A stretch of DNA of 64,000 bases from Azorinus chamasolen. Taxonomy: Eukaryota; Mollusca; Bivalvia; Cardiida; Solecurtidae. Under the pieces are notes generated by a model, which did no database searches, was not told the origin of the DNA, and saw only the letters and a program-made list of their open reading frames with translations. The translations under genes were made by a program, and so were the position numbers. The stretch is from NCBI GenBank assembly GCA_963576725.1, contig OY755252.1, positions 45,113,552 to 45,177,551 of the forward strand. The letters are read 5' to 3'. Of this stretch, positions 1-64,000 are shown piece by piece. How positions within the stretch are numbered: position 1 is the first letter of the stretch; each line of letters begins with the position of its first letter.

Positions 1-1403
1 CATAACACTAATTGTTATATTTGTAATTGTATTGGTTTTATCGCATCATGCAATGATTCAAAATTTCTCATTAATATATATGGAAAGAAAAGTTTTTATA
101 TGTTCATCTATTCAAATATAGCGTACATAAGAGATATAATGCAATAAATTACTTTAAATGAACCACATGCTTTTATAGTCATTGTTTTCATTTTCGTTAC
201 TGCAATGACATGTGCTTGAGAGTCATCGTCATAAAGTCATATAAAGTTTTAAAGATGAATAAATTTAGGGTGCATTTTACATTTTTAGTGTCACTTAAAC
301 AACAAAGTACCTAGAAATCAACAAAACTTTCAAGGGGAAACACCTTTAATTTTTCAAAAAATTGATTTCAAAATCTGCCCAAATTATATATTGGCTCATA
401 TATGTACATGGACAGGAGGTTGTGTGCCAAACACCATCCAGATTCACCTATTTATAGCAAAAGTATGACCCTTTGTAAGTTTGTTACATTCAGATAACCT
501 TTTTTTAACTCCATGAATATAAATGTAAGAAATAATGACATCATAAATTTTAATCTAAATTTAATTGTTATAATAGCACATGAACACAGAAAGTTTTGAT
601 TATGGCCTAAACTGTAGAATCATATCTATATTACATCATAAGCAAACGGAGCAGACCCTGATCAGACGGCTCGGCTCCTATAGGAGCAGTCTGATTGGTG
701 TCTATATTCTGTATCCAAAGGCGTAGAAAGGAGTAGTTATGGAGTAAAAGGTTATATAGTTTCTCTATGTGGTGCTGTATCAAAGTAACGGTTATTTGGA
801 TGTCATTGAAACTTGGCATAGAGACTGGCATCTAGATAACATGATTAGTAAGGCTCCTTAAGTTATACATATAACTATTGATGGTGACTACTTAATGGCT
901 ATCATTTAATCCTCTAAGGTCATGTATATTTATTGGCTGGATTTTTATAATGGTTTATGTTCAGAGGAAGTTTTGGTATTGGCAGAAACTGTAGAATCTG
1001 ATCTTTACAATGTTCTAATCATGAAGGGATAAATTCTCGCATAATTGTTCTGAATAGGGAATGGGTGAAAGAGGTTCTCCGGTGTTAATGATTTTGTAGG
1101 TTGACAGTTATCAGTTTTTTACAACTATCTGTCATAATAAATTGTACTAATAAATTGTACTATGAGGTCATTATGTAGAACTAATTGTACAGTAGAACCT
1201 GTCTTAAGCTGTCATAAAAAATACGTCTAATTATGGGTCTGTAAGGCAGGTGGTAGCTTAATGCAGGACAAAAGTAATGCAGAAAGCTCTTACATAGCAG
1301 CTTCCTGCATTACTTTTGCCCTGCATTAACTTGATTAATCAAGCACCTGCTGTTTAAGACTCCTGTGTTCAATAAATGCATGGCCGCTTAAGACATGTTC
1401 TAC
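1..1403. repeat. Gene-free: B copies and one E2 copy
   Basis: 1-504 shows nothing recognisable. 505-756 is a family B MITE; 905-1035 is a truncated B; 1190-1405 is an E2 copy (CAGTAGAACC start) whose right end runs into the 43-bp minisatellite. Confidence 0.7.
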
Positions 1404-1833
1404 AGTATATCATTCACAATACATTCTGCTATATGAGGTCATGACTAGTATATCATTCACAATACACTATGCTATATGAGGTCATGACTAGTATATCATT
1501 CACAATACACTATACTATACGAGGTCATGACTAGTATATCATTCACAATACATTATGCTATATGAGGTCATGACTAGTATATCATTCACAATACATTCTG
1601 CTATATGAGGTCATGACTAGTATATCATTCACAATACACTATGCTATATGAGGTCATGACTAGTATATCATTCACAATACATTATGCTATATGAGGTCAT
1701 GACTAGTATATCATTCACAATACATTATGCTATATGAGGTCATGACTAGTATATCATTCACAATACATTATGCTATATGAGGTCATGACTAGTATATCAT
1801 TCACAATACATTATGTTATATGAGGTCATGACT
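1404..1833 (+). repeat. 43-bp minisatellite, 10 copies
   Basis: Units start AGTATATCATTCACAATAC at 1404, 1447, 1490, 1533, 1576, 1619, 1662, 1705, 1748 and 1791, differing at only a few sites. Each unit contains GAGGTCATGACT, a near-palindromic half-site pair. Confidence 0.95.
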
Positions 1834-2040
1834 GTATCTCAAAGAGGTTTTTAAGTACAATTTTTATATGTGGATAATGCTATGCAAATAAAATATTTTT
1901 ATTAAATATATTGTTGTTATGTACTTTGTTTTTTTTTATAACCTCAGTCCTTTAGACGCCAAATAAATTTCATCTGCTTGGATTGTCGTCTGCTTCAGAT
2001 TTTAGGGTGGCATTTTCTTTCATTTCTTATAAAACTTTAT

Positions 2041-2177
2041 TCAGTGTCAAACAGTTTGTAATCATGAGGAGACGCCAAGTTATTCAGTGTCAAACAGTTT
2101 GTAATCATGAGGAGACGCCAAGTTATTCAGTGTCAAACAGTTTGTAATCATGAGGAGACGCCAAGTTATTCAGTGTC
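2041..2177 (+). repeat. 43-bp tandem repeat, 3 full copies plus part
   Basis: TCAGTGTC starts at 2041, 2084, 2127 and 2170. The unit differs from the 1404-1833 array but has the same period. Confidence 0.95.
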
Positions 2178-4051
2178 TCCTCTGGATCCAAACTGTTTGC
2201 AATGGTTTTCACAGATTCAGATTTGCTTAAAAGGACTTGACCCTTCCCCCCATGAATATTTATGTAAGAAACAAGGACATGATTGTTATAACAGTACATG
2301 GAATGTTTGGTCATGGCAGAAAATGTAAAATCTATCTATATTGTATGATTAGCAAACGCAAGTCATTGCAGACCCTGATCAGCCGGGTCCTGTAGGAGCC
2401 ATCTGATCTGGGTCTACTCTGTTTTCAAAGGCGTATTTCTGCAGTGAAGGGTTATAAAAAGAAAATTTAAAGGTTTTAAAAACGGTATCACATAATTTTT
2501 AAAAACAACCCCCTCTCCTCCCACAAAAAAAGGGGGGATGGTTAACATGGTTTACATAACTTCCATCCAATTTCACTGAACATTCTTCACAATATGTTTT
2601 ACCTTTAGCATGATAAGCAAATGCATGTTATATACTTTCATTTTCTAAACGGAGGTCAAGATACGATGCTTAAATTAAATTATTTTCAAGAATTTCTCCA
2701 CCAAACCCTATGTTGTGACCACTCTTTAGAATCGTTTCTTCGAGACAATTCTAAAAAGTAGTCATAAAATGGGGTTTAATGGAGGGATGACGATTTCAGT
2801 AACTGACTGAGTATGCATATTTATCTTAAGCGCTGTTCTATTAAGAACGGTATATTGAATGTCTATTCCAAAAATGCAATTAATTCAAGTAATAAATGGT
2901 TTGGCACGAGATGAGAGCCCTGTGCATCTACCTCATCTGGAGCCATTGACACAAACTGTTAGCAAAGCTAATCACAGATTCTGTCATTGTACCAAGTCCT
3001 ATTAGTGACATAATGGCGACAGTGGCCGCGAAAGAGTTTATGTACATCCTTCATCCTGTTCAGTTGTGTTTAAAATAACCACTCCAACTGCCCAGATAAG
3101 ATGCGTAAATTAAAACATTTTCAAAAATAACTCAGTTATTTCTCGATCAAACCCTATGGTGTGACCACTCTTACGAAACTGAAGGATCGTGACAGGATAA
3201 GGTTCGGTGAAGAAACTAAGGAGTTGTAACTCTTGGAAACAGTAATTGATTATCAGAGATGTATATATGTTTAACCCATTCCCTCATAGGCTATTTTTAG
3301 ATCCAACCTCTTTAAATAAATCTACCGAAAATGAGCATTAATTAGAGAAAAGGAAAATTTTAGAAGTTTGTAGTTTTAAACCATTGTGATAAATAAAGCA
3401 TTTGCTGCTATAGGAGCCATTATGCTCTATTTATCACAATGGTTTCAACAGATGATTTTTACAGAGGCATAGAAAGGCGTATTTATGGAGGAAAGGGTTA
3501 AATGAAAAACTATTTTGAAAAGTAGCTCCATTTATTTTTTTCCACCAAATCCCTATAGAGTCGATAGAGCAGAGGTCCAGATGAGATGTGTAATTTTAAA
3601 CATTTTCAAGAATAACTCCTTTATTTCTCCACCAAACCCTATACTGTGACCACTCTTTAGAATTGTCTCTAAAGCGTGGTCAAAGTAAAGGGTTTGCTGG
3701 AGAAGTGACCCATTTTAGTATTTGGCTACACCCTTTTATCTGTTGCTCTGATAGAGTTTGTGAAAAAATAAAACATTGTAGTGGATAAAGGGACATATTC
3801 AAATTCTAAAATTGTCACTTCTCCACTAAACCCTATGGGATGACCATTCTGTAGAAAAGTTCCTTTCAGATTAGTCTGAAGAGTGGTCACAACATAAGAT
3901 TTGATGGAGAAATAAAGGATCTACTTTTGAAAATGTTTGAATTGATTCATCTTATCTTAACCTCTGTAGTAGTACTGAAGTATGGCCCTTTAGGTATGAT
4001 TCTGGATTATTTTGACTGTTTGGAGCGTAATTAGCAGCACTGTCAGTTTTT

Positions 4052-4160
4052 CACTACTGACCTGGGTCTATGTTTTTCACTGCTGAGCTGGGTCTATTCT
4101 TTTCACTACTGACCTGGGTCTATTCTTTTCACTACTGACCTGGGTCTATTCTTTTTACTA
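4052..4160 (+). repeat. 26-bp tandem repeat, 4 copies
   Basis: CACTRCTGASCTGGGTCTAT units at 4052, 4078, 4104 and 4130, with a partial fifth. They derive from the CTGGGTCTA segment of the TTAA-type MITEs. Confidence 0.9.
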
Positions 4161-4270
4161 AACCTGAAAATCATTAAGTTAAAGTTGGTACAGCTTGATG
4201 CAATACATGAGAAATAATTCTAGAATTGGTCGCTCATCATGCAATACAGACAAAGAAGACGAACAATGTA

Positions 4271-4463
4271 CAGAGCTCCAGATAAGATGCATAAATTAAA
4301 ACATTTTCAAGAATAACTTCTTTATTTCTCCACCAAATCCTATGTTGTGACAATTCTTTAGAATCATCTCTTCGAGACGATTCTAAAGAGTGGTCATAAC
4401 AAAGGGTTTGTTGGAGAAATGAGGATTTTAGTGTATGAGTACACGTCGTTATCTGCTGCTCTG
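4271..4463 (+). mobile_element. Family D MITE upstream of exon 1
   Basis: Ends CAGAGCTCCAGATAAG and ATCTGCTGCTCTG; the core palindrome is CTTTAGAATC...GATTCTAAAG, framed by TTTCTCCACCAAA / TTTGTTGGAGAAA. It ends 136 nt before exon 1. Confidence 0.9.
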
Positions 4464-4599
4464 CAATACAGACAGAGAACATGTACACAGGACGAGTGAA
4501 CAAGTGGAATTTTTGTCGCTTGTAATACAAACTTGTTGGTGGATCTACAGCTTGATGAGTTAATGTGGGTTTCTAAAACTCTTTTCCAATGTATTTCAG

Positions 4600-4811
4600 T
4601 CTCAGTCATGGCCAGTCTGGGGAGAAGGTTCCAGTGTTTCCTTTGCGGAAAGTGTTTTGTGGCCAATCACGTGCTTAACCGTCACATGAGAATTCATACT
4701 GGAGAGAAACCATACAAGTGTACAGAATGTGATAAACGCTTCACCCAGAAAAGTCATCAAAAGTCGCACATGAAGACGCATCTTGCTGTGAGATTGCGAT
4801 TGGGAAGATAA
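4600..4811 (+). CDS. ZF-pair exon 1 (alternative terminal exon)
   Basis: Terminal exon of a C2H2 transcription factor. Finger 1 begins [10 protein letters not shown], finger 2 begins [10 protein letters not shown]; the linker is TGEKP. Predicted base-contacting residues (-1,2,3,6) are A-H-V-R and Q-S-H-S. The tail [11 protein letters not shown] ends at a TAA. Two in-frame acceptors lie 6 nt apart (CAG at 4597-4599 and at 4603-4605), so the start is 4600 or 4606 and isoforms could differ by two residues. The in-frame ATG at 4608 is probably not a start codon. The closest relative is exon 2, with the same tail and a similar upstream flank. A family D hairpin element ends 136 nt upstream. Confidence 0.92.
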
Positions 4812-7275
4812 GGTCTGAGGCCCAGATAAGATGATGTAAATTAACCCTTTTCCTATTCAATATCTATGTAACAAAAAATAACATCATGAATATTTATTAG
4901 ATCAATTTTTATAACGTAAAGTTTCGCTTTGACAAAAACTGTAGAATCGGATCTATATCACGTCAAAAGCAAACAGAGCAGACCCTGATCAGACGGGTCC
5001 TATTTGAGACATCTGATCTGGGTCTACTCTTTTTGCAAATGCATGAAAAGGTGTTTATATAAAGGAAAAGGTTAAAACACTTTCAAGAATAACTCCTTTA
5101 TTTCTGCACCAACCAGAACCCTGTGTTAGAATACTTTTTAGAGTAATCTCTTCATGGTAACACCATATTACGTTTGTGGGAGAAGTGATGATGTTAGTAT
5201 TTGAATACACACCTCTGTTGCTCTGAACATACATATGACTGAATGTATCTAGAGTACATTAGAAAAGGGTTTGTGGAAACAAGTGTCATGAGAAAGGATA
5301 AGTTTGGAAAAACGTTTATACTGGAGTTATAATTCAGGTACGAACACTAGTGAATATTGTTACATGGATATGAAAGGATTCTTCTAAAACGTAAACAGCC
5401 GAGTTCTTTGCGAGATTGACAAAAGAGCTGTTATAAACGTGGTGAACATAATTATCTTGAAAGAAAGAAATTGTTGAAGTTGTCGTATGTGTATAGATAA
5501 ACAGTGGTCATGAATTTGATTGGCTGAAATGATACAAATGGAATAATGATAATTAATTTTCCAATTGGATATAAATGTTGTACTTGTTATTACACAATTA
5601 TTTATAAGTTATTTTAACCCATTACTCCATGAATATTCATGTAAGAATTAATGACATCATGAATATTAATTAGATTATTTGTTATGATAGCAAAAGGGCA
5701 TAGGAATATTTATGACAGATACTGTAGAATACTATCTATACTATATCGTAAGCAAACAGAGCAGACCCAGATAAGAAGACTGCTATAGGTAGTATAGGAG
5801 CCGTCTGATCTGGGTTTACCCCGTTTGCAAAGGCGTATTTATGGAGGAAACTATCAACTTGACGTGTCACAACAGAAGTTAGCGTTATTTTTAACTTGAC
5901 GTGTCACAAAATCCTGCGTCACATTGTTAATATTTATACTTGGGTGTTCAGTGACTGGATTGTTGAAATCAGAATACTTCCCAATTCTTTTGATAACACT
6001 TGCTGGGAGATGGACAATCTGCAACGAGTATTAGCTCTTTATTCCATAAATATGTTTGTTTATGCCTTTGCTAAGAGAACCTTGTAAACCAACCAGTCAT
6101 GATTTGTGCATGATACTGCAGACTGTTGGATAATGCTATTAACCCTTTCCCTGTTCTATATTTAGTCCAAATTTCAATACCTACTGAATATTCATAGACA
6201 AATTGGTTATAACGAAATGTGGAAGGTGGTACATTCTAGCCATTTTAGAAAGTGAAGACACTGATCTTTCAAATTCTATTAGCAAACAGAGTAGACCCTG
6301 ATCAGACGGCTCCTATAGGAGCCGTCTGATCTGGGTCTACTCTGTTTGCAAATGCGTGAAAACACGTTTATATGAGGGAGAGGGTTAACTTACTCCCTCA
6401 TAGGCTATTTTTAGACTTAATCACTTTGAATTAATCTACTGAAAAGGGGTATTTACTGCAAAAAAGGAACACTTTAGAATTGTGTAGTTTTTAAACCATT
6501 GTGATCAATAGAGAATTTGCTGCTCTGAAACAAATGCTTGTATTCTTTGGCGTATACGGTCGAGAAGTTGGAACTTCATAGTATTAGGGTTCTGTTCAAG
6601 GGCCTAATGCATTGTATATGGATTTTATGTTGCTACAGTAAAACCTTTCTATAACGGCCATTAAATTGTGCTAATTAGTTGACCAGGTATTTAGGGCAGG
6701 CGTCTGCTTAAAGCAATGTGAAAGTAAAACAGAACGCTCCTATAGGAGCGTTCTGTTTTATTTTCACATTGCTTTAAGCAACCACCTGCCTTTAACACAA
6801 TATACTTAATGTAATTTAGTAGCCGTTATAGAGAGGTTTAACTGTAGTTAACATATATAATGTAGTGAAAAGTGATTTAGAAATTGAAAGTTTGCGAAAC
6901 ATTACACGGGATCAGATCTACATGATTTGACACATTTGCTTTATTTGATCATCAGAAGCATAGATGAATAGTCATGTAAGATACAATGACATAAATATTA
7001 ATTAATGAATTTTGTTATAATGGCATATATATGAGTACAGGATTGTTTGGCTATGGCAGAGACTGTAGAACTAGATCTGCATTATTTCATTAGAGGCTAT
7101 GATAGTTTCTTATACTGGTCTGGGTCTATCCTATTCTCTAAACCATGAAACCCCTACCAATGCTTTTTTCTTGTGATGCTGTTCCTATGAATTGATACAG
7201 TACAGACTAGTTGGCAGATCTGTAGCATGACAGGTTAACGATGGTTTCTTAAAAGTATTTTACGATGCATTTCAG
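4812..7275. repeat. Intron after exon 1: B, A, C, D and E1 copies
   Basis: 4841-5075 B; 5076-5225 diverged D; 5614-5850 B; 6139-6388 A; 6385-6530 truncated C sharing its TTAA with A; 6636-6845 E1 with a near-perfect 100-bp palindrome; 6965-7145 truncated B. In 5226-5610 and 5851-6138 I see nothing except a direct repeat AACTTGACGTGTCACAA (5854 and 5892). Confidence 0.75.
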
Positions 7276-7493
7276 TCATGAGAAGTAAAGGCAGAAGATA
7301 CCCATGTCACCTTTGTGGGAAGGATTTTGTGACCAATCAAGTGCTTACCCGTCATATGAGAATTCATACAGGAGAGAAGCCATATGAATGTATGGAGTGT
7401 CACAAACGCTTCACCCAGAAAAGTCATCTCCAGTCCCACATGGTGACACATCTGGCTGTGAGATTGAGAATGGAAAAACAGAATCTTACATAG
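7276..7493 (+). CDS. ZF-pair exon 2 (alternative terminal exon)
   Basis: Acceptor CATTTCAG at 7268-7275, then TC and an in-frame ATG. Fingers begin [10 protein letters not shown] and [10 protein letters not shown], with a TGEKP linker; contact residues are T-Q-V-R and Q-S-H-S. Finger 2 and the THLAVRLR tail nearly match exon 1, and about 80 nt of intron before the acceptor also aligns with exon 1. This points to a recent duplication that included the splice site. An AATAAA lies 17 nt past the stop. No D element is recognisable just upstream, unlike exon 1. Confidence 0.92.
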
Positions 7494-7509
7494 GTTATAA
7501 GAGATATAC

Positions 7510-7515
7510 AATAAA
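7510..7515 (+). promoter_or_regulatory. Candidate polyadenylation signal of exon 2
   Basis: AATAAA 17 nt after the exon 2 stop codon. It fits exon 2 being transcript-terminal, but AATAAA is common in AT-rich DNA. Confidence 0.45.
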
Positions 7516-10284
7516 ATTCTGATTGTTTGAACACTCAAATATATATTGTTAACGATCTTTAACCCTTTCCTCCAATAAACCTTTCTACGCCTTTGCAAAC
7601 AGAGTAGATCCAGATCAGATGGCTTCTGTAGGAACTGTCTGATCAGGGTCTGCTCTGTTTGCTTATGATATAATATAGATATGATTCTACAATTTCTGCC
7701 TTGGTCAAACATTCCCGTGTCTACGAGCAATTTTAACAATTAATACTTGTAATGTCATTACTTCTTACATGAATATTCATGGTGTAAAGGGGTAAGACAG
7801 CTTAATGCAGTGTAAAATTAATGTAGAAAGCACCTCTTGGAGCTTTCTGCATGACTTCCCCCTGCACCAAGCAGCCACCTGCCTATAAGGGTCTAAATTA
7901 TTTGTGTATTAAAAGGTCCAATTATTGAGGTTTAACTGTAAAGTATGTTTAGAAAATGGTTTGTATTATAAAAGGAAGGAGTAGTTTGCTATACTTGATC
8001 ATTCAAGTTTGACTGTTTAGTGAACATTGACATGATATGAACAAAATAGAAGGTAAACAGGAGTACTTTCCCATATTGTCAATAGAGTTGTTATAAAATA
8101 GTTGCACATTAACCCATTTATCTATAAATACACCTTTATATGCATTTGTAAACAGAGTAGACCAAGATCAGACAGCTCCTATTAAAGCTGTCTGATCAGG
8201 ATCTGGTCTGCTCGCTCATAGGATAATACAGATTCAGCTTTTACAAAACTTTCATCCATTTATACACACAGTACACAACAATCCCTTTAATCCTTTCCCT
8301 GTTCTATGTTTGTTACAAATTTCAATACCTACTGAATATTCATGGACAAAATAGTTATAATGAAATTTGAAAGGTGGAACATTGTAGCCATTTTAGAAAG
8401 AGAAACAGATCTTTCAAACACCACTAGCAAACAGAGCAGATCCTGATCAGATGACTCCTATAGGAGCCATCTGATCTGGGTCTTCTCTGTTTGCAAATGC
8501 GTGAAAAGGCATTTGTATAAGGGAAAGGATTAATACACCACAATCCCTCAGTTTGTACTAAATGTAATTATTATGACATGGTACAGATAAGCTTTAGCAT
8601 ATATTAATAGTAAATCTGTAGTTCATTGTTACTATTGTTGCTGATTTTGTACAGAAAAATGAAGTTGTTATCAAGATTTTGTATACAATTGATAGAAGTT
8701 GGTTCAGTTAACATGTAGTTGTTGTCGATTTATTAAAGATCGAGTTTAGTACATAGATATTCATGCAAGTTCCTTATTATGAACATTAATATAATTCTTG
8801 TATCAAAACAAGAAATTTAGGAATTTTATTACCATGGCAACCAGCAGAGAATCCGATCTGTAACGTAAGCAGAGCAGACCCTACAGGAGCTGCCTGATCT
8901 GGGTTTACTTTGTGTGCGAAGGTCTAAATAGCTGAGATTATCGGGTAACAAATTAACCTTTTCCTTCATACAGAAATGCTTTTTCACACCTTGCAAACTG
9001 AGAAGTCCCAGATCAGACGGTTCCAATAGAAGCCGTCTGATCAGGGACTGCTCTATTTGCTTATCTGATCCTATGGTCGAAGGTATCAATTCCCATTAAA
9101 AAACAATTACCTTATAAAAATTAAATGAATATTCATGAAATGATAATTTCATGCATAAATGTTCATGAGGGAAAAGGGTAATCAAGTTTATACAGGGCTA
9201 CAGATGAGGGTGCGTACCCGAATACTAAAATCGTTATTTCTTCACCAAAGCCTTTACTGTGACCACTCTTTAGAATTGTCTCTATGAGACGATTCTAACG
9301 AGTGGTCACAGTATAGGGTTTGGTGGAGAAATGAATGAATTCTTGAAAATATTGTATTTTACGCAACTTAACTGAGCCACGAGTTTTAAAGATTGTGATT
9401 ATTATAGTCTAATTTTTGATTGGAGGTCAGGATATCTCTGTATCAAATGAATATTATCGTTAGATATGATGCATGAATGATATTTATAGTGGCATATGAA
9501 CACACCAAGGTTTCACGGTTGTAACCTTTCACTCCATATTTACATCTTTCTTTGTCTTTGCAAACAGGGTAGACCAAGATAAGAAGGCTTCTGTAGGAGC
9601 CATCTGATCAGGATCTTCACTGTTTGCTTGTGATGTAAGCATAAATCTACAGTTTCTGCCATGGCCAAAATTCCTGCGTTTATATATATGCTATTGTAAC
9701 AATTAATCTTGTTGATATTCATGATGTTATTATGTCTTACATGAATATTCACTGGGTAAAGAGATTTAAACTGAATTCCATAATCAAACAGTGTGACCCT
9801 GATCAGACGTTTATATGAAGGAATATGTATGCAAAAAAATGATTTACATTGGCACATTAGTCGGCTGAGCGGTCATTCGGACTGAAAGTAGACTATAATT
9901 AGGTACTTCGTTTACTTTACTTAAACATGAGAATTGTTGTCTCACATCAGAAACCGTAGAATTCAGAGCTACAGATCAGGGTGCGTACCCAAATACTAAA
10001 ATCATCATTTTGCCACTAAACCCTATACTGTGACCACTCTTTAGAATCGTCTCTTTAAGACCATTCTAAAAAGATTTACAGTACAATGTATATGGTTTGG
10101 CGGAGAAATGAAGGAGTTGAACATGTTTTAATTTATGAACCTATAGCTCTGGAATAGATCCATAGTATTCCATAACCCATCTGATCTGGGTCGTCTCTGT
10201 TTGCATTTAGGCATGACTAAGGAGCAAAAGGTTGAATTAATCTGTAAATGGAGACATATTCTAAAAGGTGATATATACGTATTA

Positions 10285-10510
10285 TTTATGGCTTTCCTTT
10301 GCTCTATGATTTTAATGATAAGTATATCCCTGTAATGTACCCTCATGTTTATAGACTTTCATTTGCTCTGTGATTTTGATAAGTGCATCCCTGACCTCAT
10401 ATTTATGGACTTTCATTTGCTCTATGATTTTGATGATAAGTATATCTCTGTCCCTCATGTTTATAGACTTTCATTTGCTCTATGATTTTGATAAGTGTAT
10501 TTTTTTGCAC
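10285..10510 (+). repeat. Tandem repeat, 4 units of 54-64 bp
   Basis: GCTCTRTGATTTTRAT recurs at 10301, 10365, 10419 and 10477, with TTTATRGACTTTCATT between. Confidence 0.85.
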
Positions 10511-10661
10511 CTTTGCATAGATTATACCCACATCAGATTGCTTGTGTTGGAGCTGTCTAATCTGGGTCTGCTCTATTTTCCTGTGGAAATATTTAGATTA
10601 CTTCCACCATGGCCAAACTTTCCTGAATTTGGGTTGGGTCCCAAATTATAGCTGTTATTTT

Positions 10662-10895
10662 TAATCCTCCGCCTTGAGGCGACGGAGCATAAAGTTTTCC
10701 CCTTGTCTGTCTGTATGTCTGTCCTGTGAAATTTTTCATCAAAGATTTCTTGGCTTGTGTATGCTGGAATTAAATAATTGAAATTTGATCTGAAGCTTAT
10801 AGTGAGTTGTACCATGGCTCCCCTATTCAGGTCTGTCGTTCATCTACTTGCTGTTTGCCGCGGGGACATCCTAGTCCCATGGACACATTTTCTTT
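10662..10895 (+). mobile_element. Helentron-like fragment 1
   Basis: Opens with a hairpin (CCTCCGCC...GGCGACGG), then a CTGTCTGTATGTCTGTC tract, as in the longer elements of this window. The 3' end is not clear, so it is probably truncated. Confidence 0.5.
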
Positions 10896-11529
10896 TATTC
10901 TTAAATGAATGTTCATGGTGTCAAAGGTCAATTCCTGTACACACAAGATGTCTGCTCCAGCTAATAGGCATAAATTAAAACATTTTCAACAATAACTTCT
11001 CCACCATCCCTACATTGTGACCACTCTTTAGAATGGTCTCTTCGAAAGGATGGTCATAACATTAAATACGGTTTGGTGGAGAAATGACGGTTTTGGTATT
11101 TGAGTACACATCTTTATCTGAAGCTCTGTCTGCTCCAAAATTGTCACATCACAATTTGAAAATTATTTTACATTTAAACTTGGAAGAGTCAAACTGTTCA
11201 GATTCTGATACATAGTCACACATGGCTTCCGACTTCGACTGTTTGTAACTCTGCCGATCAAGTGTTGATTGTTTGCTACAAGTTAATAATAAAACATAAA
11301 AAAGTTTACTTACCTCCATGTTTTTGTCTCCAGACTTTACTCTACTTTGTATACTTTTATATTGTTGTTGTATTCAGGTTTTATACTGGTACTGCTGATG
11401 TAAAATCTTCCAGTGTTTTATGTTATGGCTTTAGAGTACATGAGCTCGTCCTTAGTGTTTGGAATCAAACCAAGTAATGTTGATTATGATGCAATACAAC
11501 CGACTGATGATCAAGTAATAATCAATCAT

Positions 11530-12131
11530 TTTAACTCTTTCCTTCATGTAAGTGCCATTTTACGCATTTGCAGATAGAGTAGACCCAGATCAGATGGTTC
11601 CTATAGGAGTCGTCTGATCAGGGTCTGCTCTGTTTGCTAATGGAATTCGATAGATCTGTTTCTTTACTTTCTAAAATGGCTACAAGATTCCCACTTCCTT
11701 ATTTCATGAATGTTCAATAGGTATTGAAATTTGGAAAGGGTTAAAACTGAACAATTTTAATATTCCAATTAAAACGCCAAAGAACATTATTAATGCTGCT
11801 GTACAAATTATAAAGTCAATAATTGATTATGACAAAATTAGTATCGATAGTAGATATACTTTTTCACTCAATCTTCGATTATAATTGTTAATCAACACTA
11901 CCCGTCCTTTGCTTTAACTCTTTCCCTCATAAAAACTCGTTTTCACGCATCTGCAAACAGAGTAGACCCAGATCAGACGGCTCCTATAGGAGCTAATGGA
12001 ATTTGATAGATTTGTTTCTTTAGTTTCTAAAATTGCTACAACATTCCACATTCTTTTGTCAGTGAATATTGAGTAGGTATTGAAATTTGTAATAAACACA
12101 GAATAGGGAAAGGGTTAATACATATACTCAC
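11530..12131. repeat. Two reverse A copies before the NHL-like exon
   Basis: 11530-11744 and 11914-12118, both reversed A with TTAACTC left ends. The second has lost the right half of its palindrome. Confidence 0.8.
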
Positions 12132-12252
12132 CAACTGACCACTGGGCGACAGCTGATGAACACACTGTTTATATTGTCACTACACAGACACACACATCCA
12201 TTGTCATCTACAGCTCTTCCATGTGGATACTGTAACCGGTCTTGTAAATTTC
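12132..12252 (-). pseudogene. Isolated NHL-repeat-like exon, antisense to the ZF array
   Basis: On the minus strand, TTTGAAAACAG precedes a 121-nt segment that ends at a consensus donor G|GTGAGT. Read with the first two bases completing a codon, it encodes NLQDRLQYPHGRAVDDNG followed by CVCLCSDNINSVF, with no stop. YPHGxAVDDNGxV...CSDNxNSV is the pattern of an NHL beta-propeller blade as in TRIM/NHL proteins. No other exon of such a gene is recognisable nearby. It could be an exon of an antisense gene, an unused relic, or a fragment captured by an adjacent mobile element (Helentron-like sequence begins about 50-100 nt away). Confidence 0.5.
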
Positions 12253-12301
12253 CTGTTTTCAAATAAATTAAAAATGAATTAATAAGATAATAAAAAGTAA
12301 A

Positions 12302-12915
12302 TATGTCCCCCCAAACGAAGTTTGGAAACACTTCTTCTTCCCGCATGAACTGTTATGTCCCCCAAACGAGGTAGGAGGACATATTTTGTTTACTCCCTCT
12401 CTTCTTCTTCTTATCCTTTCTTCCAATTTTTGTTCTTGCTCTTTTTCTTCCACTGTGAACGTGTCCAACTAATTCTCTGTAAGTTTTGGTTTTTGAAATG
12501 TTGCCATGGTAACTGAATGGTGGACTATGGTCAAAAATTAAATATTGTTCGAATTTGCTTAAAGCAGTTATGGTGGGGTATTTGGGTACCCCAAACTCAA
12601 TCATAGGTGTTTTACAGGAGTTGAGTTACCATGGTGACAGAGTGCTGGTCTTTGATAGAAATTAGAAGATTTTTTGCTGAAAATTGTTAACTTAATGCAT
12701 ATATATGGGTACTCTGAACTTAAGGGCAGGTGTTTCAAGAATCCTGGTTGCCATGGTAATCTGGTAATGGCATGTGATTGGTGAATATATATTTTACTCT
12801 TCAATACATGTCGTCCGTTTATTTTGGATGACATTCTGTGGCGGATTCCGTTACAATTTTGATGTAAATAATTGATTAATGATGTGATTATTTGTTGTAC
12901 ATAGATATTCATGGT
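12302..12915 (+). mobile_element. Helentron-like element 2 with about 123-bp tandem core
   Basis: A hairpin start (ATGTCCCCC...GGAGGACAT near 12354) is preceded by a partial duplicate of itself at 12303. Core units anchored on GTTRCCATGGTRA recur at 12500, 12625 and 12747. The 3' boundary is vague. Confidence 0.5.
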
Positions 12916-14171
12916 TGATAGGGGTATGTTGCAGATGGTGAAATAAAGATGTATAAACGAATTTTGTGCAGATAAGTTATTGTTCCAAAGGTCTTCAAAT
13001 AAACTGTATTTTGGAAAACTATATAAAAGTGCTTGAGTATTTCTCTACCCTACCCTACCTTACTAGTATTCATTATGATTTCATCTCCTAGTCAGTTATA
13101 ATGAATACACAAATCAGACCTTGACATATATGTAGTAAAACCCCGCTAATGCGACCACCTAAAAGAGGTATAATTCTAGTTGCTAGATGTAGGTGGTAGC
13201 TTAATGCAGGACAAAAGTAATGCAGAAAGCTCCTAGAGGAGCTTTCTGCATTACTTCTGCCCTGCGTTAAGCAACCACCTGCTTATAAAGACAACCATGT
13301 GTATTTATTAAGTGGTCGCATTAGAAGGATTCTACTGTATATATGGGATATATGGGATGATGAAGAGCACAATAAAGACAAGTCAATACCTGCAGCTCTG
13401 ATTCCAGTAGATGTTTCTACAAACAGAATTCTTTGGTACAAATTTACAGTAAAACCCCTTTAATACGACCACCAAAACTGGGCATTATTCTGGGTGGCAG
13501 AGGCAGGTAGTAGCTTAATGTAGGTTGGCTCATAGGAGCTTGCCACATGACTTTCGTCCTGCACAAGGCAGCCTCCGGCTTATAAAGTCAGAAATGTTTA
13601 TTCCTTAAGTGGTCGCATTAGAGGGGTTCTGTTGTAGTTGTGAAAATATTTGGGAGCTGTGGTTTATTGGGTAGCAGGTTCAGATAATTAACTATTTTAA
13701 CCCATTACCTCATAGGCTATTTTTAGATCCAACCTCATTGAATAAATCTACTGAAAAGGAACATTTACTAGAGGAAAGGACATTTTTGAAATTGTGCAGT
13801 TCTGAAACATGATTGTGATTAATAGAGCATTTGCTCCTATGGAGCTAATGCTTTATTGATCACAATGCTTTCAAAATGTGACTTTTACAGAGGCGTCAAA
13901 AAGGGAATGGGTTAACCCTTTCTTTCATATAAACACATTTTCATGCTTTTGCAAACAGAGTAGACCCAGATCAGACTGCTCCTATAGGAGCCATCTGATG
14001 AGACTGTGCTCTGTTTCCCCGTGGAATTTGAAAGACCTGTTTCCGTTACTTTCTAAAATTGTGTCCATGAATATTCAGTTGGTACCGGTACTTAAATTTG
14101 GAATAAACATAAAAGATATAATTTTCTTTTGGGTATATAATCCCATCTCCATAAATGCGTCTTTCTACGCC

Positions 14172-14315
14172 TTTGCAAATAGAGTAGACCCAGACCTCCT
14201 CTGATGAGGGTCTGCTCTGTTTGCAAATAGAGTAGACCCAGACCTCCTCTGATCAGGGTCTGCTCTGTTTGCAAATAGAGTAGACCCAGACCTCCTCTGA
14301 TCAGGGTCTGCTCTG
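14172..14315 (+). repeat. 48-bp triplication of a MITE core
   Basis: TTTGCAAATAGAG starts at 14172, 14220 and 14268 inside a reverse family B copy (14138-14462). The half-palindrome AGTAGACCCAGACC...GGGTCTGCTCT is repeated three times. Confidence 0.9.
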
Positions 14316-14636
14316 TTTGCTTTTGACATGATATAGATATGATTGTACAGGTTTTGTAATGGCAAAAAAAAGTGTTGAAAAGTTTACCTTTTGAAACAGC
14401 AGCTAATAAATATTCATGATATCATTATTTCTTACGCGAAAATTGAACAGGGAAAATGTTAAAGTATCATTCTCACTTCATTACCATTGGATGGTAAAAC
14501 ACCTCTAATGTGACCACTTAATGAATAAATATGTGTGTCTTTATTATGAAGCAGGTGGTTGCTTAATGAAGGAAAAAGTAATGCAGAAAGCTCCTAGGAG
14601 CTTTCTGCATTACTTTTGTCCTGCATTAAGCATTAC

Positions 14637-14790
14637 TGTATTTACAACTGCTGTTCCTATTCCTGACAAAGTGTCAAGATTCTTACCACGTTACATTTGG
14701 ATATTTGCAAGTGATGTTCCAATAGTGTCAGATTCTTTCCACGTTACCTTTGTATATTTACAAATCACTAGTTGTACGCCTGTTCCTAGT
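14637..14790 (+). pseudogene. Decayed tandem copies of the exon 3 acceptor region
   Basis: Three degenerate units share the pattern GATTCTTACCACGTTAC, then TTTGGATATTT(A/G)CA, then TGTTCC. They resemble the 40 nt around the exon 3 splice site (TTCTCACCACATTGCCTTTGGATATTTACAG, then GAAATTCC). The AG is AAG in one unit (near 14710) and lost in the others. No finger-coding sequence follows. I infer relics of duplicated acceptor regions; a simple local tandem repeat is the alternative. Confidence 0.5.
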
Positions 14791-15404
14791 TAACTGACAA
14801 ATTCTTGTTCCTATCAAAAATTCTTGTTCCTATCAAAGTGTCAGATTTTAATACTTTGCCTTAAAACCCTTTCCTTCTTATAAACACCTTTTCACACCCT
14901 TACAAACAAGGAAGACCATGGCTCGTAATGGAGCAGTCTGATCAGGGTCTGCTCTGTTTGCTGAGGAAATTATATTAGAACTGACTACGCCATTAATGAT
15001 TATAAAAATTCAGCTAATAAACATCCATGATGTCCTTATTATTGTTGCATGAATGTTATAAGCAACAGGGAAATGGTTAATATTTTACAGTTCAAATTCA
15101 ATTAATCCTTCCTTTCATATAAACGCCTTTGTAAACAGAGAAGACCCAGATCAGACCGCTCCTTATGATAGGAGCCATTTGATCAGAACCTTATTATCTA
15201 GCTTCTACAGTTTCAGCCACAGTGCCAAATAAGCCTGTATTCATTCACCATTATTGTAAATATCGGCTAATTAATATTCATGAGGCCATTATGTATTTCT
15301 TAAGTAAATATGAATGAGGAAAAGAGTTAAAGTGTCCAAATCTGTCTGATTATCAAATTCTTATCAAATTGCTGTTGGGTACTTGCAGCTTCAGGTGATA
15401 TTCT

Positions 15405-15594
15405 CAGAGGTCCAGATAAGATGCGTGAATAAAAACATTTTCAAGAATAATTCCTTTATTTCTCCACGAAACCTTATGTTGTGATCACTCTTTAGAATCG
15501 TCTCGAAGAGACGATTCTAAAGAGTGGTCATAACAAAGGTTTTGTGGAGAAATGACGGTTTTAGTATTTGAGTATGCACATTTGTCTGTTGCTT
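15405..15594 (+). mobile_element. Family D MITE upstream of exon 3
   Basis: CAGAGGTCCAGATAAG start. The core CTTTAGAATCGTCTC/GAGACGATTCTAAAG is a perfect palindrome. It ends 48 nt before exon 3. Confidence 0.9.
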
Positions 15595-15641
15595 GGGTTC
15601 AAATATCGAATTCTCACCACATTGCCTTTGGATATTTACAG

Positions 15642-15901
15642 GTGAAATTCCTATCCTTGGTTACAAAGACAACTGGGCCTGTCCATTCTGTGACAAAGTC
15701 TGCAAGAAAAAACAGAACATGAAAATCCATGTTCGTATCCACACTGGAGAGAAACCGTACAGGTGTACATTCTGTCACAAATGTTTCACGCAGCGCCACC
15801 ACTTGCAGCAGCATTTGACAGCGCGGCATATACACGAGCTGACTGGATCAAACGAACAATTTAATTTAAAGTTACAGTTGACAAAACAAAGTCCATTCTG
15901 A
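15642..15901 (+). CDS. ZF-pair exon 3 (alternative terminal exon)
   Basis: Acceptor GATATTTACAG ends at 15641, followed by GT and GAA. A leader (GEIPILGYKDNW) precedes the fingers, which begin ACPFCDKVC and YRCTFCHKCF. Contact residues are K-Q-N-I and Q-H-H-Q. Finger 2 uses H-x4-H (HLTARH), the only such spacing in the array. Finger 1 has C where most C2H2 fingers have the core F/Y. The tail is long, about 24 residues after the last His, and ends in a stop. A D element ends 48 nt upstream. Decayed copies of this acceptor region lie near 14.64-14.79 kb. Confidence 0.92.
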
Positions 15902-18453
15902 ACATCTACAAATGAGCATTCCTGTGAACCGTTCGGATGTAATTCTAAGAAACACTGATGTGATTTTATTATCCCTTTCCCTGTTGAATATTCATGTAAG
16001 AATTAAATTATATGACATCATGAATATTTATTGCTGAATTTTTATAATGGTTTATGACTGTATGTACACAGAATGTTTTGGTATTGGTAGAAACTGTATT
16101 CAGATCTACTATAGTTTGACACACAAACAGAGCAGACCCTGAAAGTACAGCTCCTGCTGGAGCCATGGGATCTTGGTCGACTGTGTTTACAAAGGCTTGA
16201 AAAAGCATTTGTATATAGGAAAGGGTTAGTTTACAGAGCCTCGTAACACTTAACCTATTACTCAATATATGTGCCATTTACACCCTTGCAAACAGAAAAG
16301 ACCCAGATCAGGCGGCTCCTGTCTGTTCTGTTTATTTATGAAATGATTTATAGATATGATTCTACAGTTTTTACCAGTTCAAAACTCATCTTGATATTCA
16401 TGCGTACATTATTTCTTACATGAATATTTACGGAGTAACAGGTTAACTCTAGCAGTGGATTTGCACTAACACATGATCGAGTATCAGCGCTATAGATAAA
16501 GGTGCGTATCCAAATGCTAAAATTGTCATTTCTCCACTAAATCCTATACTGTGACCACTGTTCGAGATGAATCTAATGAGTGTTCACATGTACAGTATAG
16601 GGTTTGGTGGAGAAATTGAGAAATTATTCCTGAAAATGATTTAATTTACGCATCTTATTTGGAACTCTGTGTAACATGAATGATGATGTCTTATCAGGAT
16701 CCAAACAGTGTGACACTGACTAAAATTTGGAAGAGAATTGTAGCAGATTATGGTTACTCGTGCAAAGATTTAGGATCAAAGATTTATAAAATATTGACCA
16801 AGTGATATCCTGGCATAGTCAGTTGCAATAGGTATATAATAATGACTTAACCCTTTCCCTGTTCTATGTTTACTCCAAATTCCAATACCTACTGAATATT
16901 CATGGACAAAAATAGTTATAATGAAATATGGGAAGTAAAAAATATGGAAAGTAAAAAATTGTAGACATTTCAGAAAGTAAACAAACATGATCTTTCAAAT
17001 TGCATAAATAAACGGAGGAGATCCTGATCAGACGGCTCCTATAGGAGCTCTGTGATCTGGGTCTACTCTGTTTGCAAATTCGTTAAAACATGTTTATATG
17101 AAGGAAAGAGTTAACCTTGTTGAATATTCATACGAGTAAAAAATGACATCGTGGTTACTTAATGCAGGGTGAAGTCTGCTCTGCTGGCAGCTTTCTGCAT
17201 CATGCCTTTCACATTGCATTTAGCAGCAACCTTCTTACAGTTCTTAAACCATTCCCTCATAGGCTATTTTTAGATCCAACCACTTTCAATAAATCTTCCC
17301 AAAATGAGCATTAATTGGAACCATGGAATTTTTTTAGAATTTTGTAGTTTGAAACCATTGTAATAAATAGAACGTTTGCTCCTATAAGGGCAAATGCTCT
17401 ATTTATCACAATGATTTCAACAAGTGACTTTTACAGAGGCGTAGAAAGGCATATTTATGTAGGAAAGGGTTATTTAACCCATTCCCTCATAGGCTATTTT
17501 TATAGGCATCGTCTTTGAATAAATCTACTGAAAAGGAGCAGTTTCTTCTACTAGAGAAAAGAAAACTTTTAAAATTATGTTGTTTTGAAACCATTGTGAT
17601 AAATGGAGCATTTGCTCCTGTAGAGCAAATGTTCTGTATATCACAATGGTTTCAAAAATGACTTACAGAGGCGCCAAAAGGTGTCGATATTGTAAAAGGT
17701 TTGATATGTGACAAGTCATTGTAATGTATATAATACTTTGCCAAGAATAATTGTAAATAAATTTCAGAATCAAATTCTTGCTACTTTTCATTTAACACCT
17801 GAAATGGTTTAAACTTGTAAACTGTCATTTGTGAACATTGTAGACTGTGAACAGAGAGTGGAACCTTGTAATCAGGGACATATAAGATTTGTCATTCAAA
17901 ATCGTAGAGCAAATTGTATTCATTCATTCTGAAAAGACTCTGATATTAATGAAATAGAGCAGTAACGGTTAGAGCTATATAGATAAAAATGCATACTCCT
18001 GTAGGAGCTGTCTGATCAGGGTCAGCTTATGGAATTATATAGATTTGATTCTACAGTTTTTTGTAAAGTCAAAAAGCCCATTGAAAAATTATCTTAAAAA
18101 TGAAAAATGAATATTCATGAAAAAATCATTTCACACATACATGCTCATTAGGGAAAGGGTATGGAGAAAAGACATTTCCTCCTAGCAACGCATTTTGGTG
18201 TCCCTGTAAAAGTCACATTTAGAAACCATTGTGATAAATAGAGCATTAATTTTGCTCTATTTATCACAATGGTTTCAAAACTACACAATTCTAAAATTCT
18301 CCTTTTCTATAGTTAATGCTCCTTTTCGGTTGATTAATTCAAAGAGGTTGGGTCTAACTATAGACTAGGAGAGAATGAGGTATGAACTAATTTGTCCATC
18401 CAGACAACAATTTACAAGGCATTTGAAAATGATCGAAGCAGAGTGAATTTGAG
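15902..18453. repeat. Intron after exon 3, part 1: B, D, A and C copies
   Basis: 15968-16228 B; 16250-16445 B reversed; 16485-16669 D reversed; 16847-17114 A; 17115-17235 B/E2 mosaic; 17243-17472 and 17474-17702 two head-to-tail C copies; 17993-18162 B reversed, truncated; 18175-18382 C reversed. 17703-17990 shows nothing. Confidence 0.75.
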
Positions 18454-19004
18454 TTAACTCTTTCCCTGTTTTCTATTTATTCCAAATTCCAATACTTACC
18501 GAATATTCACAGACAAAATAGTTATAATAAAATAAATATGGAAATAGGAACATTGTAAAGATTTTAGAAACTAAAGAAACAGATCTATCAAATTTCATAG
18601 GCAAACGGAGCAGACCCTGATCAGACAGCTCCTATAGGAGCTGTCTGATCTGGGTCTTCTCTTTTTACAGGTGGGTGAAAAGGCATTTATATATGAAGGT
18701 AAGGGTAAACAAAAATCTGAGATAATGGGCACATAAAACTGCTATAACCCTTTTCCTCATATAAATGTGTTTTCACGCATCTGCAAACAGAGTAGACCCA
18801 GATCAGATGGCTCCTAGAGGAGCTGTCTGATCAGGGTCTGCTCTGTTTGCTAACGAAATCTGAAAGATCTGTTTCTTTTACTTACTAAAATTGCTACAAT
18901 GTTCCACCTTTCATATTTCATTATAACTATGTTGTCCATGAATATTCAGTAGGTATTGAAGTTTGGAATAAACATATAACACATGGAAAGGGATAACTTG
19001 TTTC
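18454..19004. repeat. Facing A copies upstream of exon 4
   Basis: 18454-18718 A forward and 18743-18996 A reversed form a 540-bp inverted pair: arms of about 250 nt separated by about 25 nt. Confidence 0.8.
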
Positions 19005-19100
19005 TTTACAAAACCAATATTGTGAACACTTGTTAGAATTGTCCCATGGAGAATATTGAACAAGTGGTCACAACACATAGGGTTTATTGGGAAAAAAGTG
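19005..19100 (+). mobile_element. Diverged family D core upstream of exon 4
   Basis: ATTGTGAACACTTGTTAGAA...CAAGTGGTCACAACACATAG and GGTTTATTGGG: only the inner part of D is left, about 85 nt before exon 4. Confidence 0.7.
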
Positions 19101-19184
19101 GAATCATTGACTGAAATTGTTCAGTTTAAAACATCATATAGCTGTAGGAGGGTCATTGATCATCATACTCATCTTTCGTTTCAG

Positions 19185-19378
19185 GTCAGTCTGGTGGCAA
19201 AAAGAAATACCCTTGTCCAGTATGTGGAAAGACCTCGTCCACTAAACAAAACATGGCTACCCATATGAGGGTCCATACAGGGGAGAAACCGTTCCAATGC
19301 ACTATTTGTCAGAGACGATTTACGCAGCAGAGTAACCTTAAGTCTCACATGGTTGTACATGTGGGACTATTTTCTTAA
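19185..19378 (+). CDS. ZF-pair exon 4 (alternative terminal exon)
   Basis: Acceptor TCTTTCGTTTCAG ends at 19184; the frame opens GT then CAG (QSGGKKKYPCPVCGKT...). It has 63 codons and a TAA. Fingers begin YPCPVCGKTS and FQCTICQRRF with a TGEKP linker; contact residues are T-Q-N-T and Q-S-N-S. The conserved core F of finger 1 is S (CGKTSST), which may weaken that finger. A six-frame ORF search that requires an ATG misses this reading frame. A diverged D hairpin core (about 19005-19100) lies about 85 nt upstream. Confidence 0.9.
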
Positions 19379-20374
19379 CATTTTTCACACTATTTGGACA
19401 TTGGGGATAACTTTTGCACATTGGTTTGATCCTGATGAGGTACACAATGACTTGTTTTCAAGGTTTTTTGTAATGCGTAAATGTTGGAATGTTATTTGGA
19501 TTTATGTTTCATACATGGTTAATTTCTATGATTTTGTTGTTTTTTGCCAGTACTCTAATTACTATCAGTATTAATACACCAAATCTCACCTCCCCATGAC
19601 TTTATAAAGCTGAATAAGTTACTTTTGCCCTATTTCAGTAACTTAAAATTAGATTGACATAGTAGCAGGTAGACCCTGATCGAGGTGACATAGCAGGTAG
19701 ACCCTGATCAAGGTGATCAGAAGCAATACTTGGGATATATTCCAAAAATGCATTGTTGTCTTGGACTCTTTCAATAACTTGGACCAGTTTGTGTTGACCT
19801 TTGCAGACAGTTAAGATTCCACTTTGATGCTTTGTACTGTCTTGTTAAAATCCTTGGTGAAAGACACCTGTAACTGAGCACTATTTTTGGAAAGAAATTG
19901 AAGAAACATGCACTTTGAAAAATGTCAGTGTCTTCAGAGGAAAAGTGACGTACAGCAGAACCTATTGTAAGTGGCCATTAAAAAGGGGTCTAATTATGGG
20001 TCATATAGGAGCTTTCTGCATTACTTTTGTCCTGCATTAAGCAACCACCTCCTTTTTAGCTCGTCTGTTTCAAAGAAATAACAAGCTATTGTAACTCCGG
20101 CATCTGCATTGTCGTTATCATTGTCGCTGTCGTCCGAAATCTTAACATTGACCATAACTTCTTCAATTTTTCATTTACAACCTTCATTTTTGGTATGCAT
20201 GTTCATCTTGACGAGGCCTATCCACACATACCAAAATGATAACAGACGAGTGTTAGCACCCGCTTGCGGTGCTCTTGTTTACACTCCTGTGTTTAATATT
20301 ATTGAATGGCTGCTTAGGACAGGTTCTACTGTAGTGTTGAAAAGATGCTGCACACATAAAAAGTTGCAGTGTCT
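19379..20374. repeat. 3' flank of exon 4 and a nested E2 copy
   Basis: 19379-19950 is probably 3'UTR or intron, with only a small duplication (AGCAGGTAGACCCTGATC twice, 19663-19720). 19953-20331 is an E2 copy interrupted by Helentron-like element 3. Confidence 0.7.
20053..20280 (+). mobile_element. Helentron-like element 3, nested in an E2 MITE
   Basis: Starts TTTTTAGCTCGTCTG, contains a GTCGTTATCATTGTCG tract, and ends in a perfect stem-loop (AGCACC/GGTGCT) immediately followed by CTTGTTT. It interrupts an E2 copy (19953-20331) with no obvious target duplication. Confidence 0.7.
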
Positions 20375-20740
20375 CAAGCTGTAGATACAGGTGCATATGT
20401 CAAATACTAAACTGTCATTTCTCTACCAAACCCATGGCTTTCTCAAGAAACAATTTTAACTCTTTCCCTCATATAAGCGTGTTTTCATGCATCTGAAAAC
20501 AGAGTAGACCCAGATGAGCCGTCTGATCAGGGTCTGCTCTGTTTGCTAATAGAATTTGATAGATCTTTTTCTTTGCTTTCTAAAATGTCTACAATGTTCC
20601 ACCTTCCATATTTCTTTATAACTATTTTGTTAATGAATATTCAGCAGATATTGAAATTTGACCTAAATACAAAAGAGGGAAAGAGTTAAAGAGTGGTCAC
20701 AATATTATAAGGGTTTGGTGGAGAAATAAAGGAGCTTTTC
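20375..20740. mobile_element. Family D copy split by a family A insertion
   Basis: D sequence at 20375-20455 and 20690-20740 is separated by a reverse A element (20456-20689, TTAACTC...GAGTTAA). A is therefore younger than this D copy. Confidence 0.8.
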
Positions 20741-22223
20741 TTAATCCTTTGAATGCTGAATATTCCAAATGGGATGGAGTGTTTAATGATAAAATCCATT
20801 CAATATGAAAAGCTTACATTAAATTTGCTAATGGATTTTAAATGACAAACGGTGCAAACCCTGATTAGGAGGCTCCAAGAGGGGCAGCGTCTGACCTGGG
20901 CGTGCACTATTTACAAGTGACATCTGATTCAAACTGATTTCCAGCATTCAAAAGTTTAAATAAAGGTTTAATCAACCCTTTTCTCCATGCGTTTTCATGT
21001 AAGAGATAAATGATACCATGAATTCAAATTAGATGCATTCTAATGACAGATGAACACAAACAGTTTAGATCATGGCAGAAAATAAGACACCAAGTAACTT
21101 TAATAGTATCTGATCTGCATCCAAACTGTTTGCCGCTCGGTTAGTAGTTTCTTCAAAACTTGAAGAGATCTGGGTCCAAGGTTATAAAACTTCTGAGTCC
21201 GAGTCTGAGATAATTCTCAAGTATCTGATTGGTCAGATTCTGAGCAAGCTCAGAATCTGACCAATCGGATGCTTGAGAATGATCTCAGACTCAAGCAAAA
21301 TGTTTTATAACCTCGGGCCAGAACTAAATGATAATGTCTCCAGACTCGTGAGAGATTGAGCAGTCTGTGACATAGTTTTACATTAGTGTAAGTGTTAAGA
21401 TCTGAGTGTAAGGGTTCAGATCTGAGCTGGTAATGTGAAATATCAATAGCAGTAGAACATAGCCTTGAATGGTCATCAAAAAGAGGTCTAATTATGGGTC
21501 TGTTAGTCAGACTCTGTAAGGCTGCTGGTAGCTTAATGCAGGACAAAAGTAATGCATAAAGCTTCATGAGCTGTTTGCATTACTTTTGCCAGTGCAATAA
21601 GCAACCACGTGCTATGTTCAATAATTGAATGGCCGCTTTAGGACTGGTTCTTGTGTATTAGTCGAGGTGGAATAGTGGAACACTGGACACTGCAAATAGG
21701 GTTCTTGATGGTGTGAGGTAAATGTGTATGTAAGAAGTATGTAATAAGAGACTGAAAGAGTGGCTGTTATTAGTACAGTAAAACCTCTATAACGGCCACT
21801 AAATTGTGTTAATTAGTTGCTATTTAGAGCAGGTGGCTGCTTAAAGCAAGGTGAAAGTAAAAGCGTTCTGTTTTACTTTCACCTTGTTTTAAGCAGCCAC
21901 CTGCCTTTAACACAAAATACTTTATGTAATTTAGTGGCTGTTATAGAGAGGTTTTACTGTATGTGAAATATTGTACATATTGGAAACTTACAATAAATGT
22001 CAGTTATATAAATAGAATAAAGACCTAGCTAAAGGGTTTTATAAACAAAGTATTATATTTCGTGTATTCAATTTCTTCTTTCAAATGAGCCCCAAAAGTA
22101 CTTGTTCTTTTGTACGTCTCTTTTGTGCACTAAACCCAATAAGGACTGCAGATTAACCCTTTACATCATGAATATTTATTAAAAAGTAATAATTTTATGA
22201 ATATTGACATGTTTATAGTAATA
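20741..22223. repeat. F, B, E2 and E1 copies
   Basis: 20741-20959 F (TTAATCCTTTGAATGC / GCATTCAAAAGTTTAA); 20975-21140 B; 21460-21655 E2; 21776-21959 E1 with TA flanks and perfect CAGTAAAACC/GGTTTTACTG ends; 22153-22221 left part of a B copy split by the pogo-like element. 21960-22150 shows nothing. Confidence 0.75.
21179..21313. repeat. 135-bp imperfect palindrome
   Basis: Arms of about 65 nt (AAGGTTATAAAAC... and ...GTTTTATAACCT) meet at GAGCAAGCTC near 21245. It belongs to none of the families A-F and could form a long snap-back hairpin. Confidence 0.9.
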
Positions 22224-23248
22224 CAGTCTGGACTCGATCGTTCGTAACCCGATACCTCGAAAATTTCGCTGGTTCGAAAAGATTCTTAAGTCCCAAGTCC
22301 CAGCCTATTAATTTCATGTGATTTCGTTCTCGCTGGTTCGAAATCCGTTGGTTCGTAAATTCCACTGGTTCGAACCTTAAATGCAGTCCCCAATGCGTAA
22401 ATTCCATGCTAAATGGACCCACTGGTTCGAAATTGTGTGTTTTCACACCTTCGCACTTCGACCAGACATCGACAGTGTCGTCCATTGATTGTGTTTACAA
22501 GTGAACGGTGGTGTGAAAATTTCTTATTTGTAATAATCAGTCGGGAATGTAGGGTTAATTATACATGCATGCGGTTTGGTATAATTAAAGCAGATGTGAT
22601 AATGACGTGAACTGATGGTCATATTACAAGTGATAATTAATTATCGAAAATTCTGCGGACAACTTTTATGTTTGCCAAAACAAATATGTGTTCATCACGT
22701 ACCCACTTATTTAAACTCGAAGGAAACTGTACACATCGTCATTCGGTTCTAGTTTCCACAACAGAATTGACGAAAATCAAAGACCACAGGTTACGGTGAA
22801 GCAGATTGTATAAAAGTATGTAAATATTGATTGCCAGTCTGTTTTCCCTTCTCTTACTTACTTCTCTTATCAATGTAGTGTGATTATCACGACCTTCGAA
22901 GTATTACACGAACCTAATTACACCGTCTATGTGTACATCTAAAATGTCTGGGATCAACAAAATAAGTTAACAATAAAACAGGTACAGCGGCGTGTAGCCA
23001 ACTTTATTTCAACAGATACTGTCATACTTCGACGATCTTGATTTACACTGTATTTATTATGACATTTATGGAAAACAACAAGTATCTGACTATATACATG
23101 TAGATAAAATGACGAATATTCAGTATATAAGTTACACTTCAGTAAAGCACAAGCCTTATATGACTGCATGGTCTCGATACCTCGAAATTTCTTTAGTTCG
23201 AAAAAAAAGCACCGGTCCCGACCGTTTCGAACTATCGAGTCCAGACTG
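22224..23248. mobile_element. 1.0-kb pogo/Tigger-like non-autonomous element
   Basis: Ends CAGTCTGGACTCGAT and ATCGAGTCCAGACTG are exact inverses, flanked by TA on both sides. Repeated CTGGTTCGAA-type words lie in the left 230 bp (for example near 22270, 22333, 22366 and 22430) and a GTTCGAAA at the right. The TA target and CAGT...TCGA ends are typical of pogo/Tigger-type elements. No transposase ORF is visible. It splits a family B copy (22153-22221 and 23251-23420). Confidence 0.8.
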
Positions 23249-25238
23249 TATTATGAAAAAGGGGATTTTTGTGCTTTTAGAAAACTGTAGACAGTAGAAT
23301 AATCTATATTATTCTATGAGCAAACAGAGCAGACCAGGCAGTGGATCAGCCAGCTCCTGTTGTTGTTGTCTGGCCGGGGTCTTAGTCTTCTGTGCTAAAT
23401 TTGAAAGTGGTGAAAATGCACATGATACTCATTCAGACTTGCCTCTCCAATGTGATTCTTGGGAGAATGTATAAGATAAAGTTTGATAGAGAAATGATAG
23501 ATTTGGATAGATCAGTAGGCCTCTAAATTCTTACAGCTCGAGATCTGTCCTTATCAATAATCATTCATACAGGAGCCATAATGATCAGGGTTGCAAAGGC
23601 GTAAAAAAACGTTTGTATGAAGGAAAGTGTTAATGTCTTTGAAACCATGGTAAAGATTCTCTTATTGGAACTGCCATTATAAAAAGTGGGGAATTAATTC
23701 CCACATGAATATTCATCAGGTAAAGGGTTAAAGAATGTAATTGTAGTCGTTTGGCACTAAAAAAAAAAATGCACCAATGTACGTAACCCTTTGAAATGCA
23801 GACCATGCATACACTTGCATTTTGCAGACAGTATAGATCAAGATCTGAGAATGCTCCTAGAGGAACCCTCTGATTTGCATCTGCACTGTTTGTTATTCAA
23901 AATCTACTAGCAAGTTTAGCATTTCATACAGTAAAACCTCTCTATAATGGCCACTAAATTACATCAAGTATTTTGTGTTAAAGGTAGGTGGCTGCTTAAA
24001 GCAAGGTGAAAGTAAAACAGAACGCTCCTATAGGAAAATTTTGTTTTACTTTCACCTTGCTGTAAGCAGCCACTTGTCCTAATATACCAACTATTAAAGA
24101 CAATTTAGTGGCCGTTATAGAGAGGTTTTACTATAGTAGCAACTAATGTATAGCCAGGTCCGTAGAGTCAGTTTGATCTGAGTCTACACTATTTGTCTAA
24201 GTATGTGCTGGATACTTTGTATACACTTGTAATTAGAGCATATTTCTGGTTAAACCCTTTTCTTCAAGATACACCTTTAAAACATTTGCAAACAAGTAGA
24301 GCCTGATCAAATGGCTCCTATTGGAGCCACCTATTGGAGCCATTTAATCAGGGGGAAACTCTGTTTGCTTTTATTTTAGTAATATAGATCTGTTGCTAAA
24401 GTGTCTTGAAATGGTCAAAATTAATCTTACGTTCATTTATTACAAGATTACATAATTATTCATGGAGTAAAGAGTTAAGCATACAAATGTCTAACATGAT
24501 TGTTGTATTCTCCTATAAATATCCCAAATGTTTGTTTGTACTGATTTTTTCTGTTAGAATGAATATGCAATAAAAAAAGTTCCACCGAAGCATGGTATTC
24601 TTGTACTTTGAATTACTGTTACAATGTGTTACTTTCCCATAAACTTGTGAAATAATAATAATAAAAAAAATGATAAAAAAGGAACTGTATAATAGACCCA
24701 AACCAGGTGCCTGTTTTAAGTTTATCAAGCCAGATAAATGTGAACACCATTATATGCACTCTTTAGAATCTTCTTTTTGCATCATAGGGTTTAGTGGAAA
24801 AATGATTTCACCAGTGATGTAGATCAGATATATATACATAATGATCAATCTCTTATTTCTCTCAACGAAACCCTACCTTGATGCAACTCGCTAGAATCGC
24901 CTCGCCTAATGAGCTGCAGCAATGTAGGGTTTTACAGGGAAATATTAACCCATTCCCTTATATTGACACCTTTTGACGCCATTTTTTTTAAACCATTGTG
25001 ATAAATAGAGCATTAATAATTTTTGCTCCAGCTATTTACCACATTGATTTTAAAATAACACAATTCTAAACTTTTCCTTTTCTGACCTTTTCTGAAGATT
25101 TTAATCAAAGAGGTTGGGTCTAAAAATAGCCTATGAGGTAATGGGCTAAAAATACCGCAATATGTCTTCTTAATTGTACACCCCTGTTTGACTAATAGGA
25201 TATCTCCCCACTATCTGAGGCTCTGGATATTTATTTCA
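23249..25238. repeat. Intron before exon 5: B, F, E1, D and C copies
   Basis: 23251-23420 right part of the split B; 23784-23927 F; 23929-24133 E1; 24250-24477 B reversed; 24737-24935 D fragments; 24945-25148 C reversed. 23421-23783 holds only short fragments. Confidence 0.7.
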
Positions 25239-25429
25239 CAGAGCTCCAGATAAGATGCGTAAATTTGAACAGTTTCAACAATAGCTCTTTTATTTCTCCA
25301 CCAAACCCTATCCTGTGACCACTCTCTAGAATCGACTCTCTTCGAGACGATTCTAAAGAGTGGACACATTATAAGGTTTGGTGGAGAAATGACGATTTTA
25401 GCATTTCGGTTCGGTTATCTGTAGCTCTG
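25239..25429 (+). mobile_element. Family D MITE immediately upstream of exon 5
   Basis: Full-length. Flanked by TATTTCA on both sides (25232-25238 and 25430-25436), a 7-bp target duplication. The right end lies 29 nt from the exon 5 start, so the duplicated target is part of the acceptor region. Confidence 0.9.
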
Positions 25430-25458
25430 TATTTCAATAAATATTTGTCTGTTTTCAG

Positions 25459-25655
25459 ACTTTGCAATAACCGGAAGAATCACATGTAATTTATGTGGGA
25501 AAACATTTGCCAGCAGACGGAATCTCCGAGTACACATGAGGATCCACACGGGAGAAAAACCATTCGAGTGTCATCTGTGCCAAAAACGCTTCAATGTTAA
25601 AAGCAATCTTAGATCTCACCTTGTGACCCATGCCACTCAGTTGAATTTAATGTGA
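25459..25655 (+). CDS. ZF-pair exon 5 (alternative terminal exon)
   Basis: Acceptor CTGTTTTCAG ends at 25458, then AC and [16 protein letters not shown]. There are 64 codons, then TGA. Finger 2 begins [10 protein letters not shown]; the linker is TGEKP. Contact residues are S-R-N-V and V-S-N-S, so finger 2 groups with exon 4. The tail is THATQLNLM. No ATG precedes the fingers, so simple ORF calling overlooks it. A full D element (25239-25429, with a 7-bp target duplication) ends only 29 nt before the exon, which puts the branch point and polypyrimidine region next to or within a long palindrome. Confidence 0.92.
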
Positions 25656-27393
25656 TCAGATGTCCAAGTGTGGAAATTCATATAGGAATGTGCTGGTTTA
25701 GGTTTTAAAAAAATAGTAAAATACCAGGCTTAAACCATTCCCTCATTTTGCCGCCTGTGTTAAAGTCACTTTCTGAAACCATTGTGATAAATAGAGCCTT
25801 AATTTTGCTCCGTAGGAGCAAACGCTCTACTTATCACAATGGTTTAAAAACTCCAAAGTTCTAAACTTTTCCTTTTCTCCAGTAAAATTTATGTTCCTTT
25901 TAGGTACATTTATTCAAAGAAATAGGATCTAGAAATGAGGTAATAGGTTAAAGCTTCTCAGTTGTGATAAAAGTATTTTTGGATGTTCTTTAGTAGCAAC
26001 AACAGTTCGCATTAATTAACCCTTTCCACCATATAGGAACTATGATCTGTCTGATTGAGTTTTGCTTATGGAGTTTTAATAGATCTGAACATACGGTTTT
26101 TGTCCAAGTCGACAATTCTGTTACATTTTTACCCTGTAAAACTTCAGTTAACCCATTCCCATCTCGGCTATTTTTAGATTCTACCTCTGATTTAATCTTC
26201 AGAAAAGGCGCATTTACTAGAGAAAAGGAACATTTTGAAAAATTGTAGTTTTGAAATCATATTGATAAATAGAGCATTAATATTTTGCTCCTATGGAACA
26301 AATTTAATGCTCTATTTATCACTGGTTTCAGGAAGTGAGTTTTACAGAGGGTCAAAAGGCGTCAATATGCAGGTATGGGTTAGTGAATAGAGAAAGAGTT
26401 AATCCTGTGAATTTGTATAGACAATTAGTGTACTGCCATTCTGCAAAGTGTTGACCTAGGTCAGCATGTCGGCACAGTCTTTGTTGTTCAATATATTGTC
26501 ACAAGTCACTCCCCTTTCATACTGATTGGACATTATCATATATAACCGTGACTGAACATTCCACTGAGAAAATTCAACAACGAAAGGGTTTATAAAGAAT
26601 TTCTGAAGTAGCAATGTCTTTTCTTGGCCAAGTGTCTGATGAAAGCACATGGAGTGTATTTAACCCATTCTTTCAGAGGCTAATTTTAGATCTAACCTTT
26701 TTCAATAAATTTACTGAAAAGGAACATTTACTAGAAAAAGGGGAAATTAAGAATTGTATAGTATAGAAACCACTGTGACACATTATAGCTAATACTCTAG
26801 CTATTTATCACAATGGTTTCAAAAAGTGACTTTTACAGAGGCATCAAAAGGCATCAATATGAGGGAATAGGTTAACTTAAGGTCATGTGAAGGTCAAAGA
26901 CTAATGGATCAGAGTGACACATTGAAAAATAGCAAGGACAATGGTTATCATTTTATAAGAATGTTCAAATACACCAGTTTTTCCATTACCTTGGTGGTGT
27001 GGTAGTGTTCAAACTGAATTGTTTTTATTCAGGAAACCCCCTCTAAACCGGACATCAATTTAATATAAATATCCAGCGGGTCTTCCAGGAGACAGGTGGT
27101 GGCTGCTTACTGCTCCTCAAGGAGCTTTCTGCATGACTTTTACTCTGAACTAAGCAGCAACCTGCCTAAAAGTATCTGAATTCTTCTTTATTAGAATTTC
27201 GGTTTAGACAGATTTTACTGTATTTAGAATAAATATAGTAAGGTGAAGATGGATGTAATTTATAATGTTGTTGGGTCAGTGTTGGACTTTTATTTATTCA
27301 CCTAAATCAATCAAATGCATGCAGCATTATAGAATGAAATGATATTTACTAGGGTCATGATAGACAAGAGCTGTGTATCAAATACTGAAATCG

Positions 27394-27570
27394 TCATTTC
27401 TCCACCAAACCCTATGTTGTGACCATTCTTAAGATTATCATTTCTCCACCAAACCCTATGTTGCGACCACTATCAGATCATTATTTCTCCATCAAGTCCT
27501 ATGTTGTGAACAATCTAAGATCATCATCTCCCCACGAGACCCTCTGGCGATTCTAAAGTGTGGTCACAAT
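27394..27570 (+). repeat. 43-44 bp repeat of a family D arm, 4 units
   Basis: The segment TCATTTCTCCACCAAACCCT...GTTGTGACC recurs at 27394, 27438, 27481 and 27524 within a D copy (27370-27605), diverging along the array. Confidence 0.85.
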
Positions 27571-27614
27571 ACAGGGTGAGATGGAGAAATAAAGGAGCTG
27601 TTCTTGAAAATAGG

Positions 27615-27879
27615 TTAACCCTCCCCCCCCCCCCCCCCCCCATGCTATTTTTAGACCCAATTTCTTTAAACAAATCTACCGAAAAGGAGCATTTACTAGA
27701 GAAAAGGAATATGTTAGATTTTTGAGAGAAAAGGAATATGTTAGAATTTTGTAGTTTTGAAACCATTGTGATAAATAGAGCATTTGCTCCTATGGAGCAC
27801 ATGCTCTATTTATCACAAAGGTTCAAAAAGTGACTTTTACAGAGGCGTAGAAAAGCGTATTTATGGAGGAAAGGGTTAA
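27615..27879 (+). repeat. Family C copy with poly-C tract
   Basis: TTAA-bounded C element whose usual CCATTCCC end is expanded to 19 consecutive C (27623-27641). It also has an internal duplication (AAAAGGAATATGTTAGA twice, near 27703 and 27729). Its right TTAA (27876-27879) is also the left TTAA of a reverse B copy. Confidence 0.85.
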
Positions 27880-29286
27880 CCCATTACTCCATAAGTATGT
27901 TTTTCTATGGCTTTGCTCATAGAGTAGACCCAGAGCAGGCAGCTCCTATAGGAGCCATATGATCAGGTCTGCTCTATTTACAATTCTACAGTTTCTGCCA
28001 TGACCAAAAAATCCTATGTCCATGTAATAGTTTTATAACAATTATTTATCTTCATTAATATTCCTAATGTCATTGATTCATGGAATAAAGGGTTGAAGCT
28101 TTACTCCATATCTAATGAATACAGTAAAACCTCTTTATAATGGCCACTAAATTACATCAAGTATTTTGTGTTAAAGGCAGGTGGCTGCTTAAAGCAAGGT
28201 GAACATATAGGAGCATTCTGTTTTACTTTCACCTTACTTAAAGCAGCCACCTGCCCTAAATACCAACTATTAAACACAGTTCAGTGGCCGTTATAGAGAG
28301 GTCTTACTGTATTCATAATGTTATTGTTTCTTACATAAATATTCATGGAGTAAAGGGTTAGTTTCACATCTTATGATTCTTATCTATCATAGACTATGCC
28401 TCTGGTTTAATCTGCATGGGTAAGGAATTTGTACATTACATTATTTATATATATAAATATACATGCTTTACATACCAGTTTGTTTTGTTTTGTAAAAATG
28501 TGTCAGTGACGCAACTTTTCTGCAGTAGATTAATTGATCAATATATATGATGAAAAACAACAAAAACTGTTTGGTTTTATATTTCTACCTTTTCCATTTG
28601 AAAATCTTTGTCCAATTTCTTGTTTCACTCTGCACAGCAAGTAATGCATCATCTGCAAACATATCCCCAGCTTCCATTTCAACAGTTAACCCATACTGTG
28701 TGGGACACACAATGCCCTTTGAAAACAGTGTAGAGAAGCCCTCTCATCAGGGTCTGCACTGTTTGTCATGTTAAACTTTTCTTTAGAAAAAATCCCTAAA
28801 TGTTCACCATAAGTTTGACCTGTTTGAATTTCGGAATAGTCCATTTGAAAACCCAGTGTTGTAAGGGTTAATTATTTCTCTTGTTTTAACCATTTACTTG
28901 TTTGATATTCATGTAAGATTAATCAGACCTAATTTGTTCAACCCTTTCCCATGATTGTATAATGCATTTTCACACATTTGCAAGCAAAGTAGACCCAGAT
29001 CAGATCTGGTGGCTCCGATAGGATCAGGGTCTGCTCGGAGTGTTTGCATTTGACATGATATAGATCTGATTCTACAGTTTGCATCAAAGCAAACACAATC
29101 CTTGAACATTTTATATAATAAATATGCATAATGCCATTTATATATAATTTCTTACATTAATATTGAACAGGGAAAGGGGTTTATATGAAAACAGTAGATG
29201 AACCTCGGACAGTTTCTACAGTAGCTGTCTGATCTGGGTCTTCTCTGTTTGCAAATGGAATATCTATGAGGTAAACCGTTAAGTCT

Positions 29287-29540
29287 TTAAGGATTTTTCC
29301 ACTGTGAAAAATCGGCATACAAAAGATTAGATAAGATATATATAGGATAATTATGTTGTGATATAGTCATTTTGTACAAACTGATATTAGATGGGTTTTG
29401 GAGAATGGCGAGCTTTATAACATCTTCCAAGACGAGTTTAATATCAGTTTGTACGAAATGACTGAGCGTCATTATTATGTTTATCACATAACTTATCTCG
29501 ATTAAAAATGCCATTTTTGACAGGTCGTACATGTATATTT
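29287..29540. repeat. 250-bp MITE-like inverted repeat upstream of exon 6
   Basis: AGTCATTTTGTACAAACTGA and its near-complement TCAGTTTGTACGAAATGACT lie at about 29366 and 29445. Weaker matches extend outward. It is single-copy in this window. Confidence 0.7.
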
Positions 29541-29712
29541 CTACATGTCGTTGTGGTGTGAACAGTTTCTACATGGTGTTGCAGCTTACCAGGGTTTATT
29601 AAATGCGTAATATAGAGAACTATGTGATGGCTATATTAACTCTAATACAAGGGAGGTTATGTGATAAATTATATTATTTTGCATATTTTTTATCAATGCC
29701 AATTTCTTTCAG

Positions 29713-29924
29713 ATTATTCTTCAATCAATGTACACACATACCAGAAGTATATTTGTGATGATTGCGGACGGAACTTCTCATCAAAACAAAATCTGAAGCG
29801 ACACATGCGCCTACATACAGGCGAACGACCATTTCCTTGCACCATGTGCGACAAAAGATTCAACTCCAAATGGAACATGAAGTGCCATCTTTTATGCCAC
29901 ATGGATCGTTCTGTGAAACACTAG
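29713..29924 (+). CDS. ZF-pair exon 6 (alternative terminal exon)
   Basis: Acceptor AATTTCTTTCAG ends at 29712, then AT (D) and a leader YSSINVHTYQ. Fingers begin YICDDCGRNF and FPCTMCDKRF with a TGERP linker; contact residues are S-Q-N-R and S-W-N-C. It ends HMDRSVKH and stop. The FNSKWN helix in finger 2 is shared by neighbouring exons 6-9 (FNSQWN in exon 7), so this block looks like a local duplication series. Confidence 0.92.
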
Positions 29925-30581
29925 AAGTGTTTATAACATCAGCTAACTTGACCGTTTTCCCTGTTAAATATTCATGTAAGAATTAAATGATGTCATGAAT
30001 ATTTATTAGCTGAATTTTAATAATGGCATAATAAAGTTCAGTATCGGTAGAAACTGTAAAGTCAAGATTTATTATAATTTCATAAGCAAACAGAGCAGGC
30101 CCTGATAAGACAGCTCCAGGAGTACAGCAGCCATCTCATCTGGGTCTTAACTCTGTTTGAAAAAGGCATGAAAAGCACTTGTATGAAGGACTTTGGGATC
30201 AATTATCATTAAATGTTTGGACAAACAAACTTGGGCAAATAGTGCAGATCCAGATGGAAGATCAAACTGCTCGTGAAGTTTGATCTGGATCTATACTATT
30301 TGCTATACCATTAGTGCCTTTACAGTTATCAAAATGGTTCAGTCAATTTGTCACAAATTGTTTGAGATTGGCTGTCCTGATATTCAGGGTAGACAGATAA
30401 CTTGTGCATAATTATGATAAAGAATGCATCTAATGATTAATCATGATGTCATTATTTATTACATGAATATTCAGCAAGTAAAGTGGTAATGAGATTCTGC
30501 AATGCCATAAATCTGACTATAGTTACATGTTCTGAGTTTGTTTTTTTGTGTGCATTTTTTACATTTACACAATTATTAACC

Positions 30582-30641
30582 CTTGTAAATCCACGACCCG
30601 ACTCGCATCATGTGAGTCGGGTCATGGTCGATTTACAAGGG
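30582..30641. repeat. 60-bp compact palindrome
   Basis: CCCTTGTAAATC and GATTTACAAGGG bracket CCGACTC...GAGTCGG with a short GCATCATGT loop. It is near-perfect, GC-rich in the middle and unlike the MITE hairpins. Confidence 0.9.
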
Positions 30642-31046
30642 TGTGACATTTAATAACAGTTTGGATCCAGATGAGACAAGTATAACCCGGCATCTCTATA
30701 ATCAGGATCCAAGCTGTCTGAAAGTAAGTCAGTAGCTTCTCAATTTTAGGCTTGATAGGATACAGAGCAACAGGCAACAGAGACGATTTTAAAAAATTGT
30801 CACAACATAGAGTTTGGAGAAATAAATAAGTTATTCCAGAAAATGCTTTTATTTATGAATCTTATCTGGACCTCTTAATTAGGATGTTGTTATTCAAAAT
30901 AGGATGTAGTCAAATTGCACTAGATCAAAATTTGGGTAGACACTTTTACAGAGAGATGTTAATTTAAATTTGAAATAATTTCAGGAACATGGTCATGAGT
31001 TGATGTGGTGTTCTATAAAAGTGTGGAATGAGAATGGAAGATTTTA

Positions 31047-31294
31047 CTAACCCGTTCCCTGTTCTATATTAGCCCAAATTTCAATACCTACTGAATATTC
31101 ATTAACAAAGTAGTTATAAATAAATATGAAAGATGGAGCATTGTAGGCATTTTAGAAAGCAAAGAAACAGATCTTTCAATTTCTATTAGCAAACAGAGCA
31201 GACCCTGATCAGACGGCTCCTCTAGGAGCCGTCTGATCTGGGTCTACTCTGTTTGCAAGTGCGTGAAAACATGTTTATATGAGGGAAAGGGTTA
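31047..31294 (+). mobile_element. Family A MITE, near-twin of 54258-54506
   Basis: TTAA-type ends; perfect central palindrome GACGGCTCC-TCTA-GGAGCCGTC. Only a handful of differences from the copy at 54258, including two shared diagnostic variants (TATTAGCCC/TATTTAGCCC and TCATTAACAAAGTAG). Confidence 0.85.
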
Positions 31295-31959
31295 AAGAAA
31301 TGTAAACATGTGCAAAAGGCAGTCAACTTTTGTCATTGTTGGAGTCTGCTGTTATAACAAAGAATATTTTGTGCCTCCATATAATTATTCAGTGTCACGG
31401 AAATGGAATACATGTTAAAATGAAACCAAGCCAAAACATACACTGGAAATACATGTTAAAATAAGAGATTACTTACAAGCTAGAAATACATGATGAAATG
31501 AAAGATATGGAAATACTTGTTGAAATGATAGATGACCGAAGCAAGCAGGAACATACACTGGAAGTGCATGTTTAAATGAAAAGAAGATTGGAACATCTTG
31601 GAGTTATTTATTTAAGGGGAAATACGATGAATATGCCTAACACAAGTGAAGTTGTAGTTTGATTTTACTTTTTCTGCACTTTAAGCTTACAAATAAAAAA
31701 AGTCTTAACATAAGTGCAACAATTTTTCCTTTTCTTTAATCCTGGGTCTTCACTGCTTTCACATTTAGTGGAATAGCCGTTTACTTGAATACAAATGCCT
31801 ATAAACACCTTTGCAAACAGAGTAGACCCAGATCAGATGGCTCCCGGTGTATACTCAGAACTGACTGATCAGAGTGATCTGTTTGTTTATGATAGATCTG
31901 ATTCTACCGTTTATTATGGCTTGATGCAAATTCTTGTGTTCTTATACCATTTTTGAAAA

Positions 31960-32206
31960 TTAACCCTATCCCCCATGAATACTTCAGGAAAGAAATAATG
32001 ATGTCAAGAATATTGATTAGATTAACTTGTTATAATAGCACATGGACACGGGAATTTGTGGTCATAGGAAAAAGAGAAGAATCATATCTATATAATTTCA
32101 TAAGCAAACAGAGCAGACCCTGAACAGATCAACTCCTGTAGGGCATGGTTTCACAAATGGCTTTTACAGAGTTGTCAAAAGTCGTCCATATGAGGGAATG
32201 GGTTAA
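31960..32206 (+). mobile_element. Chimeric B/C MITE
   Basis: The left 180 bp is family B (TTAACCC, ATGAATAC, CAGAGCAGACCCTG); the right 60 bp is family C (GGTTTCACAAATGGC, GGGAATGGGTTAA). The join is near 32148. Confidence 0.75.
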
Positions 32207-32382
32207 TTATAACATTTGTCTACCATTACTGTAAGAAAAGACTATCAGATTGTCAAACTGTTTGTTCTTGATGAGATGCTCAGATATGCATCAATTCATC
32301 TTGATCCAAACTGTTTTCAAATGCTTTCACAAATTTAACAAAAGCGTGCTGAAGGTTTAAAGAATATACACTCTGCTTTCAG

Positions 32383-32564
32383 GTCAACGGAAGAAGTTTC
32401 CTTGTCATGTTTGTGGACGGTTCTTCTCAACAAGACAAAATATGAGAACACATGTACGCCTCCATACAGGAGAGAAGCCGTACCCCTGTACGATGTGTGA
32501 CAAGAGGTTCAACTCCCAATGGAACCTCAAATGCCATCTTTTCCGCCATATTCACCAGGAGTAA
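32383..32564 (+). CDS. ZF-pair exon 7 (alternative terminal exon)
   Basis: Acceptor CTCTGCTTTCAG ends at 32382, then GT and QRKKFPCHVCGRFF. It has 59 codons and a TAA, the shortest in the array. Finger 2 begins YPCTMCDKRF; contact residues are T-Q-N-T and S-W-N-C. Finger 1 contacts match exon 4 while finger 2 matches exon 6, so finger combinations are partly shuffled. There is no ATG upstream of the fingers. AATAAA follows 68 nt past the stop. Confidence 0.92.
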
Positions 32565-34920
32565 TCTTGAAAAACCTAAAACTGAGTGAAGGAAATTGGA
32601 ATGAGCGAGGAACTATAATACAGATAAAACTAATAAAGTAACAAACAGGTCTAATTGCCTGTAGTTGAGAGGCGTAGATTCCATGTGTGAATTAAACATT
32701 GTTTCAAGAACAATGTCTTTATCTTCCCACCAAACCATCAAAGAGACAATTCTAAAGGCACAGTTTGGTGGAGAAAAGACAGTTTCACTATTTGAATTTT
32801 CTTAAGTGTGGTTACATCATACCAGGGTTTGATGGAAAATGACAGTTTTGTATATGTAATGCACCCTTGTTATGGCTGGTATTTGTATAGACATGGGCAT
32901 ACAACACAATAGGAACTCTCTAGAGTAACCCTTTGGAAAGAAGTTAAGTTGTCAGTCTTAACCCTTTCCCTCATGTAAATGTGTTTTTACTCATTTGCAA
33001 ACAGAGTAGACCCAGATTATACGGCTACTACAGGAGCTGTCTGATCAGGGTCTGCTTTGTTTGCTTATGGAATTTGATAGATTGGTTTCTTTACTTTCTA
33101 AAATGGCTACAATTTTCCACCTCCCGTATTTCATTATAATTATTTTGTCCATGAATATTCAGTAGGTATTGAAATTTGGAATTTTGGAGTAAACATAGAA
33201 CGAGGAAAGGGTTAAAGACAGGTAATAGTTTATATGCCTGATGAAAGTAATTCAGACAGCTCCCACAGGAGATTTCTGTTTTACTTTTACTTGATGCATG
33301 AAGCAGCAGCCAGACATTGCTTTTAAATATATCCATGCAGATACCCCACATGGTGGCATTAAAGAAGTTTTATTGTAGAAATCGGTGACAGAAGGTTAAA
33401 ATAGAATCCTGACCTTGAGGGAAAGAAGTGTGTAGGGCTCCAAGTGGAACACTTAACAGGGTCTGCAATATTTGCCATTCAATTTCCTCTATTTAGCAAA
33501 TTGAAGTCTTTTATACTGAATGGGCTGGCACTCAGATAGGCCATATGAATCACTTTGAATTTTCAACTTTTGAAGAGTGAAAAAAACTTTGATAAAGTTG
33601 CACTGTGCTAATGTGATTTTTGGAATGCTGTTTGATTTAGAGTTGTTATAGCTTGGGTGTTTTGTTTTTGTTTTTCTTGGTATGAGGAAATTTTGGATAT
33701 AAGTTGCAAGATGTTGATATTTTCAAAGAAAAATATTACATCAACTATGTTCTCTATTCGTCTTGTGCTTGACCTTAAATGAATGTTAAATAATAAAAAA
33801 GAAATTCAAATATTTATATTGGTCTCCTTGTTAACATTGATGAAATGTATAAAAAGAAATCTTATGTTTATACTCTCCAAAACAAAGTTAACCCTTTCCC
33901 TCATTTGAAAATGCCTTTTCAGGCCTTCGCAAATGGAACAGACCCAGATCAGACAACTCGTATAGGAGCTGTGTGATCAGGGTATTCTCTGTTTGCTTTT
34001 GTCATAATATTCTGAAGTTATTGTAAAACCAAAAACGGAAAGTGTTAATGGGGAATGTGCAATAAGAGCCACTGTGTCAATCCATCTGTCCACTGGTCTG
34101 TAGATATTTCTTGTCTGCACTGTTTTTCAGTAACTGTTGACAGAGGTTTCTTTATACTAAACCTTTACTCCATGAATATTCATGTAAGAAATAAAGACAC
34201 AATGAATATTTATAAGACAAACTAATAAAATGAACACCGGAATTTTTGCCATGGCAGAAATTGTAGAGCCAGCAATGATTATTCATGATATCAATATTTC
34301 TTACATGAATATTCAAGTAAATGAAGTGGGATATGGTGAAATTTGTGTAAAGACACAGTGTAAGATTACATAATGCAGTAGAACCCCCCTAATGCGACCA
34401 CCTAAAAGAGGTATAATTCTGGGTGCTAGATGCAGGTGGTAACTTAATGCAGGACAAATGTAATGCAGAAAGCTCCTGGAGGAGCTTTCTGCATTACATT
34501 TGTCCTGCATTAATCTCTGAGAAGATCAGAGCAACAGTTTAGGGTGAGTTCCTAAATACTAAAATTTTCATTTCTCCATCAAACGCTATGCTTGGACCAC
34601 TATTTAGAATTGTCTCTTTGAGACGATTCTAAAGAGTGGTCACAGAATAGGGTTTGGTGGAGAAATAAAGGAGTTATTTTTAGAAATGTGTCTGGACCTT
34701 TGGATGATTCTAATGAGAAGTATTAACTTTGGGTTGGTGAAGAAATAAAATATTAACCCATTCCCTCGAGGTCACACCTGAAAAAGTCACTTTTTTTGAA
34801 AACATAATGATAAATAGAGCATTTGCTCTAGTAGAAGCATACATGCTGTTTTTATCACAATGGCTTCAAAACTACACAATTTTAAAATTAAATTTTCCTG
34901 TTGTAATTAATGCTCATTTT
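32565..34920. repeat. Intron after exon 7: D, A, E, F, B and C copies
   Basis: 32674-32850 D; 32958-33214 A reversed; 33215-33376 E2-like; 33393-33500 F; 33888-34050 A/B reversed, truncated; 34158-34330 B; 34376-34514 E2 truncated; 34527-34700 D reversed; 34753-34920 left part of C reversed. 33500-33887 shows nothing. Confidence 0.7.
32632..32637 (+). promoter_or_regulatory. Candidate polyadenylation signal of exon 7
   Basis: AATAAA 68 nt after the exon 7 stop, a plausible distance for a terminal exon with a short 3'UTR. Confidence 0.5.
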
Positions 34921-35502
34921 AGCTCACAAGAGCACAAAGTGCTCAGGGTGAGCTTTTGTGATCGCCTGATGTCCGTCGCTGTGCGTTGTTCGTCGTCAAC
35001 AATTTGATCCTCTGTTACTAAGGCCCTCTACAAAAGTTATATAAATTATGCCCCTGGGGTTAAAATTTGCCCTACCCCAGGGGTACTTTGTTTTCTATAG
35101 AAACATAATTATGGTGAAAACTTTGAAAATCTTCTCCTCTATAACTGGAAGGTTCTCAGCTTTCACAATTGGCACATAAAAAGCATCATGTTCAGGTCCT
35201 CTACAATAGTTATTTGAATTATGTCAATGTGGTCAAAATTTGCCCCGCCCCAGGGATGGCCAGTTTTCAATAGAAACATATAGTGAAAACTTTGGAAAAT
35301 TTTCTCCTGAAACTTGAAGGTTGTCAGCTTTCATATTTGACACATAGCATCAAGTTCAGGCCCTTTACAAAAGCTATATAAATTATGCCCCTGGGGTCAA
35401 AATTAGCCCGCTCCAGAGGTGGCCAGTTTTCAATAGAAAGATTTAGTGAAAACTTTTGATTGTCTGGTGAGCGATATCAGGTCCATCATGGCCCTCTTGT
35501 TT
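34921..35502 (+). mobile_element. Helentron-like element 4, nested in a family C copy
   Basis: A hairpin start (AGCTCAC...GTGAGC) is followed by GTCCGTCGC-type sequence and a core of about 168 bp anchored on AGGCCCTCTACAAAAG at 35021, 35194 and 35358. It ends GGTCCATCATGGCCC then TCTTGTTT. It splits a reverse C copy (34753-34920 and 35503-35552). Confidence 0.75.
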
Positions 35503-35601
35503 GGTAGATTGGGTTGGGTCTAAAAATGGCCTTAGATAGAGAATATGTTAAGCATCAATATCTGCCTGGAGGTGTGCATATAGAAGCTGTCGCATCCTAA
35601 G

Positions 35602-35657
35602 TGTAAAATACAAAAAGAATGTAGATGCTTACTCTTAAATTGTTTTGTATTTTACAG
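35602..35657 (+). promoter_or_regulatory. Hairpin that sequesters the exon 8 splice acceptor
   Basis: TGTAAAATACAAAA (35602-35615) is the exact reverse complement of TTTTGTATTTTACA (35643-35656), with a 27-nt loop. The 3' arm is the polypyrimidine/acceptor segment itself and includes the A of the AG. In pre-mRNA this could fold into a stem that hides the 3' splice site. The regulatory role is inferred. Confidence 0.6.
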
Positions 35658-35890
35658 ATTTTTCCAGTTTGATATCACAGACTGCCATTGCCAAGCCCAT
35701 GTTTGATTGCAACGTTTGTGGACGTCAATTTACAAGGAAAGACAACCTTACCACCCACCTCCGGTTACACACCGGCGAGAGACCGTTCTCTTGTTCTATT
35801 TGTGGTAGACCATTTAATTCCAAGTGGAATTTGAAAACTCATATGATACGACATCTGGATAAGAAAAAAGTGACAGTTGAAACTGAGTAA
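35658..35890 (+). CDS. ZF-pair exon 8 (alternative terminal exon)
   Basis: Acceptor TTGTATTTTACAG ends at 35657, then AT (D) and [14 protein letters not shown]. Fingers begin [10 protein letters not shown] and [10 protein letters not shown] with a TGERP linker; contact residues are R-D-N-T and S-W-N-T. The tail ([12 protein letters not shown]) is followed by stop. The acceptor is the 3' arm of a 14-bp inverted repeat. The tail coding sequence is repeated, degenerate, twice downstream. AATAAA lies 84 nt after the stop, inside the second repeat. Confidence 0.92.
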
Positions 35891-36075
35891 ATTCAAGGTT
35901 ATGTTGTTGATAGATGTCTTATACAATGTACTTCATGATGACATCTGGAAAGGAAAAGTGTCAGTTGAAACTGAATAAAGTTCAGATAGATATCAAATAC
36001 TTCATGGTATGACATCTGGACAGGAAAAGTGACAGTTAAAACTGAATGAAATTCAGTTACGTACTAGATAGGTGT
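35841..36075 (+). repeat. Tandem repeats of the exon 8 tail into its 3'UTR
   Basis: The segment starting GACATCTGG and covering the last codons and stop of exon 8 recurs at about 35940 and 36011 (spacings about 90 and 71). The second unit carries GAATAAAG, a plausible poly(A) signal. The extra units lie past the stop codon. Confidence 0.75.
35974..35979 (+). promoter_or_regulatory. Candidate polyadenylation signal of exon 8
   Basis: AATAAA 84 nt after the exon 8 stop, created within the second tail repeat by one difference from the exon copy (GAGTAAA in the exon). Confidence 0.5.
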
Positions 36076-37625
36076 CGTGGCCTTTTCTGAACATTTTTTT
36101 GTTAATAGGAAATGGTGTTTACAGCAGTATGGATAATACTTAGGAAGCTTTCATCAATGGCATCAGACGGATAGATTAAGTTGCATAAATAAATCAAGAC
36201 AGTTTTATGAATAAATCCTTTATTTCACCACCAAACCCAATGTTGTGACAACTCTTTTCAAATTGTCTCTTTGAGGCAATTCTAAAGGGTGGTTTCAACA
36301 TGGGATTTGGTGGAGAGAAGATGATTTAGAAACTAAAGAAACGGCTTCCAAATTCCAGAAGCAAACGAAGCAGACCCAGAGTAGTTCCTGCGTCTACTCT
36401 GTTTGCAAATGCGTGGAAAGATGTTTATACGAGGCCGGGAAAGGGTTAATGGAATACAGTAACATCTCTCTATAAGGGCCACTATCCTATAGGAGCGTTC
36501 TGTTTTACTTTCACCTTGCTTTAAGCAGCCACCTGCCCTAAATACAAACTAATTATCACAATTTAGTGGCCGTTATAGAGAGGTTTTACTGTACACAACT
36601 TTGATTAGGAAATTGTTCCTTGCTAGATGGTTCAAAATGTGTCAGAACTTTATGTTGTTGAATCTGTTACAACACTGAAAAAAGTTGTGTGTGGAAGATG
36701 CGTCACTTATAATTACCATGACACCACAAAAATATAGACTGAGATAGTAGACCATTATGTTGGGACTGATGTGTATTCCTCATTGAATGAGAATAAATAT
36801 TTTTATTAAGACTGGTTCATAATCAAAGCATGGTTTATACAAAATGAAAATACCTTTCATTTGCATGCTGTTCTGTGCAATGTTATGTATATAATTTGTT
36901 TTCTTAGTTTTATTCTGTATCTTTGTGCAGGGGTCCAGACAGAATACCTACATTGAAACATTTTCAAGAATAGCTCCTTTATTTCTCCACCAAACCCTTT
37001 ACTGTGACCACTGTTTAGAATTGTCTCGAAGAGTGGTCACAGTATAGGGTTTAGTGGAGAAATGACGAATTTAGTATTTTGGTACACACCTTTATCAGTA
37101 GCTCTGTTCACGCATAGAAAGATTGCATAATTGTTTTAACTATTTTGACCAATCTGTTCCATTCACTTCTGTGTATTGCAGTTTTACAATTAAAAGTTTA
37201 ATTTCTCTAGTTGTACTGGATATTTTATTCTTTCAGTTATTATTGCATTCTGTAACACTTTACATGATGAATATTCATGCACTGTAAGTAATGATCATGA
37301 ATATTCATGTAAGAAATGATCATATCACGAATATCAATTAGCTGAATTTTTATAATGACACATGAACAGAGAAGTCTTTGGCTCTCTTCTAGACGATTCT
37401 AACAAGTGGTCACAGTAAAGGTTTTGGTGGAGAAACGACGATTTTAGTAAGCGGGTATGCACCTTTATCTGTAGGTCTGTAGAACTGATCTAAAAGATCT
37501 TTCTAAAATACTTCTTATTGAGCCAAACTGTCCGTGGCTGGTGCTCATTAGAATTAGATATTTCTAATGAATTAAAAAAAATATATATATGGCTTGGTAG
37601 AGTATTATAGAGTGTAAGTTTTTTT
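36076..37625. repeat. Intron after exon 8: D, A, E1 and B copies
   Basis: 36167-36330 D fused to the right end of an A (to 36449); 36457-36591 E1 lacking its left arm; 36928-37106 D; 37252-37384 B joined to the right half of a D (to 37480). 36592-36927 shows nothing. Confidence 0.7.
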
Positions 37626-38320
37626 ATGCCCCCTCAGATCTGTGATTGGGGCCATATTGTTTTTGCTTTGTTGGTTGGTTGGTTTGTCTGTCACAATTTT
37701 AAGGTTGAAGATTATTTGTCGCCATTGCATGCACATACATGCTTCAAACTTGGCATGCATTTACAACTTATGGAGGCGAACATTGTAAGGGGAGACTTAT
37801 TACGGTTAAGGTCATACATGAAGGTCAAGGGTCATATTGAGGGCATAATGTTTCACAAAAAAACGCTTGTTTTTCTTCTTTTTAAAAGACTGATGAAGAC
37901 CCTGATCGGGTCGAAACATTAGAAATAATATATTCTAGTTCTCATTGATCTTTTTATGCATATAGTTTTTGCCCTGTCTGTTTGTCACCAACTTTAACAT
38001 TGTTAATAACTTTTGAGCCAGTACATAATTATAAAGACTTGATTTTTGGCATGCATATGTATCTCATAAAGCCACACATTATGAGGGGTAACACGTCAGG
38101 GTCACTGTTATCCTTCAAGGTATGAGGTCAAATATATAGGTCAAATCACATTGGCCATAACTTTTGAATTAGTAGAGATAGAGACTTGATATTTGGCATG
38201 CATGTGTATCTCATGAAGCTGCACACTTTGAGGGGTGACATGTAGATGTCAAGGTCATGCTTCAGGGTCAAAGGTCAAATTGGGCGGGGGACATAGTATT
38301 TCACAAACACATCTTGTTTA
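37626..38320 (+). mobile_element. Helentron-like element 5
   Basis: A GCCCC...GGGGCC hairpin start and TATTG are followed by a GGTTGGTTGGTT tract and core units containing GACTTGATWTTTGGCATGCAT (near 38038 and 38190). It ends CACATCTTGTTT. Several AGGTCA half-sites lie inside. A hammerhead-core-like sequence at about 37.89 kb sits in the left part. Confidence 0.65.
37881..37945 (+). ncRNA. Hammerhead-ribozyme-core-like sequence
   Basis: CTGATGA (37890-37896), then a 5-bp stem GACCC/GGGTC with a short loop, then GAAAC (37913-37917): the order of a hammerhead core. Against it, an extra A lies between CTGATGA and the stem, and stems I and III are only weakly supported (TAGAA/TTCTA for stem III). 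Possibly a decayed or non-functional copy, or coincidence. Confidence 0.3.
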
Positions 38321-39028
38321 AAGGAAGAAGTTGTAGTATAATATCATAACCTTGGTGTCATCCTTGTCTGTCATAGGAGATGTGCAAAAAGCATTTTGTT
38401 GCCGTAACAAAATCCATACAGCCGTCCCAGTCGAATTTCACGCAGTTGTTCAGCATCATAACAGCTAAAATGTGTTAACCTTTTCCCTGTTCAGTATTCG
38501 CTCAAGAAATAATGACACCATGGTTATTTATTAGCTGAAGTTTTATATTGCCATAATTATGTACACAGGGGTTTTAGCATTGGTAGAAACTATAGAATTA
38601 GAGCTATATTATTTCATTTATATAAGCAAATGGAGCAGACCAGCTGATCAGACAGCTCTTACAGGAGCCATCTGACATGAAAATCTTTTACAGGAAGGAA
38701 AGGGAAATTGCTATTAATCTATGAAGCATATCTAACCCTATTCTCTATAAATAAATGCCTTCGCCAAACGAGTAAAACCCAGATCAGATGGCTTCTTATA
38801 TAGGAGTAGTCTGAACAGGGTCTGCTCTGTTTGTGTATGAAATAATATAGATATGATTCTACAGTTCTTGCCAAGACCAAAATATTCATTAATCACATGT
38901 CATAAAAATTAAACTAATTAATATTCATGATGTCACTTTTTTTTATACATGAATATTCATGGAGTAAAGGGTTAAAGAGTTATGGCCCTTTATAGCATGT
39001 TTTGGGCATTTCACTGTGCTGTTCTTGT
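38321..39028. repeat. Two B copies facing each other
   Basis: 38474-38704 B forward and 38732-38974 B reversed. 38321-38473 shows nothing. Confidence 0.75.
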
Positions 39029-39072
39029 TATACCCCCCTTTTGAAAAAATGGGGGTATATTGCTTTGCACAT

Positions 39073-39134
39073 GTCGGTCGGTCGGTCGGTCGGTCTGTCG
39101 GTCGGTCGGTCGGTAGGTCGGTCGGTCGGTCGGT
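39073..39134 (+). repeat. (GTCG)n microsatellite
   Basis: About 15 GTCG units with two interruptions, at the 5' side of the 145-bp array. Confidence 0.95.
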
Positions 39135-39149
39135 AGATCGATGGTTTCC

Positions 39150-40735
39150 GAACGATAACTAATAAACGACTTGGCCTAGAATCTTCAAACTTGCTGTGGT
39201 GGTTGGTCATGACAAGTAGAAGACCCCTATTGTTTTTGAGGTCACTAGGTCAAAGGTCAAGGTCACCGTGACCTAAAATGGTGAAATAGTTTCCGATCAA
39301 TAACTGCTCAAGGGTTTGGCTTGGGATCTTCAAACTTGCTGTGGTGGTTGGTCATGACCACTAGATGACCCCTATTGATTTTGAGGTCACTAGGTCAAAG
39401 GTCAAGGTCACCATGACCTTAAATGGTTAAATGGTTTCCAATCAATAACTGCTCAAGGGTTTAGCTTAGAATCTTCAAACTTGCTGTGGTGGTTGGTCAT
39501 GACCACTGGATGACCCCTATTGATTTTGAGGTCACTAGGTCAAAGGTCAAGGTCACCATGACCTTAACTGGTAAAATGGTTTCTGATCAATAACTGCTCA
39601 AGGGTTTGGCTTAGGATCTTCAAATTTGCTTAGGTGGTTGGTCATGACAACTAGATGAGTCCTATTGTTTTTTAGGTCACTAGGTCAAAGGTCAAGGTCA
39701 CCATGACCTTAAAGGGTGAAATGGTTTGCAATCAATAACTGCTCAAGGGTTTGGCCTAGGATCTTCAAATTTGCTGTGGTGGTTAGTAATGACCACTAGA
39801 TGACCCCTATTGTTTTTTAGGTCACTATGTCAAAGGTCAAGGTCACCATGCTCTTAACTGGTCAAATGGTTTCCGATCAATAACTTCTGAAGGGTTTGGC
39901 TTAGAATCTTCAAACTTGCTGCGGTAGTTGGTTATGACAACTGGATGACCCCTACTGTATTTGAGGTCACTAGGTCAAAGGTCAAGGTCACCATGACCTT
40001 AACTTGTAAAATGGTTTCTGATCAATAACTGCTCAAGGGTTTGGCTTAGGATCTTCAAATTTGCTTAGGTGGTTAGTCATGACAACTAGATGAGCCCTGT
40101 TGTTTTTAGGTCACTAGGCCAAAGGTCAAGGTCACCATGACCTTAAAGGGTGAAATGGTTTGCGATCAATAACTGCTCAAGGGTTTGGCTTAGGATCTTC
40201 AAACTTGCTGTGGTGGTTGGTCATGACCAATAGATAAGCCCTATTATTTTTGAGGTCACTAGGTCAAAGGTCAAGGTCACTATGACCTTAACTAGTGAAA
40301 TGGTTTGCGATCAATAACTGCTCAAAGGTTTGACTTAGGATCTTCAAACTTGCTGTGGTGGTTGGTCATGACAACTAGATGACCCCTATTGATTTTGAGG
40401 TCACTAGGTCAAAGGTCAAGGTCATCATGACCTTAACTGATGAAATGGTTTCCAATTAATAACTGCTCAATGGTTTGGTACGGGATCTTCAAACTTGCTG
40501 TGGTAGTTGGTCATGACCACTAGATGATCCCTATAGTTGTTGAGGTCACTAGGTCAAAGGTCAAGGTCACCATGACCTTAATATGTGAAATGTTTTCAGA
40601 TCAATAAATGGTCAGTGGTTTAGCTTAGGATCTTCAAACTTGCTGTGGTGATTAGTCATGACCGCTAGATGATCTCTATAGTTGAGGTCACTAGATCAAA
40701 GGTCAGGGGGTATGGGGGGTATACATGTTTTACAA
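39150..40735 (+). repeat. Eleven tandem 145-bp units rich in AGGTCA half-sites
   Basis: The AGGTCACTAGGTCA anchor occurs at 39239, 39384, 39529, 39674, 39819, 39964, 40108, 40253, 40398, 40543 and 40685: spacing is 145 except 144 once and 142 at the end. Each full unit holds four AGGTCA half-sites in direct repeat (spacers 2, 1 and 0), and nine units have the palindrome GGTCAnnnTGACC, the consensus estrogen response element. Confidence 0.95.
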
Positions 40736-40749
40736 ACATCTCTTGTTTT

Positions 40750-42168
40750 ACATAGATGGTCGTTTATACGCCTCATCCCTTTCCTTCATGAATATTCATG
40801 TAGAAATAATGACATCTTGAATATTAAAGAGCTGAAATTTAATGATGACATAATTATGAACTTAGACATAATTTGCCGTGGCAAAAACTATAGAATCAGA
40901 GACCTGTATCATGCAATAAGCAAACGGAACAGACTTGATCTGATTGCTCTAACAGGAGTCATTTAGTCTGGGTCAGTGCAGTTTACAAAGGATGTCATTA
41001 TTTCTTACATGAATACTCATGAAGTAAAGGGTTAACATAGATTTGACTGTATTTCACTCACTGCCGCACATCTGCTCCTGGAGTTAGGACTCATGTGTAC
41101 ATGATTGTACTTAAACATTTATACTTGAGATTTATTCTAAGATTTTCTAAAAAGCAAGACAAATCTTCTTATTAGTACCCTAGAGGTATCGCCCAAGGGG
41201 AAGATCGGATTTTCATAAGTCAGTCTGCCCGTACTTCTATACTTGATCATTACATGTTGGTGCTGAATATGTAATTTAAACCTATTCAAGCAGTTTTAAT
41301 CCAGAATTAATGTATCAGGATCCATGCTATTAGGCACTATATATCTTGAGGTAAAAAGAAGAAAAATCTAAATTTGTGAACAATATTAACCCTTTCCTAC
41401 ATACATACGCCTTTCTACACCTCTGTAATAGTCACTTCTTGAAACCATTTAGATAAATAGAGCATTTGCTCCTATAGGAGCAAATGTTCTATTTATCACA
41501 ATGGTTTCAAACTGCAAATTTCCAAAAAATTCCTTTTCTCTATTTAATGCTTCTTTTCGTTAGATTTATTCAAAGAGGTTGGAGGTTGGATCTAAAAATA
41601 GCCTATCAGGGAAAGGGTTAATCTCGACCAAATGTTAGATCTAAAAATAGCCTATCAGGTAAAGGGTTAATCTCGACCAAGTGTTAGATCTAATCTCGAC
41701 CAAATGTTAGATCTAAAAATAGCCTATCAGGGAAAGGGTTAATCTCGACCAAACCCTATATTGCTGCAACTGATTAGAATTGTGAGGTGACTCTAATGAG
41801 TTAATGAAAGATGGGGTTTGGTGTAGAAATAAGAGATACATACATATACAGTAGAACCCCTCTAATGCGACCACTTAATAAATACACATGGTTGTCTTTA
41901 TAAGCAGGTGGTTGCTTGATGCAGTGCAAAAGTAATGCAGAAAGCTCCTCTAGGAGCTTTCTGCATTACCTTTGTCCTGCATTAAGCTACCACCTGCATC
42001 TAGCACCCAGAATTATACCTCTTTTAGGTGGTCGCATTAGCAGGGTTTTGCTGTATATCTTATCTACAGACCTGTAGAGTTTGATACCTTGGCTCATGTA
42101 AGCAACTCGTGTAATAGACACTAATCATTCATGATAGAGTGTTTGTTTAGACAGTATATTATAATACA
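40750..42168. repeat. Intron before exon 9: B, C, D and E2 copies
   Basis: 40773-41034 B; 41386-41621 C reversed; 41748-41833 D variant with a different palindrome core; 41849-42053 E2 with good ends. 41035-41385 shows nothing. Confidence 0.7.
41575..41746 (+). repeat. Triplicated end of a family C copy
   Basis: AGATCTAAAAATAGCCTATC through AATCTCGACCAA occurs three times with near identity. It begins at the 3' end of a reverse C element (41386-41621). Confidence 0.9.
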
Positions 42169-42363
42169 CAGAGGTCCAGATAAGATACGTAAATTAAAAC
42201 ATTTTCAAGGATAACTTCTTTATTTCTCCACCAACCCCTATGTTGTGACCACTCTTTAGAATCGTCTCTTTGAGACAATTCTATAGAGTGGTCACAACAT
42301 AGGGTTTGGTGGAGTAATGAAACGATTTTAGTATTTGTGTGCACACGTTTATCTGTTGCTCTG
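42169..42363 (+). mobile_element. Family D MITE upstream of exon 9
   Basis: Full-length D with CAGAGGTCCAGATAAG and ATCTGTTGCTCTG ends. It ends 41 nt before exon 9. Confidence 0.9.
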
Positions 42364-42404
42364 AATAAAAATAGGTTGAACATGTCTTATTCTTCCCATT
42401 TCAG

Positions 42405-42646
42405 ACTCCGTTTTCTTCCCAGATGATATACCATATCAAAATTGTCCCAAGAGGAGAGCAGGGAAATTTGAATGTGAGCAGTGCGGAAGTACCTTTACAC
42501 GACGCTACAGTCTAACTGTACACATGCGTATTCATGACGGAACTCAGCCTCACGCGTGCCCAGTGTGTGGGAAGATGTTTAATTCAAAGTGGAATATGAA
42601 AACTCATTGGCTGATACATCTTGGGAATGCAAGTGTGACAAACTAG
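42405..42646 (+). CDS. ZF-pair exon 9 (alternative terminal exon, atypical linker)
   Basis: Acceptor CTTCCCATTTCAG ends at 42404, then AC and SVFFPDDIPYQNCPKRRAG. It has 79 codons and a TAG. Fingers begin FECEQCGSTF and HACPVCGKMF; contact residues are R-Y-S-V and S-W-N-T. The linker is DGTQPH rather than TGEKP, so the usual linker contacts, and the phosphorylation switch known for TGEKP linkers, should be absent. Finger 2 clusters with exons 6-8. A full D element ends 41 nt upstream. No ATG precedes finger 1. Confidence 0.92.
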
Positions 42647-43309
42647 TCCAAAGACGTAATTATAAAAGAATAGAAAGGGGAAGCATTGCATTGTAGATAA
42701 TGTTCATGCTAAACCAGATGAAAGCAACAGACATACTAAGTTTTGAATAGCACAGACACTGAATATGAAAGATCTGCAGTAAAACCCCTCTAAACTGGAA
42801 TTCTAGTAGAGAAGAATATATATTAATTTTAGGCAGGTGGCTGCTTAAATCAATAATGCAGGGGGGAAAGTCATGCAGAAATCTCCTAGAGGAGCTTTCT
42901 GCATGACTTTCACTCTGCATTAAGCTGCCACCTGTCTCCAAGACAGATATTTATACTAAAGATAACATCGGGTTTAGAGAGGTTTTACTGTATTTATTCA
43001 TGCCTTTTAAGAGTTTGAATTTTGATAAAATGCAGAGAAACGAATCATTATCATTATTCAAGAGAATAGTGCAAAACTATTGTAACTATACAACACAGGA
43101 CATATTGTGAGAAGTTTTGCAAATAATTTGGATGCAGGTTGGACCGCTAGTAACTGGGCATCTCCCCAGGAGCCAAAACACCTAACACTGAGATCAAGTT
43201 TTGGAATGGAAGTGAAGGAATCCAACTTTGAATATTTTGAAAGGAGAGAAACATCTTGTATTTGCTTTAACATAGGACAATAATAGATACAACAGGACAA
43301 TAATAGATA
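42647..43309. repeat. 3' flank of exon 9 with an E2-like copy
   Basis: 42777-42990 E2-like (CAGTAAAACC...GGTTTTACTG, TA after). ACAGGACAATAATAGATA is repeated just before the solo LTR. 42991-43250 shows nothing. Confidence 0.7.
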
Positions 43310-43709
43310 TGTAACCCCTGTCTGCCCCACTAGCCCTCGTGTGACAGGGTCACAAAATAAGACAGATGTCAGGTTCAGCTACAGGATTTATTGTGGTATT
43401 GTAGTACAAATGTCGCAAGTGAACGCTCGTTCGTCCGTCCCACCAAACTCCCGCTGTGCCGTGCAAGGTAACAAGTGCTGGAAGCAAACCACAACGCCGA
43501 CAGAATATAAGAAATTCAAGCTCCGAATAAAATGTCTGACTCTTTCCCTCTGAAGCTCGTGCACAACCAACTACGTCTTAAACGGAGACCACCGAACACC
43601 CGCGAAGACACCCGAACGAAACAGAAATGACCTAGTTAAAAGACAAACTGGCCAGATACGACCAAATGGCCAGACTCAACAAAATGTACAAAAAGTTCGC
43701 TCGGTTACA
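43310..43709. mobile_element. Solo LTR (400 bp) with 4-bp target duplication
   Basis: Starts TGTAACCCCTG and ends CGGTTACA, the usual TG...CA inverted ends. It is flanked by GATA on both sides (43306-43309 and 43710-43713), and the flank resumes the local repeat GATACAACAG, so the insertion point is clear. It is GC-richer than its surroundings, with an AATAAA at 43525. No internal retroelement coding sequence or second LTR is present. Confidence 0.65.
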
Positions 43710-43713
43710 GATA

Positions 43714-44964
43714 CAACAGCTTATTTTACTAATCACTCAATGTCGTTTCTAACCCTTTACTAGATGAATATTCATGTAAGAAATAACTTTATGAATATTA
43801 ATAAGATGGATTTTTATAATGGCATATGAACACAGGAATATTTTGGCAGAAACTGTACAATCAGATGACTTGTGTATTATTCCATAAGTAAACAGAGCAG
43901 ACCCAGATCAAATGGCTTCTACAGGATCTGTGAGATTTGATCTGCTTTGTTTGCAAAAACTCATTTCCTCCTACTGATGCATTCTGACACCTGTAGAAGT
44001 CATTTTTTGAAACCATTGTGATAAATAGAGCATTAATTTTGCTCCTATGGAGCAAATGCTTTATTTATCACAATGGTTTCACTACTCTTAAATTTTCCTT
44101 TTCACTAGTAATGTTCCTTTTCGGTAGATTCATTCAAAGAGATAGAGTCTAAAAAATTGTCTATGAGGGAATGGGTTATATGGCATATCTATGAAAGAAA
44201 GCTTTAAAGTATCAAACATTATAGAAGAATGTAAATTTGTAAATTGGAATAGTTTGGGCTCAATAAAAATGTTGTCAATACTCATTCTTGAGTAGTCTTT
44301 GCCTTTCACTTGTCTGCTTGTCTACTTTACAAATTGCAATGGTGACCCTTTCCCTGATCAATATTCTTGTAAGAAATAATGACATCATGAATATTTATTA
44401 GCTGAATTGTTATAATGGCATATGTGACCAGGATGCTTTGGTACTGGTAGAAGCTGTAGAGTCAGTTCTATTATAATTTCATTAGCAAACAGAGCAGACC
44501 CTGTAGGAGCTTCTGATCTGGGTCTATTCTGTTTGCAATGGCTTGAAATGGCATTTATATGACAGAAAGGTATAATAAGTGTTGAATTATGAACTCCTGT
44601 AGTCTTTTCAAATGACTTTGTCCTCTTTTTCCTCTCCATCTGTCTCTTTCATTGTCAAATTCTGAATGCTTTGAATGAGGGAATGATTGGAGAACTCTGA
44701 TCTAGGTCTGCAATGTTAGTCATTTAAAATCCTCTAGCAAATTCATGCCTTTTAAAATGGACGGAAGAGTTAAAACACTGGTGAGCTATTCCACTCAGAC
44801 TACTTAACATTTAACGAGTTAATAACAGTGAATATTTAACATACATTAATGGTTACATTAGTTCAATACTTAACATTCAAGGGTAAACTGTATGTTGAAT
44901 ATTTAACATTTAAAAGGTTACTGTAACTATGTTGAATATAAAATATTTAACAAACAAAGGGTTA
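43714..44964. repeat. B, C, F copies and an AT-rich tandem tract
   Basis: 43749-43955 B, joined directly to 43956-44178 C reversed; 44342-44573 B; 44662-44774 F; 44820-44960 degenerate repeats of GAATATTTAACA with GGTTACTGTAACT, the target of the 5.2-kb transposon. Confidence 0.7.
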
Positions 44965-44992
44965 TACAGCCAAATCGCGTTAAGTTAGGCAA
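44961..44992 (+). repeat. Left terminal inverted repeat of the 5.2-kb transposon
   Basis: Starts GTTATACAGCC and runs to TTAGGCAA; matches the right end exactly over 32 bases including flanking GTTA/TAAC. Confidence 0.9.
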
Positions 44993-45884
44993 TGACACAT
45001 ATTCCTTGTCACATCGGCCTATAACGAAGATCTGTACTTCGTTTCTACACCTTTTGGTAGTTTCTGATAGAGACATTTCAGGTTTAATGAGAAACAACTT
45101 ATACATATGCATATCTCATGTGAATAGTGTTATCTACATTTTTAAACAACGCAAAAGAAGAAAAAAGGCACGTCACACTTCTTACATTGTGTAAACTTTG
45201 GTTGCACTGTGCGTTAACTACGCGTTACAGCTAAGATAAATACCTACAGTTATAGACCATACATAATGACCAAACATTTAATGTCATTTCTTACATCAAA
45301 AACATACACTGACTAATACCATTAACCTCGAGGTGTTGTCCCACAAAAAATCGTGAATTACGTTACCATTCCTTTTCCAGTCAAAATAATATATTGCAAA
45401 TTTCAGGAAACTGATATAATTACCGCTGAAGAAAACACTAACGTATGTGGAACATATAATATAAATCAATTTAACCACTGAACGAACGTAACATGTATGT
45501 TTTACCTTTATTTGAGAGATCAATTATAAAGTAGAAGTTTTGTGATTTACGATACCGCCATCTTACAAACATAATAAATTAACTGATCATATGCCTATCT
45601 ATTCCTTGCAAACTGCCCTCTCAAAAGCTGAAAGAAACACCAAAACATCAGCAAATATTCCATTCATATTGTTGCATACGCAGCAAAATTGTTAAAAACG
45701 TGAATTACGTTACTGTGAATTACGTTACCGTTTTTAAAATAATGTGCCGACCAATAGCCCTAGGATTAATTTACCAGGGAGATATGTACCACGGCACCGA
45801 ATACTCTTCACGGTGTTGACCTTGAGAAAGTTTTGAAGCGGGACCAAGTGTTTTTGTTGGAATTTTTCAGAGGAAAGAATCGAG

Positions 45885-46097
45885 GTATGTAACAAATATT
45901 TCAATTTTAGTTTTTTTAAGAACAGGTACTAATAAAGTTATCATTTTACTGTTAAACATTTGTAAAACAAGTTGTATATGTATTATTTATAACGGTTTTT
46001 AGTATATATTATACAGACATGCTGGATCTCTATATGAAAATGGTAACGTAATTCACACAATGGTAACGTAATTCACACGATTTATCTTCTGTTTCAG
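45885..46097 (+). other. Probable 5'UTR intron of the transposon gene
   Basis: A donor CGAG|GTATGT at 45885 and an acceptor CTTCTGTTTCAG ending at 46097 lie just before the ATG (46102). Removing 213 nt would join a short 5'UTR to AACG-ATG. Two copies of the 14-bp motif, 20 nt apart, lie inside the intron. The prediction rests on splice consensus only. Confidence 0.5.
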
Positions 46098-46101
46098 AAC
46101 G

Positions 46102-48783
46102 ATGGGTAAAACCAGGGCAGACATACAGAAAGCCTACAGAGAGAGGAAGAAGGCACGCGAGGGTAATACATACCTGAAAAAAGAAACAGAGCGTGTGAAA
46201 TCTTACTATAAACCCACAACAGAAATAGGGCCAAACAAGTTAAGAATAAGACGAGAGCTTGCCAGATTATCTATGCAGAAATTAAGACAAAAAGTGAAAA
46301 AGGCTTCAGACCAAGGTCACACCCACCCACGTGTAGAAAACGATATTCAGCCAACAACTGATACATGTACTACAGAAAGGTCGGAGGGACCGTGTGACTC
46401 TACAACTGATAACCCTACACCAAGTACTTCATGTAGTACAGAACACAGAAAAATGATAGTACAAATGAATTTTGGCGAACGGCGTGGCAGATGGAAAAGG
46501 AGTAAAACCCTTAAGAAAGCAGAAAACAAAGTAAAGAAACTCGAACTTCAAATACAATCACTAAGAAGAAACAATAACAAGTTGCGTAAACGACTGGAAA
46601 GAGTAAATTCCAGTAACACCCCGAAAAGAGCCAATACTGAGACAGTATCGGTTATTACATCACCTGCCTCTAGTGTTCCACTAACAAATAATGAAAATAC
46701 CGGAAAGGCAACTGACAGAAAACGAAAAATTTCTGAAAATACCCAAGAGCTCACCCCAAAAAGTAAATCTATTAGTGTATTGAGAAGTGAAGGTTTAAAT
46801 CCAAGAAAACACAAACAGCTTGTTAAACAATTAACATATCACCACAGCATTGTTGCAGAAGTAAAGAGCAATCTGGCACCAGACCGAGGGAGAGCTAGAC
46901 AACGTTCAGCACTGCAGATAGTATGTGGCAATGTACTGAAAAGATACAGATTGGCTTCCAATTCCAGTCGTGTACTTGGTGTGAACAGAAGTCAAATAAG
47001 TAAAACAGCAAAGGGAAAATTGATACAAAAACGAAGAAAAGTTGCTGAAAGGGTACAAATATCCAACACTGTCACAAGCTTTTTGCAACGAGATGATAAT
47101 AGCGCGTGTCTACCGGGCAAAAGAGATAAAACAAAAACAAAACATGGCATTACTCAAACGAGAGTACTTAATGACTATTTATACAATTTACACCTTAAAT
47201 TTAAGTCGGAAAATCCAGACATAAAGATAGGCTTAACTGCATTTTCTAGTCACCGCCCCAAATACATCAAACTTGTGCGATTTAGTGCCAGAAGAACATG
47301 TTTGTGCCAAAGACACCAGAATATCGCCCTGAAGGTGAAAGGTTTAAAACTAGCAGGAACAATAACAACAGAAAACCCCGATATTCTAATAGGTCAATTG
47401 TCCGATGAAGAAATAATAGGGAAAATAAGAGACTGTGACTCTGAAACAATCAAATATGCGCAGTGGAAAAGGAAGGAAGTTGAACATAAGGGGCGGGTGA
47501 CAAAAAGGATGCTCATTGAAAATGTTGAACAGCCTAAGAATGAGTTCATAGATATGTTTAAGAACGACCTTGCAGAATTCAGAAGCCATACAGCAAGAGT
47601 GAGAACCCAGTACATACAAATAATGAACCTAAAAGAAAGAATGCCAATTAACCACGCAGTTTGTCAAATGGACTTTGCCGAAAATTACTCGTGTGGACAC
47701 GCCGACGAAATTCAAAATGCATACTTCGATAAATGTTCAGTTACACTTCATCCGGTGGTGATATACACAAAAAATACCGAGGGTGAAATATCACACACTT
47801 CACATATATATGTTTCAGACACTCCAGCACATAATTCAGGTACGGTGTATGCTTTTATGAAAAGAATAATAGACCAAATCAAATCCACAAGACCAGACAT
47901 AGTTTGCATCCACTATGTCACCGATTCGCCCACATCCCAATACAGAAACAAAAGTATGATGTATCTTGTAGCAAACCATGATCAAATATTTGGTGCAAAG
48001 GCTTCTTGGCAGTACTGGGAAGCGGGTCACGGTAAAGGCCCCTGTGATGGCGTCGGGGGTTCTTCGAAACGTCTTGCAGATTTAGCTGTGAAACGACACA
48101 TAGCTGTTATTCAGTCTGCCGAAGATTATTACCACTGGGGTTATTCTCTCGATAATAGTCAAATTAAGTATTTCTTCGTACCAAAAGACGAGTGTGACAA
48201 GGCAACTGCAGAGCTATCGTGCCTAAATATGAAAGCAGTAAAAGGCACATTATATATACACAGTGTTGTACACTTGAAAACTGGCGAAATTGCTGTGAGA
48301 AACACGTCGTGTTTTTGTGAAAACTGTTTCATTGACGGGGACTTCAAATTAAGCTGTGACGGTTGGAACAGACATGTTATAAATCAAAGTGATAATATAT
48401 TAGAAACGAACACGCCAGTAGAAGAAGTGACCACTCCAGCATTAGTGCCACCAATACAGGAAATGGTCCATGGTCATGATGAGAATTTCGTGGAAAATAG
48501 CTTTGTAGCGGCTGTCTATAACGGACACTGGTACATAGGCAAGATTATTGAATACGACCCAGAAGATGACAGTTTACAATATCATATTTCGTTTATGGAA
48601 CATGGTAAAGGCAAAGTAAGCTATACATTTAAATGGCCAAACAAAGACGATAAAATATGGATAGCCGAGTCTGAAATATTATGCCCGATTGACGAGCCAG
48701 TTCCTTATGGCACACGGAAAATGTACAAACTACATGAGGCAGACATGAATAAAGTTATTAGCAACTTTGCGAAATACAAGTAA
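46102..48783 (+). CDS. Putative DDE-type transposase, 893 aa, unclassified family
   Basis: Uninterrupted 893-codon ORF. The N-terminus is basic with a YRERKK motif; residues about 134-170 form a K/L/R-rich coiled coil; SRVLGVNRSQISK (about 289-301) looks like a small helix-turn-helix. RTCLCQRH (398-405) adds Cys/His. A probable RNase-H-fold core carries QMDFAENYSC (D524), YVTDSPTSQYRN (D608) and YWEAGHGKGPCDGVGG (E640, or D649), which fits a D-x83-D-x31-E triad. A Cys cluster CFCENC follows at 737-742. The C-terminus (about 798-865, VAAVYNGHWYIGKIIEY, then a FKWP motif) resembles a Tudor/SH3-like barrel. I recall similar uncharacterised proteins in invertebrate genomes but can give no family name. 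The transposase role is inferred from motifs plus flanking inverted repeats; a host-adopted gene is less likely. Confidence 0.7.
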   Translation: MGKTRADIQKAYRERKKAREGNTYLKKETERVKSYYKPTTEIGPNKLRIRRELARLSMQKLRQKVKKASDQGHTHPRVENDIQPTTDTCTTERSEGPCDSTTDNPTPSTSCSTEHRKMIVQMNFGERRGRWKRSKTLKKAENKVKKLELQIQSLRRNNNKLRKRLERVNSSNTPKRANTETVSVITSPASSVPLTNNENTGKATDRKRKISENTQELTPKSKSISVLRSEGLNPRKHKQLVKQLTYHHSIVAEVKSNLAPDRGRARQRSALQIVCGNVLKRYRLASNSSRVLGVNRSQISKTAKGKLIQKRRKVAERVQISNTVTSFLQRDDNSACLPGKRDKTKTKHGITQTRVLNDYLYNLHLKFKSENPDIKIGLTAFSSHRPKYIKLVRFSARRTCLCQRHQNIALKVKGLKLAGTITTENPDILIGQLSDEEIIGKIRDCDSETIKYAQWKRKEVEHKGRVTKRMLIENVEQPKNEFIDMFKNDLAEFRSHTARVRTQYIQIMNLKERMPINHAVCQMDFAENYSCGHADEIQNAYFDKCSVTLHPVVIYTKNTEGEISHTSHIYVSDTPAHNSGTVYAFMKRIIDQIKSTRPDIVCIHYVTDSPTSQYRNKSMMYLVANHDQIFGAKASWQYWEAGHGKGPCDGVGGSSKRLADLAVKRHIAVIQSAEDYYHWGYSLDNSQIKYFFVPKDECDKATAELSCLNMKAVKGTLYIHSVVHLKTGEIAVRNTSCFCENCFIDGDFKLSCDGWNRHVINQSDNILETNTPVEEVTTPALVPPIQEMVHGHDENFVENSFVAAVYNGHWYIGKIIEYDPEDDSLQYHISFMEHGKGKVSYTFKWPNKDDKIWIAESEILCPIDEPVPYGTRKMYKLHEADMNKVISNFAKYK

Positions 48784-50152
48784 GGTTTGATGTGTATGTA
48801 TTCTATACAGATGAGCTTGCTGATAATGACTGTTTAGTTCTAGCACGCCAATTAAACGCGCATGTTTCGTGTAGTAATGTGTGAATTACGTTACGGTGAT
48901 GTTTAATGATTTAGAACTGTTCCAGTTTTGTCAATTTGAGCATTGTTAAAAATGTATTCATGTTTATTCAACAACAGTATCAGTGTCACTTAAATTATAT
49001 TCAATGTAAAAAGAATTTATTTCACAGACAAAAATACAGACAATTTAAATGTCCGTCTATGTATTTGTGTAAAGTTCTTCTATTTGGCATGTACATGATA
49101 CTTAAATATTAGGGTGCTACCAAACTTGCTTATGAAAGATGGAGATAAAGTCCTAAATTACTAAAGTTTGAAAAGAAAAGTAACATTTAAACTGTGCCCG
49201 AAGTAAATAAATGATCATGTCAGTAAAAAGATATATTATTGTGAATTACGTTACTATATATATCGACAGAGAAAACATCATGAAATGTTTAAATATGATA
49301 TATATACACATTGTTTTGAATCCACAATAGTTTTCAATGTTCAATAGTTTTCAAATTGTTCGTCTTATCTGTTAGTGTGTTTGTAAATTGCAGCGGATGC
49401 ACAAAATGAGCCGTTGGTAACACTTTACTGGCCACTTTACACAATATCAGCTTAGTTGTGAAAGGTGTTTGCATATTATTTTATCACATGTCACTTAATA
49501 GCACTTACTTTCCTTGGATACATATTTGACAAATGAAGTTTTATTGATATTGACTGAAAAATTGTATCATGAAAATGGTTTACAGAATGGTAGATTTTTC
49601 AGTGAATTACGTTACCGTTAATGTAGTTCCATGGCCGTTCCCTACAATTGTGTAGGTGAAATAACAATTGAATTTCTGTATACACGAGTCACATTGCTTG
49701 TACTTGGTTAATTCAATTTTAAAGATAGGTATGCTTATTTTTTGTACTTGTAAACGGAAACGGATGTAAGTTTATTTTATAAAACGTCGTCGGAAATTAG
49801 AAATGCCTATGTTCAACTCTGAGAAATCGTCGGCATTATAGTTACTAGTTAATGTTGTTTGTTGGTTTTATTTCATACGTTTATCTTCAATACATGATAT
49901 CGACGCATCTAATATGTTATTTTTCCTTTGTATCCTTATAAAGGCATGCGGTAACAAACATGCATGCTTTCAGTAACGTAATTCACGGACAGAAAATGGT
50001 ACCTTATTTCAAAATGTATTAAATATTTATGGGATGACGTGTTTTTAGAAAAAATGCCTGGGAAAGGTAATCAAAAGGTTTCTCAACGCGAAAACGTAAC
50101 ATGAAATCAAATACTTTGTCATGAGTATTGTGTGACACGTTACTCTTTGAAT

Positions 50153-50184
50153 TTGCCTAACTTAACGCGATTTGGCTGTATAAC
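50153..50184 (-). repeat. Right terminal inverted repeat of the 5.2-kb transposon
   Basis: TTGCCTAACTTAACGCG... to GGCTGTATAAC, the exact reverse complement of 44961-44992. Confidence 0.9.
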
Positions 50185-50493
50185 TCTGTTGAATATGTAA
50201 CAGTGTTTTACTATAGATTCCACTCAGTATGGAAGGCTTAAACTTGCTAAATGCTTTTGAATGACAAATAGTGCAGACCCCAAGCATAGGACTCCTATAT
50301 ATGTGGCTTCTGATCTGGGTCTTCACTATTCGCAAAGACTGCATGCATGCCTCAGGATGAAGGGGTTAAATACATAAATCAGTCCTACAGTGTGATAGTC
50401 ACAATGTATCCCTTAGAAAATTTATGTTAGTCTGTGTTATATCAATAATTGTTTTGGTCATATACTTACATAATTTCTCACAATTTTCAACAG
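50185..50493. repeat. F copy between the transposon and exon 10
   Basis: 50200-50370 is an F-type copy (AGTGCAGACCCC...CTGATCTGGGTCTTCACTATT) ending GGGGTTAA. It adjoins the transposon's right flank. Confidence 0.65.
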
Positions 50494-50729
50494 GTGACCT
50501 TGGGATCGATATGTCTGACCAACACCCAGCTTTTTCTCATCTCGCCCAGATATCTCTTGCAACTGTGCGGACCTGTACCGTGTGTGGGAAACCATTCTCC
50601 AACAGGTTTGCGTTGACCATGCACATGCGTATCCATACAGGGGAGAAACCATTTGAGTGTGACATCTGCGGAATGAAGTTCTCAGTGAAAGGCAACATGA
50701 AGCGTCACAGACTGGTTCACATGTCATAG
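50494..50729 (+). CDS. ZF-pair exon 10 (alternative terminal exon)
   Basis: Acceptor TTTTCAACAG ends at 50493, then GT (G) and [18 protein letters not shown], a leader of about 27 residues. Fingers begin [10 protein letters not shown] and [10 protein letters not shown] with TGEKP; contact residues are N-F-A-M and V-G-N-R. The exon stops almost directly after the last His (HMS, stop). It is the first ZF exon after the 5.2-kb transposon, with its acceptor about 310 nt past the right end. Confidence 0.92.
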
Positions 50730-51448
50730 CTGTGCATTTTTATAATCATTGAACATTAGGAAGACATGTGTTGTGGCATCACCTTAAAGTGTTCACTTGG
50801 TGAAAAAATGTTGGGTTTTTTCAACCTCTTTACTCCATAAATATGCCTATTTAGTATTAATTATTTTGCAGATGGAGTAGACCCGGATCAGACAACTCCT
50901 GTAAGACCTGTCTAATCAGAGTCTGCTCAGTTTGTTTGATACATGTAATATAATGTACGGCTGATTCTACAGAGTTTGCTGTGGTTAAAATGTCTCTGGT
51001 TCATGATGCCTTTGTAAAACAAATCGGCTAATTAATATTCATAAATTCATTTTTCTAACAGGAATATCAGTAAAAATGGCTGCGATATTAACCTTTTAAT
51101 TGATAAATACACCTTTCTACACCTTACGCCTTTGCAAATAGGAGCTATCTGATCAGGGTCTGCTCTGTTTGCTTATGATGTAATATAGATCTGATTCTAC
51201 AGTTTCTGCATTGGCAAACTTTTCATGTGTTAACAATTTTATGCCATTTTGAAAATTGATCGGATATTCTTAAATATCATCATTTGTTTCAAAAATATTC
51301 ATTAAATAAATGGTTGATTTCGGTGGTTGAAGGTAAAGCAGTTCATTTCTTTTCTTACGAGCTACCATCTGTTTTTAAAAACTGACAACTGTTTTGAATG
51401 ACAGCCTTAATTTGAATGTATGGAACAAATTAACCTTTCCCCTTTTTA
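50730..51448. repeat. Two reverse B copies and an A end
   Basis: 50823-51070 and 51088-51312 B reversed. 51429-51446 is the left tip of the A copy interrupted by Helentron-like element 7. Confidence 0.7.
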
Positions 51449-53350
51449 TACGCCCACCTAATAAAGGTGGTCGTATATTGTCATGGCCCTGTCCGTCCGT
51501 CCGTTCGTTCGTTCGTTCGTTCGTTCGTCCGTCAACATTTTGCTTGTCCGCTGTTTTCTGGGAAAACTATTTGACAGATATTTATGAAACTTCACACAAA
51601 TGTTTAATGCATCAAGATCTGAAGGTGAGTTGATTCTGAGGTTCATTTGATTTTTCATTTCAGAGTTATGGCCCTTGTCCTTAAAAAATGCAAATAGTTT
51701 GTCCGCTGTTTTCTGGGAAAACTATTTGACAGATATTAATGAAACTTCATAAAAATGTTTAATGCATCAAGATCTGATGCTGAGTCGATTTTGAGGTTTA
51801 TTTGGTTTTTTCGTTTCAGAGTTATGGCCCTTTTACTTAAAAAATAATGCAAATATATGCATATAGTTTGTCCGCTGTTTTCTGGGGAAACTATTTGAGA
51901 GATATTAATGAAACTTCACACAAATGTTTAATGCATCAAGATCTGAAGCTGAGTAGATTCTGAGGTTCATTTGATTTTTCATTTCAGAGTTATGGCCCTT
52001 GTCCTTAATAAATATGCAAATAGTTTGTCCGCTGTTTTCTAGGAAACTATTTGAGAGATATTAATGAAACTTCACACACTTGTTTAATGCATCAAGATCT
52101 GAAGCTGAGTCGATTCTGAGCTTCATTTAATTTGTCGTTTCGGAGTTATGGCCCTTTTACTTAAAAAATAATGCAAATACATGCAAATAGTTTGTCCGCT
52201 GTTTTCTGGGAAAACTATTTTACAGATATTAATGAAACTTCACACAAATGTTTAATGCATCAAGATCTGAAGCTGAGTTGATTCTGAGGTTCATTTAATT
52301 TTTCATTTCAGAGTTATGGCCCTTGTCCTTAAAAAGTATGCAAATAGTTTGTCCGCTGTTTTCTGGGAAAACTATTTGAGAGATATTAATGAAACTTCAC
52401 ACAAATGTTTAATGCATCAAGATCTGAAACTGAATTGATTCTGAGGATCATTTGATTTTTCGTTTCAGAGTTATGGCCCTTGTCCCTAAAAAATAATGCA
52501 AATAGTTTGTCCGCTGTTTTCTGGGAAAACTATTTGACGGATATTAATGAAACTTCACACAAATGTTTAATGCATCAAGATCTGAAGCTGAGTTGATTCT
52601 GAGGTTCATTTGATTTCTAGTTTCAGAGTTATTGCCCTTTTACTTAAAAAATAATGCAAATATATGCATATAGTTTGTCCGCTGTTTTCTGGCAAAACTG
52701 TTTGACAGATCATATTAATGAAACTTCACACAAATGTTTAATGCATCAAGACCTGAAGCTAAGTCGATTCTGAGGATCATTTGATTTGTTGTTTCGGAGT
52801 TATGGCCATTGCACTAAAAAAAAATGCAAATCTATGCAAATATGAGGATGGCCATAACGTTTTCATTTGTAATGATATTTACTTCAATTTTTTTATATGG
52901 TTAAACCTTAATGTGAATTTTCACATATATTGCGGGGGTTTTGATATGTCATTTTATTCTAAAGTTATGGTCCTTGAACTTTGTGTGTTCGTTGCTTTGT
53001 TAGTCGGTCAACTTTTAGTTTGTCTGTTGTTTTCTGGGAAAACTATTAAAATGATATAAATGAAACTTATCACAAATGTTTTAAGCAACAAAATTTGAAG
53101 CTGAGTTTATTTTGAGGTTCATTCAGTTTGTCTTTACAGAGTTATGGCCGTTGCACTGCAAAAATGAGGATTAGCTGTAACTTTTTTATTTAATAAGATA
53201 TTCACTTCATTTTTTTAAAAAATAGTATCACCTTAATATGGAAATCAAGATCTGAAGCACAGATTAGAAAATGTCAACACTTATAAGGCATGTTGAATCA
53301 GAGAAAGTTTGCAAGTGGGCGTATTATGTACCGTATGCGGTACTCTTGTT
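51449..53350 (+). mobile_element. Helentron-like element 7 (pearl-like), nested in a family A copy
   Basis: Inverted ATACGCCCAC/GTGGGCGTAT ends, a GTTC/GTCC tetranucleotide tract (51491-51533), and core units anchored on TTGTCCGCTGTTTTCTGG at 51544, 51699, 51868, 52025, 52192, 52349, 52507 and 52675 (spacing alternates about 155-158 and 167-169). Diverged units follow to about 53180. The terminal stem-loop GTACCG/CGGTAC precedes TCTTGTT. It separates the left end of a family A MITE (51429-51446) from its remainder (53351-53588). Confidence 0.8.
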
Positions 53351-54257
53351 ATGTTTATTCCAAATTCCAATACCTGCTGAATGTTCATGGACAAAATAGT
53401 TATAATGAAATATTGAAGTATTATATAATAAATGGAAAGTTTGAGCCATTTTTAGAAAGCAAAGAAATGGATCTTTCAAATTCCATTAGTAAACAGACTC
53501 TGATTAGACAACTGCTATAGGAGTCGTCTGATCTTGGTTTTCTCTGTTTGCAAATTCGCGAGAACTTGTTTATATGAGGGAAAGGTTACTGGCATTTGCA
53601 AACACTGTAGACCCAGATCTGCAGATGCCTGGAGGAGCCCACTGATCAGGGTCTGCACTGTTTGTCTTTCAGAATCCTCTGAATAACTCTTTCCCTGTTT
53701 CATATTCAGGTAAAAAATAATGACATCATGAATATTAATTACATTAATTGTCATACTAACACATGGACATGAGAATATTTTGCAGAAACTCTAGAATCAT
53801 GTCTGAGCTGGTTCTGCTCTCTTAGCAAAGGCGTAGACAGTCATATTTATGGGATAGAGAGAGATAATTAACTGATGATGGGTCAATGGATTTTGAGTTT
53901 TCTGCTTTCAAAGATATAAGATGTTGCCAGATATATATGGTATAGTTTCTAATTGGTTGTCACCGTGGATACTAGACTTGTGTCATACAGACCAGGTACT
54001 GACCTAATGATGATCTGTCTTGTTCAGTGTAAAATTGAAGCCAAACTTTTTAACACAGGATGTTTTGACATTACCAGAAACTGTAGAATCTGAAAGCCAA
54101 CAGAGCAGACTCCTGTAATGATCTGTCTGACCAGGGTCTTCTCTGTTTGCAAAAGTGTCAAAAGGCACTTCTGTTAGGGAAAGGATTTAGTTTGATACAT
54201 TTGTATCTGTTGTAGAACTGAAGTTTATCTCGTGCGAGTAATTATACGTTAATATTG

Positions 54258-54506
54258 TTAACTCTTTCCCTGTTCTATATTTAGCCCAAATTTCAATACC
54301 TACTGAATATTCATTAACAAAGTAGTTATAAATAAATATGAAAGATGGAGCATTGTAGGCATTTAAGAAAGCAAAGAAACAGATCTTTCAAATTCTATTA
54401 GCAAACAGAGCAGACCCTGATCAGACGGCTCCTCTAGGAGCCGTCTGATCTGGGTCTACTCTGTTTGCAAGTGCGTGAAAACACGGTTATATGAGGGAAA
54501 GGGTTA
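54258..54506 (+). mobile_element. Family A MITE, near-twin of 31047-31294
   Basis: Begins TTAACTCTTTCCC, ends GGGAAAGGGTTAA; about 97% identical by eye to the copy 23 kb upstream. Confidence 0.85.
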
Positions 54507-54792
54507 ACTCTTTTATTTGATAAATAATCTTGCATGAGACTGTCTTTTATGAAATCTTATTATGAATTCTTCTATTAAAAATGAAAAACAGGAAATATTT
54601 TGCGGTGGTAAATGGTAGAGAATTAAATATGCAACAACATATGCAAACTGAGCAGATTTTGATCACACAGATATAGGAGTAGTCAACTCTGAGTGTACTG
54701 ACATGAATAAAAGATGGGATTATAAAAACGAGCATTAATGGTCAGCATTTACATGGTATATTTAAGTCTTTCAACACTTATACTTTAAATGG

Positions 54793-54925
54793 ACTTTAAT
54801 AATTCCAGAATTCAAAAAGGTCATATTTATCGAGAATATTCAGGGATATTTTTCAGTTAAATAGACTATTCCAGAATTCAAAAAGGTCAAAATTATTTAT
54901 CGACAATATTCAGGGATATTTTTCA
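54793..54925 (+). repeat. 66-bp tandem duplication
   Basis: ATTCCAGAATTCAAAAAGG at 54802 and 54868, each followed by GAATATTCAGGGATATTTTT. Confidence 0.9.
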
Positions 54926-54976
54926 GAATAGCTAACATGACAAGCCTGATGTGGGTCTACTCTGTTTGCCAAGGCA

Positions 54977-57480
54977 TTATCCCTTTCCTCCATAAATATG
55001 CACGACTTTCTAGGCCTCTGTAAATGTCACCTTTTGAAACCATTGCGATAAATAGAGCATTTGCTCCTATGGAGCAAATGCTCTATTTACCACAATGGTA
55101 TCGGAACTACACACTATTTTTTTTTTAAAGTTTTCCTTTTCTCGGTAAGAAATATCTTTATGGTAGACAATCATTCAAAGAGGTTGGATCTGAAAACAGC
55201 CTATGAGAGAATGGTTTATGGAATCAAAAAGAGCAAAATTTAATATTCTATTTATCACAATGTTTTCATAAAGTTACTTTTGCAGAGGCGTCAAAAGGTG
55301 TTAATATGAGGGAATGGGATAAACAGAACAGTAAAAAGTATTTGACTCTTATTGACATAATTTGTTGAAAATGTATGCTTATATATAAATTGGATTTATC
55401 AATATTTTTAACAAAACAGTACAGGTATGTCCAAATTGAATTTATTAATCTCTTTAACCCTTTCTCTGTTTAATATTCATGTAAGAAATAATGACATCAT
55501 GAATATTAATTAGATAATTTTTATGAACAACACAGAAAGTTTTGGCTCAGGGAGAAACTGTACAATCAGATCTATAATTCCATTAGCAAACAGAGTAGAC
55601 CCTGATCAGACAACTGCGGAAACGCTTTTGTATAAAGGAAAGGGTTATCATATCAGTGAAGTATTTTTACACTGTGGACAATGCAGTGTTTATATCTAAA
55701 CTGTATTTGTAAATCTTTAACCCTTTCTCTGTTCTATGTTTATCCCAAACTTCCAATACCTTATTGAACATTTATGGACAAAATAGTTTCAATGAAATAT
55801 GGAAGGAGGAACACTTTAGCTATTTTAGAAGGTTATGAAAGAGATCTATCAAATTCCATTAGCAAACAGAGCAGACCCTGATCAGACAGCTCCTTTAGGA
55901 GCCATCTGATCTTGGTCTACTCTGTTTGCAAATGCAAGAAAACACGTTTATATGAGGGAAAGGGTTAAGAGAACAATGAACAATGAAGTACTTGACTTCA
56001 GTTAATTGTTGATAATGTAAAGCTTAGTAAATGTATTAACCTTGAACTGTATGAATATTCATAAAAGAAATATGAATATTAATTAAATTAAAATACATTT
56101 ACACTTGAATTTTTTGCCAAGGCAGAAACTGTCAAACCTCATCTATAGTATTCCTTAACCCTTTCTTCCGTAGGCTATTTTTAGGTCCAACCTCTTTGGA
56201 TGCATCTAACGAAAAGGAGCATAAACTAGAGAAAAGGAAATTTTTAGAATTTTGTAATTGATAAATAGAGCATTTGCTCCTATAGGGGCAAATGCTCTAT
56301 TTGTCACAATGGTTTCAACAGGTGACTTTTACAGAGGCATAGAAGGCGAATATATGGAGGAAAGGGATAAGCAAACAGAGTATACCCTGATCAGAGGGTT
56401 TCTGATCTGGTTCTACTCTGTTGGCAAAGGCATAGAAGGGCGTATTTATGGAGTAAAGGGTTAAAATGAGGCTAATCAAGTATAGGATGAACAGTTTCCT
56501 TATATTGACTGATGTTGGCATCTTTGCAGACAGTCTCAATATTCATACAGTAAAAGTTCTTAAATATTCATAGTGGAAAGGGTTAACTATCATAGCTAGG
56601 ATTGTCTAGATAAGGTCTAGATAAGATGCGTAAATTAAAACATTTTTAAAAATAACTTCTTTATTTCTCCACCAAACCCTCAAAGAGACGATTGTAAAGA
56701 GTGGTCACAACATAGCGTTTGGTGGAGAAATAACAATTTTAGTATTTAAGTATGCACCTTTAACTGTAGCTCTGATTGTCTGTGACATTGTAGTATGTAA
56801 GATTATCTCATTTCAAATTAACCCATTCCCGCATAATGACGCCTTTTGACGCTTCTGTAAAAGACACTTTGTGAAACCATTGTGATAAATAGAGCATTTG
56901 CTCCACAGGAGCAAATGCTCTTTTTATCACAATGGTTTCAAAACTACACAATTCTGAAAAATTCCTTTTCTCTAGTTAATGCTCCTTTTTGGTAGATTTA
57001 ATCAAAGGGGTTCGGTCTAAAAATAGCCTAAGTGGGAATGGGTTAACTGATTTTTCATTTGTATTCCCTCTCATGCTATCAAGGATAATGAAGAAACTTT
57101 CATTGCAGTCATTATTAACCCATTCCCTCATAGGCTATTTTTAGATCCTACCTCTTTGAATAAATCTGCCGAAAAGGAGCATTAATTGGAGAAAAGGAAA
57201 ATTTCAGAATAGTGTAGATTTGAAACCATTTTGCTCCATAGGAGCAAATGCTCTATTTATCACAATGGTTTCATAAAGTGACTATTACAGATCGAGGCGT
57301 AGAAAGGCGTATTTGTGAAGGAAAGGGTTAAACAATTATCCAGTTGGCTTAATTGTTTGAGAAACTCTTGGTGGAGTTTGAATGTGCGGATAATCCAGGT
57401 TTTACTGTAGTACATTGACATTTTAAAACTTTCTGTTAAACAATTCACATGTTTTGTTATTGTTATCTGCAGGGAATCGT
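54977..57480. repeat. Dense C, B, A and D copies
   Basis: 54977-55218 C reversed, followed by a forward C end (55222-55319); 55454-55647 B; 55717-55968 A; 56036-56154 B part; 56155-56370 C; 56371-56463 B end; 56607-56775 D; 56818-57045 C reversed; 57115-57331 C; 57332-57420 an E-like right end (GGTTTTACTGTA). Confidence 0.75.
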
Positions 57481-58154
57481 TTTTTAATGTTTACACATCG
57501 ACATGTATTGGTATGCATACTTTTATCTATTTTATCTCTTGTGTTTTAAATAATGTATGTTTTAGTAATGTTGAAAAACATGACTGTTCTGTTGTCACTG
57601 CCAGCTAACAAAGCTCACTTTCTAACCAGTTTGAATATGAATTGCTATGGACAGAGTTGATACAACCAGAGCAACAGTTAACCCGTTCCCACAGCACTTA
57701 GGCTATTTTTAGATCCTACCTTTGATTAAATCTAAGGAAAGGGCGCATTTACTAGAGAAAAGGAACATTTTAAAAATTTATAGTTTTGAAACCATTGTGA
57801 TAAATAGAGCATTTGCTCCATAGGAGCGTCCAAAGGTGTCAATATGTGGGAATGGGTTAGATGTGCATATTCAAGTTCTAAAATTGTCATTTCTACACCA
57901 AACCCTATGTTATGATCACTCTTTAGAAACGTCTCGAAGTAATGATTATAAAGATTGGTCACAACACAATAAAGAAGTTATTCTAGAAAATGTTTTAATT
58001 TACGCAGCTTATCTACAATACAATTTTTTATCTGGGAGATCCATTTACTTGTATTGATCACTTCACTTTTAACTTGAGTTACATTTCGAGGAAAGGATAC
58101 CACTGAGGCTTTGCAAATATCATAGAAATAGACAATGTCACATCTGATAAGAGT

Positions 58155-58189
<35 letters not shown>

Positions 58190-59428
58190 AAATGAAACAT
58201 ACATTTAACTTTATCTGACTAACTTCTGTATTTCTCTACCAAACCCTATATTGTGACCACTATTTAGAATTGTCTCTTCTAGATAATTCTAAAGAGTGGT
58301 CACAACATAGAATTTGTTTTAGAAATGACAATTTTAAATTAGCCCCTTGATCTATGACTGTGATTAGGCTAAAGTATTTATTTATATATAAATAAATATG
58401 CTGTGTGACACAGTATCGTGTATTGTACAGTATTGTATTGACACAATCCAGGTTTACATTATAAATGTTACATTGTATTGTCAGGTGTTGGAAAATATGA
58501 CATTATATGTTGGAAATAAATTATTGTTGTTGTGTTTTTGTCCTACATGCTCCTTTATTTATTAATTCTTTGAATGTTTGAAACATGTATACTGACATTT
58601 GCAAACAGTGTAGAGGAGCCTTCTCATCAGGGTAGACCCTCCTAGAGGAGCATTCTCATCAGGGTCTGCACTGTTTGTCATATATTACACTTTTCTTAAA
58701 AAGAAATCCCTGAATATTATTATTAAGCTTGACTTGTTTCCATTTTGGAATAGTCCATTTCAAAATCCAGCGTTTAAAGGATTAATAAATACCTACACAC
58801 AAAATACTATAGTAAAGCCCCCTTATGACTCAACATTGGTGAACATTGGTGTAAATAGAGTATGTGGCATCATATTGCTGAACAAAAATGATGTAGAAAG
58901 CTTTCTCAGAGCAACAGATAAATGTGCGTTACTCAGATAAATTTGCGTTACTCAGATACTAAAATGATGATTTCTCCACCAAACCCTCTGTTGTGACCAC
59001 TGTTTAGAATTGTCTCGGCCAGACAATTCTAAAGGATGGTCACAACATAGGTTTTGGTGGAAAAATAAAGGAGTTATTCTTGAAAATGTTTTATTATTTA
59101 TCCATCTTATCTGGAATCTGCTTTCTACATAATTTTCGTCCTTCATTATGCTACTTCATGCCTTTAATCCAATCCCTTATTATTATAGGCTATTTTTAGA
59201 CCCAACCTGCATGAATAAATCTGCCGAAAAGGAGCATTTACTAGAGAAAAGGAAAATTTCAGAATTGTGTAGTATTGAAACCATTGTGATAAATAGAGCA
59301 TTTTCTCCTATGGAGCAAATGCTCTATTTATCCCAATGGTTTCAATAGGTGATTTTTAGAGGCGTAGAAAGGTGTATTTATGGAGGAAAGTTGCTATTTT
59401 GCCGTTCTAACTTATTATTCTGTTACAG
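57481..59428. repeat. Introns before exon 11: C, D and F copies
   Basis: 57678-57859 C lacking one palindrome arm; 57862-58020 D reversed; 58190-58345 D; 58570-58784 F with a duplicated core (CCT..AGAGGAGC.TTCTCATCAGGGT twice); 58907-59120 D reversed; 59164-59393 C ending about 35 nt before exon 11. 57481-57660 and 58346-58569 show nothing. Confidence 0.75.
58157..58187. repeat. (AT)n microsatellite
   Basis: About 15 TA dinucleotides. Confidence 0.95.
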
Positions 59429-59670
59429 ATACAGTGTTGGGTGATTTGTCAACTTCCGATGAGATCCAGCATCCAGATTTTCCCAGGCTGTATCGCTGTC
59501 AGCATTGTAATCGGCCATTTCCTTCACGCTCGCATCTTCTCGTACATGTGCGTATTCATACGGGAGAAAAGCCATTCGTCTGTGAAGTCTGCTCAGCTGC
59601 TTTTAACAGGAAATACAATCTGTTGCGACACATGAAGTTACACAAAGCTGAACTAATGGATAACATTTGA
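59429..59670 (+). CDS. ZF-pair exon 11 (alternative terminal exon)
   Basis: Acceptor TCTGTTACAG ends at 59428, then AT (D) and TVLGDLSTSDEIQHPDFPRL. Fingers begin YRCQHCNRPF and FVCEVCSAAF with TGEKP; contact residues are S-S-H-V and R-Y-N-R. The tail is HKAELMDNI and stop. A family C element (59164-59393) ends only about 35 nt before the exon, so its 3' end sits in the branch-point region. Confidence 0.92.
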
Positions 59671-60113
59671 ACTTCTCCAAGATGTATTCTCATATATTTT
59701 TGTGGACTAGAGGAGTCCGAATCTCGTATTTCTCAGACAAATCACATTTTAACCCTTTCCCTGTTTAACACTTTCTCTGTTGAATTTTCATATTAGAAAT
59801 AAAATATCAGATTAATTGTTATAATGGCATATAAACACAGGATACTTATAATAGGCCGTGGCAGAAACTGTAGAATGATATCTGTTACTTAATAAGCTGA
59901 AAGAGCAGACCCTGGTCAGTCACAGCTCCAGTAGAAGCCGTCTGATCAGGATCCACTCCGATTACAAAGGCTTGAAAAGACGTCTTAATCAGGTCTATTA
60001 TAATTCCATAAGCAAACAGAGCAGTCCTGATCAGACAGTTCCTACAGGAGCTATCAGATCTAGGTCTACTCCATTTGCTAAGGCTTGAAAAGGCATTTGT
60101 ATGAGGGAAAGGG
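59671..60113. repeat. B copy with a duplicated right half
   Basis: 59749-59985 B, then 59986-60116 a second copy of its palindrome and right end, finishing GGGTTAA. Confidence 0.75.
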
Positions 60114-60369
60114 TTAACCCTTCGCTTGCTGAATTTTAAAATACATTTCTCCTTCTTTACCCATGCCCTGTGGCACAATTACAGATACATGTATCTTCAC
60201 CGTCTACAATTATTTCTCTGTGCAATCACTGCTGTGGAGTGCACTGGTTGTACAATCAACTTGTAAATAGTGCAGACCCTGATGAGACATATCCTGCAGG
60301 AGCTATCTCATCTTGGTCTTCACTATTTACAGGTAAGTATATTGACGTGGACAGCAAGCGAAGGGTTAA
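60114..60369. mobile_element. Family F-type MITE with perfect ends
   Basis: TTAACCCTTCGCTTGCTG at the left and its exact complement CAGCAAGCGAAGGGTTAA at the right. The central palindrome is CAGACCCTGATGAGACATA...ATCTCATCTTGG. It is the clearest TTAA-bounded copy of this group. The left TTAA is shared with the preceding B copy. Confidence 0.85.
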
Positions 60370-60524
60370 TAAACCTCATTAGAATAACACCAAGACGATA
60401 GTTATAATGAATACCATCAATATAAGATTTATAGCAGAGAAATACAGAAATGTTACCAAGTTACCTACATTGTCCTCGTATCTGGTGTTGTGCTCGTGAA
60501 CTGTCTTGTCAAAAAGTGTGTTCC

Positions 60525-60720
60525 GTATATTCATTGGGAAGGATGATTCTGCATTTATTGGATACTGACCCATCTACGGTATATCTTGTTGAAACACGTG
60601 ATCTGTATATTCATTGGGAGGGACGAGGCTCAGCATTACTTGACACTTGTGTCATGTAGAACACGTGATTTGTATATTAAATGAGAAGGATGAAGTAACA
60701 CTATTGGATAGTTCTGAACA
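60525..60720 (+). repeat. Degenerate 67-80 bp tandem repeat, 3 units
   Basis: GTATATTCATTGGGARGGA recurs at 60525, 60605 and (diverged) 60672, with CACGTGAT between units. Confidence 0.8.
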
Positions 60721-62952
60721 ACCTATGAGGTCTTGTATTCTGTGTATTCATTTGCTGTCTTGGATTATTGCATTCGGGGATAATTTCAGTATCACAATAA
60801 TTCATGAATATTCATATAAGAAATGATGACACCGGAAACGTCTTAAGCTGGTGTTTTATATATGACATGTGAATACAGGATGTGTTGACCATTGATGAAT
60901 CTGTTCATTTCCATAAGCTAACAAAACAAACCCTGATCAAACACCTCCTACAGGATCTGGGTCTACGTTGTTTGCAAATGTGTCTTTATTTAGGCACTGG
61001 CACTAGATCGAGAAAGACTATATAGTTTGTTTATAAATAACACCTTGTACATTAATGTGTATTATGTACCAAGTGCTATTATTAAAACTATAGTTTGTTT
61101 TTTCAATGTTATGCCAGTGCACTAGGTTAATGAATATAGTGTCATATTATGACTATTGATAATCTGCAAAGAGTATGGATGCGAATAAGCGATTGAATAA
61201 AAGTGAACAAGCATCTACAAATTGTATGTGCAAACTGAAACGTTTATTGGAGTGTCTTGTGTCAGACATGTTTGTTACCATTATGTATATGTTTGAAGGA
61301 CACATTGTAGTCGTGCAATTTATTTTGCTAAGTAGATCAATGTTACAATGTTGTGTTTAAACTGATCAAACATTTGAAATATAATATCGATACATTTCAA
61401 GTGTGTTCTTGTTCATAATAACATGTAAATTAACCTACCCCAACCCCATGTACACATTGACCATACAGGTGGTATTGCCCTACACATGCATACCTACTGC
61501 TTTATATCAGAGGCAAAGGTGAGAGGAAAGTACTGTACTACATGGGCTGTACACAAAGTTGCCATACGCAGGAGGCAAAGATGGAGAGAATAGAGTTTAT
61601 TACATGGGTCTACTTTAAAGGTAGTTTACACCAAAGGTAGTCAGGCTATTATACCTACCTGCCTTATATCAGAGGTAAAGTTCAAAGGCGGATGTAAAGT
61701 CCGAAGCCGAAGGCGTTAATAACGTGGGTCTGCCTCAGAGGTAGTAAAACATATACAGAGGTGTAGATAACTACACCTTGTTGGTACTCAAAAGGCAATT
61801 CTAATGAGTACAAATATGACAGGGTTTAAGAAATACAGAAAAAACCTTGGACTCGTGTTTAGTCAAGCTACCTTTAATAGTCAAACTAAATGTAGTCAGA
61901 AACCTATTCAAGATAAAAACTTTTCTCAAATTCAGGGATTAAATGTTTAACTCGTTCCTTCAGATTACTTCTTGGCACCTTTGCAAACAAAGACCCAGAT
62001 TAGACAGCACTATAGGAGTTGTCTGATCAGGTTCTGCTCTGTTTGCATAAGAAATACTATAGATCTGATTCTTATGTTTCTGTTAAGGCCAAAATTTTTA
62101 TACTTCTTAACGCATTCCCTCCTAGACTACTAGTATTTGTAGACTAACGTCTTTGAATAAATCTACCGAAAAGAAGCATTTACTAGAGAAAAGGAAACAT
62201 TTAGAATAGTGTTGTTTTGAAACCATTGTGATAAATAGAGCATTTGCTCCTATGGAGCAAAATTTTATGCTCTATTTATCACAATGGTTTTAAAATGTGA
62301 CTTTTACAGAGAGGCCAAAATGCTCACTAGGAGGGAACGTGTTAAATTAAGACTCAAAGACGAATAAACTGACACAGAATTTTTTCCTTTCTTTATTCAC
62401 GGTTTTTCCTCCTTCATTCGACATTTAACCGTATTTCATTCATTGAGGTTGCTTATCTCGATAATCATTTCTGATGATATTGTTGCCATGTGTGTCAAAC
62501 ATTTAACATAATGTGTGTCTATATGTATTAGTTGTACTTGGTGAGGTTTGCGCTTTGTAGTTTGTATACAATTCAGAGCAACAGATAAACATGCATATAT
62601 ACTCAAATACTAAAATCCTCATTTCTTCACCGAACCCTATTTTGTGACCACTATTTAGAATCATCTCTTTGAGACAATTCTAAAGAGTGGGTCACAACAT
62701 AGGGTTCGATGGAGAAATAAGTTATTCTTGAAAATGTTTTAATTTATGTATCTTATCTGGACCTCTGATACATATGTATGTTGCCTAAAATGTAATTACT
62801 GAACTCTTTGCTTATGTCATATGTTATACTAGTGAAATTCTCAAAGCTGTTTGTGTTGACAGGCGTTTTATGTGGAAACTGAGTTTCTTTTTAAAAGTAA
62901 TTGTACCTTTGTGAGCACATTAAATTCTAACTTGTACTCTTGTGTGTTTCAG
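60720..62952. repeat. Intron before exon 12: B, A/B, C and D copies
   Basis: 60790-61000 B; 61030-61100 weak hairpin (AATAACACCTTGTACAT / ATGTACCAAGTGCTATT); 61948-62098 A/B reversed; 62107-62344 C; 62574-62767 D reversed. 61101-61947 has no recognised repeat family; it holds loose repeats of AGAGGCAAAG/AGAGGTA and no ORF I can support. Confidence 0.7.
62574..62767 (-). mobile_element. Family D MITE upstream of exon 12, reversed
   Basis: CAGAGCAACAGATAAAC start and TATCTGGACCTCTG end show the opposite orientation to the other exon-proximal copies. It ends about 185 nt before exon 12. Confidence 0.9.
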
Positions 62953-63143
62953 GTGATCGCCATAGATTTGTGTGCCTCGTTTGTGGAAAGGGATTCTCAA
63001 GGCGACAGCACCTCATTCACCATGAGTATATCCACACAGGAGAGAGACCATACCATTGTCAGCTATGTGAGAAGCGTTTCACCCAGAAATCTCACCTGCG
63101 ATCACACATGATAACACACCTTAAACAGATGAATGTCTCGTGA
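62953..63143 (+). CDS. ZF-pair exon 12 (alternative terminal exon)
   Basis: Acceptor TTGTGTGTTTCAG ends at 62952, then GT (G) and DRHRFVCLVCGKGF. Finger 2 begins YHCQLCEKRF; the linker is TGERP. Contact residues are R-Q-H-H and Q-S-H-S. Finger 2 is nearly that of exons 1 and 2, although those lie some 56 kb upstream at the other end of the array. A reverse-oriented D element ends about 185 nt upstream. Confidence 0.92.
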
Positions 63144-64000
63144 AAACATCTTGAATATCATCAGTGACCAAGTGATTAATGATTGTGTACGCTAAATGAA
63201 AAACGGAAATAATGCAGAAAACTTGTCGTAACCCTTTACTTTATGAATATGTATGGAAGAGATAATGAATATAAATTAGAATTAGTTTTATAACAGTACA
63301 TGGATACATGAATGTTTGGCTATGTCAGAAATATAGAACCACATATATTATTTCATAAGCAAATGGAGCAGATCCTGATCAGACTGCTCCTACAGAAGCC
63401 GTCTGATCTGGGTCTACTCCGCAAAGCCATAGAAAGACGTATTAATGAAGTAAAGCGTTGATGCAAAACGGAAGTAATACAGAAAACTGAACGCTTTACT
63501 CCATGGATTTTTTTTATAAGAAATATTAAAATCATGAATTTATAAAGTGCTGTAATAGCACATTGACACAGGCAGTTTTGGCCACGGTAGAAATTATAGA
63601 ATTATATCTATATTATATCAGGAGGGATTTTCATTTGACATAACTGGAATGTATAGCCATGAAAAAAGCCAGAACTTTAGTATTCTATAAGAGCAGACCT
63701 TAACGATCTGCGTCTACTCCGTGTGCAGACCTTAATGATCTGCATCTACTCTGTGTGCAGATGCGTAAATATGAGTCTCTATCAAGCAAAGAGTTGATCC
63801 ATTCCTTCATACTGATGCCATTTGACACCTTTGTAAAAGTCATTTTATGAAACCATTGTGATAAAGCATTTGCTGCATAGGAGCTGTATTTATCACATTG
63901 GTTTCAAAACTACACACTTCAAAAAAAAATTTTTCTAGTAAATACTCCTTTTCAATATATTTATTCAAAGAGATTGCGTCTAAACGTAGTCTAGGAGGGA
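63144..64000. repeat. 3' flank of exon 12: B and C copies to the window edge
   Basis: 63229-63460 B; 63487-63622 B truncated; 63690-63765 a 38-bp duplication of GCAGACCTTAAYGATCTGC; 63793-64000 C reversed, cut by the window end. Confidence 0.75.

Follow-up and report, generated by a model that had tools for sequence, protein, structure and literature searches.

Does this stretch of a clam genome, a window of 64,000 nt in which pairs of C2H2 zinc fingers recur along one strand, hold a cluster of independent genes or a single gene able to exchange its DNA-binding end? ORF translations of the window yielded 12 short frames on the + strand, each with two C2H2 fingers. Each of the 12 exons starts behind a CAG acceptor in phase 1, so that two bases precede the next codon, and each is closed by a stop codon, bearing out the original prediction of twelve same-phase finger-pair exons; the limits it had given for the array, 4600 and 63143, were exact. 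The candidate alternative terminal exons, each encoding two C2H2 fingers, are:

4600..4811, + strand, E01, alternative terminal exon, stop TAA (ORF, acceptor and stop; E02 is its tandem duplicate)
7276..7493, + strand, E02, alternative terminal exon, stop TAG (ORF, acceptor and stop)
15642..15901, + strand, E03, alternative terminal exon, stop TGA (reciprocal best hit: Mercenaria tail P0175)
19185..19378, + strand, E04, alternative terminal exon, stop TAA (reciprocal best hit: Ruditapes tail P0198)
25459..25655, + strand, E05, alternative terminal exon, stop TGA (ORF, acceptor and stop)
29713..29924, + strand, E06, alternative terminal exon, stop TAG (ORF, acceptor and stop)
32383..32564, + strand, E07, alternative terminal exon, stop TAA (ORF, acceptor and stop)
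35658..35890, + strand, E08, alternative terminal exon, stop TAA (reciprocal best hit: Ruditapes tail P0196)
42405..42646, + strand, E09, alternative terminal exon, stop TAG (higher-scoring second phase-1 acceptor at 42423)
50494..50729, + strand, E10, alternative terminal exon, stop TAG (higher-scoring out-of-phase AG at 50550)
59429..59670, + strand, E11, alternative terminal exon, stop TGA (ORF, acceptor and stop)
62953..63143, + strand, E12, alternative terminal exon, stop TGA (ORF, acceptor and stop)

A profile made from these pairs recovered the weakest of them at E = 3.2e-26 and revealed no thirteenth pair on either strand of the window, the next match having E = 0.36. Pfam scans of positions 1-9,999 (three + frames) and 10,002-20,000 (one + frame) detected no domains other than fingers. 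Between E09 and E10 lies a 903-aa ORF of unknown kind.

The array continues past both window edges, as had been anticipated, with eight intact pairs upstream and three downstream in the flanking genome, which brings the locus to at least 23 alternative terminal exons across ~124 kb. A phase-1 acceptor and a stop accompany 23/23 pairs, presenting many C2H2 terminal exons of one intron phase. All 23 lie on the + strand, downstream of the constant exons described below and on the same strand as these, and the - strand of the window and of the array yielded no pair. One half-pair at C18:45096794 is broken, indicating that not every copy is alive, and the exon at 69496 has an atypical first finger and a weak acceptor.

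In a stricter phase test the best-scoring AG inside each ORF was taken regardless of phase, using only the first 400 bases of the 1,358-aa exon. It fell in phase 1 in 10/12 window exons and 20/23 locus exons, where chance would give one third; the misses concern the phase-1 sites 4600, 50494 and 69496, at each of which a phase-1 acceptor is present and another AG scores higher. When the best AG was sought anywhere in the 260 nt that precede finger 1, it was in phase 1 in 18/23 locus exons. The same preference extends to paralogous finger exons chosen from the top matches at seven loci elsewhere in the genome (best acceptor in phase 1 in 18 of 19). Eleven of the 23 ORFs at the studied locus have no Met before finger 1.

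The original prediction had placed a common 5' exon ending in phase 1, a BTB or some other shared exon, upstream of the window. A predicted common 5' part of 329 aa does lie 13 kb upstream of the first pair, in three exons whose donors and acceptors join in frame:

C18:45060837, + strand, predicted constant exon 1
C18:45061448, + strand, predicted constant exon 2
C18:45063991, + strand, predicted constant exon 3

The last of these ends GATTACA/GTAAGT in phase 1, with the donor at C18:45064731, and such a phase-matched constant 5' part was found once in the fetched region. It comprises a conserved N-terminal module of ~85 aa followed by a long linker of low complexity that contains psi-K-x-E (SUMO-type) motifs. 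Exons 1 and 2 match the module MxxPDMDVIKEIPGYKVILKA...FLGFCLKxHH of a bivalve family, the exon-1 stretch with 73-91% identity to 16 relatives and exon 2 with 72-83% identity in alignments starting at residue 31. Exon 3 contains RHEPYP, VKVEP, VKLE and ELEITGVEPG and ends in GSQDY followed by A/GTAAGT, which fits the linker of that family (RHEPYP, VKxEP, VKLE, ELEITGVEPG and a Y before the phase-1 junction after A). For the N-terminal module, Pfam and NCBIfam gave no match above the cut-off, and the PDB gave none of note. An AlphaFold2 model of a relative (mean pLDDT 52) is confident for the fingers and renders the module as partly helical but weak, with block means of 38-82.

The shared exons expected upstream are thus present, but not as a BTB exon, a candidate that was rejected after profile and Pfam searches. 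A BTB profile run over the window with 200 kb of upstream and 40 kb of downstream flank gave no significant + strand match (best E 0.47), and Pfam returned nothing at E<=1 in three + frames of the 10-kb stretch with constant exons 1 and 2. Among the best 150 of 197 candidates of a whole-genome PF00651 search, the 13.3-45.8 Mb interval of C18 had no + strand match, and none of eight relatives scanned matched BTB. The - strand BTB matches near the locus belong to a neighbour.

A search with the shared exons returned 113 proteins at E<=0.001 among 684 candidates. These include models labelled isoform Xn whose fronts are identical and whose finger tails differ, the isoform numbers reaching X43 among the bivalve models listed; such models are automatic annotations, taken by their names. 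Annotated isoforms of Ruditapes, Mercenaria and Mya have the N-terminus of the studied locus and split at its junction into different finger tails, and a fourth related genus has two models of the same form. In 79/79 species-named proteins of the 113 the junction is followed by N, S, K, T, R, I or M, residues that make up 0.41 of background; codons beginning with A can give all seven, although S and R also have codons that begin otherwise. Two fingers were recognised by pattern in the tails of 66/79. When the 23 exons were compared with 73 relative tails, 10 had reciprocal best hits, across four relative groups, with clear cross-species partners for E03, E10 (reciprocal best hit Mercenaria tail P0184, 73% identity across 51 aa) and the 69-kb exon; exon orthology is thus incomplete. 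Two further searches were uninformative: the profile of the 12 pairs (best 120 of 2409) retrieved mainly multi-finger proteins from many animals, and a single finger exon retrieved one candidate, a Mytilus finger protein. The proposal of one gene choosing among at least 12 terminal exons is supported by the upstream exon and the bivalve isoform annotations, but has to be widened to at least 23 members and a gene family.

Members of this family recur in the same genome. N-terminal exon 2 has 34 matches, 12 of them on the chromosome of the locus, drawn from 50 N-terminal matches of which the other 16 are to exon 1 and mostly at the same loci; many of the 34 are weak or carry internal stops. Eight loci, the studied one included, have at least four finger matches downstream of the N-terminal copy and on its strand, in a search that used one exon of the studied locus as query, covered the best 150 of 3367 candidates and sees only pairs resembling the query. 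Among the best 84 finger matches (E <= 1.5e-10), 64/65 in short frames but 1/19 in long frames have an N-terminal copy upstream on the same strand. Five further listed matches in frames <=160 aa (two on C8, one each on C5, C7 and C4) are not near an N-terminal copy, giving 64/70 over all short-frame matches listed. The studied locus contributes 15 of the 64, and the other loci alone give 49/50. The 64 fall into 12 loci, four of which (C18:10727341, 34130706, 36426637 and 62485126) have one match each. At the paralog C18:56221299, exon 3 was not found within 2.1-2.3 kb after exon 2.

Judged from sequence, the window very probably covers the central part of a single transcription-factor gene of ~141 kb on the + strand (G000:C18:45060837-45201443) with predicted alternative ends. 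Three constant 5' exons would encode the common front, the last of them with a strong phase-1 donor, and at least 23 acceptors would compete for this donor, one being used per pre-mRNA. Every acceptor would open a terminal exon made up of two C2H2 fingers and a stop. Because each terminal exon brings its own finger pair and stop, the resulting mRNAs would give the same front with different DNA-binding ends. The choice would be made through cis-splicing plus one poly(A) site per terminal exon, the N-terminal module may multimerise or recruit a cofactor, and each finger pair would have its own DNA target. AATAAA follows the stops in 11/23 exons versus 10.5 at random places; it is not enriched, and separate poly(A) sites are therefore not supported by that motif.

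C2H2 genes often occur in clusters, which would favour independent zinc-finger genes with their own promoters and 5' exons, sharing a phase by descent, as would the recent tandem duplicates at this locus. We regard this as highly improbable given that the Pfam scans of + frames within positions 1-20,000 found only fingers, that 11/23 ORFs lack a Met before finger 1, that the upstream constant part of matching phase occurs once in the fetched region and that the relatives are annotated as isoforms. The architecture could also be real with most exons being neutral by-products of tandem duplication and few in use, an unlikely reading to which the broken half-pair and the 13/23 exons without a reciprocal best hit lend some weight, together with weak constraint in the upstream triplet U1-U3 (dN/dS pairs of 0.07/0.19, 0.14/0.19 and 0.17/0.33). 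Constraint is stronger in the E01/E02 finger-pair codons, where dN of 0.14 is well below dS of 0.68, showing purifying selection on this duplicate pair; the 23 intact reading frames with finger pairs and the cross-species partners of E03, E10 and the 69-kb exon likewise speak against neutrality.

Unlikely too is a version of this architecture in which the variable exons have transcripts of their own and trans-splicing attaches them to the constant exons, as PMC11426971 and PMC4667647 describe for both insect loci of this design, lola and mod(mdg4). The length of the locus and the 903-aa ORF between E09 and E10 would suit this, but 23/23 pairs are downstream of the constant exons on the same strand, as are 64 of the best 65 short-frame finger matches relative to their N-terminal copies at 12 loci, and in the array no finger exon was seen on the opposite strand, an arrangement of the mod(mdg4) type. 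Cis-splicing suffices.

With alternative terminal exons as the preferred reading, one clam gene could yield an entire series of DNA-binding proteins, in a layout that recurs at several other places in the genome. The locus resembles genes of Ruditapes, Mercenaria, Mya and Dreissena (among them LOC132745172, LOC123540335 and LOC123541529), with the same module, linker and junction but different tails, and ~43-50% identity to the bivalve multi-isoform genes over the shared part. Those isoforms carry borrowed names, and exon choice would explain how the products of a single clam gene come to be annotated as sal-like, luna-like and ZBTB-like (ZBTB49-like); the differing names hide the design in annotation. 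The finding points to a conserved domain without a description in the libraries used, and literature searches of limited scope found no description of a gene family with a constant front and finger tails.

Choice of a DNA-binding end by alternative terminal exons is documented for insect BTB genes in PMC11426971 and PMC4667647. According to the former, Drosophila lola joins constant 5' exons to one of many terminal exons, mostly C2H2, and has 20 isoforms, 17 with different C-terminal C2H2 fingers; its BTB is of the TTK type, a group that the title of PMC11426971 calls Arthropoda-specific. The clam locus likewise combines a predicted constant front with many candidate alternative C2H2 terminal exons. 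It differs in that its front module is not BTB, no BTB being found on the + strand upstream, and in scale, with at least 23 alternatives and eight loci of at least four finger matches in one genome, at or above that of lola. The lola-like logic first proposed therefore holds for the terminal-exon layout but not for kinship, as the common part is not a BTB. Drosophila mod(mdg4) also has a constant 5' part, with at least 30-31 alternative 3' parts according to PMC11426971 and PMC4667647. Its BTB front, mostly FLYWCH ends and some opposite-strand exons are unlike the clam locus, where the ends are C2H2 pairs, 23/23 on the + strand.

The same logic behind a different front module suggests independent invention in clams, and the clam arrays open a route to testing the purpose of this kind of array. 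Mammalian KRAB zinc-finger clusters are a large, changing C2H2 repertoire tied to one front domain; they consist of separate genes with long finger arrays, unlike the predicted exon choice between two-finger ends seen here. We tentatively raise the possibility, which we hold to be rather doubtful, that exon choice supplies imparidentian bivalves with a repertoire of DNA-binding modules across the whole genome: between eight and a few dozen genes would each pair a constant front with tens of swappable finger pairs, amounting to hundreds of modules that turn over by exon birth and death. If true, lola and the KRAB zinc-finger expansion would have a convergent counterpart in this repertoire, with either cell identity or the recognition of changing DNA targets, mobile elements for example, as the selected function.

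Within the window, twelve short forward-strand ORFs (E01-E12) each encode two C2H2 zinc fingers, which Pfam recognised in all eight of the ORFs scanned, and a profile built from the twelve found no further finger pair on either strand of the window. In every one of them a CAG acceptor 5' of finger 1 leaves two bases ahead of the first full codon, and the ORF is closed by a stop codon. Beginning in phase 1 and closing with a stop, the window exons must therefore be terminal, as originally predicted. In the assembly (1.72 Gb, 137 contigs) the window corresponds to C18:45113552-45177551, and fingers had also been expected past both of its edges. The 200 kb examined upstream contained eight further intact pairs together with a broken half-pair, all on the forward strand and 35.8 to 6.0 kb before the window, and 60 kb downstream contained three more pairs (window numbering):

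69496-69788, downstream exon with an atypical first finger, phase-1 acceptor
74062-74339, downstream finger-pair exon, phase-1 acceptor
83814-87892, terminal exon of 1,358 aa with the finger pair at its end, phase-1 acceptor

Together with the twelve window pairs, these bring the alternative terminal exons of the locus to at least 23. A phase-1 acceptor is present in all 11 exons outside the window. In a phase-blind test, which used whichever AG within an ORF scored best so that sites were not picked by phase, this AG was in phase 1 in 10 of the 12 window exons and 20 of the 23 exons of the locus, against a chance expectation of one third; when the best AG was instead sought throughout the 260 bases 5' of finger 1, it was in phase 1 in 18 of 23.

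The 1,358-aa exon represents an alternative end whose size sets it well apart from the other terminal exons. The broken copy (C18:45096794-45096901, 16757-16650 bases before the window) retains the second finger only and resembles an intact exon 2.5 kb further upstream, which we read as exon death in the array. A 903-aa ORF without a Pfam match above cut-off lies between E09 and E10 (46072-48783, forward strand) and may be a mobile element or a gene nested within the array. By eye, many short window ORFs repeat similar peptides (..SKQSRPRSDGS.. / ..EQTLIRGGLGLLYLQ.., e.g., 14046-14421), which suggests an interspersed repeat present in many copies. After the array, a large opposite-strand ORF follows at about 112 kb (window numbering).

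The shared 5' exon ending in phase 1 that had been anticipated upstream is present. A 284-aa forward-strand ORF, 49 kb before the window, resembles a transcription-factor linker, and its exon ends in GATTACA at C18:45064731, directly followed by GTAAGT, with one codon base left over, matching the phase of the acceptors. The N-termini of related bivalve proteins led to two further exons, and the three join in frame (phases 0, 1 and 1) into a predicted constant part of 329 aa:

C18:45060837-45060926, forward strand, constant exon 1, from N-termini of relatives
C18:45061448-45061604, forward strand, constant exon 2, from N-termini of relatives
C18:45063991-45064731, forward strand, constant exon 3, 284-aa ORF with phase-1 donor

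Further upstream, between 126 and 88 kb 5' of the window, lie several tandem forward-strand copies of a leucine-rich-repeat-like receptor (TIR-like domain by eye), one of them open over 721 aa. Neighbouring reverse-strand exons, 149-132 kb 5' of the window, encode C2H2 fingers, with two partial matches to BTB as well.

A protein search with constant exon 3 retrieved 113 proteins with E<=0.001; the 79 that carry a species name come from Ruditapes philippinarum, Mercenaria mercenaria, Mya arenaria, Dreissena polymorpha and Mactra antiquata, all of which belong to Imparidentia. With about 43-50% identity between constant parts, the source locus is none of these annotated loci. In ten groups formed by shared prefix, the fronts are identical up to a single point, after ..QGY, beyond which the tails differ. 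All 79 named proteins continue past this junction with N, S, K, T, R, I or M (background share 0.41), residues obtainable from A-first codons (for S and R, from part of their codons). Judged from sequence, the relatives' junction is thus the one predicted at this locus, phase 1 after an A. Their tails carry two fingers by pattern in 66 of the 79, three in eight, one in four and none in one, and isoform numbering reaches X43 in a Ruditapes entry. In these automatic annotation models the relatives do show the predicted splice choice. Isoform X1 of Dreissena polymorpha LOC127837700 (P0224) ends without fingers in a DUF3504 domain (Pfam), as though a mobile-element recombinase had become one of the alternative terminal exons.

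The N-terminal module (~85 aa) is highly conserved in 14 aligned relatives. The BTB domain proposed as one candidate for the shared 5' exon did not hold up: Pfam gave no match of any kind in the reading frames covering constant exons 1 and 2, no BTB occurred in eight relatives scanned, and a BTB profile had no significant match on the forward strand. The module had no Pfam match above cut-off, a weak C2-domain match (E 0.06) overlapping its end in one relative; NCBIfam gave nothing above cut-off, with one match far below it, and PDB nothing of note (best E 0.51). AlphaFold2 placed helices in it at low to modest confidence. The linker retains RHEPYP, ELEITGVEPG and psi-K-x-E motifs, which we take to be SUMO-type sites, across the aligned relatives. 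In a Mya arenaria model (P0228) the second half of constant exon 2 is missing, and the front module may itself be alternatively spliced.

E01 and E02 stem from a tandem duplication that also took in some of the upstream intron, and a dN of 0.14 against a dS of 0.68 indicates that the protein has been kept. Constraint is weaker in U1-U3, a recent triplet of upstream finger-pair exons (dN/dS pairs 0.07/0.19, 0.14/0.19 and 0.17/0.33). Reciprocal best matches with the relatives' tails were obtained for 10 of 23 exons, and E03, E10 and the exon at 69496-69788 match tails of one and the same Mercenaria group. Finger positions -1, 2, 3 and 6, which as a rule contact DNA, differ in all 22 pairs parsed and compared by eye. 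Since two C2H2 fingers alone would read about six bases, we infer that the front module would multimerise or recruit a partner.

The N-terminal module has 50 matches in the genome, some weak or with internal stops; 34 are to exon 2, 12 of these on C18 and the others on C15, C3, C16, C1, C2, C4 and C17. Among the top 84 matches to one finger exon, 64 of 65 short-frame matches have an N-terminal copy upstream of them on the same strand and within 250 kb, as has 1 of 19 long-frame matches; the 64 fall at 12 loci, eight of which, this locus included, have at least four. Of 19 paralogous finger exons taken from the seven other array loci, 18 have a best acceptor in phase 1 and all 19 end in a stop. 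Constant exon 3 was not found in little over 2 kb searched at one other locus. N-terminal exon copies also form head-to-head pairs with some 20-30 kb between them, at C18:13049009(-)/13070170(+), C18:62485126(-)/62506565(+) and C16:27295794(-)/27325348(+), with finger matches running outward at both C18 pairs.

In 64 of the top 65 short-frame matches the finger exon is collinear with an N-terminal exon, so the simplest account of the choice is that competing acceptors, read in cis, would decide which terminal exon is used; the poly(A) motif at terminal exons gave no support either way for the mechanism of choice. The reading of one gene choosing among terminal finger-pair exons is supported and extends to at least 23 exons and a family of arrays. 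The locus would work like Drosophila lola, but the BTB domain that defines lola was absent from the front, and we do not count it as a member of the lola family.
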